Shown piece by piece: positions 1-64,000 of a DNA stretch of 64,000 nucleotides. The notes beneath the pieces were generated by a model, which had not been told where the DNA came from, searched no databases, and saw only the letters and a list, made by a program, of their open reading frames with translations. This stretch comes from Pseudoscleropodium purum (Eukaryota; Streptophyta; Bryopsida; Hypnales; Brachytheciaceae). Position 1 is the first letter of the stretch; every line of letters begins with the position of its first letter. The stretch covers positions 1,426,001 to 1,490,000 of the forward strand of contig OZ017804.1 in NCBI GenBank assembly GCA_963969395.1, read 5' to 3'. The position numbers and the translations under genes were made by a program.

Positions 1-196
1 CGGACCGCCATGTGGTCCATGAGGTGGCAAGAGGTGGCTTACAAGTGGCATTCGAAAGGACTTGCAAGACACTTGAGACGCCACCAAGTAGTAGTATAAG
101 AGGAGAGCTCTTAGCAACGGCTCACTACCCTTTCTCACACTTGTTTGTAATCCCCCTTCATTAGAATATATTGGCTTAGTGTTTCTTTTCTCAATA
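1..196 (+). mobile_element. Copia LTR (family LTR1), 3' part
   Basis: This is the 3' portion of the 456-bp LTR seen complete, in reverse, at 54186-54641. It carries the GTATAAGAGG TATA-like motif and ends in TTTCTCAATA. It abuts, with no spacer, the codons for the last part of a Copia RNase H domain (AAGTATGTGCC), so an LTR1 element inserted inside an older Copia element. The 5' side is outside the window. Confidence 0.85.
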
Positions 197-318
197 AAGT
201 ATGTGCCTACCCAAGCTATGGTTGCTGATGTGCTGACCAAGGCCCTTGGGAAGCCACAACACCACAACTTGATAGGGAAGATGGGCCTTGGAGCCTTTGA
301 CCACTCTCAAATTAGGAG
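197..318 (+). pseudogene. Copia-2 pol, C-terminal end of RNase H (fragment)
   Basis: The reading frame encodes the end of a Copia RNase H domain ([20 protein letters not shown], then [10 protein letters not shown]) and then runs into the following LTR, as in the other Copia-2 copies at 52752-53039 and 59280-59491. It is cut on its left by an LTR1 insertion. Its role was the 3' end of a gag-pol polyprotein. Confidence 0.85.
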
Positions 319-574
319 TGTTGAAGAACATGTACATATTAGTGTAGATTATGTACATTCAGCCCTAGGAGTAGTATTAGCCTCTTAGTTAGGCTTAGAG
401 TCTAATGGGTATTGCTTGTAGTCAAAGGCAGCCCATGGTGTTTAGTTATCCCACATGGTTTGTGGATAACTAGGGAAAGGCTTTTCCCTTTTATGTTCAG
501 CCCATGCATGGGCCTTGATATCATCCTACCATCTAAGTAAAGCCTTTCATCCTTCTCATATTGTAATCTCAATA
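319..574 (+). mobile_element. Copia LTR (family LTR2), complete, 256 bp
   Basis: It begins TGTTGAAGAACATG and ends TGTAATCTCAATA. The same LTR occurs at 46824-47079 (minus), 47620-47875, 52970-53223, 58108-58363 (minus) and 59422-59678. It is the 3' LTR of the element whose RNase H end precedes it. It is followed directly by coding sequence of a different Copia family, so this element inserted into that one. Confidence 0.9.
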
Positions 575-1024
575 GCAATCTCGTGGAACTCCAAGAAACA
601 ATCCACCATTGCATTGTTTACTATTGAGGCGGAGTACATGGCCATTAGTCAATGTACAAAGGAGGCATTATGGCTAAGGCAACTCATGAGTGACGTTGGA
701 TTTGAACAAGAGAAGAGCACACCTATTATGTGTGACAATCAAGGCGCGATTGCTTTGGTGAAGAATCCAATTCACCACTCTCGGAGCAAGGACATTGACA
801 TTCAACACCATTTCATTCGTGAGAAGGTTGAGAGTGATATGATTGAATTGAAGTATATTCCTACAAATTGCATGGTGGCTGATGTGCTCACGAAGGCACT
901 TGCAAAGCCTCGACATGAAGGTCTTCGAAAGCAGATGGGCTTACAATTGTTTGGCAACAAACAAAGTGGAAGTGTTGAAGGACTTGACTATTGTGTTAGG
1001 TTTGTGTTAAAAGACTTGGGTTAA
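575..1024 (+). pseudogene. Copia-3 pol, RNase H domain (fragment)
   Basis: The frame shows RNase H landmarks of plant Copia elements: WNSKKQSTIAL, EAEYMA, LWLRQL, DNQGAIAL, HHFIRE and [13 protein letters not shown]. It lacks everything upstream because an LTR2 element is inserted at the WNSK codons. The frame ends inside its own 3' LTR at 1022-1024. It is about 75 percent like Copia-2 by eye, hence a separate family. Confidence 0.85.
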
Positions 1025-1235
1025 GTAAAAGATTACTTATAGGAACTCCTTGTTAAGTCTATAATTACTTGTAGGAATTCTATATATAGGCTGACTAAAG
1101 TAAAAGTTGTTTGTAGCCAAGCCAATAGAGTAGTATAAGAGGGCAGCCCCTTGCTTGATATAATACCCCTTTCTCATGTTTGCTTTTGTAATCCTCTTCA
1201 TTGAAATATATTACCTTGTTGTTCTATTCACAATA
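973..1235 (+). mobile_element. Copia LTR (family LTR3), 3' LTR
   Basis: It begins TGTTGAAGGACTTG after the polypurine-like AACAAAGTGGAAG and ends near CACAATA. It contains AGTATAAGAGGGCAG, the TATA-like motif also present in LTR1, and a similar tail. The exact 3' end is uncertain by a few bases (1235 or 1239). Confidence 0.7.
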
Positions 1236-1458
1236 AACAATAGTGGTGATCAGGGGGAACCAAATATTGCAGTACAGAAAAATAGTGATTCAGTTGGGAT
1301 GGCAGTCACAAATTCGGCAATTGTGAAGAGTGATAAAGGAAAGGAGCCAATGAAGTCAATTTTTGAAGTACCGAGATCTAGTGTTCTTCCACCAATACCG
1401 TTGAAGTTTGTTAGCACACGATTGGATGATTCTCAGAGCTTTGGATATGGAAAATGCC
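1236..1458 (+). pseudogene. Unidentified coding fragment between an LTR and a MITE
   Basis: An open frame without stops runs from the LTR3 end to the MITE end at 1459 (for example SGDQGEPNIAVQKNSD, then PPIPLKFVSTRLDD). The composition is ordinary coding-like and no family is recognised. It was probably one exon of a gene or transposon gene that was cut by both insertions. The right-hand continuation is not found after the MITE. Confidence 0.35.
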
Positions 1459-1600
1459 CAGGGTTGACGAATCTCTACGTCCGCCCCAAAATAGCGTTCG
1501 AAATCCGAACGTCCGGACGCACAGATGCCAACGGACGCAACGTCCCTCCCGCCATCGGAACGCAGACGGGTGGGGCAGGGCGGACGGATGGGGCGGCTTA
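1459..1600 (+). mobile_element. hAT-type GC-rich MITE, one end only
   Basis: It starts with the terminal sequence CAGGGTTGACGAATCTC and continues through CGTCCG-rich sequence matching the start of the complete MITE at 12981-13209. The opposite end (TCAACCCTG) is missing, because the match stops at about 1600 and AT-rich DNA follows. Confidence 0.7.
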
Positions 1601-1938
1601 GAAAACCCGTTTTGGGTTTTTTGTTTTGATTGTTTTCACCAATGAGAGATTGAGAGTGAAGTCATTTGGATTTGGATTTTTCTTATATTGCAATTGCGAT
1701 TCAATAGAGTTGTATATAACTATTTATGTAAAAGTTAAAATATGAAATATATTTTTAATTTGTTTGTTGAATTTCATTTTGATTTAAAAACAAAATCACT
1801 TTAAAATCCAGCGAGATGTATATCATCAATAAACAAACAATTTTAAAATAAAATGATTGAAGAAACCATTGTCATTTATCAACATGAGCTTCATATATCA
1901 TGAGCAACTAAACAATCAAACATCTAAATTCACATCTC

Positions 1939-2235
1939 TACAATTCCTGTGGACGCCAATCCACATCTCCTTTAACCTCAACCCCACTACTCTCTCCTGC
2001 AGCTCTCCGTTCAAAATCTTCATTATCGGAGTCATCTTCATTGTCGGAGTCATCTTCATTGTTGGAATCAAGTATCGTTGTCTCCTTCAAGTCTTCTCTC
2101 GAAGTAGGTTTACTCTCTTCTTTCGAATTTAATTTTTTTTTTTCACTTTCATAGAACGATTAAAGGCTTTTTGAATAGGAACCTTTCTTTTCTTTCTATT
2201 TGACAAAGTAACAACATTTTCATCAAGAGGGGTCC
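1939..2235 (-). pseudogene. Decayed coding remnant with acidic repeats
   Basis: Read on the minus strand, this stretch encodes a Lys/Arg-rich segment (SNRKKRKVPIQK) and then repeated acidic units (DSNNEDDSDNED), ending with DVDWRP and a stop near 1939. A run of eleven A breaks the frame. The DVDWR ending resembles the end of the shared N-terminal domain in the genes at 5991-7246 (EDVDWRT) and 10912-14533 (KIDWSTF), so it may be a third, very decayed paralogue. The rest of 1601-2302 is AT-rich with nothing recognisable. Confidence 0.35.
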
Positions 2236-2302
2236 GATAGAATGTTTTCGCTATTCAAGTATCCCATTCCATTGCAATATGCAGTTAAAGAAGGTAGATT
2301 CT

Positions 2303-2460
2303 CAGGGTTGACACGACATCCGGACGCGAACGCTGTGTCCGCAGCGTCCGTCAGGACCGCCCCATCCGCTTGTCACCCTGTCCGCTTTGAAGGCCCTATT
2401 TCCCTCGACCACCCTACCCAAACTGCCCCGCGGTCACTCTCTTAATCTTTAAACAATTAA
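2303..2460 (+). repeat. Left GC-rich terminal inverted repeat of the giant element
   Basis: The sequence from CAGGGTTGAC through the CGTCCG-rich block and the CGGTCACTCTCTTAATC segment is present in reverse complement at 19266-19590. The right copy is longer, with extra CGTCCG units. In the left arm this block joins the kinase-like arm directly, whereas the right arm has 1.2 kb of AT-rich DNA between them. Confidence 0.6.
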
Positions 2461-2879
2461 ATGTTAAATGAAGTGCAATGGTTCGTGATTTGTCATTAAA
2501 ACAATGTCTCTTATAAGTTGAAAGATTATAAAGTTTGACCATGACTCTATGATAGTTTTGAAATTATGAAAAAATTCTAATTCATTTTCAGAAAGCAAAC
2601 TAAAAAAGTTTGTGACTTCAAATATACATACATATATATATATATATATACTATTTAAAAAATCAAGATCAACACAAATACAAACATAATCAATATGGAC
2701 AAAATGTATTGAATTTAATATAGAATACCATACATTGTGGACTCAAAAATTTACATATACCATATAGTAAGTACATTTGGCTAATTGCACATATAATTTT
2801 TTTTATTCCAATTCTATATTTCTAAACTAATTTTTAATGCCTATATAACCTATTCAACTACTACTTCTGCACTACCAAT

Positions 2880-4681
2880 CTAATATAAATGGCGGAAATG
2901 TTCATTTGGCATCGGCCAACGATATGTATTAGAAAATCGCGTAATCACATGGGCCAAACCAGTATTTTCATCGTCACTCTTCGAAGAAATGCGCTTCAAG
3001 TAAGCATAAAACACTTTTGCAAAGTCATGAAAGGCAAATTGTGTCACACTAGGTGTTTTAAGTAGCAAGATGAAATACGCCTCTAACATGTTGTTTCCAT
3101 TCATCCGCCGAGTAATTTTTCGAATGGCATACTCTTCCGACTTACGTGAATACATCGGAATGACTTCCACATCTGCACTTGCTTTATGCAAATATGCAAT
3201 ACGTGAATCCACCCACCATCTCCTCTACAAAGTCTGTTTCATCTCATTTGTTGATGTGAATGTATACAAAGACTTCATTGGCTGAGAAGCTAAGGTGGTC
3301 ATGCCCCAATCGCAAACTCCAATGTACACACGTGACTAATCTTCTGAAAAATGCAACAAGATGTTGTCCGGAGAAAAATCATTGTGCAAATGTCCAGCAA
3401 GATGCACTGCATATATTATATGCATAAAGGCCCATGTCAGCTTTGTACACTTCTTCCGATATCGCCCTATACGGTGAGCTTTTACAGCCTCCTCTTCGGT
3501 TGGATTTGTATACATCAAACAGATTTGAATGTTGTCTAGATCAGGGTTGACATGACGTTCGGACGCGAACACTATGTCCGCAGCGTCCGTTGACATTCAC
3601 GGTCCCGGCAGACGCAACGTCCGCCTATCCCCCGTCCACCTCGTCCGTCCGTCCGCCTGATTATGGCCGTCTGATCAACGCACAGACTGATCTGGTCCGC
3701 ACGATCTGGGCGTCCGCTTTGGGCTGTCCGCCCCGCTCCGCCCGTCCGCTTTCCGACGGCGGTCGGGACGCTGCGTCCGCTAGCGTCCGGACGTCCGGAA
3801 AACGGACGCTATTTTGGGGCGGACGTTGAGATTTGTCAACCCTGATCTGGATAGTCCTTATCCATATTCAACATTTGTCGAAGAGTTCCACCGTTCCACC
3901 AATACGCATAACCTTCACACGTCGTTCCGTGCACTGCAGCAAACCATATCACAGCTACGTGTAGAATTCGAACAACCATTGATTCGTTTTGATATTCTAA
4001 CTTTGCAAGATCGGGTTGAGTTTGGTGGTGAATGGATTTCTTTGCCACAAACTCCCAATGAGGAAGTATTCTTGGACATCCTTCAATATGGACCTTTCGA
4101 AACGTTGTATATCTACCTCTTATCGTTCTATTAACAACAGGAATCACGCGTGTTGTATCTGGAAGTGCTATCAGGTGCCGTTTGGTCCTTTCTGCTTCAG
4201 CAACTCCATCATTGCTTTTCCACCAAGCAATCGAACCAACTCGATTGTGCTTTTTGGCGAATGGAGCACATCGCCCTCTAAATAAGTTTGCTTTCAGAAT
4301 CACTTCACACTGAGCGTCATTGGGTCGATATTCCTTGCCATATTTAACCAAAATGACTTTGGATTTCCACAAAGCGTCATGAACCTTGTTCTCTAAACAT
4401 TTGGTGAAGTGTGTTTTATCCATTTCGTCATGTCACTTCGGAACATTCAATGCATCCAACAACATCTGTGTCATGTCTACTTTGAATTTAGACACTCACT
4501 CTTCTTGATATCTGATGTACTTATTGTTTAAAGACAATGTTGTTTTCGATTCATAAAATTGAATGATGTGCTCGATCATGAATTTTTTGCATTCTTCCGA
4601 AGGACTTTGGCGAGCTACCTCCAAGTTTGATGGTCCCTCTCCATGTTTAAGCTTCGCAACCTTCTTCTTTCCCTTCGGCAT
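2880..4681 (-). pseudogene. Protein-kinase-like transposon gene, left inverted copy (decayed)
   Basis: This is the mirror copy of the gene at 15861-17662. The start is MPKGKKKVAKLK at 4681, preceded by a GC-rich cassette. One frame with four shared in-frame stops (TGA, TGA, TAG, TAG) and one MITE insertion encodes a kinase-like fold: IRGRYTTFRKV as a degenerate glycine loop, FVAKKS as the beta-3 lysine, WWNGGTLRQML as the hinge region, HLHNDFSPDNIL as the catalytic loop, CDWGMT in place of DFG, and RRWWVDSR in the APE region. The catalytic loop has H-x-D and the Asn, but the metal-binding motif is DWG. It is clearly non-functional. The kinase assignment is mine by motif order. Confidence 0.65.
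3542..3844 (-). mobile_element. hAT-type GC-rich MITE inside the kinase-like pseudogene (left copy)
   Basis: This is a 303-bp element with CAGGGTTGACATGAC at one end and TTTGTCAACCCTG at the other, flanked by GTCTAGAT and ATCTGGAT (6 of 8 identical). It interrupts the kinase-like frame between the hinge and the catalytic loop. The same insertion at the mirror position (16698-17000) shows that it predates the arm duplication. Confidence 0.9.
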
Positions 4682-4879
4682 CGTGACAAATGAAACTGAT
4701 ATAGATGAAATTTTTTAATTTAAATTTGAATTCCATGCACAAATGTCAAAAAAATTGGCAACAAAGGGGCCCCAATAAACCACTCTTGCCTTGCCTAGGA
4801 AAGGAGTCAATGGAGGATGAACCACCAAGCTCTCCGCTCCACCTTGCATTCACAAGGGGCAAAGCAAAAGTAAGAATGC

Positions 4880-4985
4880 GGATGGCCCGTCCGCCCGATC
4901 GGATGGGTCGGGCGGACGGCCACGGGCCACGGGCGAACAAATCTGGTGTAAACCGATCGGATGACAAAGGACGGATTGCTCTAAT
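4880..4985 (-). promoter_or_regulatory. GC-rich CGTCCG cassette at the 5' side of the left kinase-like gene
   Basis: A short block rich in CGTCCG and CGGACG, with the CGATCGG core seen in the other cassettes, lies at the inner edge of the left arm. Compared with 15380-15660 it is truncated and has lost the TTATAAGA motif. It probably was the promoter side of the kinase-like gene. Promoter function is inferred from position only. Confidence 0.4.
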
Positions 4986-5990
4986 ATCCCGATTTTTATA
5001 TGAGTTTCGAATTTGATTTTGTTTTCAAGTCTTAATGCAGGCTGGAAGTCTCAAAAATGGTGCATCTGAGAGCTAATTCGCTTTTTTCATCTATTTCTTT
5101 GGATGGGAATATTTTTTTTCTCATTTTTCAGACAAAGAAAAATTGATGAGGAATTAAAATCAAGTGGTTTTGTATTTTTTCAAAGATTTGTAATTTATTT
5201 ATAAATTTTCAAATGACTTGCATCATAGGTCCCTATTGTGACCCTAGGTCTTTCATAAATGGTGCACTTGCAATTTTAAATAAAAATGGAAAAGATAAAG
5301 AGAAGGATTAGCTATTGTATTTAATAATGTTTTTTTTTTCGATGCATTCCATCAATGTAATTGTTAATTAAAGAACCATAAATAAACCATTTCAGTGAAC
5401 TTCCATATTTGAAAATAGAATTTAAAGAGGAACTACTAATTGTCTAATTTGGACATTTCTTCATACCAATAAGAAATCATTTTAGATTTTAGCAATCGTT
5501 GAATGAAGAATAAAAAAATTTCAAATATTTAAATAATTCAATCTTTCATAAATTAATTAGAAATATATTTATACCATTTACGAGTTTCTAAATGTAATAA
5601 ATATACAACAATAATTTCGAAATATACACCATGCTAGTACATATTTAACCTCAAATGCTAAATTCAAAAATAGACATAATATGGCTCTTCCAAAGTTACA
5701 TTTTTTTTTTCATATTTTTATTATTTATCAAAGTCGCTTATAGCCTTATACATCAATGCTATTATAAAATAATACAATGATGTCTTCAACAATATGCTTG
5801 CCTATATACATACTTGGTGTACACTATTACACAACACTTTTTGAAAAAGTGAACAAAATTGTTGTTCAAAATTGTTCTATTCATTTAAAATTTTGTATTA
5901 TTTCTACCAATCTAGTGCTCTATACTTGTCGTGAGAGTAAAAATGAGAAAATTGAGCAAATATATGCTCACTATATACTTGCATGTTTTT
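4986..5990. other. AT-rich stretch without recognisable genes
   Basis: Low-complexity AT-rich sequence with poly-T runs and many stops in all frames. I see no RNA gene, terminal repeat or motif. It separates the convergent-side ends of the left kinase-like arm and the Gly-rich gene. Confidence 0.6.
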
Positions 5991-7246
5991 TTATTTGGAA
6001 TCTGAATCGGACTCAAATTGTTGACCGATGCTTCTTCCTTGTACTCCAATGAACGGACCACCTCTGTAGTTTCCGTGATATCCACTCGGTGCACCTCCTT
6101 GTCCATAGTTTGAACCTCCAAAAGTGGGAGGAGGAACCGGAGTAGTAGGCTCTGATCCTCTTTCATTTGAAGCCCCATAATAAGAAGCCCCATGATACCC
6201 GTATGAATCACTTCTAGTTGATCCCGGATAGTATTGGGTGCTTCCGTAAAGAGAGCAACTATACTACGCGGTTACATGGCTTCCTCCACTATCTTCGAAG
6301 CCCACTTGAGTGGGCGTAGTATAATATGAACTAGATTCAATAGACCTACCATAGTGCATGCTGCATAGCTACTTGTTTCACCTTGAGAGCCAATTTCAGG
6401 GGGAGTGCCATAACGAGAACCAATTACACTTGAACCACCATAATGGGTGGATCCATAGCTCCCTCTTCCACCTTCATATCTATTTTGAGGATCGTAATCA
6501 GAGTATGAACCACCTCTTCCTTGTTCAAATCCTCGCGTTCCATGTTCATGTCCATGTTCACGTCCATGTTCACGTCCATGATCTTGAAGGCTTCTGCGTG
6601 TTGCCTCTTGCATTTGTTGTTCGAATTCAATTCGTTCTCGTTCTTCTACTCGCTCGTGCCTAATTCCAAATGTGACAAGCATTTGCATATCATCGTCATC
6701 ATCGTCATCTGAATACGCATCTTCAGCATCTCGTAGAACAACTGAAGGTTGTTGTAGATAACCTCGATTGGACCACTCTAGCATGCAATCGCTTGCGCCC
6801 CTCTATTGTGTATCTATAACGGCATTCGTGCGCGTATAGTTTTCCACATGACGACCTGTAGCGGTACGCCAGTCCACGTCCTCGTGGAGTACAATCTCTG
6901 CCCAAACCATTGCCATAACATTATAATTCATTATATTTGGTTTAGCGCTTTTAATGCCAAGAACTCGATGCACTTGTGTGTATCGTTGTTTGAAGTGCTC
7001 ACTTTGGCACGTAGACATTTGTCCTTTTCAACGTGGTGCTTGGTGCTCTACACATTCACGTGGCCAAAGTTTTTGAATGTGAGTCATTTTCACATACTTC
7101 TTGCACATTGAGCAATCCTACACTTTTGTTGGTTCTTTTTCCCATCCCGGTTCACCTACACACAATGGATCGGCCCAAACATCCCAATCGAACGATTGGA
7201 GTCTTCTCTTTCGACTACTTTTTTTGGGTGCTTTATCTTTCGGCAT
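5991..7246 (-). pseudogene. Transposon gene with a shared N-terminal domain and a Gly/Ser/Tyr-rich tail (decayed)
   Basis: The start is ATG at 7246 (MPKDKAPKKSSRKRRLQ, basic). The N-terminal domain of about 110 residues has CSMCKKYVKMTHIQKLWP, then HFKQRYTQVHRVLG, MVWAEIVLHEDVDW. The same layout recurs in the RING-H2 genes (MCRTYVKMYHIDKLWPQE, then EVWRVLFG, MVYAELILERKIDW), so the two genes share a domain that I cannot name. A run of seven Asp follows (YSDDDDDDDMQML), then a Glu/Arg-rich helix, an HGREHGREHGHEHG repeat and a long G/S/Y-rich tail ending near FESDSDSK. The frame is broken by TAG, TGA and TAG in the N-terminal half, one frameshift near 6360 and a TAG near 6265. Upstream is a GC-rich cassette with a TATA motif. 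The function is unknown; the tail looks like disordered RNA-binding tails. Confidence 0.55.
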
Positions 7247-7379
7247 GATGAAGCCGAAGCAAAAAGAATGAAACAATTAGAAAGCTTAAGAACCAAAATT
7301 TTGATTTAATCAATTAATTAAAATTTTACAAGCGTGAACTTTGTGAAAATTTGTAACAATGTCACAACAATCGTTCACT

Positions 7380-7680
7380 CAAAGCGGAAGGGGCGCGTAG
7401 AGCTTCCAAGGCACTGGTCCGCCCACTCCAAAAGAGAACGACTGTTCGGAATGAGCCGTCCGCCTCCCCGTATATATAGGCGGACGGCCCGAGGCGGACA
7501 TCTAGATCATGCCGACTACATCAGTCCACGTGTCAATCGGACGGACGGACCGGGGCGGACGCCGGATCGGACGGACAGGGCGAACGAAGAACGGGGCGGA
7601 CAGGTATCGGGGCGGATAGGGCGGACAGGGCGGACGGCGGACAGGTATCGGGACAAGGTCTGGGCGGACGGGGCGGTTTG
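7380..7680 (-). promoter_or_regulatory. GC-rich CGTCCG cassette with TATA motif before the Gly-rich gene
   Basis: The block is rich in CGGACG, CGGGGCGG and ACAGGTATCGGG units. On the minus strand it contains TATATATA (7471-7478), which lies about 225 bp before the ATG at 7246. A segment near 7505-7545 matches the MITE interior (ATCATGCCGACTACATCAG compared with ATCGTGCGGACCACATCAG). It is likely a promoter derived from, or shared with, the MITE family. Confidence 0.5.
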
Positions 7681-7689
7681 ACCTTGAAG

Positions 7690-10311
7690 CACTACGACGT
7701 TCATATTTTGCACGATAAACAGAGGTCTTCATGGCATTGTATAGTCCAACTAACTTTTCATTCATCCAATGTAAAATTTGAAATGAAAAAAGGTAACCTT
7801 CCTTTATGACTAAATTTATGAATTCTTGGTAAATGATATTTTTGTACAAAGATATGAGCTAAAATGTGCAAAAATTCACGAAAGGATTGTAACATTTAAT
7901 ATATGTGCCCAAATATTTACATTGCATTGTGTATAAAGCAATTGTAAGAAGGTAGTTGAATAAAAATTCTACTATTAAATTGAATTAGTTGACGTCTAAT
8001 CACTTAGTAAACCGCTAAATGTCCAAGTCTTTGCAAGTGTGTTTTGGCTATCGAAAAAGAGCATGGACTTATAATTATCCCCAATGAAGCAAATTGTGTT
8101 TTTTTTTTAAAATTTAACGGTATAGATGTTTAACCCCTAAAGTTCTTTTCACTAAAAACACTTCAAAATTGCCATCAGTAGTGCACATACCAAGTTTTAG
8201 AAGAAAAATACTTTTGGGCATATGTAACCGTAGGATCTTGTAGTAAATTAGTTCGAAAAGATGTGGAAACAATTTTAGACAAATCCACCATTTGGATTGT
8301 AAGATATTAGATATTGAGTGTTTCATTTAAGGGGGCTATTCAATTATGTCTATTAATGAACAATTGGTAGGCTAACAAACCTAACTTAGTATGTATTTTA
8401 ATATTTGTTGCAATTGTTTTAGGAATATTATAACATAAGACTATTATAATATTCTTATAAATGATATAATATTAAATCATTTCAAAATCAACAACATTCG
8501 AACACAATCTGTCAATCTTGTCTTCCATATTCCTTTAATGATATATATATATATATATATACATACATAAAATATATTAGATAAATCAACATGAACAAAT
8601 CAATGATTATATATTTCATAGATCTATTCTTCATCAATCAAATAAGAGTGCATGTTCAAATATAGATAAAGATGGTTTTTCCATTTATTCCCAAAAAATA
8701 GATAAACAAATAGAGAAAGATATGAAGTGAATGTTACTTGGAGAATTGGAGGGAAATAAATTGAAGTACTCAATTTCATTTTATTAAATTGAAAAATTGC
8801 ATGTAAATAGCATGAATTAATCTTCATAGATGCTAAACTCATACGAGTTGCATTTTAACATTTATGATTTATGCAATTGATTGAATTGAAAGCTCTTGTA
8901 ATTACATTTTCAAATTTTTGATTCAATCATTCAAATTTGCAAGAGTGATTTATGATAGATTTATAACTTTAAATGTGAAAGCATTGAATGCCTTTATGCG
9001 TTTGTTCATCAATATATTAATTTTAAATAAATAATATATATTTTTTATAACACATGCATAAACCATTGCATTAAAAAAAATAAAAACTAAGAGCCAAGCC
9101 AAATAGGCTAGTCAAATGAAGAGAACAAGAGAACAAGAGCCCTACGAGAAAGCAAAGGAAAAAAAAGAAAATATCAAAAGGATTCAAAGAAAGGAGCAAG
9201 ATGCATTCTTGCAAGATCGTAGAATACATAATGAATTCAAAATCCAAACACAAATATATTTTCTATTTCAATGAGAGCCAAAAATGAACTACCCTACTCT
9301 CAAAGATTGTACAATGTACACATTATACAAAATGAACATATAACAGAAAGAGTAGAAGACATCGTTTATCATGATTGAAAACTGAAATGATTTTTTCTTT
9401 CTATGTAGAATATTTTATGAAATGTAATAATGTATTTAATTATCATAGTAATTGGTAGAAATCTTTGTGCAATACATAGAAACATTTCATTCATGTGGAG
9501 TTTTTTCATTTATTTAGGATTAAAATTGAAGTATTATACCCTATAAAGTACAAACCGAAAACAATACCATATACCTAAGTTCAAAAGTTTTCAATTGTTT
9601 CGTGAATTCATTTTGAAAACTCAAATGAAGAAATATTTTATAATCAATATCTTGTTCATTTGAATCATTTCAAAATTCGAATTCCGAATTCAATTCCTAT
9701 TTATAATAGAAATTATGTTTGTCAATTTTTTAGATCTTTAAACAATGAACCCTCTTTTTTTAAATTAATATTTAAAAACATCTGAAATAAGAATATTGGA
9801 ATTACCCTTCAAAATAAATATAGCACATGTATAAGTGTATAATGTATTCTACTCCACCAACTCAAGTAACAAATTTTTCTATGTTTTTAAGGAAAAATAT
9901 AGCCATACATGATTTGAAAGTTAAAACATTGATTCTTTTTCTTTGTTTTCAAATCTAATCAAAATTTCATTAATAAATATGAAAGACTCGATGTTCATTT
10001 GAAGATCGTGATGCACTTCTAATTAGAAATCACAACCTTTCATTAAATATCATGAGGTTGAAATCCATTAAACTGTTATTCTAATTATGTATTGGGGCCT
10101 TTTAAAAAAATTTCATTTGCTTACAATGAAAAAGGAATTGATTATTTTTGCAAAACATTTGATTTCCTAATGAACTTTAAAAAAATCCCCACCATCTTCA
10201 GATCTTCTCAAAACCTATTTAGAGAGATAATATAAGTAAATAATCCAAACTTATTCAACTTAACCACATTCCCCTCATTCGTAAAACAATTTAGGAGAGA
10301 AAAGAAAAAGT
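7690..10311. other. AT-rich noncoding part of the RING module
   Basis: About 2.6 kb of AT-rich sequence with a TA microsatellite at 8539-8561 and no convincing open frame. Conservation with 22340-24350 simply reflects the duplication. A truncated DNA-transposon end lies at 8129-8310. Confidence 0.6.
8129..8310 (+). mobile_element. Truncated DNA element with TTTAACCCCTAAAG end
   Basis: This is the same left end and first about 180 bp as the 922-bp element at 20039-20960. The rest is missing, because the sequence jumps to TGAGTGTTTCATTTAAGG. It is a deleted copy in the first RING module. Confidence 0.6.
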
Positions 10312-10352
10312 TTAGGGTAATTAGGGTATAGGGTTTAGGGTTTACATTTTTT
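10312..10352 (+). repeat. Interstitial telomere-like repeats
   Basis: Degenerate TTTAGGG units (TTTAGGGTAATTAGGG, then GGGTTTAGGGTTTAC). The second module copy has the same at 24354-24390. This is the plant telomere type, here as a short internal stretch upstream of the RING gene cassette, where it may act as a telo-box. Confidence 0.7.
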
Positions 10353-10470
10353 TAAAAAAAAAAATGATAAATCAATTACATTGATCTTCATTTAGCAGTG
10401 ATTATTAGGCTGTTTTATTTTGAAATATTACTGCTCTTTTTGAGTAATAATGGCCTCATAGGATGCTCCA

Positions 10471-10698
10471 ATGGACAGCTGGGCAGACGCCGACGGCGGT
10501 CAGTGTTTAAGTGGGGTGGTTGGCATGTCCAAAGTGCGGACAACGTCGGAAGGCGGACAATGCGGACAGTTCGAGTGGATGAGGCGGGCGGACGGCACGT
10601 TTGCTGCCAAAGCAGACGTCGTCGGTCCGAGCGACAGACGCGAGGTTCGGGGCCGCTTCACGTGGTCCGGATAAAGTCCGGCGGCAGACGCCTATAAG
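10471..10698 (+). promoter_or_regulatory. GC-rich CGTCCG cassette with TATA motif before the RING-H2 gene
   Basis: A block of CGGACG/CGTCCG-rich sequence ends in CCTATAAGGG (TATAAG at 10693-10698), about 215 bp before the ATG at 10912. The second copy has the same arrangement at 24512-24746, with the TATA motif conserved while the GC block diverged more. It is a plausible core promoter. Confidence 0.5.
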
Positions 10699-10911
10699 GG
10701 TGGAGTGACTTTTCATTTCTTCTCACTTCAATTCTCTTTGAGTGCCAAGTTGGATGTGCTTCTATTGTTTTATGTGCTAGTTGCTCCTACAGGGTAGAGG
10801 GTTGGGGTCCTCAATCTTTTGTTACTGGTTTACGGTTGATGCCATCACTTTTGACTATCACATGAGATTTTTTTATTCACTTTAATTGCTTATTGAATCC
10901 AATTGACAATC

Positions 10912-13900
10912 ATGAACGGCGAAGGTGATCGAAATATGGATGGGGTGATTCCGGGAAGCGAAGCCAAAAAAAAGAGCAAAGTGAAGGGGGCTACACATGA
11001 CCTTCGGTTTGACATTTTAAATGACCCTACAATTAAAGCAGAGAGCGGGTAGGAACATGAAAATGCAGAGTATTGGACATAAAAAATGTGCAGGACCTAT
11101 TTTAAAATGTACCACATTGACAAGTTGTGGCCTCAGGAGTCGCACAAGAGTCATACACGGGATTTTTGTTGTAAACCATGGACTTGCAACAACAAACATT
11201 TTGTCCATCGGTCTGCGGAGGTGTAGCGTGTTCTATTCGGAAACAAGCGCAGAAGCATAGGCTATATTAATTATAGCGTGGCGTGTATGGTTTACGCTGA
11301 ACGTATATTAGAACACAAGATCGATTGGAGCACGTTTCCGACAACAACAACTTGCCCACTTCTACTTGAAGCCAATTAAAAAGACATTCCCGACTTGTAC
11401 AATTCAGAAGGAGAAACAGAAAAAGTATTAAAAAATACTATTGAGGTAAAAACGGATGGTGTGGAGAAAGCCTCAAATGTTGAAGAATTACGATTTGTAC
11501 AATCTCCAACAAAAGCAATCAATAAAAGTTTTTCGAAAAATGTAGAGAAAGATGTAGAGGCGCAGGAGGGTGAAGTCTTTTCTACAGCTCCAACGCGTTT
11601 GACCTTTACACCAAATGTTGCGGCACAAACGCAAACTGAGTTTGTAAACGAAGGCAATGTTTGCACAAAACGCGGGGAAACTTTAAAAAGTAAAGCAGAC
11701 GAAGTCTTGGCAGAGAAAGTGGCAAAGACTAATGCTACAATTGATAGTCTGATAGCCAACAATTGTTTTGATAGTTTGGTCTACAAATCTTTGCCTATGC
11801 ATTAAGGCGCTGAATCTAGTCCAATGTTAAGTTTAGAAGACAAAGTACATACGCCTCGTGGACAAGGCATGGAGTTTGAATATATATCCTCATTATGGAG
11901 TTCCGAGTGTAAAAAGCGAGCGGAGGAGTTTCCATTTACAACATCAAAGTCGAGTCTTCTACATCGAACCTTGCAGAACATGTCAAATCCAAAACAATTG
12001 GAAAATCTTTTGAAGCTCTCGGTTCAGTTTGGTAACTTTCATGAAGAAATACACGGATCGTCTAATCCCGATGATGGTGCTACTACTGTTCCAATGAGTC
12101 CACTTGTAGATCCAAAGAATGTTGCACATATACTTGATACAGCTTTCAAGATGATGATGTCAATTGAATTTTTATCGGAAGTTGCTCCAACTTTTATGAA
12201 TTTGGCTAAGGAGTTTTCTTTCATGGCACCAGAGATATTGAAAGGTGCTATAGCATTTAAGAATCTCACGAAGACTTTCGGACCACTTTTCGAAAAAAGA
12301 GATGTTCACATACTACAATTGGTGGAATATGAGAAGAAAATTGCTGACCTTGGAGGAGTGACAGCAAGGTGCAAAGTGTTGGAGTTCAAATTAAAGACTT
12401 CGAAGAGTGAGGTTGAACATTTAAATCAACAATCATCGAGGCAAATGGAGGAGTTGATGAAGATGCGTAAACGGATTGCAGAGTTACAAGGGACCTCCAA
12501 GAATCCGAGTGAGGTTGCAATCTCACCAGTGATTGTACTCGGAGACAATTAAGAGACTCAAGAGAGTGAAGATAAGCTCTCTCTTCCTTTTGATAAGGCC
12601 GAAGCAAGCGACAACCCTGCCATTGTGAATGTACAAGAAAGTCACGACATGAGCATGTTAAAAGCGACACAACAACCATCAATAGAAAAACTTTCATCCG
12701 TTTACGTGAATGCGGAGACGCAAACGGAGAGTTGTGACTTTGAAGAGTTGAAGCATAAATTGGAGGAGGCAATTGAAGCAAAAAGAATTGTTGAATCTGA
12801 GTTGAATCGATTGCAATTGTGCTTGGATTTAGAGAAGTTTATGCCATCTAGCAGCTTGGAGTCTCGATGATTACCATGGGTACAAAGACTCCAAGATAGA
12901 TCCTCTGTAGTATCTCAAGCAATGGCACGTCTTCAAACATTGGCAATAGAGTCGAATAAAAATTGCGATGCCATTCAAAGCAGGGTTGACGAATCTCTAC
13001 GTCCACCCCAAAATAGCGTCTGTAACACGGACGCAGCATCCCTCCCGCCGTCGGAAGGCAGACGGGCAAGGCAGATGGACGGGGCGGACGCCCAGATCGT
13101 GCGGACCACATCAGTCCGCGTGTCGATCGGATAGCTGTACCGGGGCGGATGGGTATCGAGGCAGACGTTGCGGACACAGCGTCCGCGTCCGGACGTCCTG
13201 TCAACCCTGATTCAAAGCTCTTTGAGTTGGTTCAAGACTATGTTTGACCAACATCCTTCAAAGGGATATACAGAGATCACATGTTGGGGAGACATGGATG
13301 CCATGTTTGAGCGGTTAAACCACACAAAAAAGGACCAAACTCCACCCATCAATTGGGCCTTGGAAGTAGAGGAAGGTTGGGTCCTTTACAATACACTTTC
13401 AGTACACATCAATGTGAAAGACAAGCGAGTGGTGTATGCTTGTGATTCAACCTCTCCAATCTTGGATGGTTGTTGTAGCCTTTGCCAAGGCCTCTTTGGA
13501 CCGGAAGGTGTGGTAACTATGGGCCAATGTCGCCACACTTTCCATGTCACTTGCATTGTGAAAGCATCACTCATTCATTCGGTGTGTGCCGAGTGTCGTA
13601 GTCCATTGAGTGCTAGGTTCTACGAAATGTTTGGTATCTTGGAAGCTATGCTCCAGACTACGAGTACAATAATTGGAATCTTCCTCTTGATCAAGCGTTG
13701 TACAAATTCCAAAATTATCAACATTGGGGGAAACCAATCCGGTGGAATGCAAATGAACAGAGGCATGATTTGTACGAGGAATCTCAGCAACCATTGGATT
13801 TGGATGTGTGGATGACTCACAATAGAGAGGTGGAATTGCGAGCTCGAGGAATCGTAGATAATGCGGCCCGTGAAATGTTTTGTCACAATATGGGGGGACA

Positions 13901-14533
13901 TTGGAACTTGCAACACGAAAAGTTCATTTGTTTTCCAGATAAAAAAGTGGAGAGAGGACTACAAGACAGTTGGGTGGAGGTGAACCATGGAAAGGAGTTC
14001 GATGAATAGAATAAGGCATACGACCACACCCTCGTAGATAGGGCCCTTCTATTATCGAAGTTGGAAGAGGCTGCAAAAGTTCGTACTGTCTACGATACAA
14101 ATGGACTAATAAGCATAGGACATTCATCTGTAGATATGGCAACAACATTTGATAGGCGCATTGGCGATATTATAGGGCATTAGAAGGCTTTTCTATTGAA
14201 TGGAGACTACCTCACAGTATGGCAAGGAAAAAGAGATGATGAAGTTGTTTAAGTGATGGTAGATCGTGTGGAGAGCAATTTGAGAACCTTGAAGGCAGAC
14301 GAAGTCGATTTATCACCTAAAACAAAACAAAAAAGAAGCGTGATGAGGACCTTGACTTCTCTCCGAAAACCAAAAAACAATTTCATAAGGTGGATATTAA
14401 AGTTCAATCTAGAAGGCGAATAGTCCGTGCAAGTCAACAATAGTTAACTTGTCAATCATCTGCTAGACTCCTCGGTACAACAGATTTTCCTTTTGTTTTG
14501 GGAGAAGGTAATGGTCCATCCGGTGGAAAGTAG
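10912..14533 (+). pseudogene. RING-H2 transposon gene, first copy (decayed, MITE-interrupted)
   Basis: Starts MNGEGDRNMDG. Order of regions: the N-terminal domain shared with the Gly-rich gene (KMCRTYFKMYHIDKLWPQE); a Glu/Lys/Thr-rich part with AAQTQTE; a helical coiled-coil-like part (ELKLKTSESEVEHLNQQ in the sister copy); NAETQTES; then a RING-H2 finger at 13470-13610 with CSLC, CRHTFH, TC and CAEC, a full C3H2C3 ligand set; then a Trp/Asn-rich C-terminal part and a basic tail. Damage: TAG near 11050, TAA after YWT (shared with the other copy), TAA at 11376-11378, TAA at 12550, TGA near 12868, a MITE at 12981-13209, a one-base deletion after 13650 and later stops. RING-H2 fingers usually act as ubiquitin E3 ligases; that role here is inference. 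Confidence 0.65.
12981..13209 (+). mobile_element. hAT-type GC-rich MITE with exact 8-bp target duplication
   Basis: A 229-bp element from CAGGGTTGACGAATCTC to CCTGTCAACCCTG. It is flanked by exact copies of ATTCAAAG (12973-12980 and 13210-13217). The sister gene at about 27030 has the uninterrupted site (CCATTCAAAACTCTTTGAG). The 8-bp duplication and CAGGG ends place it in the hAT superfamily as a non-autonomous element. Confidence 0.95.
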
Positions 14534-14837
14534 GATTTGAAGAGAATTTTGTTTTTTAAAAACAATGGTCCTTTCATTGTTTAAAAACAAAAAAGAATAT
14601 GAAAGATTTAAATCTTAAAAAGATCGTATAGGATTCAGTAGTGATATTAGAACTATGTTTTCATGTATTTTGTTTATACATATATATTTATATATAAAAA
14701 TGCTATATTTTCATTTGCGTATAAAAATATTTTTATATATACATCTTATTTTACGTGGATGCATTCATTTGTGATTGTGTAACTTTCAAATTACATAACA
14801 ATATAAAATTTTCTAATGACTAATGGCAATGCCAAGT

Positions 14838-14975
14838 CTGCCCTGTTCACCCCGTCCGTCCGCCTCATTTAGAGTGTCCACCCGACCGCCCTGTCCGACT
14901 CGTCCATCTGACCGTCCAACCGACCACCCTGTCCGCCCTGTCTGCCCTGCCTACTTCAACCTCGTCTGCGCCGTT
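14838..14975. repeat. GC-rich CGTCCG block
   Basis: Repeats of CCGTCCGCC, CTGTCCGACTCG and CCACCCTGTCCGCC lie in otherwise AT-rich DNA between the first RING gene and the right kinase-like arm. No TATA motif or following frame is evident. It may be a MITE or cassette remnant. Confidence 0.5.
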
Positions 14976-15283
14976 GGTTGTTTTTGAATGTAGACCCTAA
15001 AAAAATAATCCTAAATTTTTTAGAGGGGACTATAAATGTTAGAAGAGAAGCTTTTGTATTCATTCTCGAAAAACCGAACGCTAAGATTTCCAATGGCTAT
15101 GAGCTTCAATTTATTGTGTCTTTTGCTTGGTAATGCATAGTTCGGTGGACGGGGGGCTTTCATTTTCAAAGCTTTGTGTGACTAATTTCATTGATATTGT
15201 ATACAATGTCACGTTGTGGGTTTCAAATTTAAAACATTCTATTGGTTTCTTTTGAAATTGAGGTAAAACATATATTTGTCCGC

Positions 15284-15380
15284 ATGGGGGCCAAACCGAC
15301 GGGGGATTTTTCTCTTTGGTTTAGTGTGCCAGAGGATGGTAAAGTAAAATGTAGGCTTTGCAAAGCGATCATGTCAAGGA
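15284..15380 (+). pseudogene. Possible BED-type zinc-finger start of a hAT transposase (fragment)
   Basis: The frame MGAKPTGDFSLWFSV, then DGKVKCRLCKAIMS resembles the start of a BED finger (W-F, then C-x2-C), common at the N-terminus of plant hAT transposases. The second half of the finger (the His/Cys ligands) is absent because GC-rich cassette sequence follows at 15380. This is the only hint of a transposase in the giant element. The call is tentative. Confidence 0.3.
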
Positions 15381-15660
15381 GGCTCAGCCCTGTCCTCCCC
15401 GTCCGCCTTGATACCCGTTCGCCCTGTCCGCCCCGTCCACCCCAATACCCGTCCACCCGGTTACGGTCGATGCGTCCACACCCCCCGGACCGTCCGATCG
15501 GGCGGACGCCAGATTTGTTTGCCCGTGGCCGTTCGATCGGGCGGACGGGGCTCTAGGGTTTTGGGAAGGCGGACGGCTGATTTGTCCACCACCCCCGGCC
15601 CGTCCAATCGAGCGAACGATTTGGGGTCGTTCGCCCTTATAAGAGGGGCGGACGGGCCGT
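15380..15660 (+). promoter_or_regulatory. GC-rich CGTCCG cassette with TATA motif before the right kinase-like gene
   Basis: A dense CGTCCG/CGATCGGGCGGACG block is followed by CTTATAAGAGG (TTATAAGA at 15638-15645), about 215 bp before the ATG at 15861. The spacing between TATA motif and ATG is very similar to that of the RING genes, which supports a shared promoter design. Confidence 0.5.
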
Positions 15661-15860
15661 CTGCATTCTTACTTTTGCTTTGCCCCTTGTGAATGCAAGG
15701 TGGAGCGGAGAGCTTGGTGGTTCATCCTCCATTGACTCCTTTCCTAGGCAAGGCAAGAGTGGTTTATTGGGGCCCCTTTGTTGCCAATTTTTTTGACATT
15801 TGTGCATGGAATTCAAATTTAAATTAAAAAATTTCATCTATATCAGTTTCATTTGTCACG

Positions 15861-17662
15861 ATGCCGAAGGGAAAGAAGAAGGTTGCGAAGCTTAAACATG
15901 GAGAGGGACCATCAAACTTGGAGGTAGCTCGCCAAAGTCCTTCGGAAGAATGCAAAAAATTCATGATCGAGCACATCATTCAATTTTATGAATCGAAAAC
16001 AACATTGTCTTTAAACAATAAGTACATCAGATATCAAGAAGAGTGAGTGTCTAAATTCAAAGTAGACATGACACAGATGTTGTTGGATGCATTGAATGTT
16101 CCGAAGTGACATGACGAAATGGATAAAACACACTTCACCAAATGTTTAGAGAACAAGGTTCATGACGCTTTGTGGAAATCCAAAGTCATTTTGGTTAAAT
16201 ATGGCAAGGAATATCGACCCAATGACGCTCAGTGTGAAGTGATTCTGAAAGCAAACTTATTTAGAGGGCGATGTGCTCCATTCGCCAAAAAGCACAATCG
16301 AGTTGGTTCGATTGCTTGGTGGAAAAGCAATGATGGAGTTGCTGAAGCAGAAAGGACCAAACGGCACCTGATAGCACTTCCAGATACAACACGCGTGATT
16401 CCTGTTGTTAATAGAACGATAAGAGGTAGATATACAACGTTTCGAAAGGTCCATATTGAAGGATGTCCAAGAATACTTCCTCATTGGGAGTTTGTGGCAA
16501 AGAAATCCATTCACCACCAAACTCAACCCGATCTTGCAAAGTTAGAATATCAAAACGAATCAATGGTTGTTCGAATTCTACACGTAGCTGTGATATGGTT
16601 TGCTGCAGTGCACGGAACGACGTGTGAAGGTTATGCGTATTGGTGGAACGGTGGAACTCTTCGACAAATGTTGAATATGGATAAGGACTATCCAGATCAG
16701 GGTTGACAAATCTCAACGTCCGCCCCAAAATAGCGTCCGTTTTCCGGACGTCCGGACGCTAGCGGACGCAGCGTCCCGACCGCCGTCGGAAAGCGGACGG
16801 GCGGAGCGGGGCGGACAGCCCAAAGCGGACGCCCAGATCGTGCGGACCAGATCAGTCTGTGCGTTGATCAGACGGCCATAATCAGGCGGACGGACGGACG
16901 AGGTGGACGGGGGATAGGCGGACGTTGCGTCTGCCGGGACCGTGAATGTCAACGGACGCTGCGGACATAGTGTTCGCGTCCGAACGTCATGTCAACCCTG
17001 ATCTAGACAACATTCAAATCTGTTTGATGTATACAAATCCAACCGAAGAGGAGGCTGTAAAAGCTCACCGTATAGGGCGATATCGGAAGAAGTGTACAAA
17101 GCTGACATGGGCCTTTATGCATATAATATATGCAGTGCATCTTGCTGGACATTTGCACAATGATTTTTCTCCGGACAACATCTTGTTGCATTTTTCAGAA
17201 GATTAGTCACGTGTGTACATTGGAGTTTGCGATTGGGGCATGACCACCTTAGCTTCTCAGCCAATGAAGTCTTTGTATACATTCACATCAACAAATGAGA
17301 TGAAACAGACTTTGTAGAGGAGATGGTGGGTGGATTCACGTATTGCATATTTGCATAAAGCAAGTGCAGATGTGGAAGTCATTCCGATGTATTCACGTAA
17401 GTCGGAAGAGTATGCCATTCGAAAAATTACTCGGCGGATGAATGGAAACAACATGTTAGAGGCGTATTTCATCTTGCTACTTAAAACACCTAGTGTGACA
17501 CAATTTGCCTTTCATGACTTTGCAAAAGTGTTTTATGCTTACTTGAAGCGCATTTCTTCGAAGAGTGACGATGAAAATACTGGTTTGGCCCATGTGATTA
17601 CGCGATTTTCTAATACATATCGTTGGCCGATGCCAAATGAACATTTCCGCCATTTATATTAG
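15861..17662 (+). pseudogene. Protein-kinase-like transposon gene, right copy (decayed)
   Basis: Starts MPKGKKKVAKLKHGEGPS. One frame runs through stops at 16044 (TGA), about 16108 (TGA), 17204 (TAG) and about 17317 (TAG), plus the MITE at 16698-17000. Ignoring these it is about 500 residues. Kinase landmarks in correct order: IRGRYTTFRKV (degenerate glycine loop), FVAKKS (VAIK-like lysine), LEYQNE (possible alpha-C Glu), YWWNGGTLRQML (hinge), HLHNDFSPDNIL (catalytic loop with Asp and Asn), IGVCDWGMT (DFG position reads DWG), RRWWV (APE region). Such a gene as transposon cargo is unusual. Captured kinase and domesticated pseudokinase are both possible. The stops are compatible with C-to-T changes at CGA or CAG. 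Confidence 0.65.
16698..17000 (+). mobile_element. hAT-type GC-rich MITE inside the kinase-like pseudogene (right copy)
   Basis: Mirror image of 3542-3844. It is flanked by ATCCAGAT and ATCTAGAC (6 of 8). Skipping the element and one duplicated 8-mer joins DYPD to NIQICLMY in frame, so the insertion hit a coding exon. Confidence 0.9.
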
Positions 17663-18065
17663 ATTGGTAGTGCAGAAGTAGTAGTTGAATAGGTTATATA
17701 GGCATTAAAAATTAGTTTAGAAATATAGAATTGGAATAAAAAAAATTATATGTGCAATTAGCCAAATGTACTTACTATATGGTATATGTAAATTTTTGAG
17801 TCCACAATGTATGGTATTCTATATTAAATTCAATACATTTTGTCCATATTGATTATGTTTGTATTTGTGTTGATCTTGATTTTTTAAATAGTATATATAT
17901 ATATATATATATGTATGTATATTTGAAGTCACAAACTTTTTTAGTTTGCTTTCTGAAAATGAATTAGAATTTTTTCATAATTTCAAGACTATCATAGAGT
18001 CATGGTCAAACTTTATAATCTTTCAACTTATAAGAGACATTGTTTTAATTTTTCTTCCTATGTGG

Positions 18066-19013
18066 TTTAATCCCTAAAGGACCAACATGTGTTTTTGGAC
18101 AATATATAATTTTTGGGCATACGTGTGACTGTAGATTTGCATATTTTGGGTTGAAATGTTTTAATAAAATGTGGGGATGAGGAATATCTTCCATATGCAC
18201 AAATTTCATGACATTTGAAAATATGAGTCAAAAGTTATTGCATAGTATGTTGTTTGTTTCTCAACTCGGGCAGTCCGGGGCTCCGGGCAGATTCAAAAAA
18301 ATCAATTTTTCAAGAAATAAAAATTTGAAATTGATTCTTGAAATTTATATGTATTCAAAAACCTTAGAATCATTGCATTTCAATAGTTGAGATAAAAGTT
18401 ATGAGGATTTTTAGTTTGCGGGCAGTCATAGAATCTTTACACCAAAAAAAACTGTGAAGTCCATTATTTTACTGAAATTTCAATATTTTTGAAAAATAAT
18501 AATAATACTGGATGTATAATGTTTATAACAACAATTCACCATTTGGATTGAAATTTTTTAATTCTATAACTAATTTATTAACAATTTAGTATTTTGAATC
18601 ATTCTCTATTTTTTTCTACTTACTAATTTTTTCCTATATGTTGTACAAATCCAAATGATCTGAAAATTTTCATATGTGTAGCGAGCTTGCCTTGAAGAAT
18701 GTATCCAGAGAAGCACAACCATTTTGGACATTTCTTCATAATGATCTAACCTTTTGAAGCGCAGTTGCTCGTTTTTTCGCAGGGTCAAAAAAAAGATTTT
18801 TGTCACTTTAAAGTTTAAATGCCAATATCTTGCAATCTACATGGTGGAAATTTCTGAAATTTTTTCCACATACTCTCAAACTATATTAGTACAAGATCAT
18901 ATAGTCACATCTGTCAAAAAATGATATTTTTCAAAATTTTGGTACTTGTACAAAAAAATGGTAGTTTTGGAGCATTTTTAGAGAAAACAGAATCAAGGAC
19001 CTTTAAGGTTAAA
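18066..19013 (+). mobile_element. 948-bp DNA element with TTTAAYCCYTAAAGG inverted ends
   Basis: It begins TTTAATCCCTAAAGGACC and ends GGACCTTTAAGGTTAAA, an imperfect inverted pair. The interior is AT-rich with a GGGCAG motif and matches, in opposite orientation, the element at 20039-20960 (for example ATGAGTCAAAAGTTAT). No coding capacity is seen. It sits between the right arm and the right terminal block, a gap absent from the left side, so it may explain the asymmetry of the arms. Confidence 0.6.
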
Positions 19014-19265
19014 ACTCACAATTTTTTAACTTGAAATAATATGAAATTAAGTGTTCAATGAATGCATTTGAAAATATATTTATTTTAGTTTTTAGTTTTT
19101 TAGTAGCCTTTTGCATTACAAATTTAGAAGTTTAAATTTTTTTGATATAAGTATATAACATGTCTACTTTGAGTTAGTAGGGTTACATTTCCCAAAAAAT
19201 TAATATAACTCATGAAAATGGTTTCTTTTCCCTTTAATTCTAAGGAAATATATATATATATATAT

Positions 19266-19590
19266 ATTTTTATAACAAATCGCGAACCATTGCACTTCAT
19301 TTAATATTTAATTGTTTAAGGATTAAGGGAGTGACCGCGGGGCAATTTGGGTAGGGAATCGGGGGAAACAGGGCGGTCAAAGCGGACGGGGGGACAGGCA
19401 GACGGGGCGGATAGGGCAGATGGGGCGGACGGGCGGATTGGCAGATGGAGGGACAGGCGGACGGGGCGGACGGACGGATAGGTGAACGAGGCGGTCCCGG
19501 CGGACACTGCGTCCATCGGGACCGCGAATGTCAGCGGACACTGCAGACACAACGTCCGCGATTGGACGTCCAACCGTTCTGTCAACCTTG
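19266..19590 (-). repeat. Right GC-rich terminal inverted repeat of the giant element
   Basis: Reverse complement of the 2303-2493 region with additional CGTCCG units, ending CGTTCTGTCAACCTTG. The TA microsatellite at 19250-19267 lies just outside the match. Confidence 0.6.
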
Positions 19591-20038
19591 TTGACTCTGA
19601 AGCGTTCTGACGTCTATATTTTGCACGATAAACAGAGGTCTTCATGGCACTGTATAGTCCAACTAACTTTTCATTCATCCAATATAAAATTTGAAATTAA
19701 AAAAGCTAACCTTCCTTTATGACCAAATTTATGAATTTTTAGTAAATGATATTTTTGTACAAAAATATGAGCTAAAATGTGCAAAAATTCACGAAAGGAT
19801 TGTGACATTTAATATATGTGCCCAAATATTCACATTGCATTGTGTATAAAGCAATTGTAAGAAGGTAGTTGAATAAAAATTCTACTATTAAATTGAATTA
19901 GTTGACATCTAATCACTTAATAAACCGCTAAATGTCCAAGTCTTTGCAAGTGTGTTTTGGCTATCGAAAAAGAGCATGGACTTATAGTTATCTCCAATGA
20001 AGCAAATTTAAAAAAAAAAAAATCTAACGGTATAGATG

Positions 20039-20960
20039 TTTAACCCCTAAAGTTCTTTTCACTAAAAACACTTCAAAACTGCCATTAGTAGTGCAAATAC
20101 CAAGTCTTAGAAGAAAAATACTTTTGGGCATATGTAATCGTAGGATCTTGTAGAAAATTAGTTCGAAAAGATGTGGAAAAAATTTTAGACAAATCCACCA
20201 TTTGGATTGTAAGATATTAGCATTTGAACTTGCATAATTCATTTTTTTACCCTGCTGAAAACCGGGCAGCTGTGGTTCAGAGGGTCAAATTTTTATAAAA
20301 AAATGGCCAAAATGAATGTGCTTCTTTGGATTTTTCACTAAAGACAAGTTGTGTACATGCTTGAAAAATCTCAAATCATTTGGAATTGTACAACATATAG
20401 GAAAAAAATAGTAAGTACAAAGATGTAGGAATCATGTAAAATACTAAAATTTTAAAAATTTAATAATAGAATTGAAAAATGACAATTCCAATGGTTGAAA
20501 TGTTCTTATAAACAATGTACATCCTATGATTTTATTTTTTTCCAAAAATATTGAAAAATGAGTTCAATAAAGGACTTCAAAGTTTATTTTGGAATGAAGA
20601 ATCCAAAACTACCCACAAACTAAAACAGTTCATAACTTTTGACTCATTGATCGAAATGGAATGACTCAGAGCTTTTTAAGTTTATATAAACCTTGAAAAT
20701 TAGTTTCAAATTTTTGTTTTCAAAAGAAGTGATTTTTTCAGATTTGCCCGGCCTGCCTGATTTGAGAAACAAACTACATATTCAGCCATAACTTTTGACT
20801 CATATTTCCAAATGTCTTGAAATTTTTCCACATGAAATATATTCCTCATCCACACCTTGTATTAAAATTTGGGCCAAAAATATGAAAATGGCTGCCCACA
20901 TGCACCTGCCCTAAAAAGTTATGTTGCCAAAAAACGCATCTTGATCCTTTAGGGGTTAAA
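20039..20960 (+). mobile_element. 922-bp DNA element with TTTAACCCCTAAAG inverted ends
   Basis: It starts TTTAACCCCTAAAGTTC and ends GATCCTTTAGGGGTTAAA. Its right half is the reverse complement of the left half of 18066-19013. It is noncoding. A further TTTAGGGGTTAA motif at 21599-21610 suggests another, incomplete copy in 20961-21620. Confidence 0.6.
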
Positions 20961-21930
20961 GAATTTGCTTATTAGTATGCTTACCAATTTTGAGTGCAAA
21001 ATTGCAAAGGAGTTGTGAGATTACAACAATACAATGTTCCTATTTCTAGTATGTTGCCTCTCTCCACAATGTTTTAGATATTTGTATATAATTCTTTTTT
21101 TTAATTGGAGGTGACATGACCAACTACAAGTAGTGTTAGTACACTAGAATGCACTTTTAGAAAACTTAATTTCACTTGCAAAGCTATCAAATGCATTACA
21201 CAATCCACCTTGCAAATGTTGAGATGACATTTTTTGCATGTTTAAATTTTCATCGGTGAAAATTACAAAAACACTATAATCTTTTCATTGGGACCATTTT
21301 CAAATGAAATGAATAAGTACAAATTTTTGGATCTCAAATAAAATGAAATTGTTGGACGTTGCTAAAGGGTGAAAAATTAAATAATATGAGCAAACTTTAC
21401 ACTACGACTAATGGATAGATGTGGCTTTAAAGACCTCTCAACAATCAAATATACTACTATTTCAGTGAAAAATGATTTTTTCCATTAGTTAACCTTCAAA
21501 ACTACCTAAGAATTTTTTTTTAAGCGGTTACAAGAATTTAATTCCTTGCTCCCAAATAAGCCGCAAATTTCAAATCGAGCATATATGGTTGATTAGGCAT
21601 TTAGGGGTTAAGAATGAATCTAGTATGATTATTATACATTCATTGAAGAAGTAAAAACGAATTGAATTGAACTCCATTGAAAGTCATAACTTCTTTTTTT
21701 ACATATTCATGCGTTCATTTTAAAAACCTTACTGCGTAGTTGAAAATACCTCCACCATTTTTGAGGCTACTACTATAGGTAGGACTTTTCAAGAAATTCA
21801 AGCTGTTTTAGTATTTAACAATCATGGAATGAAGAGTAAAAAAGAACACATTCTTTTTTCTTTACAAATTGATATTGAAATTTAAAAACTATTATTATGT
21901 TATTTTATTTTTATTTCTAAGCAAATGGAT
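20961..21930. other. AT-rich stretch, DNA-element debris
   Basis: No convincing gene. A TTTAGGGGTTAAGAATG motif near 21599 resembles the inverted end of the preceding element family. The rest is low-complexity AT-rich DNA that the first RING module lacks. Confidence 0.5.
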
Positions 21931-21937
21931 CCAAATT

Positions 21938-22248
21938 CAGGGTTGATACGACGTCCGGACGCGGACGCTGCGTCCGCTGACATTCGCGGTCCCGATGGAC
22001 ACAGCGTCCGCCTATCCCCCGTCCGCCTATCCGCCCCGTCCACCCAGTCCGCCCGTCCGATCGACGCGCGGATTGATCTAATCCGCACGATCTGGGCGTC
22101 CGCCTCGTCTGTCCACCCCGCCCGTTCGCCCCGCCCCGCCCCGCCCGTCCGCTTTCCGACGGCGGACAGGACGTTGCGACCGCTAGTGTCCATGCGTCCG
22201 GACGTCCGGACGCTATTTTGGGGCGGACGTTGAGATTCATCAACCCTG
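21938..22248 (-). mobile_element. hAT-type GC-rich MITE with exact 8-bp target duplication
   Basis: A 311-bp element from CAGGGTTGATACGACG to ATTCATCAACCCTG, flanked by exact TCCAAATT copies (21930-21937 and 22249-22256). The interior matches the kinase-gene MITE, including CGCACGATCTGGGCGTCCGC. Confidence 0.95.
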
Positions 22249-22312
22249 TCCAAATTTGACCATTGCAACCTTTCATTCTCCAAATTGGCAAATTGCACCT
22301 ATATATATAAAT

Positions 22313-22380
22313 TTACATATATTATATGTTGAAATATGAGATTATTGAGTGTTTCATTTTTCAACATATAATATATGTAA
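22313..22380. repeat. Perfect 22-bp inverted repeat at the module indel boundary
   Basis: Arms 22313-22334 and 22359-22380 are exact reverse complements (TTACATATATTATATGTTGA in the left arm) around a 24-bp loop. The first module copy has GGGGGCTATTCAATTATG at this point, so the hairpin lies exactly where the two modules stop matching. Confidence 0.75.
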
Positions 22381-24353
22381 TCTCAATTATGTCTATTAAT
22401 GAACAATTGGTAGGCTAACAAACCTAACTTAGCATGTATTTTAATATTTGTTGCAATTGTTTTAGGAATATTATAACATAAGACTATTATAATATTCTTA
22501 TAAATGATATAATACTAAATCATTTCAAAATCAACAACATTCGAACACAATCTGTCAATCTTGTCTTCCATATTCCTTTAATGATATATATATATATATA
22601 TATACATACATAAAATATATTAGATAAATCAACATGAACAAATCAATGATTATATATTTCATAGATCTATTCTTCATCAATCAAATAAGAGTGCATGTTC
22701 AAATATAGATAAAGATGGTTTTTCCATTTATTCCCAAAAAATAGATAAACAAATAGAGAAAGATATGAAGTGAATGTTACTTGGAGAATTGGAGGGAAAT
22801 AAATTGAAGTACTCAATTTCATTTTATTAAATTGAAAAATTGCATGTAAATAGCATGAATTAATCTTCATAGATGCTAAACTCATACGAGTTGCATTTTA
22901 ACATTTATGATTTATGCAATTGATTGAATTGAAAGCTCTTGTAATTACATTTTCAAATTTTTGATTCAATCATTCAAATTTGCAAGAGTGATTTATGATA
23001 GATTTATAACTTTAAATGTGAAAGCATTGAATGCCTTTATGCGTTTGTTCATCAATATATTAATTTTAAATAAATAATATATATTTTTTATAACACATGC
23101 ATAAACCATTGCATTAAAAAAAATAAAAACTAAGAGCCAAGCCAAATAGGCTAGTCAAATGAAGAGAACAAGAGAACAAGAGCCCTACGAGAAAGCAAAG
23201 GAAAAAAAAGAAAATATCAAAAGGATTCAAAGAAAGGAGCAAGATGCATTCTTACAAGACCGTAGAATACATAATGAATTCAAAATCCAAACACAAATAT
23301 ATTTTCTATTTCAATGAGAGCCAAAAATGAACTACCCTACTCTCAAAGATTGTATAATGTACACATTATACAAAATGAACATATAACAGAAAGAGTAGAA
23401 GACATCGTTTATCATGATTGAAAACTGAAATGATTTTTTCTTTCTATGTAGAATATTTTATGAAATGTAACAATGTATTTAATTATCATAGTAATTGGTA
23501 GAAATCTTTGTGCAATACATAGAAACATTTCATTCATGTGGAGTTTTTTCATTTATTTAGGATTAAAATTGAAGTATTATACCTTACAAAGTACAAACCG
23601 AAAACAATACCATATACCTAAGTTCAAAAGTTTGTAATTGTTTCGTGGATTCATTTTGAAAACTCAAACAAAGAAATATTTTATAATCAATATCTTGTTC
23701 ATTTGAATCATTTCAAAAATCGAATTCCGAATTCAATTCCTATTTATAATAGAAATTATATTTGTCAATTTTTTAGATCTTTAAACAATGAACCCTCTTT
23801 TTTTAAATTAATATTTAAAAACATCTGAAATAAGAATATTGGAATTACCCTTCAAAATAAATATAGCACATGTATAAGTGTATAATGTATTCTACTCCAC
23901 CAACTCAAGTAACAAATTTTTCTATGTTTTTAAGGAAAAATATAGCCATACATGATTTGAAAGTTAAAACATTGATTCTTTTTCTTTGTTTTCAAATCTA
24001 ATCAAAATTTCATTAATAAATATGAAAGACTCGATGTTCATTTGAAGATCGTGATGCACTTCTAATTAGAAATCACAACCTTTCATTAAATATCATGAGG
24101 TTGAAATCCATTAAACTGTTATTCTAATTATGTATTGGGGCCTTTTAAAAAAATTTCATTTGCTTACAATGAAAAAGGAATTGATTATTTTTGCAAAACA
24201 TTTGATTTCCTAATGAACTTTAAAAAAATCCCCACCATCTTTAGATCTTCTCAAAACCTATTTAGAGGAATAATATCAGTAAATAATTCAAACATATTCA
24301 ACTTAACCACATTCCCCTCATTCGTAAAACAATTTAGGGGAGAAAAGAAAAGG
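22381..24353. other. AT-rich noncoding part of the second RING module
   Basis: Counterpart of 8340-10311, with the same TA microsatellite at 22582-22604. No gene is recognised. Confidence 0.6.
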
Positions 24354-24390
24354 TTTAGGGTAATTAGGGTATAGGGTTTAGGGTTTACAT
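24354..24390 (+). repeat. Interstitial telomere-like repeats (second copy)
   Basis: TTTAGGGTAATTAGGG followed by GGGTTTAGGGTTTAC, as at 10312-10352. Confidence 0.7.
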
Positions 24391-24511
24391 TTTTTTTTAA
24401 AAAAAATGATAAATCAATTACATTGATCTTCATTTAGCAGTGATTATTAGGCTGTTTTATTTTGAAATATTACCGCTCTTTTTGAATAATAATGGCCTCA
24501 TAGGATGCTCC

Positions 24512-24746
24512 AATGGACAGCTGGGCGGACGTCGGCGGCGGTCAGTGTTTAAGTGGGGCGGTCGGCGTCGGAAGGCAGACAGTGCAGACAGTCCGGGTGG
24601 ACGCGCCGGTCGGACGGGGCGGTCGGTCAGGGCGGTCGGACGGCGCGTCTGCTGCCGAAGTGGACATCGTCAGTCTGCGTGGAGGACGCGAGGTTCGGGG
24701 TCGCTTCGTGCGATCCGAGGAAGGTCTGGCGGCGGACGGCTATAAG
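24512..24746 (+). promoter_or_regulatory. GC-rich CGTCCG cassette with TATA motif, second RING gene
   Basis: GC block with GTCGGACGGGGCGG units ending GGCTATAAGGG (TATAAG at 24741-24746), 213 bp before the ATG at 24959. The block differs from its counterpart in length and sequence far more than the flanks do. Confidence 0.5.
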
Positions 24747-24958
24747 GGTGGAGTGACTTTTCATTTCTTCTCACTTCAATTCTCCTTCGGTGCCAAATTG
24801 GATAAGCTACTACTGCTTTATGCACTAGTTGTCCTACGGGGTGGAGAGTTGGGGTCCTCTATCTTTTGTTACTGTGTTGCGGTTGATGCCATCACTTTTG
24901 ACTATCACGTGAGATTTTTTTATTCACTTTAATTGCTTATTGAATCCAATTGACAATC

Positions 24959-27900
24959 ATGAACAGCGAAGGTGATCGAAATATGGATGGGGTGACTCCG
25001 GGAAGCGAAGCCAAGAAAAAGAGCAAAGTGAAGGGAGCTACGCATGACCTTCGGCTTGACATTTTAAATGACCCTACAATTAAAGTAGAGAATGGGTGGG
25101 AAGATGAAGATGCGGAGTATTGGACATAAAAAATGTGCAGGACCTATGTTAAAATGTACCACATTGACAAGTTGTGGCCTCAGGAGTCGCACAAGAGTCA
25201 TACATGGGATTTTTGTTGTAAACCATGGACTTGCAACAACAAACATTTTGTCCATCGATCTGAGGAGGTGTGGCGTGTTCTATTCGGAAACAAGCGCAGA
25301 AGTAAAGGCTATATTAATTATAGCGTGGCGTGTATGGTTTACGCGGAACTTATATTAGAGCGCAAGATCGATTGGAGCACGTTTCCGACGACAACAACTT
25401 GCCCACTTCTACTTGAAGCCAATCAAAAGGACATCCCGACTTGTACAATTCAGAGGGAGAAATAGAAAAAGTATTAAAAAATATTATTGAGGTGAAAACG
25501 GATGGTGTGGAGAAAGCCTCAAATGTTGAAGAATTACGGTCTGTACAATCTCCAACAAAAGCAATCAATGAAAGCTCTTCGAAAAATGTGGGGAAAGATG
25601 TGGAGAAAGATGTAGAGGCGCAGGAGGGTGAAGTCTTTTCCACAGCTCCAACGCGTTTGACCTTTACACCAAATGTTGTGGCACAAACGCAAACGGAGTT
25701 TGTAAACAAAGGCAATGTTTGCACAAAACGCGGGGAAACTTTAAAAAGTAAAGCAGACGAAGTCTTGGAGGAGAAAGTGGCAAAGGCTAATGCTACAATT
25801 GATAGTCTGATAGCCAACAATTGTTTTGATAGTTTGGTCTACAAATCTCCGCCTGTGCATCAAGGCGTTGAATCTAGTCCAGCGTTAAGTTTAGAAGACA
25901 AAGTATATAGGCCTCGTGGACAAGGCGTGATGATTGATAATATATCCTCATTATGGAGTTCCGAGCGTAAAAGGCGGGCGGAGGAGTTTCCGTTTACAGC
26001 ATCATTGTCGAGTCTTCTACATCGAACCTTGCAAGACATGTCCAATCCAAAACAATTGGAAAATCTTTTGAAGCTCTCGGTTCAATTTGCTAACCTTCAT
26101 GAAGAAATAGGCGGATCGTCTAACGCCGATGATGGTGCTACTACTGTTCCAATGAGTCCACTTGCAGATCCAAAGAATGTTGCACATATACTTGATACAG
26201 CTTTCAAGATGACGATGTCAGCTGAATTTTTGCCGAAAGTTGCTCCGACTTTTATGAATTTGGCTAAGGAGTTTTCTTTCATGGCACCAGAGATGTTGAA
26301 AGGTGCTATAGCATTTCAGAATCTCACGAAGACTTTCGGACCACTTTTCGAAGAAAGAGATATTCACATACTACAATTGGTGGAATATGAGAAGAAAATT
26401 GCTGACCTTGGAGGAGTGAAAGTAAGGTGCAAAGTGTTAGAGTTGAAATTAAAGACTTCGGAGAGTGAGGTTGAACATTTAAATCAACAATCATCGAGGC
26501 AAATGAAAGAGTTGATGAAGATGTGTAAACGGATTGCAGAATTGCAAGGGACCTCCAAAAATCCAAGTGAGGTTGCAATCTCACCAGTGATTGTACTCGG
26601 AGACAGTTAAGAGACTCAAGAAAGTGAAGATAAGCTCTCTCTTCCTTTTGATAAGGTCGAAGCAAGCGACAACCCTGCCATTGTGAATGTACAAGAAAGT
26701 CACGACATGAGCATGTTAAAAGCGACACAACAACCATCAATAGAAAAACTTTCATCTGTTTACGTGAATGCGGAGACGCAAACGGAGAGTTGTGACTTTG
26801 AAGAGTTGAAGCATAAATTGGAGGAGGCAATTGAAGCAAAAGGAATCGTTGAATCCAAGTTGAATCGATTGCAATTGTGCTTGGATTTGAAGAAGTTTAT
26901 GCCATCTAGCGGCTTGGAGTCTCGATAGTTAGCATGGGTACAAAGACTCCAAGATAGACCCTCTGTAATATCTCGAGCAATGGCACGTCTTCAAACATTG
27001 GCAATGGAGTCGAATGAAAATTGCGATGCCATTCAAAACTCTTTGAGTTGGTTCAAGACTATGTTTGACCAACATCCTTCAAAGGGATATACGGAGATCA
27101 CATGTTGGGGAGACATGGATGCCATGTTTGAGTGGTTAAACCACACAAAGAAGGACCAAGCTCCACTCATCAATTGGGCCTTGGAAGTAGAGGAAGGATG
27201 GGTCCCTTACAACACACTTTCAGCACACATCAATGTGAAAGACAAGCGAGTGGTGCATGCTTGTGATCCAGCCTCTCCAATCTTGAATGGTTGTTGTAGC
27301 CTTTGTCAAGGCCTCTTTGGACCGGAAGGTGTGGTAACTATGGGCCAATGTCGCCACACTTTCCATATCACTTGCATTGTGAAAGCATCACTCATTCATT
27401 CGGTGTGTGCCGAGTGTCGTAGTCCATTGAGTGCTAGGTTCTACGAAATGTTTGGTATCTTGGAAGCTATGCCTCCAGGCCACGAGTACAATCGTTGGAA
27501 TCTTCCTCTTGATCAAGCGCCGTACAAATTCCAAAATTATCAACATTGGGGGAAACCAATCCGGTGGAATGCAAATGAACAGAGGCATGATTTGTACGAG
27601 GAATCTCAGCAACCATTGGATTTGGATGTGTGGATGATTCACAATAGAGAGGTGGAATTGCGGGCTCGAGGAATCGTAGATGACGCGGCCCGTGAAATGT
27701 TTTGTCGCAACATGGGGGACATTGGAGCTTGCAACACAAAAGGTTCTTTTGTTTTCCAGATAAAAAAGTGGAGAGAGGACCAAAAGACAGTTGGGTGGAG
27801 GTGAACCATGGAAAAGAGTTTGATGAGCAGTATAAGGCATATGACCACACCCTCCTAGGTAAGGCCCTTCTATTGTCGAAGTTGGAAGAGGCTGCAAAAG

Positions 27901-28322
27901 TTCGTGCTGTCTACGATACAAATGGACTATCAAGCACATGACATTCATCTGTAGATGTGGCAGCAGCATTTGATAGGCGCATTGGCGATATTATAGGGCA
28001 TTGGAAGGCTCTCCTATTGTGTGGAGACTGCCTCACAGTATGGCAAGGGAAAGGAGATGATGAAGTTGTTCAAGCGATGGTAGATCATGTGGAGAGCAAC
28101 TTGAGAACCTTGAAGGTAGACGAAGTCGATTTATCACTGAAAAGAAAAATAAAAAGGAAGCGTGAAGAGGACGATGACTTCTCTCCGGAAACCAAGAAAC
28201 AATTTCATAAAGTAGACATCGAAGTTCAATCTGGAGGGCGAATAGTCCGTCCAAATCAAGAACGGTCAACTAAGGCCATATTCATTAAAATGAGAGAAAG
28301 TGGAGTCTCGTTTTACACATGA
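24959..28322 (+). pseudogene. RING-H2 transposon gene, second copy (decayed)
   Basis: Starts MNSEGDRNMDG at 24959. It has the shared N-terminal domain (KMCRTYVKMYHIDKLWPQE, EVWRVLFGNKRR, MVYAELILERKIDW), two TQT motifs (VVAQTQTEF, NAETQTES), a coiled-coil-like middle and an intact RING-H2 finger near 27294-27425 (CSLC, CRHTFH, TC, CAEC; about residues 778-822). It ends in a basic tail (KRKIKRKREEDDD, NLS-like). Damage: TAA after YWT (shared), a one-base deletion near 25434, TAA near 26608 (shared), TAG near 26926, a one-base deletion near 27715 and a stop near 27940. The longest intact frame, 25441-26610, carries 389 residues. No MITE is present. The last codons after 28268 come from unrelated flanking DNA. 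Confidence 0.65.
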
Positions 28323-29093
28323 CCCTAAATTTAGTATACAAAATCGTTCATTAAATTGAGAATATTCAATAATTTAAGACTATAGGATACTATAAAAAAT
28401 ATGAAGTTATGTAAGAATAATAATCAAATCAACACAATTATCTTTGTCATCACAAAATCTATATCTCATATTAATATAAGGGCACATTATAATGTATACA
28501 TAATATTATTGTGATTTTTTGGATAGAAATGCTTGGAATTTTTGTAGAAACTAACACTCCACGGGTTTAATAAAATTTGCATTTTGACCATTTATAAAAG
28601 AACTTGGTTACGAAATTGCTTGCAAATAGAATTTGTATATACTTAGGTAGACATCATCAACATTGCTCATCATAAAATACAGAAGTGCACCTAACATTAA
28701 AGATAAACAAACATCAATTATCTCAATAAAATATGAAGATCAAGAAATACATGATAAAATATAATTTTTTTTTATTATATAGTGCTATAGCACAAAATCA
28801 ACAATATTTAACTTTGAAATAACATACAAAAAATATAAGTCAACACAATACAAAACAAACTTTTCAAATAAATTTAATTTTTTATTTGAACTTATTCAAT
28901 AACTAATTTTTTTTCATTTATATTTCTATTTTTTTTAAAATTTTAATCATATTATTAAAAACAAATAAACAACACTCAATTTCCAAAAGCCTTATATTTT
29001 TAATTTTGTTTAGTTTTTTTAATTTTCTCTAATATATTTTTGAAACTAACATATAAACTTATACAACTCCTAATGCTTCACTACAAGTAAAGA
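28323..29093. other. AT-rich stretch, possible left margin of the palindrome element
   Basis: Very AT-rich, with no open frame or palindromic site. It follows the end of the RING module homology and precedes the stop codon of the DUF7869-type gene. The left terminus of the two-gene element should lie here or further left, but I could not identify terminal repeats. Confidence 0.5.
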
Positions 29094-31949
29094 CTAATCA
29101 TCTTCATGCATGGTTGCATAACCACTATCTCCAGCAATGTAGGCATCTATAGATTGCTGGATTATGCTAATTTGTGCCTTCGGAATTTTGATTCGAGGAT
29201 CAGAAGTCCCTGCTCTCACACGCGGCTTCCAAGCAGTCATTATACAATCAGTATGCGTCCAACTTGGACAAATAGCTTTATCCTCGCACCATAAATTTCC
29301 TTGCTTTAACTTCCACCCAGCATATGTTTCCTCGTCAATATGTTGAAAAGATGTAGGCGTCCAATACTGCAGTTGGATAGAATTTATATGTCCAGGATCC
29401 GGAGTAGGATTCGTGATTGCTCAAGCAAGCCAAAATGGACAAAGATCACCATCAGCAGGCCGTACTACAACAAAATAACCCGCAAAGACGTCACGACCAA
29501 TACGAAATGAAGGTTGTGGACGGTCACGCCTACGACCAACGAAAGGAGCATCTTCAGCAAATTCTTCACGCACTGTGCCATCATCTAGATATTGGTCTTC
29601 TTCCTCATTCGAAATCATTGAATTTGGCTAGAATCCATCTCGTAAACTCTCTCGCTGGTAAAGCGGATCTTCTAGAGCGCTTCTAACACCTTGCCAATAT
29701 TTCATCACCGGCTCATTTTTCCTTCGAAACTCTCCAGACAAATCTTGATTAGCCATTGTTCCCCAAAATGCAATATATCCATCTAACCCCTTACACACTT
29801 CATCAAAACAACGCATTAGTTGTGGAGCTAGAGGTGCAGGACTCCCCCTTGGAACTCTAGGGCGCCCATCAGAAGTCTCCTTCCACAAACGAATTCCACC
29901 ACCTTCCTTTGGCAACCAATCGCTGTCTGTACAAAGAATTTTGTATTGCATCAAAGGCCATCCATTGGTATCTTTGTAAAATTTAAATTGTTGAGCTTGT
30001 GAATGGCCTTGAAGAAAATCATCGCTTGTATGTAGGTACCCCTCCACAAATCCTTTAAAATTTGGAACTTCTTCAATAAGATGAGGAATCACAGGTTGCG
30101 TTTCACAATCCATGAAGGATTTCATCAACCTTGGAAGTGTTGGATAGTCATTTGTCTTCAACTTTGTGCTCCAACGACCAAATAGAGCATCAATGTCTTC
30201 GTGAGTGTGCCCGACAATGAGGAAATTAATGTAAATTTCACGAAAAACGGCTTTGAATACAAGAAGAGAGCAAAAGGCAAAAACCCAACGATTCTTGTTG
30301 TCACCAGAAGCATTGTCAAGTTGAAGAGTCAATGTTGGAGGTAGACATTGAGGGTGGACTACTTCTTCAGGGCGAGGAGGTAAAGATTCTTCACAAATCT
30401 CAAAACCCTCTAGCACCGCTTTCGACAATTCATGAATTGGATCATTTGTGGCAAACAACTCACGTGATGAGAACTTTGGTTCAGCTTCTAAGTCTCGTAA
30501 TAATTTTGCAATGGATCCTACAGTATGATTAGAATCTTTTGGAAAGATGTCCAACCCATAGTGCCAATATCGCACATCTCCATGACCATGAGCAATCATA
30601 CCTATAACAGCAATGGGCATCTTCATAAATGAATCAATGGCCTTGCTTTTATGAGAAAAATGAGGAGAAGCAGTCTTTGAATGATCCATCTTGTCATGGA
30701 TGATGGTCAGAACCTTATCAGGGTGCTTCTCAGACATCATGCAATTTGCATAGTACAACTCTCTATGTGCTTGTTGCTCGGCAAGATGCATCTTCAGCTT
30801 CTTTGTCCATACTTCTTGAGCCCGCGAGCGTGGAGTACAAGCACTCTTCAACTGTTTCAATCTATCGCACTCACCATAACGTGCAAAACTATCACCACGA
30901 GCTTTTGGAGCATATTCTGGAAATGATGAACATCGAATGTTACTCAAACCACTGGTTGATATATGTTGCAATTGGAATGCTGAATTCACAATATTAATCT
31001 CTAGCAAGATGTCCCTCCAACGAAAAGCAAATGGCAAAATCATAGATGGAACTTTCTCCCCCGACGCAAGTGTACGAGATTTATGTGGCATGTGGTCAAC
31101 ACTGTTTTCAAGAAGCAATCGAAGTGTAGCTGTTCCTTGCAAGGTATGTGATCGGGGCTTCTTCAACCCAAGATTACCGTGATGCTCTGCTTTCTCATCA
31201 TTCTTTGACTTCTCCTTGTATTTATAGAAGGTAGCCCTTGAAACTCCATGGATTGTGCACCATGCAGTAGGACAAACTTCATGAGCAGCCAATGTTATCA
31301 TATCCTTCCCATTTGCATCACAGTGCATTTGCTTGTGCACGTCAAGAAGACGCGATTTTCGCCAATATACTCCACCCTCTACATGAATCTGAGACTGAAT
31401 GGCCTGAATTTGCCCACGTGGAAATGGTTGCAAGCAATTCTTTGCACAACAAGTCTTGGAAGACACTTCTGCAATTGCTTGAGGGGTGAGGAGGGCTTCT
31501 TTCTTTGGAAGGCTCCTCGGCTCTTGCCTCTCCCGAGCGCTCTCATAGGTACGAACTCCAACCCGAACTCGCCGCCTTGATGCATTAACTGCAGCTTTAA
31601 AGATAGAGGTTTGATCATGGTCATACAAGCTGGCTCCATTCAAATATACCCTTGAAATTGGCCAAGAACGCATTGACCACATCCAAGAAGATGGAACTTC
31701 AGTCTCACACAAAGATTCTGCAATTTGTATTGCGACTCTATCGTCACCAAGAGGCTTTCCATCCATGTCAATGACGAGGTCGGCGTCTACGCTATGACAA
31801 ATTCCTTTGGCCACCTCCACCCCATATTCACTTTAAAGAATAACACACTTTATATACCAAGTAGTGCGAGGGATACCCTCGCATGGTGCAACTCCAGGAG
31901 GCAATACTGGCACTGACACTGCGAACTCATTTGGTATAGAAGTGTCCAT
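29094..31949 (-). pseudogene. DUF7869-type transposase-like gene (951 codons, three premature stops)
   Basis: ATG at 31949 (MDTSIPNEFAVSV) lies right after a splice-acceptor-like TTGTTGTGTAG, so a 5' UTR intron is likely. The frame runs to TAG at 29094-29096 with internal stops TAA (31833-31835), TAG (29628-29630) and TGA (29421-29423). The N-terminal part has a Cys-rich segment (TCCAKNCLQPFPRGQ) and a helix-turn-helix-like VSRATFYKY. The core has IIHDKMDHS (about residue 415), LQLDNASGDNKNRWVFAF (about 546) and VGHTHEDIDALFGRWS (about 581), the signature of DUF7869 proteins. Spaced acidic residues in these blocks suggest an RNase-H-like catalytic core; that is inference. The C-terminus has Trp-rich YWTPTSFQ and YAGWKLKQGNLW segments. 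It is divergent to the ParB/methyltransferase-like gene and preceded by six palindromes. Confidence 0.65.
31865..31883. repeat. Everted half-site palindrome inside the DUF7869-type gene
   Basis: TGCGAGGGATACCCTCGCA has 8-base complementary arms around ATA. The arms resemble half-sites of the main palindrome (CGAGGATA and TATCCTCG) arranged outward. It lies in coding sequence (PCEGIPR) just downstream of the ATG. Confidence 0.5.
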
Positions 31950-31990
31950 TCTACACAACAATGAAGACAAATTAGATACAAGAAAAGATT

Positions 31991-32688
31991 ATCCTCGACT
32001 CGAGGATGTTTTTAAACACAAAACTCATAATATTCACTACATTCAGTGATTCAATTAATTAACAAAAGATATTGATTATTACACATTTTCCATTACAAAC
32101 AAAATAGAGTATTCGCTCTGTCAACAGAGGAACTTCACCGGACATAGTAAAATCTGTTTGGGAGCATCAAGACTTCTGATGCACACTACAATTATGTGCA
32201 TACCTCACTGTTAGTAATAAAGACAATTCTTTATTTATGAATAATAAAACTACCCTCGACTCGAGGATATTTGTCATTTGTCTGAACATTTTTAGAAATC
32301 AGAAATTTCATCTTTCCCCTTCTCCACGATAACTATGATTTCCTAATATTTCTAACATGTCAAATACATACAATTACCCTCGAGTCGAGGATAATGGGAC
32401 AAGGAGATTCGTAAATTCTAACTTCTTAACTTTACAAAGGGGGTTTCGTAATTTCTTCACCTACTGATAGTCACTACGCATCCACACGGACGTGGATACA
32501 ATCAACTAATGATATCCTCGAATCGAGGATACTTGAAATATAATCAAGTTCGTAAACCTCATTACTCTTTTCTTCATATTTCATATTCAATTACCTTTTA
32601 TTGATTCAGACTATCCTCGACTCGAGGATAGACTTTGACGGATACTTCCAATGCACCGTATTCATTTCATTATCCTCGACTCGAGGTT
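31991..32688. repeat. Palindrome cluster 1: six TATCCTCGANTCGAGGATA sites
   Basis: 17-bp cores (ATCCTCGANTCGAGGAT): 31991-32007 (perfect), 32252-32268 (one change), 32376-32392 (one change, centre G), 32514-32530 (perfect, centre A), 32613-32629 (perfect), 32672-32688 (one change). Spacing is irregular, 59 to 261 bp. All lie in the presumed 5' UTR intron or leader of the DUF7869-type gene, none in its coding frame. Confidence 0.9.
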
Positions 32689-32690
32689 AG

Positions 32691-33670
32691 GTGATTTCAC
32701 TGAATAGGTTCATCATGTTCCGTAAAAAGCGGAGGTTTGATCTCTTCATCAAGTCCGTCCATTCACAGAAGTGGGATCAAACTAGAATACTAGCTACGGA
32801 GCAATCACCAAGTGCAGAAATCATACGATCAACCGACTACAAAGATACAAAAAATACAATGCAATCACTCATATCCGAAATCAAGAAACCAAATGACTAT
32901 AACAATTACAATGAATACAAAGCACTAAAGAATGAGATAAACAAAAAGAAACCAAACCTATAACTACGAGACAGAATGTGCAGAATGAAAGAACAACAGA
33001 ATGATGATCACTTGTCTCAGGGGAAAAGAACATGGTGCATCAGCCTTACATAAATTCCGAATTGTTTGAACTCCACAGCCTCTACGGAACCCACAAAACT
33101 TTGAACAAAGGCAAAAACAAGGTCGCCGCTGAAAGTAAAATCCGCAGTCTGCACAACGAAATTCCACTACTTCTGAACAATCCTACACTTTGAATCTAAC
33201 AACAAGAACGTGCGCAATCAAACTTCCACACATCAAAAATGCATACCAGAGTTCCAATGCACGAATTCAAAGAAGAGTAGCAAAATAATGAAAGAGAAAA
33301 CATCTTCTCAGCAAGGGAGAAGGCGCGGAGAGTGAGCAGCGGGAAAAAATAGGTGCGAACGTCAATTGCCATGTTTAGGACGGCAAGCACTTTCGATTGA
33401 TGCCAAAGTTCAGGAACGAGATAGCTGTAAAACTATTTGTCAACTAAAATAAGGCCTGCAACATCATGGCCAAAAATCCGCTGCGTCTACAGTTTCGATA
33501 TTCTACATTCTAAAAAGGGTGTGTCTGCATTAAACGTCCGAGGTTAACATCTACAAAAAGAAGTGCAAAGTCAATGAGCAGACGCACATGCTAGTTTTCC
33601 GCCACGCCACCCGCCATCCGCTTGGCCACGTGGCAGTTTTGCGCGAGTTTTCAAGGTTCAGATGGGGCTG
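32691..33670 (-). other. Presumed 5' leader and intron of the DUF7869-type gene
   Basis: No convincing coding exon. The short plus-strand frame at 32691-32963 is Lys/Asn-rich and unsupported. The 33600-33660 part is less AT-rich and contains CCACGTGGCAG (33626-33636), shared with the leader of the divergent gene at 38587-38597. Confidence 0.4.
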
Positions 33671-33674
33671 GCGG

Positions 33675-33703
33675 TTTAGGGTTTAGGGTTTTGACAATTT
33701 ATA
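33675..33703 (-). promoter_or_regulatory. Candidate promoter of the DUF7869-type gene: TATA motif and telo-box
   Basis: On the minus strand TATAAAT (33697-33703) is followed by AAACCCTAAACCC (33675-33688), a double telo-box often found near plant transcription starts. Transcription would start near 33670 and cross the palindrome cluster before the ATG at 31949. Position-based inference. Confidence 0.4.
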
Positions 33704-33708
33704 TTATC

Positions 33709-34020
33709 TCTACAACCTATAGCTTTTCTTTTATATTCACTTGTATTATCAGAAATTAGTTCAAAAAGAGGGGTTTCTTCATGGTCATTGTTGTTTCTTT
33801 GATTTTCACTTGTAATATTGTAAATTAATCCTAAAGGCTTGGTTTTTTTATGGTCATTGTTGTTTTGTATTGACTCTTTATCATTGTTTTTGTTAGGAGG
33901 GTTGTTGTTTTGATTGCTCTCTGATTTGTCATGCTTTTCAGGCTTCATCCCTTTTTGATTCATTTTCTTTTTCTTTGAACGATTATTTCCCATCATGAGA
34001 ATATAGGGCTCACAAAACAA
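33709..34020 (-). CDS. Small Asn/Lys-rich open frame, unknown, doubtful
   Basis: The minus-strand frame starts MFCEPYILMMGNNRSKKKK near 34020. It is dominated by Asn, Lys and Asp, with two related segments (IYNITSENQRNNNDHEE and ISDNTSEYKRK). Two imperfect repeats give it some structure, but low-complexity AT-rich DNA can produce such a frame by chance. No family is recognised. Confidence 0.25.
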
Positions 34021-36240
34021 ATAGAATAATAATGAGCAAAATGTATATGAAATTTTGAAAATAATTATCTATATGATTACAAAAATATTCATTCAATTAA
34101 ACAAAAATATATATTATAATGCTAAATGATAATGACACTTTTTATGCATCATTTTTGAACTTATAAGAATTTAAAAATCTAGAAAAGCTAAAGTAAAAGT
34201 GAAAATGTTGAAAAACAAAAGTTAAAATGTAGAAAGTAAACGATATGTTATAATGTAAATTATTACTATTTACTTTAGATAATTCAATAATTAAAAATAT
34301 GATTTTTGTCTTAAAAGGTATAAAAAAATTCTTAAGAAAATTATTGCAACATAAATAGGCAAGAATTTGGTTCTACTAGCTTGTATTGAAAATAGAGTGG
34401 AAATAAAATTTATTAGATTTTGTTTTCTTAACTTAAATGAAGATAAAATTAATAGATACTTTGAAAGTTACAATTAAGTTTCACCAAGTATCATATATTT
34501 TTTAGAGATGGAGACCATTAAGCATTAAGTGTCTAAAGTTGATTAGCGATCCTTGACCAAAAGATAACCTTATACACAATAGCATTTGAAATTGCTTTAT
34601 TGTCAAGCAATTTAACAAAGTACTCATGTAGTATTGAAGAACATTCAATTATATATTTGTATGCAAAGTTCCAATAAGAACTAGAGGTGCAAAATGATGA
34701 TTATTACAATTAAAATTGAATAAAATTGTCAAAATTAGATGTTCTAAGAGAAAAAAATTGGTATTTAAATCCAATTTTTTTTGTTTTTGCATGTCAATAA
34801 TATATGAATTATTTTCAAGCACAATGGAATGCAAGCATAAATAAATTCAACTTATTACAAAGAATTTGTAAGGGTATAATCCATAAATATCCAAGTGGTT
34901 CTCCCTCCAAAATTATTTCTTGGACCCCTTAATTTCTAATAATATATAGTAAATTTTAGGAACTTTTACTAAGTAGATTGCAAGATGTCTGCATTTAAAA
35001 TGAAGTAAATAAGTTTTTTAATTGGATTTTGAGCAAATTTTGTGACTAGATTATTTGACTTTGAATCTTTTTTTTATTTAAAATTTTTGTACAATATACT
35101 TTGAATTACAAAAAAATTATGATGAAGATTTGAGTTGAAAGTCTAGAAAAAAAGTTCCAAAAAAATCGATGATTTTCATTCTATAAAGAATTGATAAATA
35201 GAACCAGGTTCAAAATTCAAGGAAAGACTAAATTGGCAATAGCTTTTTAATGGAATTGAAGCACACTACTCCCCAATGGTAAGATTGTTCTAGCAAGCAT
35301 ATTTAATCTTGTGAATTTTTTTAATTTTTTAATTGTAAAAAATGAGTTCAAAAACAAATCTCATATGTTATTTCTTCAATTAATTTTTATGATTGTAGCC
35401 TATAAAACAAAAACTCCACAACTTTCACATTACTAATCCAAATAGAATGAATCAAAGTTTTCCATATAGACAAAAATACTATCAATGAGAAAAATGAGAA
35501 AAATTTTTGTAGATATTTTTACTATATGATCTTCTACTTTTTGAGCTTATTGTGGTATAATTTTTGTTCCTTGGCATTGATTGGAATAAAAATTTGATTA
35601 TGTAAAAGCTATTATGTTTTCTAATCTGATTTAAGAAAAAGTTTCAAAAAATCATTTCAAACTTTAGATTACAATATTATGTGAGCCTATCCAAAATTTA
35701 TCTTGTCCCCCAAAGGGACTTTAGAGATAAGGACTACATTAGTAGACAGTCCAAATTTCCCAAATTGTGAAGATGTATTGTAATATGAAGTTTAGAATAA
35801 TAATAGTTGATGATTAATCTCAAAATATAGTTGTGAAAAATTATTAATGAATCATATCCATGTGCTTAAATCAATTAGTTTATAAGGTGATACTTTTGAA
35901 TAAAATTTGAGGCCATAAATTAGAAATTCTTTCTTAAATCAATTGTAGATTGAAAATTGGTGATTCTCTCTAAGGAAAAATTTATTGAAAGTTAAAATTA
36001 TTCCACGTTAGCCAAAATATGACTTTGGTGAGTCATATTCCACGTAGTATTTTTTTATTTTGCCCGGGCAGCTCATGAAAAAGTCAAACCTTCATTAATG
36101 GTCAACATATATGCCATATTGGCAAAATACATCTAAAAATGGTTTATTATACTTTCAAATCTATATGACTCCAAATATAACTCACCAATCATATGACTAA
36201 AAGTGAATGACTCAATACAAGTCATCTATAGTGTTTTTTG
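34021..36240. other. AT-rich stretch without recognisable genes
   Basis: About 2.2 kb of AT-rich, stop-dense sequence in the interior between the two divergent genes. No palindromic sites. A GCCCGGGCAGCTCATG motif near 36061 resembles GGGCAG-containing parts of the element at 20039-20960. Confidence 0.5.
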
Positions 36241-36246
36241 CTTTAA

Positions 36247-36910
36247 TCACATTTTTTGATTTTGTGACTCACTACAATCATATTTTGCTGTTACAAAACA
36301 ATCATTTTCTTGTAGTGTTTGTTGTAAGACCACTTTGGATAGATGCCATCTATGAGCATGTAGTACCAATTGTAGGTGCACCCATTGACCACAAACTCCA
36401 TGTCTCTTGCTTCTCGTATAAGCATGTTGGAAACCAATGGTGAACAATCCAAAACATTCAAATCATTATTAGACCCTAGCAAGCAAAAGAAGGCATGCTA
36501 GATATGTAAATTTTTACTAGCAATTGCTTCAAGAATGATTGATTTCTTGCTAGACCTATCTCCAAAGTCTCCTTGCCAAGCAACATTACAATTTTTCCAC
36601 TCATAATGCATGCAATCAAGCAATAGTTTGTTAATTGCTTCTCAAAATTTGCTCATATAGATTGATGCAAGTATTGCCCTTCAAATTCTAGCCTACTTGC
36701 CAAGCTAAACCACTTAAAAGACTCTATTGTAGTACTCTTGCTAGTACTACAATATTCATTTGTTGCATTAGCATAAAATCTATAACAAAGCATACCTATG
36801 GCCACTTTGATTTTCTGATGAAGGGATAATCTTAGTAAACTACATGCGTCCAATATTTTAACAAAGTAGCTATTTTGAAGACAAATCCTCTTCATGATAG
36901 TCAAGAGCAA
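36247..36910 (-). pseudogene. PIF/Harbinger transposase remnant (plant transposon protein family)
   Basis: On the minus strand, degenerate frames show the order typical of plant PIF/Harbinger transposases (PF04827 type): SLHQKIKVAIGMLCYRFYA, ATNEYCSTSKSTTIESFKWF, then DCMHYEWKNCNVAWQGDFGD, KSIILEAIASKNL, LGSNNDLNVLDCSP and VNGCTYNWYYMLIDGIYPKW. Several stops and frame changes break it. The D-C-M-H-W-K region normally holds one catalytic Asp; the region after DGIYPKW is lost. It is an old insertion inside the larger element. Confidence 0.75.
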
Positions 36911-36959
36911 TGTGTGTCACATTCAATAATGACTTCGTAGGAACTAGGACCATATATAA

Positions 36960-38440
36960 GAGATTCAAAGAAGTAGTTTGTCATCATTCTCTTGTGTATA
37001 TCCACCTAGTCTACTAATATTTTGGGCTTTCCTAGGACAGGATCTATCTCTAACCCTCGTGGCACTCCTAAACCTTCAACGTCTTATTTGCAACCCCATT
37101 ATCCACCTCAAGTTCATCTCATGTTCTTCGTCATCTTCTAGGGTCTATTCTATAGCAACAAGAAGACACTCTCTCTATGCTTCGATCTTCATAAAATTCA
37201 ACAAAACTAAAGAGAAAGGAAGTTCAAACAAGCACATACAATAGAAACTCTAGAAAAGAGCTCCCTATCTCGTAGCTCCTTTTGTTGCAAAGTGGAATCC
37301 AATTCCCTTTAATGTAGCATGCCAAAGTGGCCAAACAACATGGCCCACTTGGCCACATCTTTTTCTATATAAATAATAGTTAAAAAAAATAGAGCCTACT
37401 ACAATGCCATCTTGTTGAAGAGTGGCAGGCCTACATCAACAATGTCAACACTATACAATTCCTTTGCTAAATCACAATCCTTGCAAAATAGTGGCAATTC
37501 TCTTATATTGTTTGGTGTCATTTATACATAGTGATCTACAATCTCCTACTTTGAATAAAAACTGCTTAAAGAAATTCTTACATAGAGATTAAAACTCACT
37601 CTTAGCCACATTTGATTCTTGTTCCCAAAGTCTTCTCAAATCTTCAATTCCTATATAAATGGAAATAATTTTAGTGACTGAAATAGAGTGCATTCAAATG
37701 AAGGCTTTGATTTGTAGCATTGACAAATTTGAATGGAGATCTCTTTTTTTTATTATTGCCCTTGGTTGTTTGAAATTTCCTCAATTTGACTCAACTTGAG
37801 TACAATGAAATTTTTGTAAAAATTACCTAAAAAATATTATAAAATGTGATTTCTAAAAGAATTTCCTGATTATTACTACAAATTTAACTTCCTACTAAGA
37901 ATTTCCTGAACATTATATCAACTAAAATTTCCTAAAATCTTGGAGCATATTTGTTTTGAATGGTATATTTCTTTTCAATAAAATTACACCCAATCCTCTT
38001 TATCATCACACTTGCTAATAATGCAATGTACTAATTTCATAGAATATTTTTCAAGGTGTCATATTTCTTAAGCTTTGGTTCATAGCACTAATCTTGGACA
38101 ACCTTTATATGTCGCATTTTGAATATATGTAATGTTAATTTTTAGAAGTTTGGATCGGTGACATAATTGAATTTTAAGTATTGCAAAGTGTTTACAATGG
38201 TGTCCAGTTACAATAGATAAGAAAATTTGGAGAATTTAAAAAAATAGTAACTAAAACAATTAGGGCTTTCAATTTCAAACTGAAATAACAGACTTATTTT
38301 AACAAGTTTTTTTAAATAATTAAGTGAAGTTGAAACTACTAATACATTTAATAATCTTCATTTTGTTAGATTTTGTTCAGAATCAAGTTTTAGTTAGGTC
38401 AAAATCACATTTTAAGAACAATAATTCTAAATGCTAAAAT
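36960..38440. other. AT-rich stretch without recognisable genes
   Basis: Possibly includes N-terminal debris of the Harbinger remnant up to about 37220. The remainder is AT-rich and stop-dense, with no sites of the palindrome family. Confidence 0.5.
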
Positions 38441-38487
38441 ATAGTATACAAGATGTCATTTGTTAGAACAACCCTCCACCAAGGCCA

Positions 38488-38668
38488 TATATAAAAACAA
38501 ACTATTATACTCCGTATCTCAATCTGACCCTGACGTGGCAGCGCGGGCAGCTTCGGCGGCGGCGGCGCCAGGCAAATGGTGGGCTTCCACGTGGCAGCAT
38601 GGGCAACTTCGTCATCGGTGGTGCGGCGGCTTCTTCGACGGAGCTGGTAATCAGGGTTTAGGGTTTTT
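38488..38668 (+). promoter_or_regulatory. Candidate promoter and leader start of the ParB/methyltransferase-like gene
   Basis: TATATAAA (38488-38495) is followed by GC-rich sequence (GGCGGCGGCGGCGCC), two GTGGCAG motifs including CCACGTGGCAG (38587-38597), and GGGTTTAGGGTTTT (about 38654-38667). The combination of TATA motif, CCACGTGGCAG and telo-type repeat mirrors that of the divergent gene. Inferred from position. Confidence 0.4.
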
Positions 38669-38740
38669 TGCAGCTTCCATCCCTGACTCCCTGCACCTGC
38701 TCCTACTGCCGCTACCACTTACGAAGTCCAGTGTTTGCAC

Positions 38741-38902
38741 GCGCGGGACCTGCGAAATTTCTGGAGTGCCACAATTTCTGGAGCGCTTTGGGAAGGCTCT
38801 CGGTGGAAGGTCGGATTGCGCGCGCGGGACCTGCGAAGTTTCTAGAGTGCCACAATTTCTGGAGCGCTCTGGGAAGGCTCTCGGTGGAAGGTCGGATTGC
38901 GC
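38741..38902 (+). repeat. Tandem duplication, 81 bp x 2
   Basis: Two adjacent copies of an 81-bp unit (start GCGCGGGACCTGCGAA, end GGTCGGATTGC) differ at a few bases. The unit is 27 codons long and lies in the presumed transcribed leader of the ParB/methyltransferase-like gene. Coding use is uncertain. Confidence 0.8.
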
Positions 38903-38949
38903 CGGTCGGAGTTCAGGTTCGTGCATACTCTGACTTGATTAGGGTTTAG

Positions 38950-40330
38950 TGTTTTCTTGGAGGTTAGGAGTGCTAGAATGACGTGCGCTAGTGTGTGGGC
39001 GTTATTGGAGGGTTTTGGATGCATTGGTGTTTCATTTGAGGGACAGGCTCACGGTTAGAAACTATTTTTGGCATTAGTATGTACAATTACACCGCAGAGT
39101 CAGTGATAGGGATAATTGGCAGTATAATTGCAAGTGTATTATGAACTCATAAAAAATGTGAGAAGTACTGGTATCCAATTATTCTGGGAAGGCACTGGAC
39201 ATGGCGTTTCTGATACTGGGATTTTCCCATGTATATCTCTGAGTCTTCACTTGTGTGTGGTTACAAGTGCAAATGCAGGTGGGCTTTGTGAAATAGCTTC
39301 AAATAGTTTCTACTTCACCTTCGAAATTTGTTATACACTGCTGAATAGATTGTATCCCAACAGTTCCAGTCCAAGCTCATGTAGCAATTGTTTCAGACAT
39401 GCATGTAGACTTACAACAGAATCAATGAAAGGGAAGATTGGCAGTATAATCGTCAGGGTATTGTGAACTCATGAAAATTTGAAAAGAACTGGTATCCTGT
39501 CCTTCACTGAGAAAAACATTGGATTAATCAGTCCTTTTGTTCTGAATCAATTTTGAAAATCTAAATTTTGAAATTGGGCTGTTCAAGGACAAAGGCTCAT
39601 GGTCAAGGGAGAAGCTAGTGATCGTGTTCCAGATCAATGAGATTTGTTGGATTTCCCGTTTCGTGTTTCCTCCCTTGATTCAGTTTCGTTGGGTTTCGCG
39701 TTTCAGCTCACTGAGATTTGTGGGAAGACAGATGTGGGAAGACAAGTGCGGGAGGTCAAGTGTGGTAAGTTTGCTTCTGTGGCATGATCTGCATCGCAAT
39801 CCTTGTTCTCGTGTGTTCGAATTTTATGAGTTTTGGGAATCTCTTGCCACTTATCTTTGTAGTCTTTGTTTCATTGCTTGAGTTGCACGTGAAGTTGTAG
39901 AATTTGATGTTAGTTTTTTTTTTATTGTGTATTTGCAGGTGTAAGTGTGATTTGCATTGATATTGCTTGGAAGAATTCGAAGTTCTATTTGGCAGTTGCA
40001 TGGGGAATTTGCAATTGATTGCAGATAGTTTGCGGTGGGTGCTTCAGCGATTCACATTGGTGTCAAACTTCTTTTGTTTTTGGTACGCAAGCTGCATCTT
40101 GATTCAATTTTCATTTAATTTTGGTTCAATTTGTAGAGTGCTCATCCAACTAAGTGATGCTTTGCTTCCATTTGTAGAGTGCTAATGGTTTGGCTCAGTT
40201 TGTAGAGTGCTTTGGTTGAGTTCTGGTTCAGTTTGAAGAGTGCTAATGCAATAAGAATAATACGCAAAAAGGCCTGTAGAGCTCTGATAAATTTTAGGGT
40301 TTTGGTACCAGGATCGTCCCAGCTTCTTAT
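38950..40330 (+). other. Presumed 5' leader/intron region, no clear exon
   Basis: Moderate AT content with GT/TTTG-rich motifs like plant introns. No open frame with family resemblance. AATTGGCAGTATAAT-type segments recur at 39114-39128 and 39434-39450, suggesting an internal partial duplication. Confidence 0.35.
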
Positions 40331-40336
40331 TTACTT

Positions 40337-40874
40337 ATCCTCGACTTGAGGATAAAAACCTTGAGACCAAAACATCATCAAAATTTTTAATCGATTATCC
40401 TCGACTCGAGGATATCCTAGAAGACCCCTTCTTCCAGGAATTAATGAAAAATCTCAAATAATAAATCCGGAAGATCAAATTACAGAATGGAATCATCTAA
40501 TTCCACTACATAATTCTGTGTAACGACATATCTAGAACACTAGAACACAAAACGAGCAAGAAGGAAATGACTAAAAACAATTATCCTCGACTCGAGGATA
40601 AAGAGGAGCTGTCAATAATGACCCCACACAAAATCCAGAAATAGAATTTTCTATTAAAAAATAAATTGACTACACCATGTCTATTGTATTTCTATCAATC
40701 TAGAATGTCTCTGCTATATTCGTGAAGGGGAAAATCACTTAGATCGATAAAAGGTAGTATCCTCGAATCGAGGATATCATGCCTGTAATTATCACACTCG
40801 ACTGAAGTTAGTTCTAGATGTACCTAAGCCAGTACTCAGTACATAGCCATGAAAAATAACCTTGATTCGAGGAT
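40337..40874. repeat. Palindrome cluster 2: five sites before the ParB/methyltransferase-like gene
   Basis: Cores: 40337-40353 (one change), 40397-40413 (perfect), 40583-40599 (perfect), 40759-40775 (perfect, centre A), 40858-40874 (degenerate, AACCTTGATTCGAGGAT). All lie upstream of the likely splice acceptor TGTATGACAG at 40927 and the ATG at 40939. Confidence 0.9.
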
Positions 40875-42378
40875 AAAAACAGATGTAATACATTGAGCTT
40901 ACACCACGTCCTAATTGTGTATGACAGGGTCCCAGAAAATGGAAGAAAACGACCAGACCTCTACATATGACTATTCCCACATGGAGCTCCTCATTGAACC
41001 CTTCCAGAATCCTTTGGGACAAGTGCCATTCTTCGAGGAAATGGCTGAAAACTATGGGGAGCTGTGGAAGTTCAAAGACGTAGTCAATCAGTGGAACTTT
41101 GGGGTAAATCGACAGAAGAACTACGTCTTCCTCAGATACCAGCTAGAGGGAACAATCAGGTTCATGCTGTGGAACCTCAATGAGAAGGTGACTCTGATCG
41201 AGCAACACCGATCAGATTACCTTGTAATCGTTCTCCAGGAAGTAGATGGAAGTGGTCACCCCCTCCCACACGTCCATTCAATTGTTTGCAATGTTGGACT
41301 TGAGTTAGGGGGGTTCGATTTAGCAGAGTTGTTATCATACCTCATAGGGACGCACTTAGACTTCTTGGCGGATGAGTTCGAAACCAAATTCTGGTCGTGG
41401 AATCCTGTGTCCTCTACAGCCCACATCCGTCGAGTGGCTGCGATATTCCTTTCTCTTGATCGCTTTGCTCTCGAAACCTTCTCCAGAAGTCACCAGAAGC
41501 TTACAGGGAAATTAACTGAACGCGCTCCTGCTAAAGAAAAATCTGGGGCACCACCTGGGAGCGAGAGCACGAGGGCACCACGTGGGAGTGGGAGCACGAG
41601 GGCACGACCTCGATCAGAAAACCAGAAGAGGAAGGCAGCAGAGCGTACAAAAGGCGATACAAATAGTAAGCGCAAAAAGTCTAACCCAGTCGAAAAGACT
41701 CGAATAGCCGGGAGTTCAGGATCAATATTGATTGACCTCCCTGGTGCGGGGGAGCAGCCTGTACGAGAAAAGGAAGATCACGAGGAGTTTACGAAGTACC
41801 AGAAGGAGTTCTGGGATAACCATCAGAAGTGCTTTCTTTTTTATGGTAAAACTTTCGATATTTCCATTGAGAAATGCATTCTGGCGAAGGACACATACAT
41901 CGTGAGGAAGCTGGAGCGGAACATGGTTGACGTTGTCAAGAAAAAGCTTGTGGAACTTGGAGACGCAAAAACTCAAAGGCAAAAGCTGTGCCTAACTCTT
42001 GTGGATGAAAATGGCAAACTCCTGAAGAGTGCCCCAAAATCGTGGGATGACATCAAGTCTAGAGAATTCATGATCATCAACGGGCAGCACAGTGTAATGG
42101 CCTCAAAAGAGTTTCAAATTAGAGGGTGTGGAGAGAAGCGACGAAAGGAGCTCCAGACATGGAACGCAAGTATTGTATGGACTACTGATCCCGTGAAGCT
42201 GACGAATATCTCCGAGTTCTACAATAAAACCAACCACATTAACCATGCCCAGCCGACCTGGGGAAATCAGATTATCAGCTTACGCAACGTGTGGGTGGAC
42301 TTAGGGAGACCTTGCCTCCTCTCAAATGAACCAGTGAATCGCAAGAACTCATCCGTAGCCAGTTTGGCACAGTATGCG

Positions 42379-42587
42379 GTATGTCAATTCCATCTCTGGC
42401 TATCCTCGAGTCGAGGGTAATGATCATATGCCTTTTCTCATGTGTTTGATAGTTTTTAGAATAGTGCAGAACTGTGAAGTAAGACTTGGCTTAGAAGAAG
42501 TGACTTCGATTTTGTCTTTATCTCACACTCATCCTCGACTCGAGGATAATTCTTGTTGTCTAGTCTAAATTTATTTGCCTCACACAG
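42379..42587 (+). other. Intron 1 of the ParB/methyltransferase-like gene
   Basis: 209 bp, GTATGTC at the donor and TTGCCTCACACAG at the acceptor. Joining in phase 0 gives SLAQYA followed by FMCAIQKF. It contains two palindrome sites. The frames on both sides are open up to these borders. Confidence 0.75.
42402..42547. repeat. Palindrome cluster 3: two sites inside intron 1
   Basis: Cores 42402-42418 (one change, centre G) and 42531-42547 (perfect). They occupy both ends of the 209-bp intron and avoid coding sequence. Confidence 0.9.
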
Positions 42588-43930
42588 TTCATGTGTGCTA
42601 TACAGAAATTCACAACCTTGGTCCTGACACGATATCGAAACATCAATCTTGAGAAAGATGGAGCAACAATCAAAAGCACCACCGACGTGAAGAACGAGAT
42701 AAAGATTATCACCCTTCGTGATGAGATTTACAAACTCTGGGATGAATTTCTTGCAGGCTACTCCGAAGGTAGATTGATAGATCCCTTAACCAGACAAGAG
42801 TATAGGGCAGACAAGAAGTTTAACCCTAAATCATGTTCGCTAAAGAGGGAGTTCTTCAGGCATTGTCGCCATTTCACGGACAGAGATCTTATGGATTTTG
42901 CTCTGCATTTGCTACACAAGACTTCGGAGCGGACACGGCCATACCCAAAGGTCTCAGTTAGTAAAACAAGAATTCTGATTGAAGACAATCAGAACGCTGC
43001 AGATTGGGTCGACCGTCGGAAGCGGAAGAGAGTGATTCACGAAGAATTGCTCGCTGTGAAGAAGACTCTAGTCTTCAGGGACGACTCTGGAGACGTTGTC
43101 GACAAGACTTGGAAGCCGTGGAAATGGAGGCACCAGTTTTCAACAGCAACATGGGATTTCTTGCTTGCTACCACTCCAATCCCCTATTTCACAAAGTGGC
43201 TCACAAATGAAGGCAAACTAAAACGAGTAGAAGATTTCAGTGAGAAGTTTCCCGACCTTCTGCCCATGTTTCAGCGCTTCGTCAAACTCAAGTATCGTCT
43301 GAGGCAGCCATTTAGAGATGTCGACATTCGGGGATTTGAGAGAGTTGCCATGTCCGTGGTGGCGAATTCGTCATGGAAGTACAATAACGGGTATTTGGGT
43401 TTTGGAATACTCGATCTCCGCGAGGCACCCAAACAGAAGGCTAGCAAGTCAAGTACTTCTGGCGCACTTCTACCATTCCTGAACTACTTGTCTACCTACC
43501 TTGATCCCAAGTTTGACACTCCCAGTGTTTGGCTCTGGATTGTTGGGGATTCTCTAGATATGGAGACTGTATCTAACTTCATTGCGGTTAAAATGCAAGT
43601 TTACGACTCAAAGCTCTCTTGTTATATTCCGGGTAAGGCAGAGAGAATAAACAACATATCCAGCCGGGCAAGCGCGACTCAAGTGTACCTCATCTTTTTG
43701 TTCAAGAAGAATGATGCCAACGCTAAGCTCCTTGAGATTGGTGTGAAGGACGAGTATAGGACGCCGAAAGATATGGCGTACTATGATGATTCCGTGAGAA
43801 ACAATGAGGCAAAGTGGAGAATGTATCCAACGGAACTGAGGATGGAGTTCTATTTGGATATGCTGTCCACATTTGTGAGTCCGTGTGAGAACGTGTTGTG
43901 AATCTACACCGGATCCAAGTGCATGCTAGC

Positions 43931-44082
43931 TGTTGAAGATACTGAGTAGGATGCTTTGGATTGTTTGAAAGCTCCTAGTATGGGTTAACATTGGATAGGT
44001 GTTGTTTGTAGCCAAAGCAAAAACAATGTAGGATGGCCACATGTCATGCATAGGACAAGCAAGGACACGTGGAAGGAAGCAT
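43931..44082 (+). mobile_element. LTR1 5' portion
   Basis: Matches the first about 150 bp of the complete LTR1 (reverse at 54186-54641) up to ACACGTGGAAGGAAGCAT, then diverges. The U3 end with the CACGTG cluster and the TATA motif is missing here. Leader-like sequence with GATTTGAGCC/GGTCTGAATTGAG units follows to 44354. Confidence 0.7.
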
Positions 44083-44354
44083 TTAGAGCACTAGAGTGTG
44101 CATTGGAGAGATTTGAGCCATTTGAGGTCTGAATTGAGTGATTTGGAGCACGAGAGTATGCATTGGAGAGATTTTGGGCCACTTGAGGTCTGAATTGAGA
44201 GGATAGGACCATTGAGGGTCTTATTAGAAAGATTGAGGGTATTTGGGACCCTATTGAACTTGTTACAACCACAAGGGAGGGAGTTGTGCATTTTGAGGTT
44301 ACATTGAAGTGATTTGGATCACTTGGGGTTGTAGTAGAGTGGGAGGTATTCACC

Positions 44355-46823
44355 ATGGCCACTAGTGATGGAGATAGCGTGAGGGTCATTGACAAGTTCA
44401 ATGGAGAGAACTTTGGCCTATGGAAATTCAAGATGGAGATGATCTTGGCCGAGAAGGACTTATGGGAGATTGTGGAAGGCACCGAAGAAGAGCCCGCAAC
44501 CGATACGGATGTCAAAGTTAAGAAGTCCTATGAGAGGAGGGTCAAGAAGGCCTTCTCTGTCATTGCTTGCAATCTTGTGGATAGGCAACTTGCACATGTT
44601 CGCGCATGCAAAGGACCCGCAGAAGCATGGAAGGTGCTTTGCAACATCCATGAGACCAAGAGCTTGTCCAACATGCTTTTCATTCGGCGCAAGTTCTTCA
44701 CGTGCAAGATGCAAGAGAATGAAGACATGCTCGACCACATCAACAAGGTCAAGGCGCTTGCAGACCAACTCGCTTGTTTGGAGGTGCCTGTGACGGATGG
44801 AGATATTGTCATGACTTTGCTTGATAGCTTGCCATCTTCATATGAGTATCTTATCACCGCATTGGAGACAAGACCCATGGAGGAGCTCACCCTCAACTTC
44901 ATCACCGCAAGATTGATGCATGAAGTGTCCAAGAGGAAGGAGAATGAGCCCCAAGAAGGAGGGGCCGCACTCTATTCACGAATTGGACAAGGAGGAAGCT
45001 CACAACCACGCAAAGAGACATGCACGTGCTACAATTGTGGTAAGCCTGGCCACCTTGCACGGTTTTGTAGGTTGCCCAAGAGGGAGAGTGCAAACAAGGC
45101 AAGTGCCAAGGAAGTGGAGGAGGACTTTGCGTTTGCAGCCAATGATGGGTATGACAACACCGACATGTTCACATGGATCATTGACTCGGGTGCAACGCAA
45201 CATATGACTCCACATAGACAAGCTTTTCTCACTTATAAGCCTATTAGCAACCACAAGGTGTATTTGGGTGACAATGGCGTGGTGGATGCAATTGGCATGG
45301 GGTGCATCGTGGTGGAGGTGAAGGGCCAAAGGAAGACCATTCGCATCCAAGATGCGTTGCATGTGCCCAAATTGCATGCCAACTTGCTCTCGGTGAGCAA
45401 GTTGGTGTCACAAGAGCTGAAGGTGCAATTCAACAGCAAGGGTTGCGATTTGGGTGCACCCAATGGAGAGATGATTGTGACCGCACCTAAAGAGGGCAAC
45501 TTGTATCAATTGAGGTTCAAAAGTGTGAATGGCACAAGCATGGCATGTTTGGCCCAAGGAGCACTCCACCAACACTCTTTGGAGCTATGGCACAAGAGAT
45601 TGGGCCACCTCAATGAGAAGAGCGTCAAGACCCTTCAAAGCATGGTGGAAGGCATGCAAGTGCAGAAGGGCTCTTGCGATTTGAAGTGCGAGGCTTGCAT
45701 TGAAGGCAAGCAAGCAAGGCAACCGTTCCCAAGGGATGGAGGCACAAGGGCAACCAAGGTGTTGGAGATTGTGCACTCCGATGTGTGTGGCCCCATGAAG
45801 ACCACTTCCACGGGTGGTGCAAGGTATTTTTTGACCTTCATTGATGATTTTTCAAGGAAGATATGGGTGTTTATGCTCAAGTGCAAAAGTGATGTATTGG
45901 AGAGGTTTAAGGCATGGAAGGCACTTGTGGAGAATGAATCGGGGCATAAGGTGAAGGTGTTACGGTCGGACAATGGAGGGGAGTACATGTCCAAGGCCTT
46001 TGAGGCTTTTATGAGAGAACATGGCATTCAACATCAAACTTCAGCGCCTTATACTCCACAACAAAATGGTGTGGCGGAGCGTGCCAATCGCACACTTATG
46101 GAGATGGCTCGGGCCATGTTGCATGCCCAAGGCCTCACATATGATCTTTGGGCGGAGGCTATATCCAATGCGGCCTACACACGCAATAAGTGCCCCACCA
46201 ATGCAATTGCATCTATGACGCCACAACAAGCTTGGAGTGGGAAGAGGCCCAATATTGGGCACATGCGCATCTTTGGATGCGTTGCATATGCTTTAGATTT
46301 GAGTCCCAAGCGTTCCAAGCTTGATGGCAAGGGCATTAAGTGTTTGTTGGTGGGCTATTGTGAGGGCTCCAAAGCTTACAGGCTCATGTGCTTAGAGACA
46401 AAGAAGATGATCAAAAGTCGAGATGTCACATTTGTGGAAGGCAAGCAAGGGGCAAGCCATGATTTGGAGATGTGTCCAAGTGGGAGCATGGAGGAACCTA
46501 AGATTGAGGTGGACAAATCTCCAAGCATGGATGCTTTGCCCAAGGAAGATGAAGAGCATGATGACACACCACCAACGCCCAATGAGAAGACATGTCCATC
46601 TACGAGTGCGGCACCAAGTGAAGATGAAGAAGAAGATACTTCCAAGGTGTCTAGATATCCTACAAGAGAAAGGAGGCCGCTTGGAGAATGGTGGAAGAAC
46701 CACATCTTACCTCAAGAGCATGTGGAGCACATGAATGTGGCGTATGCAAGAGATCCATGCAATGTGGGAAAAGCCATGAAAAGTGCGGATGCAAGCAAGT
46801 GGGAGCAGGCCATGAAAGAAGAG
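44355..46823 (+). pseudogene. Copia-1 gag-pol, 5' two thirds (gag, protease, integrase)
   Basis: A frame without stops starts MATSDGDSVRVIDKFNGEN. In order: gag (UBN2-type, with ALETRPMEELTL), a CCHC knuckle (CYNCGKPGHLARFC), aspartic protease (WIIDSGATQHM), GAG-pre-integrase (LWHKRLGHLNE) with HHCC zinc finger, integrase core (VHSDVCGPM, FIDDFSRKIWVF, RSDNGGEY, YTPQQNGVAERANR) and the GYCEGSKAYRLM region. It stops at the codons AMKEEY, where a minus-strand LTR2 begins. Reverse transcriptase and RNase H are absent. It is a different family from Copia-2 and its remaining frame is intact, so it is relatively young. Confidence 0.9.
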
Positions 46824-47079
46824 TATTGAGATTACAATATGAGAAGGATGAAAGGCTTTACTTAGATGGTAGGATGATATCAAGGCCCATGCATGGGCTG
46901 AACATAAAAGGGAAAAGCCTTTCCCTAGTTATCCACAAACCATGTGGGATAACTAAACACCATGGGCTGCCTTTGACTACAAGCAATACCCATTAGACTC
47001 TAAGCCTAACTAAGAGGCTAATACTACTCCTAGGGCTGAATGTACATAATCTACACTAATATGTACATGTTCTTCAACA
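46824..47079 (-). mobile_element. LTR2, complete, minus strand
   Basis: Starts TATTGAGATTACAATATG and ends GTTCTTCAACA, the reverse of the 256-bp LTR2. It serves as 3' LTR of the minus-strand fragment that follows. Confidence 0.9.
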
Positions 47080-47619
47080 CTCCCACTTTGAGAGTGGTCA
47101 AAGGCTCCAAGGCCCATCTTCCCTATCAAGTTGTGGTGTTGTGGCTTCCCAAGGGCCTTGGTCAGCACATCAGCAACCATAGCTTGGGTAGGCACATACT
47201 TGAGCTCAATCACCTCAGCCTCCACTCGTTCACGAATGAAATGGTGTTGCACATCAATGTGCTTCGTACGAGAGTGGTGGGTGGGATTTTTGGCCAAAGC
47301 AATGGCCCCTTGGCTGTCACACCAAATGGGTGTGCTCCCCTCTTGAACAAGACCAACATCAGCCAAGAGTTGCCTCAACCAAATGGCCTCCTTGGTGCAT
47401 TGGCTCATGGCCATGTATTCAGCCTCCGTTGTAGAGAGAGCTATGGTGGGCTGCCTCTTGGAATTCCAAGTAATGGCACCCAATCCAAGCATAAACACGT
47501 AGCCGGTGGTGGATCTCCTATCCCCCTCATCACCCGCCCAATCCGCATCACAATACCCATGCAAAGTCACATGGGCACCTCCAAGTTGCAACTCCATGCC
47601 AAGTGTGCCTTGAAGGTAC
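47080..47619 (-). pseudogene. Copia-2 RNase H fragment, minus strand
   Basis: Encodes [45 protein letters not shown] and [13 protein letters not shown], followed by the LTR. It is cut at the GGTAC where the plus-strand LTR2 starts at 47620. The frame itself is intact. Confidence 0.85.
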
Positions 47620-47875
47620 TGTTGAAGAACATGTACATCTTAGTGTAGATTATGTACATTCAGCCCTAGGAGTAGTATTAGCCTCTTAGTTAGGCTTAGA
47701 GTCTAATGGGTATTGCTTGTAGTCAAAGGCAGCCCATGGTGTTTAGTTATCCCACATGGTTTGTGGATAACTAGGGAAAGGCTTTTCCCTTTTATGTTCA
47801 GCCCATGCATGGGCCTTGATATCATCCTACCATCTAAGTAAAGCCTTTCATCCTTCTCATATTGTAATCTCAATA
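47620..47875 (+). mobile_element. LTR2, 5' LTR of Copia-2
   Basis: 256 bp, TGTTGAAGAACATG to TAATCTCAATA. It contains the GTTTAGTTATCCCACATGG / GTGGATAACTAGG segment, a short imperfect inverted motif. Confidence 0.9.
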
Positions 47876-47889
47876 GGTTATGGGCCCAC
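47876..47889 (+). promoter_or_regulatory. Primer-binding site complementary to the initiator tRNA-Met anticodon arm
   Basis: GGTTATGGGCCCAC lies immediately after the 5' LTR. It is the reverse complement of GTGGGCCCATAACC, the anticodon stem-loop of plant initiator tRNA-Met. The usual plant Copia primer site (TGGTATCAGAGC, tRNA 3' end) is not present. The same 14-mer, in reverse, adjoins LTRs at 58094-58107 and 59707-59720. Confidence 0.75.
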
Positions 47890-48891
47890 GCACTTGGAGT
47901 TGCGTTTGAGGGAGGAATTCAAAGCATTTGGAGGAGGTCTTGGAGCTTGAAGGAGTAATCAGCCCTTTGTCACTTGTCACCTACAAACCATATGGTGTGA
48001 GTCATTTTTCAAAAACAAAAACTTTGGAGTGCATTTTTTTTAAAAAGGGGAAATTAGTTTTGGGAGCTTTTGTTGGTTGGTTTGTGAGGTTTGGAGTACA
48101 TTTTGGGTGGGACATTGCTCATGGTAGTAATCAAACCTAGAGTGGGCTGGTTGCATGCTCCTAGTTTGAGTTTGTGCTTAGAAAAGTACATTGGCAGTCT
48201 ATTGTGGCTGATTTTGCACTTAGGTGCATTGTGGATTGTAATGGTGCCAATTGCCATCTATTGAGAGTCTTTGTGAGCCTTGGAAGCATATTTGAGTTGC
48301 TTGAGGTTTTTCGCCATGCATGGAGGGCTGATTAGTGCCCTTGTGAGTGTGTGAGGCAATTCATGGACTTTGTGAACCCAAGAGGGCTGATTTGTGGCCA
48401 TGTGAGCCATTGAGGGCCAATTAGGGTGTTTGGGTGGATTGGTGATCCATTGAGGGCTGATTGGAAGACTTGAGTGCCTTAGAGTGTGGAGTCCCATATT
48501 TTTGAGGAGCATTGTGAGTTGGCTTGCTGAATTGAAGTAGCACTAGCCCATCATGTCCATGTGGTGGATTTGAGCTCTATTAGGGTCTGAATGCGTGTTG
48601 AGAGGAGGTGAGGCACTTGTGAGGAGTGTTTTGTCCTTCATAAGGTTGTGAGGATCTTGGAAGGTCCTTGGAAAGGCTGATTGTTGCCATTTCAGCCCAA
48701 TTGGCTTCCAAGGGAGTGTTTGGAGGCTGAATTGACTTGGAGACACTTAGGGTGCTGCCAACAAGTGGGAGGTGTCCTTGGAAGGGCTGATTGTTGTCGT
48801 TTCAGCCCAATTGGCTTCCAAGGGAGTGTTTGGAGGCTGAATTGACTTGGAGACCCTTTGGGTGCTGCCAACAAGTGGGAGGTCCTTCATC
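47890..48891 (+). other. Copia-2 untranslated leader with a 110-bp tandem repeat
   Basis: About 1 kb between primer site and gag, rich in GGCTGATT and CAGCCC motifs. A 110-bp unit (GGCTGATTGTTG at 48675 and 48785) is repeated in tandem directly before the gag ATG, with few differences. No coding frame. Confidence 0.7.
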
Positions 48892-51800
48892 ATGTCATCA
48901 AGTAGAGGAGAGGGCGTGCGCATCATTGACAAGTTCAATGGGGAGAACTTTGGCATGTGGAAGTTCAAGATGGAGATGATCCTTGCGGAGAAGGACTTGT
49001 GGGACGTGGTGGATGGGAGTGAGGAGCCTCCAAGTGAAGATGCGGATCCAAAGACCAAGAACGGGTTTCAGAGGAAGGAGAAGAAGGCCTTTGCCCTCAT
49101 TGCCATCAACCTTGCGGACCGGCAAATTGCACACATCCGCCATTGCAAGGGACCAGCCCAAGCGTGGACCACCCTTTGCAACATCCATGAGACCAAGAGC
49201 CTCTCCAACCTCCTATTTCTTCGCCGAAAGTTCTTCACTAACAAGATGGAAGAGGAGGAGGATTTGTTGGATCACGTCAACAAGGTCAAGGCTCTTGCGG
49301 ATGAGTTGGCTTGTTTGGATGCGCCCGTGACGGAGGGAGATGTGGTGATGACCTTGTTGGCAAGCTTGCCATCGTCTTATGAGTTCCTCATCACCGCATT
49401 GGAGACAAGGCCCAGCAAGGAGCTGACCTTGGAGTTTGTGACGGCTCGCTTGATGCATGAGGTGACCAAGCGCAAGGAGAATGAGCCCCAAGGGGAGGGA
49501 TCAGCCCTAGTCTCAAGACATGGCAAGGGAGGCAACACCAAGGCTTCCAAGGAGACAAGGACATGCTTCAAGTGTGGCAAACCAGGCCACATTGCTAGGC
49601 ATTGCAAGATCAGCCAAGACAAAGGCAAGGAGAGTGCACACCAAGCTTCCAAAGAGGAGGAAGAGGAGGATTTCGCCTTTGCAGCCAATGGAGGAGGGGA
49701 GAAGGCCAACATGTTCACTTGGATTGTGGACTCGGGAGCCACCCAACATATGACCAGCCATCGTGATGCCTTCCACACGTATCAGCCCATTTCGGGGAAG
49801 AAGATTTATTTGGGAGACAATGGCATGGTGGAGGCCCTTGGCAAGGGGGAGATCCTTGTGGAGGTGATGGTGAAGGGTTAGCCCAAGAGGATCCAAATCC
49901 ATGAGGTCCTTCATGTCCCCAAGTTGCATGCCAACTTGCTTTCGGTAAGCAAATTGTCTTTGGGAGGTTTGAAAGTGCATTTCAACATGGTGGGGTGTGT
50001 TGTGCGTTCACCAAGTGGAGTCTTGATTGCATCAGCCCCTCGTGAGGGCAACTTGTACCTCCTCCATTTCACCAAGGTGAATGGCACTTCCTTGGCGTGT
50101 GTGGCCCAAGGATCAGCCCATGAAGACCTTGTGGAGCTTTGGCATAGGAGGCTTGGGCACTTGAATGTGAAGAGCATGAAGAGCCTCCAACACATTGTGA
50201 AGGGGCTGAACCTCTCTTCTTGCAAGCATGATTGGAGTTCTATGGTGTGCAAGGGGTGCATTGAAGGCAAGCAAGCAAGGCAGCCCTTCCCCAAGGATGG
50301 GGCCACAAGGGCGAGCAAGCTATTGGAGCTTGTGCATTCCGATGTGTGCGGGCCAATGAAGACCACATCCATTGGAGGAGCAAGGTATTTTGTGACCTTC
50401 ATTGATGATTTCTCTCGTAAGGTTTGGGTGTACATGCTGAAGTGCAAGAGTGAGGTGTTTGGGCGTTTTGAGACTTGGAAGGCCCTTGTGGAGGCCCAAT
50501 CCGAGTGCAAGGTGAAGGTGCTGCAATCGGATAATGGAGGGGAGTATGTGTCCAAGGCCTTCAGGGGTACTTGAAGGCTCATGGCATTGAGCACCACACT
50601 TCAGCCCCTTACACTCCTCAACAAAACGGCGTAGCGGAGCGTGCCAATCGCACCATTGTAGAGATGGCAAGGGCCATGATTCATGGCCAAGGGCTAAAGT
50701 ATGAGCTTTGGGGGGAGGCGGTGTCCAATGCGGTTTATACAAGGAATCGGTGCCCTACGCAAGCCTTGACAAGCAAGACACCCCAAGAAGCTTGGAGTGG
50801 GATCAGACCTCATGTGTCTCACATGCGCATCTTCGGGTGCATTGCCTAGGCATTGGTTCCAAGTGCCAAGAGGACCAAGTTGGATGCCAAGGGCATCAAG
50901 TGTCTTTTCCTTGGTTATTGTGAGGGAACCAAGGCTTATAGGCTGATGTGTGTGGAGAGCAAGGCCATCATCAAGAGTCGAGATGTGACCTTCTTGGAGG
51001 ATGGAGGTGCTGATCCTAAGCTCTTGGAGATGAGCCCAAGTGGGAGTAGTGGAGGACCAGCCCAAAAGGTGGGCACAACTCCAAGAGTGCACATGGAAGA
51101 TGAAGGAGATGAAGATGAAGAAGATGAAGAGTTGGCGGAGCCCAAGAAGAAGGCGGCCACACCCCATGGGAAGAGGCCATCAACCCCTTCTCCAAGATCT
51201 TTACCAAGGGGGCAAGAGCGTCATCAGCCCTTGGAAGAGCAAGATCAGCCTTTGGAGGAGCAAGACCAGCCCTTGGAGGAGCAAGAGGAGCCACGTTATC
51301 CAACAAGGACCCGCAAGCCACTTGGAGATTGGTGGCTGAATCACATTCTTCCCCCACAAAATGAAGAACAAGCCAATGTGGCTTTCCTTGGAGATCCCTC
51401 CACACTAGGAGAGGTGTTGCGTTGTGAGGATGCAAGCAAGTGGGAGTTGGCCATGCAAGAGGAGTACAAGGCCCTCATTACCAAGGGGACATGGGAGCTT
51501 GTAGCCCTCCCTCCCAAGAGATCAAGTGTGGGTTGTAAGTGGGTTTTCTCCACCAAAAGGGATGCTTTGGGTCATGTTGTGAGGTACAAGGCAAGGCTGG
51601 TTGCTAGGGGATTCTCCCAAGTGGAGGGTGTGGATTTTAATGAGACTTTTGCTCCCGTTGCCAAGTTTAGCACCATCCGGTGTGTTGTGAGTCTTGGGGC
51701 AGCGATGGACTTGGAGATGCACCAAATGGATGTGAAGACAGCTTTTCTCAACCCCAAGCTCAAGGAGGTCATCTACATGGATCAGCCCCAAGGTTTTGTG

Positions 51801-53039
51801 CAAGAAGGCAAGGAGCACCTCAAGTGCAAGTTGAGGAAAGCCCTTCCCGGGTTGAAGCAATCGGGGAGGGCCTGGTACCAAGATATTGATGCCATGTTTG
51901 TGAGGAAGGGCTTCCTAAGAAGCCATGCTGATCACTCTTTGTACACCATGCAAAGTGGTGAGTTTTTGGTGATTGTGATCTTCTATGTGGATGATCTGAT
52001 CCTCCTTGCAAGTAGCATGCCCAAGATGCTTGAGGTGAAGGCTATGCTCAAGGAGGAGTATGAGATGACGGATCTTGGGGAGCTAAGCTATTGCCTTGGA
52101 GTGGAGTTCAAGAGGGATAGGGCTGCCCGCACCATCACCATGAGCCAACACAAGTACCTTGAAGAAATCCTCAAGCGCTTCAACATGGAGGAGTGCAAAG
52201 CCATAGGTACACCCCTTGACACTCATGTGAAGTTGCCCAAGCTCACGGATGCTGAATTTGGAGAGGTGAGGGCTGAAATGCAAGGTGTGCCTTACAAGGC
52301 AGCGGTTGGGTGCTTGTTGTATGCCATGGTAGCCACAAGGCCTGATTTGGCCTTTCCGGTGAGTGTTGTGAGTCAACACATGTCCAAGTATGGCCCAATG
52401 CATTGGGCAGCGGTGAAGAGGGTGATGAGGTACCTTCAAGGCACACTTGGCATGGAGTTGCAACTTGGAGGTGCCCATGTGACTTTGCATGGGTATTGTG
52501 ATGCGGATTGGGCGGGTGATGAGGGGGATAGGAGATCCACCACCGGCTACGTGTTTATGCTTGGATTGGGTGCCATTACTTGGAATTCCAAGAGGCAGCC
52601 CACCATAGCTCTCTCTACAACGGAGGCTGAATACATGGCCATGAGCCAATGCACCAAGGAGGCCATTTGGTTGAGGCAACTCTTGGCTGATGTTGGTCTT
52701 GTCTAAGAGGGGAGCACACCCATTTGGTGTGACAACCAAGGGGCCATTGCTTTGGCCAAAAATCCCACCCACCACTCTCGTACGAAGCACATTGATGTGC
52801 AACACCATTTCATTCGTGAACGAGTGGAGGCTGAGGTGATTGAGCTCAAGTATGTGCCTACCCAAGCTATGGTTGCTGATGTGCTGACCAAGGCCCTTGG
52901 GAAGCCACAACACCACAACTTGATAGGGAAGATGGGCCTTGGAGCCTTTGACCACTCTCAAAGTGGGAGTGTTGAAGAACATGTACATATTAGTGTAGAT
53001 TATGTACATTCAGCCCTAGGAGTAGTATTAGCCTCTTAG
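48892..53039 (+). pseudogene. Copia-2 gag-pol polyprotein (stops and frameshift)
   Basis: Starts MSSSRGEGVRIIDKFNGENF. It contains gag, a CCHC knuckle (CFKCGKPGHIARHC), protease (WIVDSGATQHM), integrase (HSDVCGPM, FIDDFSRKVWVY, QSDNGGEY, YTPQQNGVAERANR), reverse transcriptase (QMDVKTAFLNP, FYVDDLILLA, DLGELSYCLG) and RNase H ([27 protein letters not shown]). Damage: TAG at 49879-49881, a one-base deletion near 50563, TAG at 50847-50849 and TAA near 52704. The first two are shared with the minus-strand copy at 54642-57103, so this was a defective lineage that still spread. Confidence 0.9.
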
Positions 53040-53223
53040 TTAGGCTTAGAGTCTAATGGGTATTGCTTGTAGTCAAAGGCAGCCCATGGTGTTTAGTTAT
53101 CCCACAGGGTTTGTGGATAACTAGGGAAAGGCTTGTCCCTTATGTTCAGCCCATGCATGGGCCTTTATATCATCCTACCATCTAAGTAAAGCCTTTCATC
53201 CTTCTCATATTGTAATCTCAATA
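52970..53223 (+). mobile_element. LTR2, 3' LTR of Copia-2
   Basis: 254 bp. The C-terminal codons of RNase H ([18 protein letters not shown]) extend into it and end at 53037-53039. Confidence 0.9.
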
Positions 53224-53447
53224 GTCTGTACACGTGGAGGGCCGCAGGAGGATGGACCGCCATGTGGTCCATGAGGTGGCAAGAAGTGGCTTGCAAGTGG
53301 CTTTCGAAAGGACTTGCAAGACACTTGAGAGGCCACCAAGTAGTAGTATAAGAGGGGAGCCCTTGCATGGGCTCATTACCCTTTCTCACACTTGTTTGTA
53401 ATCCCCCTTCATTAGAATACATTGGCTTGGTGTTTCTTTTCTCAATA
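53224..53447 (+). mobile_element. LTR1 3' portion
   Basis: Runs from GTCTGTACACGTGGAGGGCC to TTTTCTCAATA and includes GTATAAGAGGGGAG. It matches 1-196 and the reverse of 54186-54412. Its right end defines the target duplication CTAGC. Confidence 0.85.
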
Positions 53448-53459
53448 CTAGCTGCACAG

Positions 53460-53655
53460 GTAATAGCTCCGCTGAAGTACATATATCCTCGATTCGAGGA
53501 TACTATAAGCTTATGTTGATTTTTTTATGTTCTCCACTTTGTTTTTAGTGATAACTTATATCATCCTCGACTCGAGGATGATCTGACGGAGATGATTCTA
53601 ATTGATGAAATCAGAGATAGGAGAATGTACTGATTGCCATTCCTCTCTAATGCAG
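53460..53655 (+). other. Intron 2 of the ParB/methyltransferase-like gene
   Basis: 196 bp, donor CAG/GTAATAG and acceptor CTCTCTAATGCAG. Phase 0 joining gives MLAAQ followed by MYGVFFYGIDDS, which restores a methyltransferase-like C-terminal pattern. It holds two palindromes. Confidence 0.7.
53485..53579. repeat. Palindrome cluster 4: two sites inside intron 2
   Basis: Cores 53485-53501 (perfect, centre T) and 53563-53579 (perfect, centre C). Together with cluster 3, this means each intron of the gene carries exactly two sites. Confidence 0.9.
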
Positions 53656-54185
53656 ATGTATGGTGTATTCTTCTACGGTATTGACGACAGCGTTGTCTAT
53701 AAGAGGGAGAGAGGAATGGCGAAGTTCGCTGATAGATTAGACATGAATGACTTTCTCCATTCGAATTCACCCTATCGGAATTACTTCATTTAGCCGGCAC
53801 TTCTGGCGGCTGTGGATCATGCGGCTGCATCCACATGTGAAGACGATGGCGTGGAAGATGATGGCGGCTCGGATTCAGAGCACTCTCAAGAGGCAAGTGT
53901 AGACGAAGACAGTCCTTCCATCGACGAATTTGGGACAAACAGGTCACCTAGTTCGCTTGCTCGAGAGAATATGGAAGATGTGGACATTGCGCAGGAGGAT
54001 GTTGAAATTCACCTCCTCGAGGACGGCGGGCAAGAGATGCCACGAAATAGTAGTGTGCAGGCGCCGGCACAAGATGAAGGCCTGCAAATACTAGCGGAGG
54101 CTCAGGAATGGAACTTGCAGCGTTTGGATGATCTTGCACTAGAGGCATAGAGGCAGGCAGTTTCTCGTGTGGGAGATGGAGAAAC

Positions 54186-54641
54186 TATTGAGAAAAGAAA
54201 CACTAAGCCAATATATTCTAATGAAGGGGGATTACAAACAAGTGTGAGAAAGGGTAGTGAGCCGTTGCTAAGAGCTCTCCTCTTATACTACTACTTGGTG
54301 GCGTCTCAAGTGTCTTGCAAGTCCTTTCGAATGCCACTTGTAAGCCACCTCTTGCCACCTCATGGACCACATGGCGGTCCGTCCTCATGCGGCCTTCCAC
54401 GTGTCTAGACACGTGTCGGTCCATCTATCCTATGCCCTCCACGTGTCTTTGCCTACCACATGCAAGACACGTGGCGGTTCGCCAACATGCTTCCTTCCAC
54501 GTGTCCTTGCCTATCCTATGCATGACATGTGGCGATCCTATATTGTTCTTGCTTTGGCTACAAACAACACCTATCCAACGTTAGCCCATACTACGAGCTT
54601 TCACAAACAATCCAAAGCATCCTACTCAATATCTTCAACAT
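54186..54641 (-). mobile_element. LTR1, complete, 456 bp, minus strand
   Basis: Starts TATTGAGAAAAGAAACACTAAG and ends GATATTCTTCAACA-type terminus (ATATCTTCAACA). It contains repeated CACGTG boxes and an 18-bp palindrome. It starts 35 bp after the stop of exon 3 of the ParB/methyltransferase-like gene and ends inside Copia-2 pol codons (EEY), so it cut that element. Confidence 0.9.
54398..54504. promoter_or_regulatory. CACGTG (G-box/ABRE-like) cluster in LTR1
   Basis: CACGTGTCTAGACACGTG (54398-54415) is a perfect palindrome made of two ACACGTG(T) boxes. Further CCACGTGTC, ACACGTGG and CCACGTGTC copies follow to about 54504. ACGTGTC and ACGTGGC are known cores of abscisic-acid response elements bound by bZIP factors. 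In sense orientation they lie upstream of the LTR TATA motif, the proper place for an enhancer. Confidence 0.6.
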
Positions 54642-57103
54642 TGTACTCCTCTTGCATGGCCAACTCCCACTTGCTTGCATCCTCACAACGCAACACCTCT
54701 CCTAGTGTGGAGGGATCTCCAAGGAAAGCCACATTGGCTTGTTCTTCATTTTGTGGGGGAAGAATGTGATTCAGCCACCAATCTCCAAGTGGCTTGCGGG
54801 TCCTTGTTGGATAACGTGGCTCCTCTTGCTCCTCCAAGGGCTGGTCTTGCTCCTCCAAAGGCTGATCTTGCTCTTCCAAGGGCTGATGACGCTCTTGCCC
54901 CCTTGGTAAAGATCTTGGAGAAGGGGCTGATGGGCTGGTCCTCCACTACTCCCACTTGGGCTCATCTCCAAGAGCTTAGGATCAGCACCTCCATCCTCCA
55001 AGAAGGTCACATCTCGACTCTTGATGATGGCCTTGCTCTCCACACACATCAGCCTATAAGCCTTGGTTCCCTCACAATAACCAAGGAAAAGACACTTGAT
55101 GCCCTTGGCATCCAACTTGGTCCTCTTGGCACTTGGAACCAATGCATAGGCATTGCACCCGAAGATGCGCATGTGAGACACATGAGGTCTGATCCCACTC
55201 CAAGCTTCTTGGGGTGTCTTGCTTGTCAAGGCTTGCGTAGGGCACCGATTCCTTGTATAAACCGCATTGGACACCGCCTCCCCCCAAAGCTCATACTTTA
55301 GCCCTTGGCCATGAATCATGGCCCTTGCCATCTCTACAATGGTGCGATTGGCACGCTCCGCTACGCCGTTTTGTTGAGGAGTGTAAGGGGCTGAAGTGTG
55401 GTGCTCAATGCCATGAGCCTTCAAGTACCCCTGAAGGCCTTGGACACATACTCCCCTCCATTATCCGATTGCAGCACCTTCACCTTGCACTCGGATTGGG
55501 CCTCCACAAGGGCCTTCCAAGTCTCAAAACGCCCAAAAACCTCACTCTTGCACTTCAGCATGTACACCCAAACCTTACGAGAGAAATCATCAATGAAGGT
55601 CACAAAATACCTTGCTCCTCCAATGGATGTGGTCTTCATTGGCCCACACACATCGGAATGCACAAGCTCCAATAGCTTGCTCGCCCTTGTGGCCCCATCC
55701 TTGGGGAAGGGCTGCCTTGCTTGCTTGCCTTCAATGCACCCCTTGCACACCATAGAACTCCAATCATGCTTGCAAGAAGAGAGGTTCAGCCCCTTCACAA
55801 TGTGTTGGAGGCTCTTCATGCTCTTCACATTCAAGTGCCCAAGCCTCCTATGCCAAAGCTCCACAAGGTCTTCATGGGCTGATCCTTGGGCCACACACGC
55901 CAAGGAAGTGCCATTCACCTTGGTGAAATGGAGGAGGTACAAGTTGCCCTCACGAGGGGCTGATGCAATCAAGACTCCACTTGGTGAACGCACAACACAC
56001 CCCACCATGTTGAAATGCACTTTCAAACCTCCCAAAGACAATTTGCTTACCGAAAGCAAGTTGGCATGCAACTTGGGGACATGAAGGACCTCATGGATTT
56101 GGATCCTCTTGGGCTAACCCTTCACCATCACCTCCACAAGGATCTCCCCCTTGCCAAGGGCCTCCACCATGCCATTGTCTCCCAAATAAATCTTCTTCCC
56201 CGAAATGGGCTGATACGTGTGGAAGGCATCACGATGGCTGGTCATATGTTGGGTGGCTCCCGAGTCCACAATCCAAGTGAACATGTTGGCCTTCTCCCCT
56301 CCTCCATTGGCTGCAAAGGCGAAATCCTCCTCTTCCTCCTCTTTGGAAGCTTGGTGTGCACTCTCCTTGCCTTTGTCTTGGCTGATCTTGCAATGCCTAG
56401 TAATGTGGCCTGGTTTGCCACACTTGAAGCATGTCCTTGTCTCCTTGGAAGCCTTGGTGTTGCCTCCCTTGCCATGTCTTGAGACTAGGGCTGATCCCTC
56501 CCCTTGGGGCTCATTCTCCTTGCGCTTGGTCACCTCATGCATCAAGCGAGCCGTCACAAACTCCAAGGTCAGCTCCTTGCTGGGCCTTGTCTCCAATGCG
56601 GTGATGAGGAACTCATAAGACGATGGCAAGCTTGCCAACAAGGTCATCACCACATCTCCCTCCGTCACGGGCGCATCCAAACAAGCCAACTCATTCGCAA
56701 GAGCCTTGACCTTGTTGACGTGATCCAACAAATCGTCCTCCTCTTCCATCTTGCTAGTGAAGAACTTTCGGCGAAGAAATAGGAGGTTGGAGAGGCTCTT
56801 GGTCTCATGGATGTTGCAAAGGGTGGTCCACGCTTGGGCTGGTCCCTTGCAATGGCGGATGTGTGCAATTTGCCGGTCCGCAAGGTTGATGGCAATGAGA
56901 GCAAAGGCCTTCTTCTCCTTCCTCTCAAACCCCTTCTTGGTCTTTGGATCCGCATCTTCACTTGGAGGCTCCTCACTCCCATCCACCACGTCCCACAAGT
57001 CCTTCTCCGCAAGGATCATCTCCATCTTGAACTTCTACATGCCAAAGTTCTCCCCATTGAACTTGTCCATGATGCGCATGCCCTCTCCTCCACTTGATGA
57101 CAT
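54642..57103 (-). pseudogene. Copia-2 gag-pol, 5' half, minus strand (broken)
   Basis: ATG at 57103. It shows gag, the CCHC knuckle (CFKCGKPGHITRHC), protease (WIVDSGATQHM) and integrase (QSDNGGEY, YTPQQNGVAERANR) and ends at AMQEEY, where LTR1 is inserted. Damage: TAG near 57038 (FGM then stop), TAG near 56114 and a frameshift near 55424 (both shared with 48892-53039), and an internal deletion near 54930 between short GGCTGAT-like repeats. The codon that is TAG at 50847 in the plus copy is intact here. Confidence 0.9.
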
Positions 57104-58093
57104 GATGAAGCACCTCCCACTTGTTGGCAGCACCCAAAGGGTCTCCAAGTCAATTCAGCCTCCAAACACTCCCTTGGAAGCCAATTGGGCTGAAACGACA
57201 ACAATCACCCTTTCCAAGGACACCTCCCACTTGTTGGCAGCACCCTAAGTGTCTCCAAGTCAATTCAGCCTCCAAACACTCCCTTGGAAGCCAATTGGGC
57301 TGAAATGCCAACAATCAGCCCTTCCAAGATCCTCACAACCTTAGGAAGGACAAAACACTCCTCACAAGTGCCTCACCTCCTCTCAACACGAATTCAGACC
57401 CTAATGGAGCTCAAATCCACCACATGGACATGATGGGCTAGTGCTACTTCAATTCAGCAAGCCAACTCACAATGCTCCTCACAAATAGGGTACTCCACAC
57501 TCCAAGGCACTCAAGCCTTCCAATCAGCCCTCAATGGATCACCAATCCACCCAAACACCCTAATTGGCCCTCAATGGCTCACGTGGCCACAAATCAGCCC
57601 TCTTGGGTTCACAAAGTCCATGAATTGCCTCACACACTCACAAGGGCACTAATCAGCCCTCCATGCATGGCAAAAACCTCAAGCAACTCAAATATGCTTC
57701 CAAGGCTCACAAAGACTCTCAATAGATGGCAATTGGCACCATTACAATCCACAATGCACCTAAGTGCAAAATCAGCCACAATGGGCTCACAATGTACTTT
57801 TCTAAGCACAAACTCAAACTAGGAGCATGCAACCAGCCCACTCTAGGTCTGATTACTACCATAAGCAATGTCCCACCCAAAATGTACTCCAAACCTCACA
57901 AACCAGCCAACAAAAGCTCAAAAAAAAATTTCCTCCTTTTTTAAAAAAATGCACTCCAAAGTTTTTGTTTTTGAAAAATGACTCACACCATATGGTTTGT
58001 AGGTGACAAGTGACAAAGGGTTGATTACTCCTCCAAGCTAAAAGACATCCTCCAAATGCTTTGAATTCCTCCCTCAAACGCAACTCCAAGTGC
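57104..58093 (-). other. Copia-2 leader, minus strand
   Basis: Reverse counterpart of 47890-48891, including the 110-bp tandem repeat next to the gag ATG. No coding frame. Confidence 0.75.
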
Positions 58094-58107
58094 GTGGGCC
58101 CATAACC
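58094..58107 (-). promoter_or_regulatory. Primer-binding site, minus-strand Copia-2
   Basis: GTGGGCCCATAACC directly adjoins the LTR; reverse complement GGTTATGGGCCCAC. Same half-tRNA type as at 47876. Confidence 0.75.
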
Positions 58108-58363
58108 TATTGAGATTACAATATGAGAAGGATGAAAGGCTTTACTTAGATGGTAGGATGATATCAAGGCCCATGCATGGGCTGAACATAAAAGGGAAAA
58201 GCCTTTCCCTAGTTATCCACAAACCATGTGGGATAACTAAACACCATGGGCTGCCTTTGACTACAAGCAATACCCATTAGACTCTAAGCCTAACTAAGAG
58301 GCTAATACTACTCCTAGGGCTGAATGTACATAATCTACACTAAGATGTACATGTTCTTCAACA
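58108..58363 (-). mobile_element. LTR2, 5' LTR of minus-strand Copia-2
   Basis: Complete 256-bp LTR from TATTGAGATTAC to GTTCTTCAACA. It abuts plus-strand Copia-2 codons (CTAAGAAGCCATGCTG), so it inserted into, or recombined with, another Copia-2 copy. Confidence 0.9.
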
Positions 58364-59491
58364 TTCCTAAGAAGCCATGCTGATCACTCTTTGTACACCA
58401 TGCAAAGTGGTGAGTTTTTGGTGATTGTGATCTTATATGTGGATGATCTGATCCTCCTTGCAAGTAGCATGACCAAGATGCTTGAGGTGAAGGCTATGCT
58501 CAAAGAGGAGTATGAGATGACGGATCTTGGGGAGCTAAGCTATTGCCTTGGAGTGGAGTTCAAGAGGGATAGGGCTGCCCGCACCATCACCATGAGCCAA
58601 CGCAAGTACCTTGAAGAAATCCTCAAGCGCTTCAACATGGAGGAGTGCAAAGCCATAGGTACACCCCTTGACACTCATGTGAAGTTGCCCAAGCTCACGG
58701 ATGCTGAATTTGGAGAGGTGAGGGCTGAAATGCAAAGTGTGCCTTACAAGGCAGCGGTTGGGTGCTTGATGTATGCCATGGTAGCCACAAGGCCTGATTT
58801 GGCCTTTCCGGTGAGTGTTGTGAGTCAACACATGTCCAAGTATGGCCCAATGCATTGGGCAGCGGTGAAGAGGGTGATGAGGTACCTTCAAGGCACACTT
58901 GGCATGGAGTTGCAACTTGGAGGTGCCCATGTGACTTTGCATGGGTATTGTGATGCGGATTGGGCGGGTGATGAGGGGGATAGGAGATCCACCACCGGCT
59001 ACGTGTTTATGCTTGGATTGGGTGCCATTACTTGGAATTCCAAGAGGCAGCCCACCATAGCTCTCTCTACAACGGAGGCTGAATACATGGCCATGAGCCA
59101 ATGCACCAAGGAGGCCATTTGGTTGAGGCAACTCTTGGCTGATGTTGGTCTTGTCCAAGAGGGGAGCACACCCATTTGGTGTGACAACCAAGGGGCCATT
59201 GCTTTGGCCAAAAATCCCACCCACCACTCTCGTACGAAGCACATTGATGTGCAACACCATTTCATTCGTGAACGAGTGGAGGCTGAGGTGATTGAGCTCA
59301 AGTATGTGCCTACCCAAGCTATGGTTGCTGATGTGCTGACCAAGGCCCTTGGGAAGCCACAACACCACAACTTGATAGGGAAGATGGGCCTTGGAGCCTT
59401 TGACCACTCTCAAATTGGGAGTGTTGAAGAACATGTACATATTAGTGTAGATTATGTACATTCAGCCCTAGGAGTAGTATTAGCCTCTTAG
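58364..59491 (+). pseudogene. Copia-2 reverse transcriptase C-part and RNase H, plus strand (open frame)
   Basis: Open from the break to 59491: [84 protein letters not shown]. The RT active-site YVDD is present, but the N-terminal RT half, integrase and gag are missing. It lacks the TAA seen at 52704, so it comes from a less decayed copy. Confidence 0.9.
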
Positions 59492-59678
59492 TTAGGCTTA
59501 GAGTCTAATGGGTATTGCTTGTAGTCAAAGGCAGCCCATGGTGTTTAGTTATCCCACATGGTTTGTGGATAACTAGGGAAAGGCTTTTTCCCTTTTATGT
59601 TCAGCCCATGCATGGGCCTTGATATCATCCTACCATCTAAGTAAAGCCTTTCATCCTTCTCATATTGTACTCTCAATA
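59422..59678 (+). mobile_element. LTR2, 3' LTR
   Basis: TGTTGAAGAACATG to TGTACTCTCAATA. It has an extra T in the GGCTTTTTCCC run compared with the other copies. Confidence 0.9.
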
Positions 59679-59706
59679 ATCCAATCTCTAATAGCAACTC
59701 ACATGA

Positions 59707-59720
59707 GTGGGCCCATAACC
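59707..59720 (-). promoter_or_regulatory. Primer-binding site, minus-strand LTR1 element
   Basis: GTGGGCCCATAACC adjoins the LTR1 terminus at 59721. It shows that the LTR1 family uses the same initiator tRNA-Met anticodon-arm primer as LTR2. Confidence 0.75.
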
Positions 59721-60160
59721 TATCGAGAAAAGAATCACCAAGCCAATGTATTCTAATGAAGGGGGATTACAAACAAGTGTGAGAAAGGGTAATGAGCCCA
59801 TGCAAGGACTCCCCTCTTATACTACTACTTGGTGGCCTCTCAAGTGTCTTGCAAGTCCTTTTGAAAGCCACTTGCAAGCCACTTCTTGCCACCTCATGGA
59901 CCACATGGCGGTCCATCCTCATGTGGCCCTCCACGTGTCGGTCCATCTATCCTATGCCCTCCACGTGTCTTTGCCTACCACATGCAAGACACTTGGCGGT
60001 CCGCCAACATGCTTCCTTCCACGTGTCCTTACCTGTCCTATGCATGACATGTGGCCATCCTACATTGTTTTTGCTTTGGCTACAAACAACACCTATCCAA
60101 CGTTAACCCATACTAGGAGCTTTCAAACAATCCAAAGCATCCTACTCAATATCTTCAACA
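59721..60160 (-). mobile_element. LTR1, 5' LTR, minus strand
   Basis: Starts TATCGAGAAAAGAATCACC and ends ATATCTTCAACA. It lacks part of the CACGTG region relative to 54186-54641. Its right end is fused to gag codons of another Copia copy at 60161. Confidence 0.85.
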
Positions 60161-60725
60161 GCATCAAGCATGCGGTCACAAACTCCATGGTCAGCTCCTT
60201 GGTGGGCCTCGTCTCCAATGCAGTTATGAGGAACTCATAAGACGGTGGCAAGTTTGCCAACAAGGTCATCACCACATCTCCCTCGGTCACGGGCGCCTCC
60301 AAACAAGCCAACTCATCCTCAAGAGCCTTGACCTTGTTGACGTGATCCAACAAATCGTCCTCCTCTTGCATCTTGCTAGTGAAGAACTTGCGCCGAAGTA
60401 ATAGGAGGTTGGAGAGGCTCTCGATTTCATGGATGTTGCAAAGCGTGGTCCATGCTTGGGCTGGTCCCTTGCAATGGCAAATGTGTGCAATTTGGTGGTC
60501 CACAAGGTTGATGGCAATGAGAGCAAAGGCCTTCTTCTCCTTCCTCTCCCATGCCTTCTTGGTCTTTGGATCCGCATCTTCACTTGGAGGCTCCTCACTC
60601 TCATCCACCACGTCCCAGAAGTCCTTCTCCGCAAGGATCATCTCCATCTTGAACTTCCACATGCCAAAGTTCTCCCCATCAAACTTGTCAATGATGCGTA
60701 CGCCATCTCCTCCACCGGATGCCAT
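60161..60725 (-). pseudogene. Copia gag fragment, minus strand (Copia-2 relative)
   Basis: Starts MASGGGDGVRIIDKFDGENF at 60725. It shows the gag UBN2-type pattern to ALETRPTKELTMEFVTA and is then cut by LTR1. The sequence differs from Copia-2 at many codons, so it is a separate, older copy or subfamily. Confidence 0.85.
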
Positions 60726-61626
60726 GGTAAAGCACCTCCCACTTGTTGGTAGCCTCCTACGTGTCTCTTGGAGTTCACAAACTCAATTCAGCCTCCAAAC
60801 AATCCCTTGGTAGCCAATGGGGCTGAAATGGCAGCCAATGGGGCCTCACAAGGACCTCCTAAGGTCTTACTCACCCAAGAAAGACCAAACACTTCTCTCC
60901 ACACCAATTCAGATCCTAATGAAGCTCATATCCAAGACATGGATGTCATGGGCTAGTGCTACCCCAAATCAGCAAGCACACTCACAATGCTCCTCACAAA
61001 TAGGGTACTCCAGACTCCAAGGGGCTCAAGACTTCCAATCAGCCCTAAATGGTGGCTACTACTCACAATCAACACTTCAAAGCAACAATGGCCTCCAACA
61101 ACCCTAATTGGATCACCCAAACTCCAAAGTAGGCAAATTTCCTCTCAACGACACCACAAGGCTCACAATGGCTCCAATCAGCCCTCAATAAATCGCTAAT
61201 TCCACTACTTTGCCTCACTCACTCACAAGGGCACTAATCAACCCTCAATGGATGGCAAATACCTCAAGCAACCCAAAGGTGCTTCCAAGCCTCACAAAAG
61301 ACTCTCACTAGATTGCAATTGGTACAATCACAATCAACAATGCACCCAAGTGCACAATCAACCCTCAATGGGCTCTCAATATACTCTTCTAAGGACAAAC
61401 TCAAATTAGGAGCATGCAACCAACCCTCACAAGCTGCGATTACTACCATAAGCAATCTCTCACCCAAAATGCACTCCAAACCTCACAAACCAACCAACAA
61501 AAGTCCAAAAGAACTCACACCATATGGTTTGTAGGTGAAAGAGAGACACAACGCTGATTGCTCCATCAAGCTCCAAGATCTTCTCCGAATGATATGAACT
61601 GCTCCCTCAAACGCAACTCCAAGTGC
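60726..61626 (-). other. Leader of the older Copia copy, minus strand
   Basis: Related to the Copia-2 leader (AATCAGCCCT and CTCACAATGCTCCTCACAAATAGGG motifs) but diverged and without the tandem repeat. No coding frame. Confidence 0.6.
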
Positions 61627-61885
61627 GTGGCCCATAACCTATTGAAATTACAATATTATGAGAAGGATGAAAGGCTTTACTTAGATGGTAGGAGATACAA
61701 AGCCACATGAGTGGGCTCAACTTAAGCTAGAAGCCTTTCCTAGTTATCCACAAACCACATGGGATAACTAACTACATTGGGTTGCCTTTGACTACGAGCA
61801 ATACCCATGGACTCTAATACTAACTAAGTGTCTAATGCTACTCCTGAGGTTGAATCTACATCGTCTACACTAATATTGACACAAA
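61627..61885 (-). mobile_element. Older LTR2-like LTR with primer-binding site, minus strand
   Basis: GTGGCCCATAACC (61627-61639, one G shorter than the other primer sites) is followed by TATTGAAATTACAATATTATG and sequence alignable to LTR2 (CTTTACTTAGATGGTAGGA, AGTTATCCACAAACC) to about 61885. The LTR beginning is missing. Confidence 0.75.
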
Positions 61886-63706
61886 CTTTACCAAAAAACA
61901 CGTAATCTTCAGCATCTTTAATCTTCCAAGATTGTGGCACACGAATGAAAAGGAATTTTGAACGACTATAGAGTACAACGTACTATCTAAGTTAACTAAG
62001 TTTTTTATTTTTGTATAGAAAAAGGGGATGTAGTGCATCGCACTTCTAGGTTAGTAATGCCCAATGATATTTTGTTTAAAGAAAGACTTTTGAAAAAGAT
62101 GTGGTGGTTGACCATGAAACTTTCCAAATGGGGAGATTATGTGTAGATTGTAAGTGTATGAACTTAGCGACAAGAATGACAGCATTCCTTAGATTCTAGT
62201 AGGTGCAGTTTGTGGGCTCTTGAGTTTGCAACTTTGAAAAGGACAGACATTTTTTCTATACGAAAAGAATGACAATGGCCAACAAGAATGTTTGCATTGA
62301 GAAATTGAGTTGCCATTAGAAGAACAATGTGATTCACTTACTGTAAGTGAGGAGTTGTCTTCGAAATAGTAGTGCAAGCTAAGACTAGACATGGTGATTG
62401 TGCTCACAGAGGTAAGCAATTTCTGGTGGCCATGAAATTCTTTGGAAGGCAAGAAATGTGTAGTGTATTCAAAAGAAGGGAAGTACATAAATAAGAATTG
62501 ATGAGGTGTGTGATGTCTATAGCTTCATTGTATCTTTATAGCAATGTTTGCATATTAAATTTCAGGTACTACAAATGCTCTGAGTTTGAGGAAGATGATA
62601 TGAGGTGGATACATTCATTTTTGTTGGGAACAATAGGAAGGTTTTAGTGTAGAAGAAATAGAACTACAAGAAACGTTTGTACATCATTTATATAGGACGT
62701 TTGGGAGATAGCCACATGGAATTAGATGTTCACAAAGTGCCAATTACTTCAGCAATGTTGTAGACAATAGTTGCGAAGGAAGCATTCAAGCATTAGCAAT
62801 GCACTTGTATTAGTTTTCAGAGTTCCAATGTCTCAAAAATAAATATAATGAAGCCACTTTTATCTTCATTTAGAGATTTGAACCCTTTTTTTAGTCCAGC
62901 CTTATTTTCTCACTCTTGTTCTACTAATTTCGTTAATGAAGAAATTGAAAATGGCACTAGTATGAAGTTTTGCTTTTGCAAAGGGAGATGCGGGCCAATA
63001 ATTCCGAATTGTGAGGATGTGTTATTCAGCAGGCAAGTTTTGCATATATTTCCTAAACCAATATACAATTCCTAACAATGCCAATAGCATGTTCTAATCT
63101 GTCAGCAACAGATGCATGAATTCATTTTTAAGGGAAAACTATGCGCTTCATATTCGCTAACACATTTATATTAACAAGAAATGTATGTTGGCATTCAAAT
63201 AACAGAAATTGAAGAGTACATTCTATTATTCAATGAAGGATTGACAAGTTCATCATTCTTGGATGTCATCATTCATCCAATCTAATTTGAATGCATCTAT
63301 AAGTAAGGGCATCATGTCTATTCATTGAATGTAAAGGATATTTAGGTCTTCATGCTTGCATGAACATTAATCTCAATAAGAATTGATAGTTTGAATTCTT
63401 TATACTGAAATTGACAAGAAATCAAGAAAAAATTGATAGGTTCAGTTAATTTTGATAGAAGGACATTGCAATCTTTGGTTACTATCATTTATGAGAAAAT
63501 GTTGTCAAACTTTTGTCATTTAGAACCCTTTTCCCTCCTAGTGAGATGACAATGACAAATCGTCTTCATTACAAACTTCTAGGGTTAACTTCTAAGGGTT
63601 TTAAATCCTTAAATTTAATTTTTAGAAACTTTTTTTAAAGGTAAGGGAATTTACTAGCTATGGGATAAAATAGTTTTTATTTCATTTGGTGCCTAGTAGA
63701 AAAAAA
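61886..63706. other. AT-rich stretch, no confident gene
   Basis: One short frame after an intron-end-like TAAATTTCAG (near 62564) reads YYKCSEFEEDDMRWI, weakly similar to the second half of plant GRF zinc fingers. A later frame at 62848-63075 has FCFCKGRCG. The two are in the wrong order for one GRF finger and surrounded by stops. Nothing else is recognised. Confidence 0.35.
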
Positions 63707-63966
63707 TTAGAAGATTTTTTAGGGCTTTAAGAGCCCTTGAGATATCAAGCCCTGTAAACTACGAAAATGAAATTGTTGTAGTGATTGCACAGCAGTCTAA
63801 CGTGGTTGAAACCCTACCACTTCAATTTAGAATTTTTTTCAACTTTGTTTTTCATTTTAAGAACTTAATTGTTTTTTCTAACAATCGGTTGTTCCCTTTG
63901 CTACGGGGAAAAACTACAAGGAAATAAGTCTGAAACAAGCTCTTAGAGCCCTTAAAAATCTTCTAA
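63707..63966. mobile_element. Small MITE with 28-bp inverted ends
   Basis: Ends 63707-63734 (TTAGAAGATTTTTTAGGGCT...) and 63939-63966 are inverted with about three mismatches, giving a 260-bp foldback element. The interior is AT-rich. The flanks do not show a clear target duplication beyond TA-rich bases, so the superfamily is unresolved. Confidence 0.6.
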
Positions 63967-64000
63967 TGGTTATGCATTTTTAAACTCAAAATGCTCAAAT

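What the first reader, a model, noticed from the sequence alone, without database searches (positions are those of the whole stretch)
29094..54150. A possible ParB/parS-like partner system: palindromes placed before both divergent genes and in both introns
Six sites lie before the DUF7869-type gene, five before the ParB/methyltransferase-like gene, and exactly two in each of its introns; none interrupts the reconstructed exons. Gene-linked, noncoding placement plus a ParB-like protein suggests self-recognition: autoregulation, clustering of element copies, or marking of element DNA for transposition or silencing control.
Basis: inference. Interest (0 to 1): 0.92.

Follow-up and report, generated by a model that had tools for sequence, protein, structure and literature searches.

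The report
Transposon with a self-recognition palindrome code
A family of very large jumping genes carries a bacterial-style DNA-reading protein together with short mirror-image DNA tags placed before its genes and inside that protein's introns, and each related family has its own version of the tag, as if each element carries a private password for recognising itself.

Summary
Confirmed and extended. The window holds 15 copies of TATCCTCGA-N-TCGAGGATA (chance 0.01): six before a DUF7869 gene, five before a divergent ParB/methyltransferase-like gene, two in each of its introns, none in an exon. The element is a ~21 kb TIR transposon (4-bp target duplication). Seven other copies keep the layout. 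Structure prediction supports the gene call: a ParB N-domain fold, then a beta-class adenine-methyltransferase fold whose catalytic DPPY and SAM-binding motif appear replaced.

The strongest result: related families carry different palindromes at the same places. Half-sites are TATCGTTGA and TCAGCGCGA in this genome, TATCTTTGA in an old copy, TCAGCTCGA in contigs from elsewhere; each type is built round GANTC. Intron remnants of environmental homologues hold 21 such palindromes against 1.3 expected, and palindrome class follows the protein tree.

Best reading: the ParB-pseudomethyltransferase is the cognate reader; it binds its own element's noncoding DNA and most likely activates it or protects it from silencing, a functional analogue of Arabidopsis VANC. 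Binding and function are untested. ParB-methyltransferase proteins in giant algal transposons are already in print; I found no report of the palindromes or their co-variation. New variant of a known kind.

The parts
28272..28292 (+). left terminal inverted repeat of the element
   Evidence: ends of copies C and D: left AACGCCATATTCATTAAAATG, right (reverse complement) AAGGTCATATTCATTAAAATG, 4-bp duplications ATCC and CAAT; the duplication of the window copy could not be checked, its right end is not in the window
29094..31949 (-). DUF7869 gene (probable transposase); long ORF 29628-31832 plus 3' piece 29094-29420; a stop lies between the likely first ATG (31949) and the long ORF, so this copy is broken
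   Evidence: Pfam PF25273 E 3.2e-44; 61 matches in own genome as a lower bound; start read by eye and from similarity to the family-2 protein start
31990..32689 (.). six palindromes upstream of the DUF7869 gene (31990, 32251, 32375, 32513, 32612, 32671)
40336..40875 (.). five palindromes upstream of the ParB/methyltransferase-like gene (40336, 40396, 40582, 40758, 40857)
   Evidence: spacing 60/186/176/99 shared with other copies
40921..42378 (+). exon 1: PH-like N-terminal domain (weak), basic linker, ParB N-domain fold with GQHS box
42379..42587 (+). intron 1 with two palindromes (42401, 42530)
   Evidence: junction shared by exon-1 and exon-2 homologues
42588..43931 (+). exon 2: helical domain and beta-class adenine-methyltransferase fold; stop at 43899-43901; interrupted after 43931
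43932..53447 (+). copia-type LTR retrotransposon insertion (nested) in exon 2, flanked by the duplication CTAGC(T); not part of the element
53454..53459 (+). end of exon 2
53460..53655 (+). intron 2 with two palindromes (53484, 53562)
53656..54149 (+). exon 3 and acidic C-terminal tail in the same frame, interrupted by a stop at 53791-53793
   Evidence: acidic tails also in family 3 and in L034/L035, read by eye

Best explanation
The palindromes are the cognate binding sites of the ParB/pseudo-methyltransferase protein encoded by the element itself. The protein (PH-like domain, ParB N-domain fold, helical domain, catalytically degenerate beta-class adenine-methyltransferase fold, acidic tail) recognises a 19-21 bp palindrome centred on GANTC. 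Its outer half-site is specific to each family and co-evolves with the protein. Binding in the promoters of both genes and in the introns of its own gene marks the element as self. The most likely effect is on expression: it keeps both genes active or strips silencing marks from copies of the same family only, as Arabidopsis VANC proteins do. Shown: the sites, their positions, their conservation between copies, different palindromes at the same positions in related families, agreement of palindrome class with the protein tree, and the predicted folds. Inferred: that this protein and not DUF7869 binds the sites, that the methyltransferase is inactive, and that the outcome is activation or anti-silencing.
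Against: No binding or expression data. Within family 1 the sites are not clearly more conserved than their flanks: pi 0.033 against 0.032 overall (14 of the 15 sites); outside CpG 0.0157 against 0.0255, but 120 of 2000 shifted masks do as well. The family-1 copies look dead: flat codon positions and stops in exon 2 in 8 of 10 loci. Exclusivity is not perfect: one distal site of the old C49 copy is of the family-1 type, one mismatch (L037 position 4415), and intron sites of family 2 read TATCCTTGA on one side. Individual sites, the distal ones above all, depart from the GANTC core. The ParB nucleotide box is altered. No Foldseek match reaches E 0.001 for either half. Anti-silencing rests on analogy alone.
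Confidence: 0.62

Rival explanations
1. The same protein binds the palindromes, but as a repressor or copy-number control: it shuts both promoters and makes expression self-limiting, without acting on chromatin.
For: Sites sit about 40-740 bp upstream of the inferred DUF7869 start and 45-585 bp upstream of the ParB-like start, and bacterial KorB, among the fold matches, is titled a transcriptional repressor.
Against: Sites inside introns and downstream of the gene are less expected of a plain promoter repressor; the acidic tail suggests an activator more than a repressor.
Confidence: 0.16
2. The palindromes are binding sites of the DUF7869 transposase or a transposition complex.
For: Clusters lie upstream of DUF7869 in families 1-3, and DUF7869 also diverges between families.
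Against: At up to 3 mismatches no site lies within 3.7 kb of the left end (window, B, C, D) or within about 1.4 kb of the right end (C, D). Arrays lie at the ParB-like gene too, including its introns. L034 and L035 have sites beside that gene with no DUF7869 match beyond one 37-aa stretch at E 0.006 in L034, though these contigs are only 7.4 and 6.2 kb long.
Confidence: 0.1
3. The protein is an active methyltransferase that methylates adenine in the GANTC centre of its own element, an epigenetic self-mark, as suggested in print for Sola1-1_Ec32.
For: Beta-class adenine-methyltransferase fold with the GANTC enzyme CcrM (target recalled) among the nearest matches; every palindrome type is centred on GANTC; published suggestion.
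Against: The place that I take for motif IV reads D-x-R in 58 of 62 rows and [DNS]PP[YFW] occurs in none of 64; motif I reads G-x-K in 52 of 53.
Confidence: 0.07
4. ParB-like loading and spreading: the protein loads at the palindromes as a clamp and coats or clusters element copies. This could also be the means by which the best explanation works, so the two are not exclusive.
For: ParB N-domain fold matching CTP/CDP-bound ParB, Noc and KorB; clustered palindromic sites.
Against: The GERR motif that I recall as needed for CTP binding is GQHS here; no ParA-like partner was searched for.
Confidence: 0.1
5. Host transcription-factor sites or chance repeats copied with the element.
For: Within one family, shared ancestry alone keeps sites in place.
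Against: Different palindromes at the same positions in families whose proteins are only 30-47% identical, and in contigs from elsewhere; chance 0.01 in the window.
Confidence: 0.03

Closest known systems
ParB + DNA methyltransferase accessory protein of the giant transposon Sola1-1_Ec32 of Ectocarpus (PMC12477816; passages and parts of the reference list read; it cites Iyer 2011 and Petroll 2025 for green and red algae; I read neither, the second is not held)
   Same: 21.5 kb element; 1104-aa protein with a ParB-like and a methyltransferase domain on the strand opposite the transposase; suggested to bind its own transposon
   Different: That paper's main text has no hit for 'palindrom' (supplements not read) and predicts a methyltransferase that makes N4-methylcytosine or N6-methyladenine. 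Here the reader protein is predicted inactive and comes with family-specific palindromes. Whether DUF7869 is a Sola-1 transposase was not tested.
VANC anti-silencing proteins of Arabidopsis VANDAL transposons (PMC5735166, passages; PMC10398659, abstract and outline)
   Same: Element-encoded DNA binder; short motifs in noncoding DNA, often tandemly repeated; different motif for each related family; co-evolution of protein and motif
   Different: The host element here encodes DUF7869 and has a 4-bp target duplication; the protein fold is ParB + methyltransferase; the sites are long GANTC-centred palindromes. Demethylation not tested.
Bacterial ParB/parS and Noc/NBS
   Same: ParB N-domain fold and a clustered palindromic site
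   Different: No GERR box (recalled motif); a pseudo-methyltransferase domain; a transposon gene with introns
Beta-class adenine methyltransferases (RsrI, CcrM, M.BceJIV)
   Different: Catalytic DPPY and SAM motif apparently replaced
TET/JBP dioxygenases carried by fungal DNA transposons (PMC12730594, abstract and outline)
   Same: Captured epigenetic gene thought to help transposons escape silencing
   Different: An enzyme; no palindrome code in the abstract

Membership tests
ParB/parS partition or Noc system | ParB N-domain fold | tested here: met
ParB/parS partition or Noc system | GERR-type CTP-binding box (motif recalled) | tested here: not met
   GQHS at that place; N389, Q391, H392 invariant and G390, S393 at least 90% in 23 sequences
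ParB/parS partition or Noc system | palindrome array near its own gene | tested here: met
   binding itself not testable here
ParB/parS partition or Noc system | ParA partner / DNA segregation role | not tested
   no ParA was searched for
Beta-class N6-adenine DNA methyltransferase | fold | tested here: met
Beta-class N6-adenine DNA methyltransferase | catalytic [DNS]PP[YFW] and motif I GxG | tested here: not met
   0 of 64 rows with [DNS]PP[YFW]; G-x-K in 52 of 53
Giant algal transposon with ParB-MTase accessory gene (Sola-1 type) | ParB + MTase protein on the strand opposite the transposase | tested here: met
   searches compared with the passage
Giant algal transposon with ParB-MTase accessory gene (Sola-1 type) | about 21 kb, TIR, 4-bp target duplication | tested here: met
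   2 of 2 copies with both ends seen; the 4-bp duplication is documented for Sola2 (passages), not looked up for Sola-1
Giant algal transposon with ParB-MTase accessory gene (Sola-1 type) | Sola-1 transposase | tested here: inconclusive
   the other gene is DUF7869; no Sola-1 reference protein was compared
VANC anti-silencing system | family-specific short motif in noncoding DNA, varying between related families | tested here: met
VANC anti-silencing system | VANC protein homology and VANDAL/Mutator element | not tested
   no VANC sequence was compared; the folds found are ParB and methyltransferase and the other gene is DUF7869
VANC anti-silencing system | protein-dependent loss of DNA methylation over the element | not testable with these tools
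   needs transgenics and bisulfite data

The most novel reading that the evidence does not exclude
A self versus non-self recognition code of eukaryotic transposons built from bacterial parts. A captured ParB domain fused to a dead CcrM-like methyltransferase reads palindromes that keep the old GANTC target as a core, while the flanking half-site drifts with the protein. Each family thereby gains a private address for anti-silencing, possibly with ParB-type loading, and diversifies by changing the address.
Probability: 0.4. Interest if true: 0.92.

Novelty: new variant of a known kind. Interest (0 to 1): 0.8.

Why it matters
Transposons that read their own DNA with a private code are known to me in detail only from VANC in Arabidopsis. 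Here an unrelated protein, of bacterial ancestry by fold, appears to have converged on the same logic, and several palindromes at equivalent positions are in hand, so that which protein reads which site becomes a direct test. It would also give a concrete job to the ParB-methyltransferase proteins already noticed in green, red and brown algal transposons, and would suggest a methyltransferase turned into a sequence reader that keeps its old target at the centre of its site.

Tried and rejected
Active methyltransferase: rejected as the leading idea after motif counts. I first took a segment before the strand for motif IV; the strand order in the model places the equivalent at the invariant D284, and the D-x-R statement rests on that reading, not on printed coordinates. 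Subterminal transposase sites: rejected because no site lies near the ends. Purifying selection on sites within family 1: not demonstrable (one search stopped with a division error after printing its four pi values, and repeats the test). Viral origin: no relatives in viral contigs; three viral contigs with a lone palindrome were not followed. Sequence-level ParB_N in the genome: 0 matches; no ParB or methyltransferase Pfam hit for the protein or its homologues; the sequence search of solved structures gave only weak hits. Paper searches: 'DUF7869' 0 papers; 'ParB' + 'transposon' + 'moss genome' 0; 'ParB' + 'eukaryot' + 'transposable element' + 'adenine methyltransferase' 0. Searches listed, judged by title and abstract, only the papers cited here as relevant. 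The statement that the palindromes are not in print rests on these searches of an open-licence library only; supplements were not readable. Exon-1 tail test: 6 against shuffled mean 1.17, max 4, with the tails of P0072 and P0074 cut wrongly and so holding core sequence. Rows dropped: A2 holds 51 of 63 exon-2 homologues; P0070 (E 4.9e-5, an unrelated Pfam architecture) was left out of all counts, 10 of 64 rows lacked motif I and one more had a gap from its fifth position on. The tree labels come from patterns that I wrote after seeing the tails. Exon limits were set by me from ORFs and tblastn; for L034 only the ParB-like gene was counted, and its site at 6592 lies in a further open frame (6145-6795, 217 aa) whose coding status is unknown, so the product 2e-14 there is indicative only.
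Full report
Observation. None has its centre in an exon of these genes. The host genome (313 Mb, 52 contigs, organism not named to me and not identified) holds the exact pattern at 74 places against 0 for the same pattern read backwards.

The element. Comparison of copies shows a TIR element of about 21 kb. Two copies with both ends visible begin AACGCCATATTCATTAAAATG, end in its imperfect inverse, and are flanked by 4-bp duplications ATCC and CAAT. The window copy begins at about 28272. It is damaged: a stop near the inferred start of the DUF7869 gene, a stop in exon 2 and another in exon 3 of the second gene, and a nested copia-type insertion of about 9.5 kb in exon 2, flanked by CTAGC(T). 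The right end of the element is not in the window.

Conservation between copies. Seven other copies of the same family were compared. All 15 positions are kept in A, B, D, E and F, 14 in C, and 9 of 9 in the fragment G, with shared spacing such as 60/186/176/99 upstream of the second gene (small shifts occur, as in E). Within the family, sites drift about as fast as their flanks (pi 0.033 against 0.032, 14 of 15 sites covered). Of 33 departures in 113 site instances 21 are CpG transitions, and outside CpG the sites are somewhat quieter (0.0157 against 0.0255) but not convincingly (120 of 2000 shifted masks as low). Exon 2 carries stops in 8 of the 10 family-1 loci. Recent copies therefore cannot show selection; comparison between families can.

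Different families, different palindromes, same places. DUF7869 has at least 61 matches in the genome, most near 95, 67 or 50% identity to the window's; exon 2 of the second gene has at least 99 matches, ten loci at 78% or more. De novo repeat finding in a copy of the 67% group gave TTATCGTTGA-N-TCAACGATAA, and in a copy of the 50% group TTTCAGCGCGA-N-TCGCGCTGAAA. Further sequence showed the ParB-like gene in both: family 2 has 10 sites before DUF7869, 8 before the ParB-like gene, mostly at 86-bp spacing, and 2 in intron 1, and a second family-2 copy, L038, has one on each side of exon 2; family 3 has 7 before DUF7869 in L029 and, at the ParB-like gene, 6 upstream, 1 in intron 1 and 2 in intron 2 in L031, with 5, 1 and 2 in L032. 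L036, a sister of family 3, has family-3-type sites at the same places. An old element on contig C49 (L037) has TATCTTTGA half-sites, two in intron 1, a less regular one after exon 2, and two further downstream, one of which is of the family-1 type. Otherwise the families do not share sites: in the window, the family-2 locus and the family-3 loci the foreign patterns give 0 hits at up to 2 mismatches. The family-3 hits in the family-1 copies come from a family-3 element nested in copy E, which itself shows the 6 + 1 + 2 layout, and copy A has a family-2 piece beside it with family-2 sites. Families 1 and 2 are 67% identical in the DUF7869 N-terminal part compared (121 of 180) but 45-47% in the ParB-like protein (139 of 308, 69 of 146); families 1 and 3 are 37% in that part (59 of 158; 50% over the whole protein) and 30%. 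The ParB-like protein thus seems to change faster than DUF7869.

Other organisms. Exon 2 has 63 homologues in environmental assemblies and exon 1 has 22. Many ORFs run into the neighbouring introns. Back-translation of these tails (45 of 63 proteins have one of 7 residues or more) finds 21 perfect GANTC-core palindromes of 19 bp in 16 proteins, against a mean of 1.30 and a maximum of 4 in 60 residue shuffles; the 15 other symmetric cores give 0-7. Back-translation shows that such a palindrome can be encoded, not that it is there. Exon-1 tails give 6 against 1.17, max 4, with two tails mis-cut. Decoded half-sites TATC[C/G/T]TCGA occur only in the larger clade of the protein tree (17 labelled rows, window included) and AGC/AAC-type half-sites only in the other (4 labelled rows); SH-aLRT of the separating branches is 99 (quick tree, midpoint root, some labels from loose patterns). 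Direct DNA came from two contigs binned as a cyanobacterial MAG (CADCWO010000243.1 and CADCWO010000269.1) whose genes appear to carry introns and so are probably eukaryotic: both encode the ParB-like gene and carry TTCAGCTCGA-N-TCGAGCTGAA, 2 + 3 + 3 sites in L034 (intron 1, intron 2, downstream) and 3 + 1 + 1 + 3 in L035 (upstream, intron 1, intron 2, downstream). They are 48-50% identical to P0048 in exon 2 and family 3 is 38%, which fits their AGC-type half-sites. Over five loci 60 of 60 site centres lie outside the exons that I modelled; the product of the per-locus probabilities, which treats sites as independent, is 2e-14, with the caveat that one L034 site lies in an open frame of unknown status.

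Mechanism. What the binding does is inferred. Sites avoid the element ends and sit at promoters, introns and downstream, which favours control of expression or chromatin over transposition. The closest working model is VANC: element-encoded, family-specific, noncoding, often tandemly repeated motifs, co-evolving with the protein, removing silencing (PMC5735166, passages; PMC10398659, abstract). The shared GANTC core and a CcrM-like fold suggest that the protein kept the target of a former methyltransferase as the centre of its site; that CcrM acts on GANTC is recalled.

What is known. [quoted passage not shown] reference list). The protein architecture is therefore not new. That paper's main text does not mention palindromes, and my searches found no report of cognate sites. 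New here, as far as those searches go: the sites, their gene-wide layout, co-variation between families and species, and the evidence that the enzyme domain is degenerate.

Limits. No binding, expression or methylation data; splice sites inferred; organism unidentified; families 2 and 3 not sampled to both ends; genome-wide counts of the family-2 and family-3 palindromes were not obtained (the family-3 count met a busy tool each time; the family-2 count was not asked for); many genome matches to exon 2 in the 43% and 30% groups have no stops, which suggests but does not show recent activity.

Noticed in passing
window 43932-53447: Copia-type LTR insertion with nested, partly duplicated and inverted copia sequence inside exon 2, flanked by CTAGC(T).
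   Followed up: partly
G000 contig C49 (12.7 Mb): 25 of the 99 listed exon-2 matches lie on this contig, about 4% of the genome, many with several stops: it may be a non-recombining chromosome that gathers decayed copies.
   Followed up: no
family-1 copies A-G and the family-3 element inside copy E: Weaker sites past the intron-2 pair occur in both families at similar distances (about 1.1 and 2.6 kb; further out in copy E because of an insertion; the second one seen in A, D, E, F only), and most have a GG-type instead of a GA core.
   Followed up: partly
copy E (G000:C44:13405000-13434999), region coordinates 7764-14430: A family-3 element nested in a family-1 element, each with its own palindromes.
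   Followed up: yes
window 13135-13815 (+) and 26929-27804 (+): Two ORFs with RING-type zinc-finger matches below the curated cut-offs, possibly related to each other.
   Followed up: no
window 38735-38896: 81-bp tandem repeat in the middle of the element, apparently variable between copies.
   Followed up: no
L034, L035 (CADCWO010000243.1, CADCWO010000269.1): Genes that appear to carry introns, transposon-like, binned in an uncultured Synechococcales MAG: probably eukaryotic contamination of that public genome.
   Followed up: partly
L001-L003: Three viral contigs (IMG/VR) with a single exact copy of the 17-bp palindrome; none was examined.
   Followed up: no
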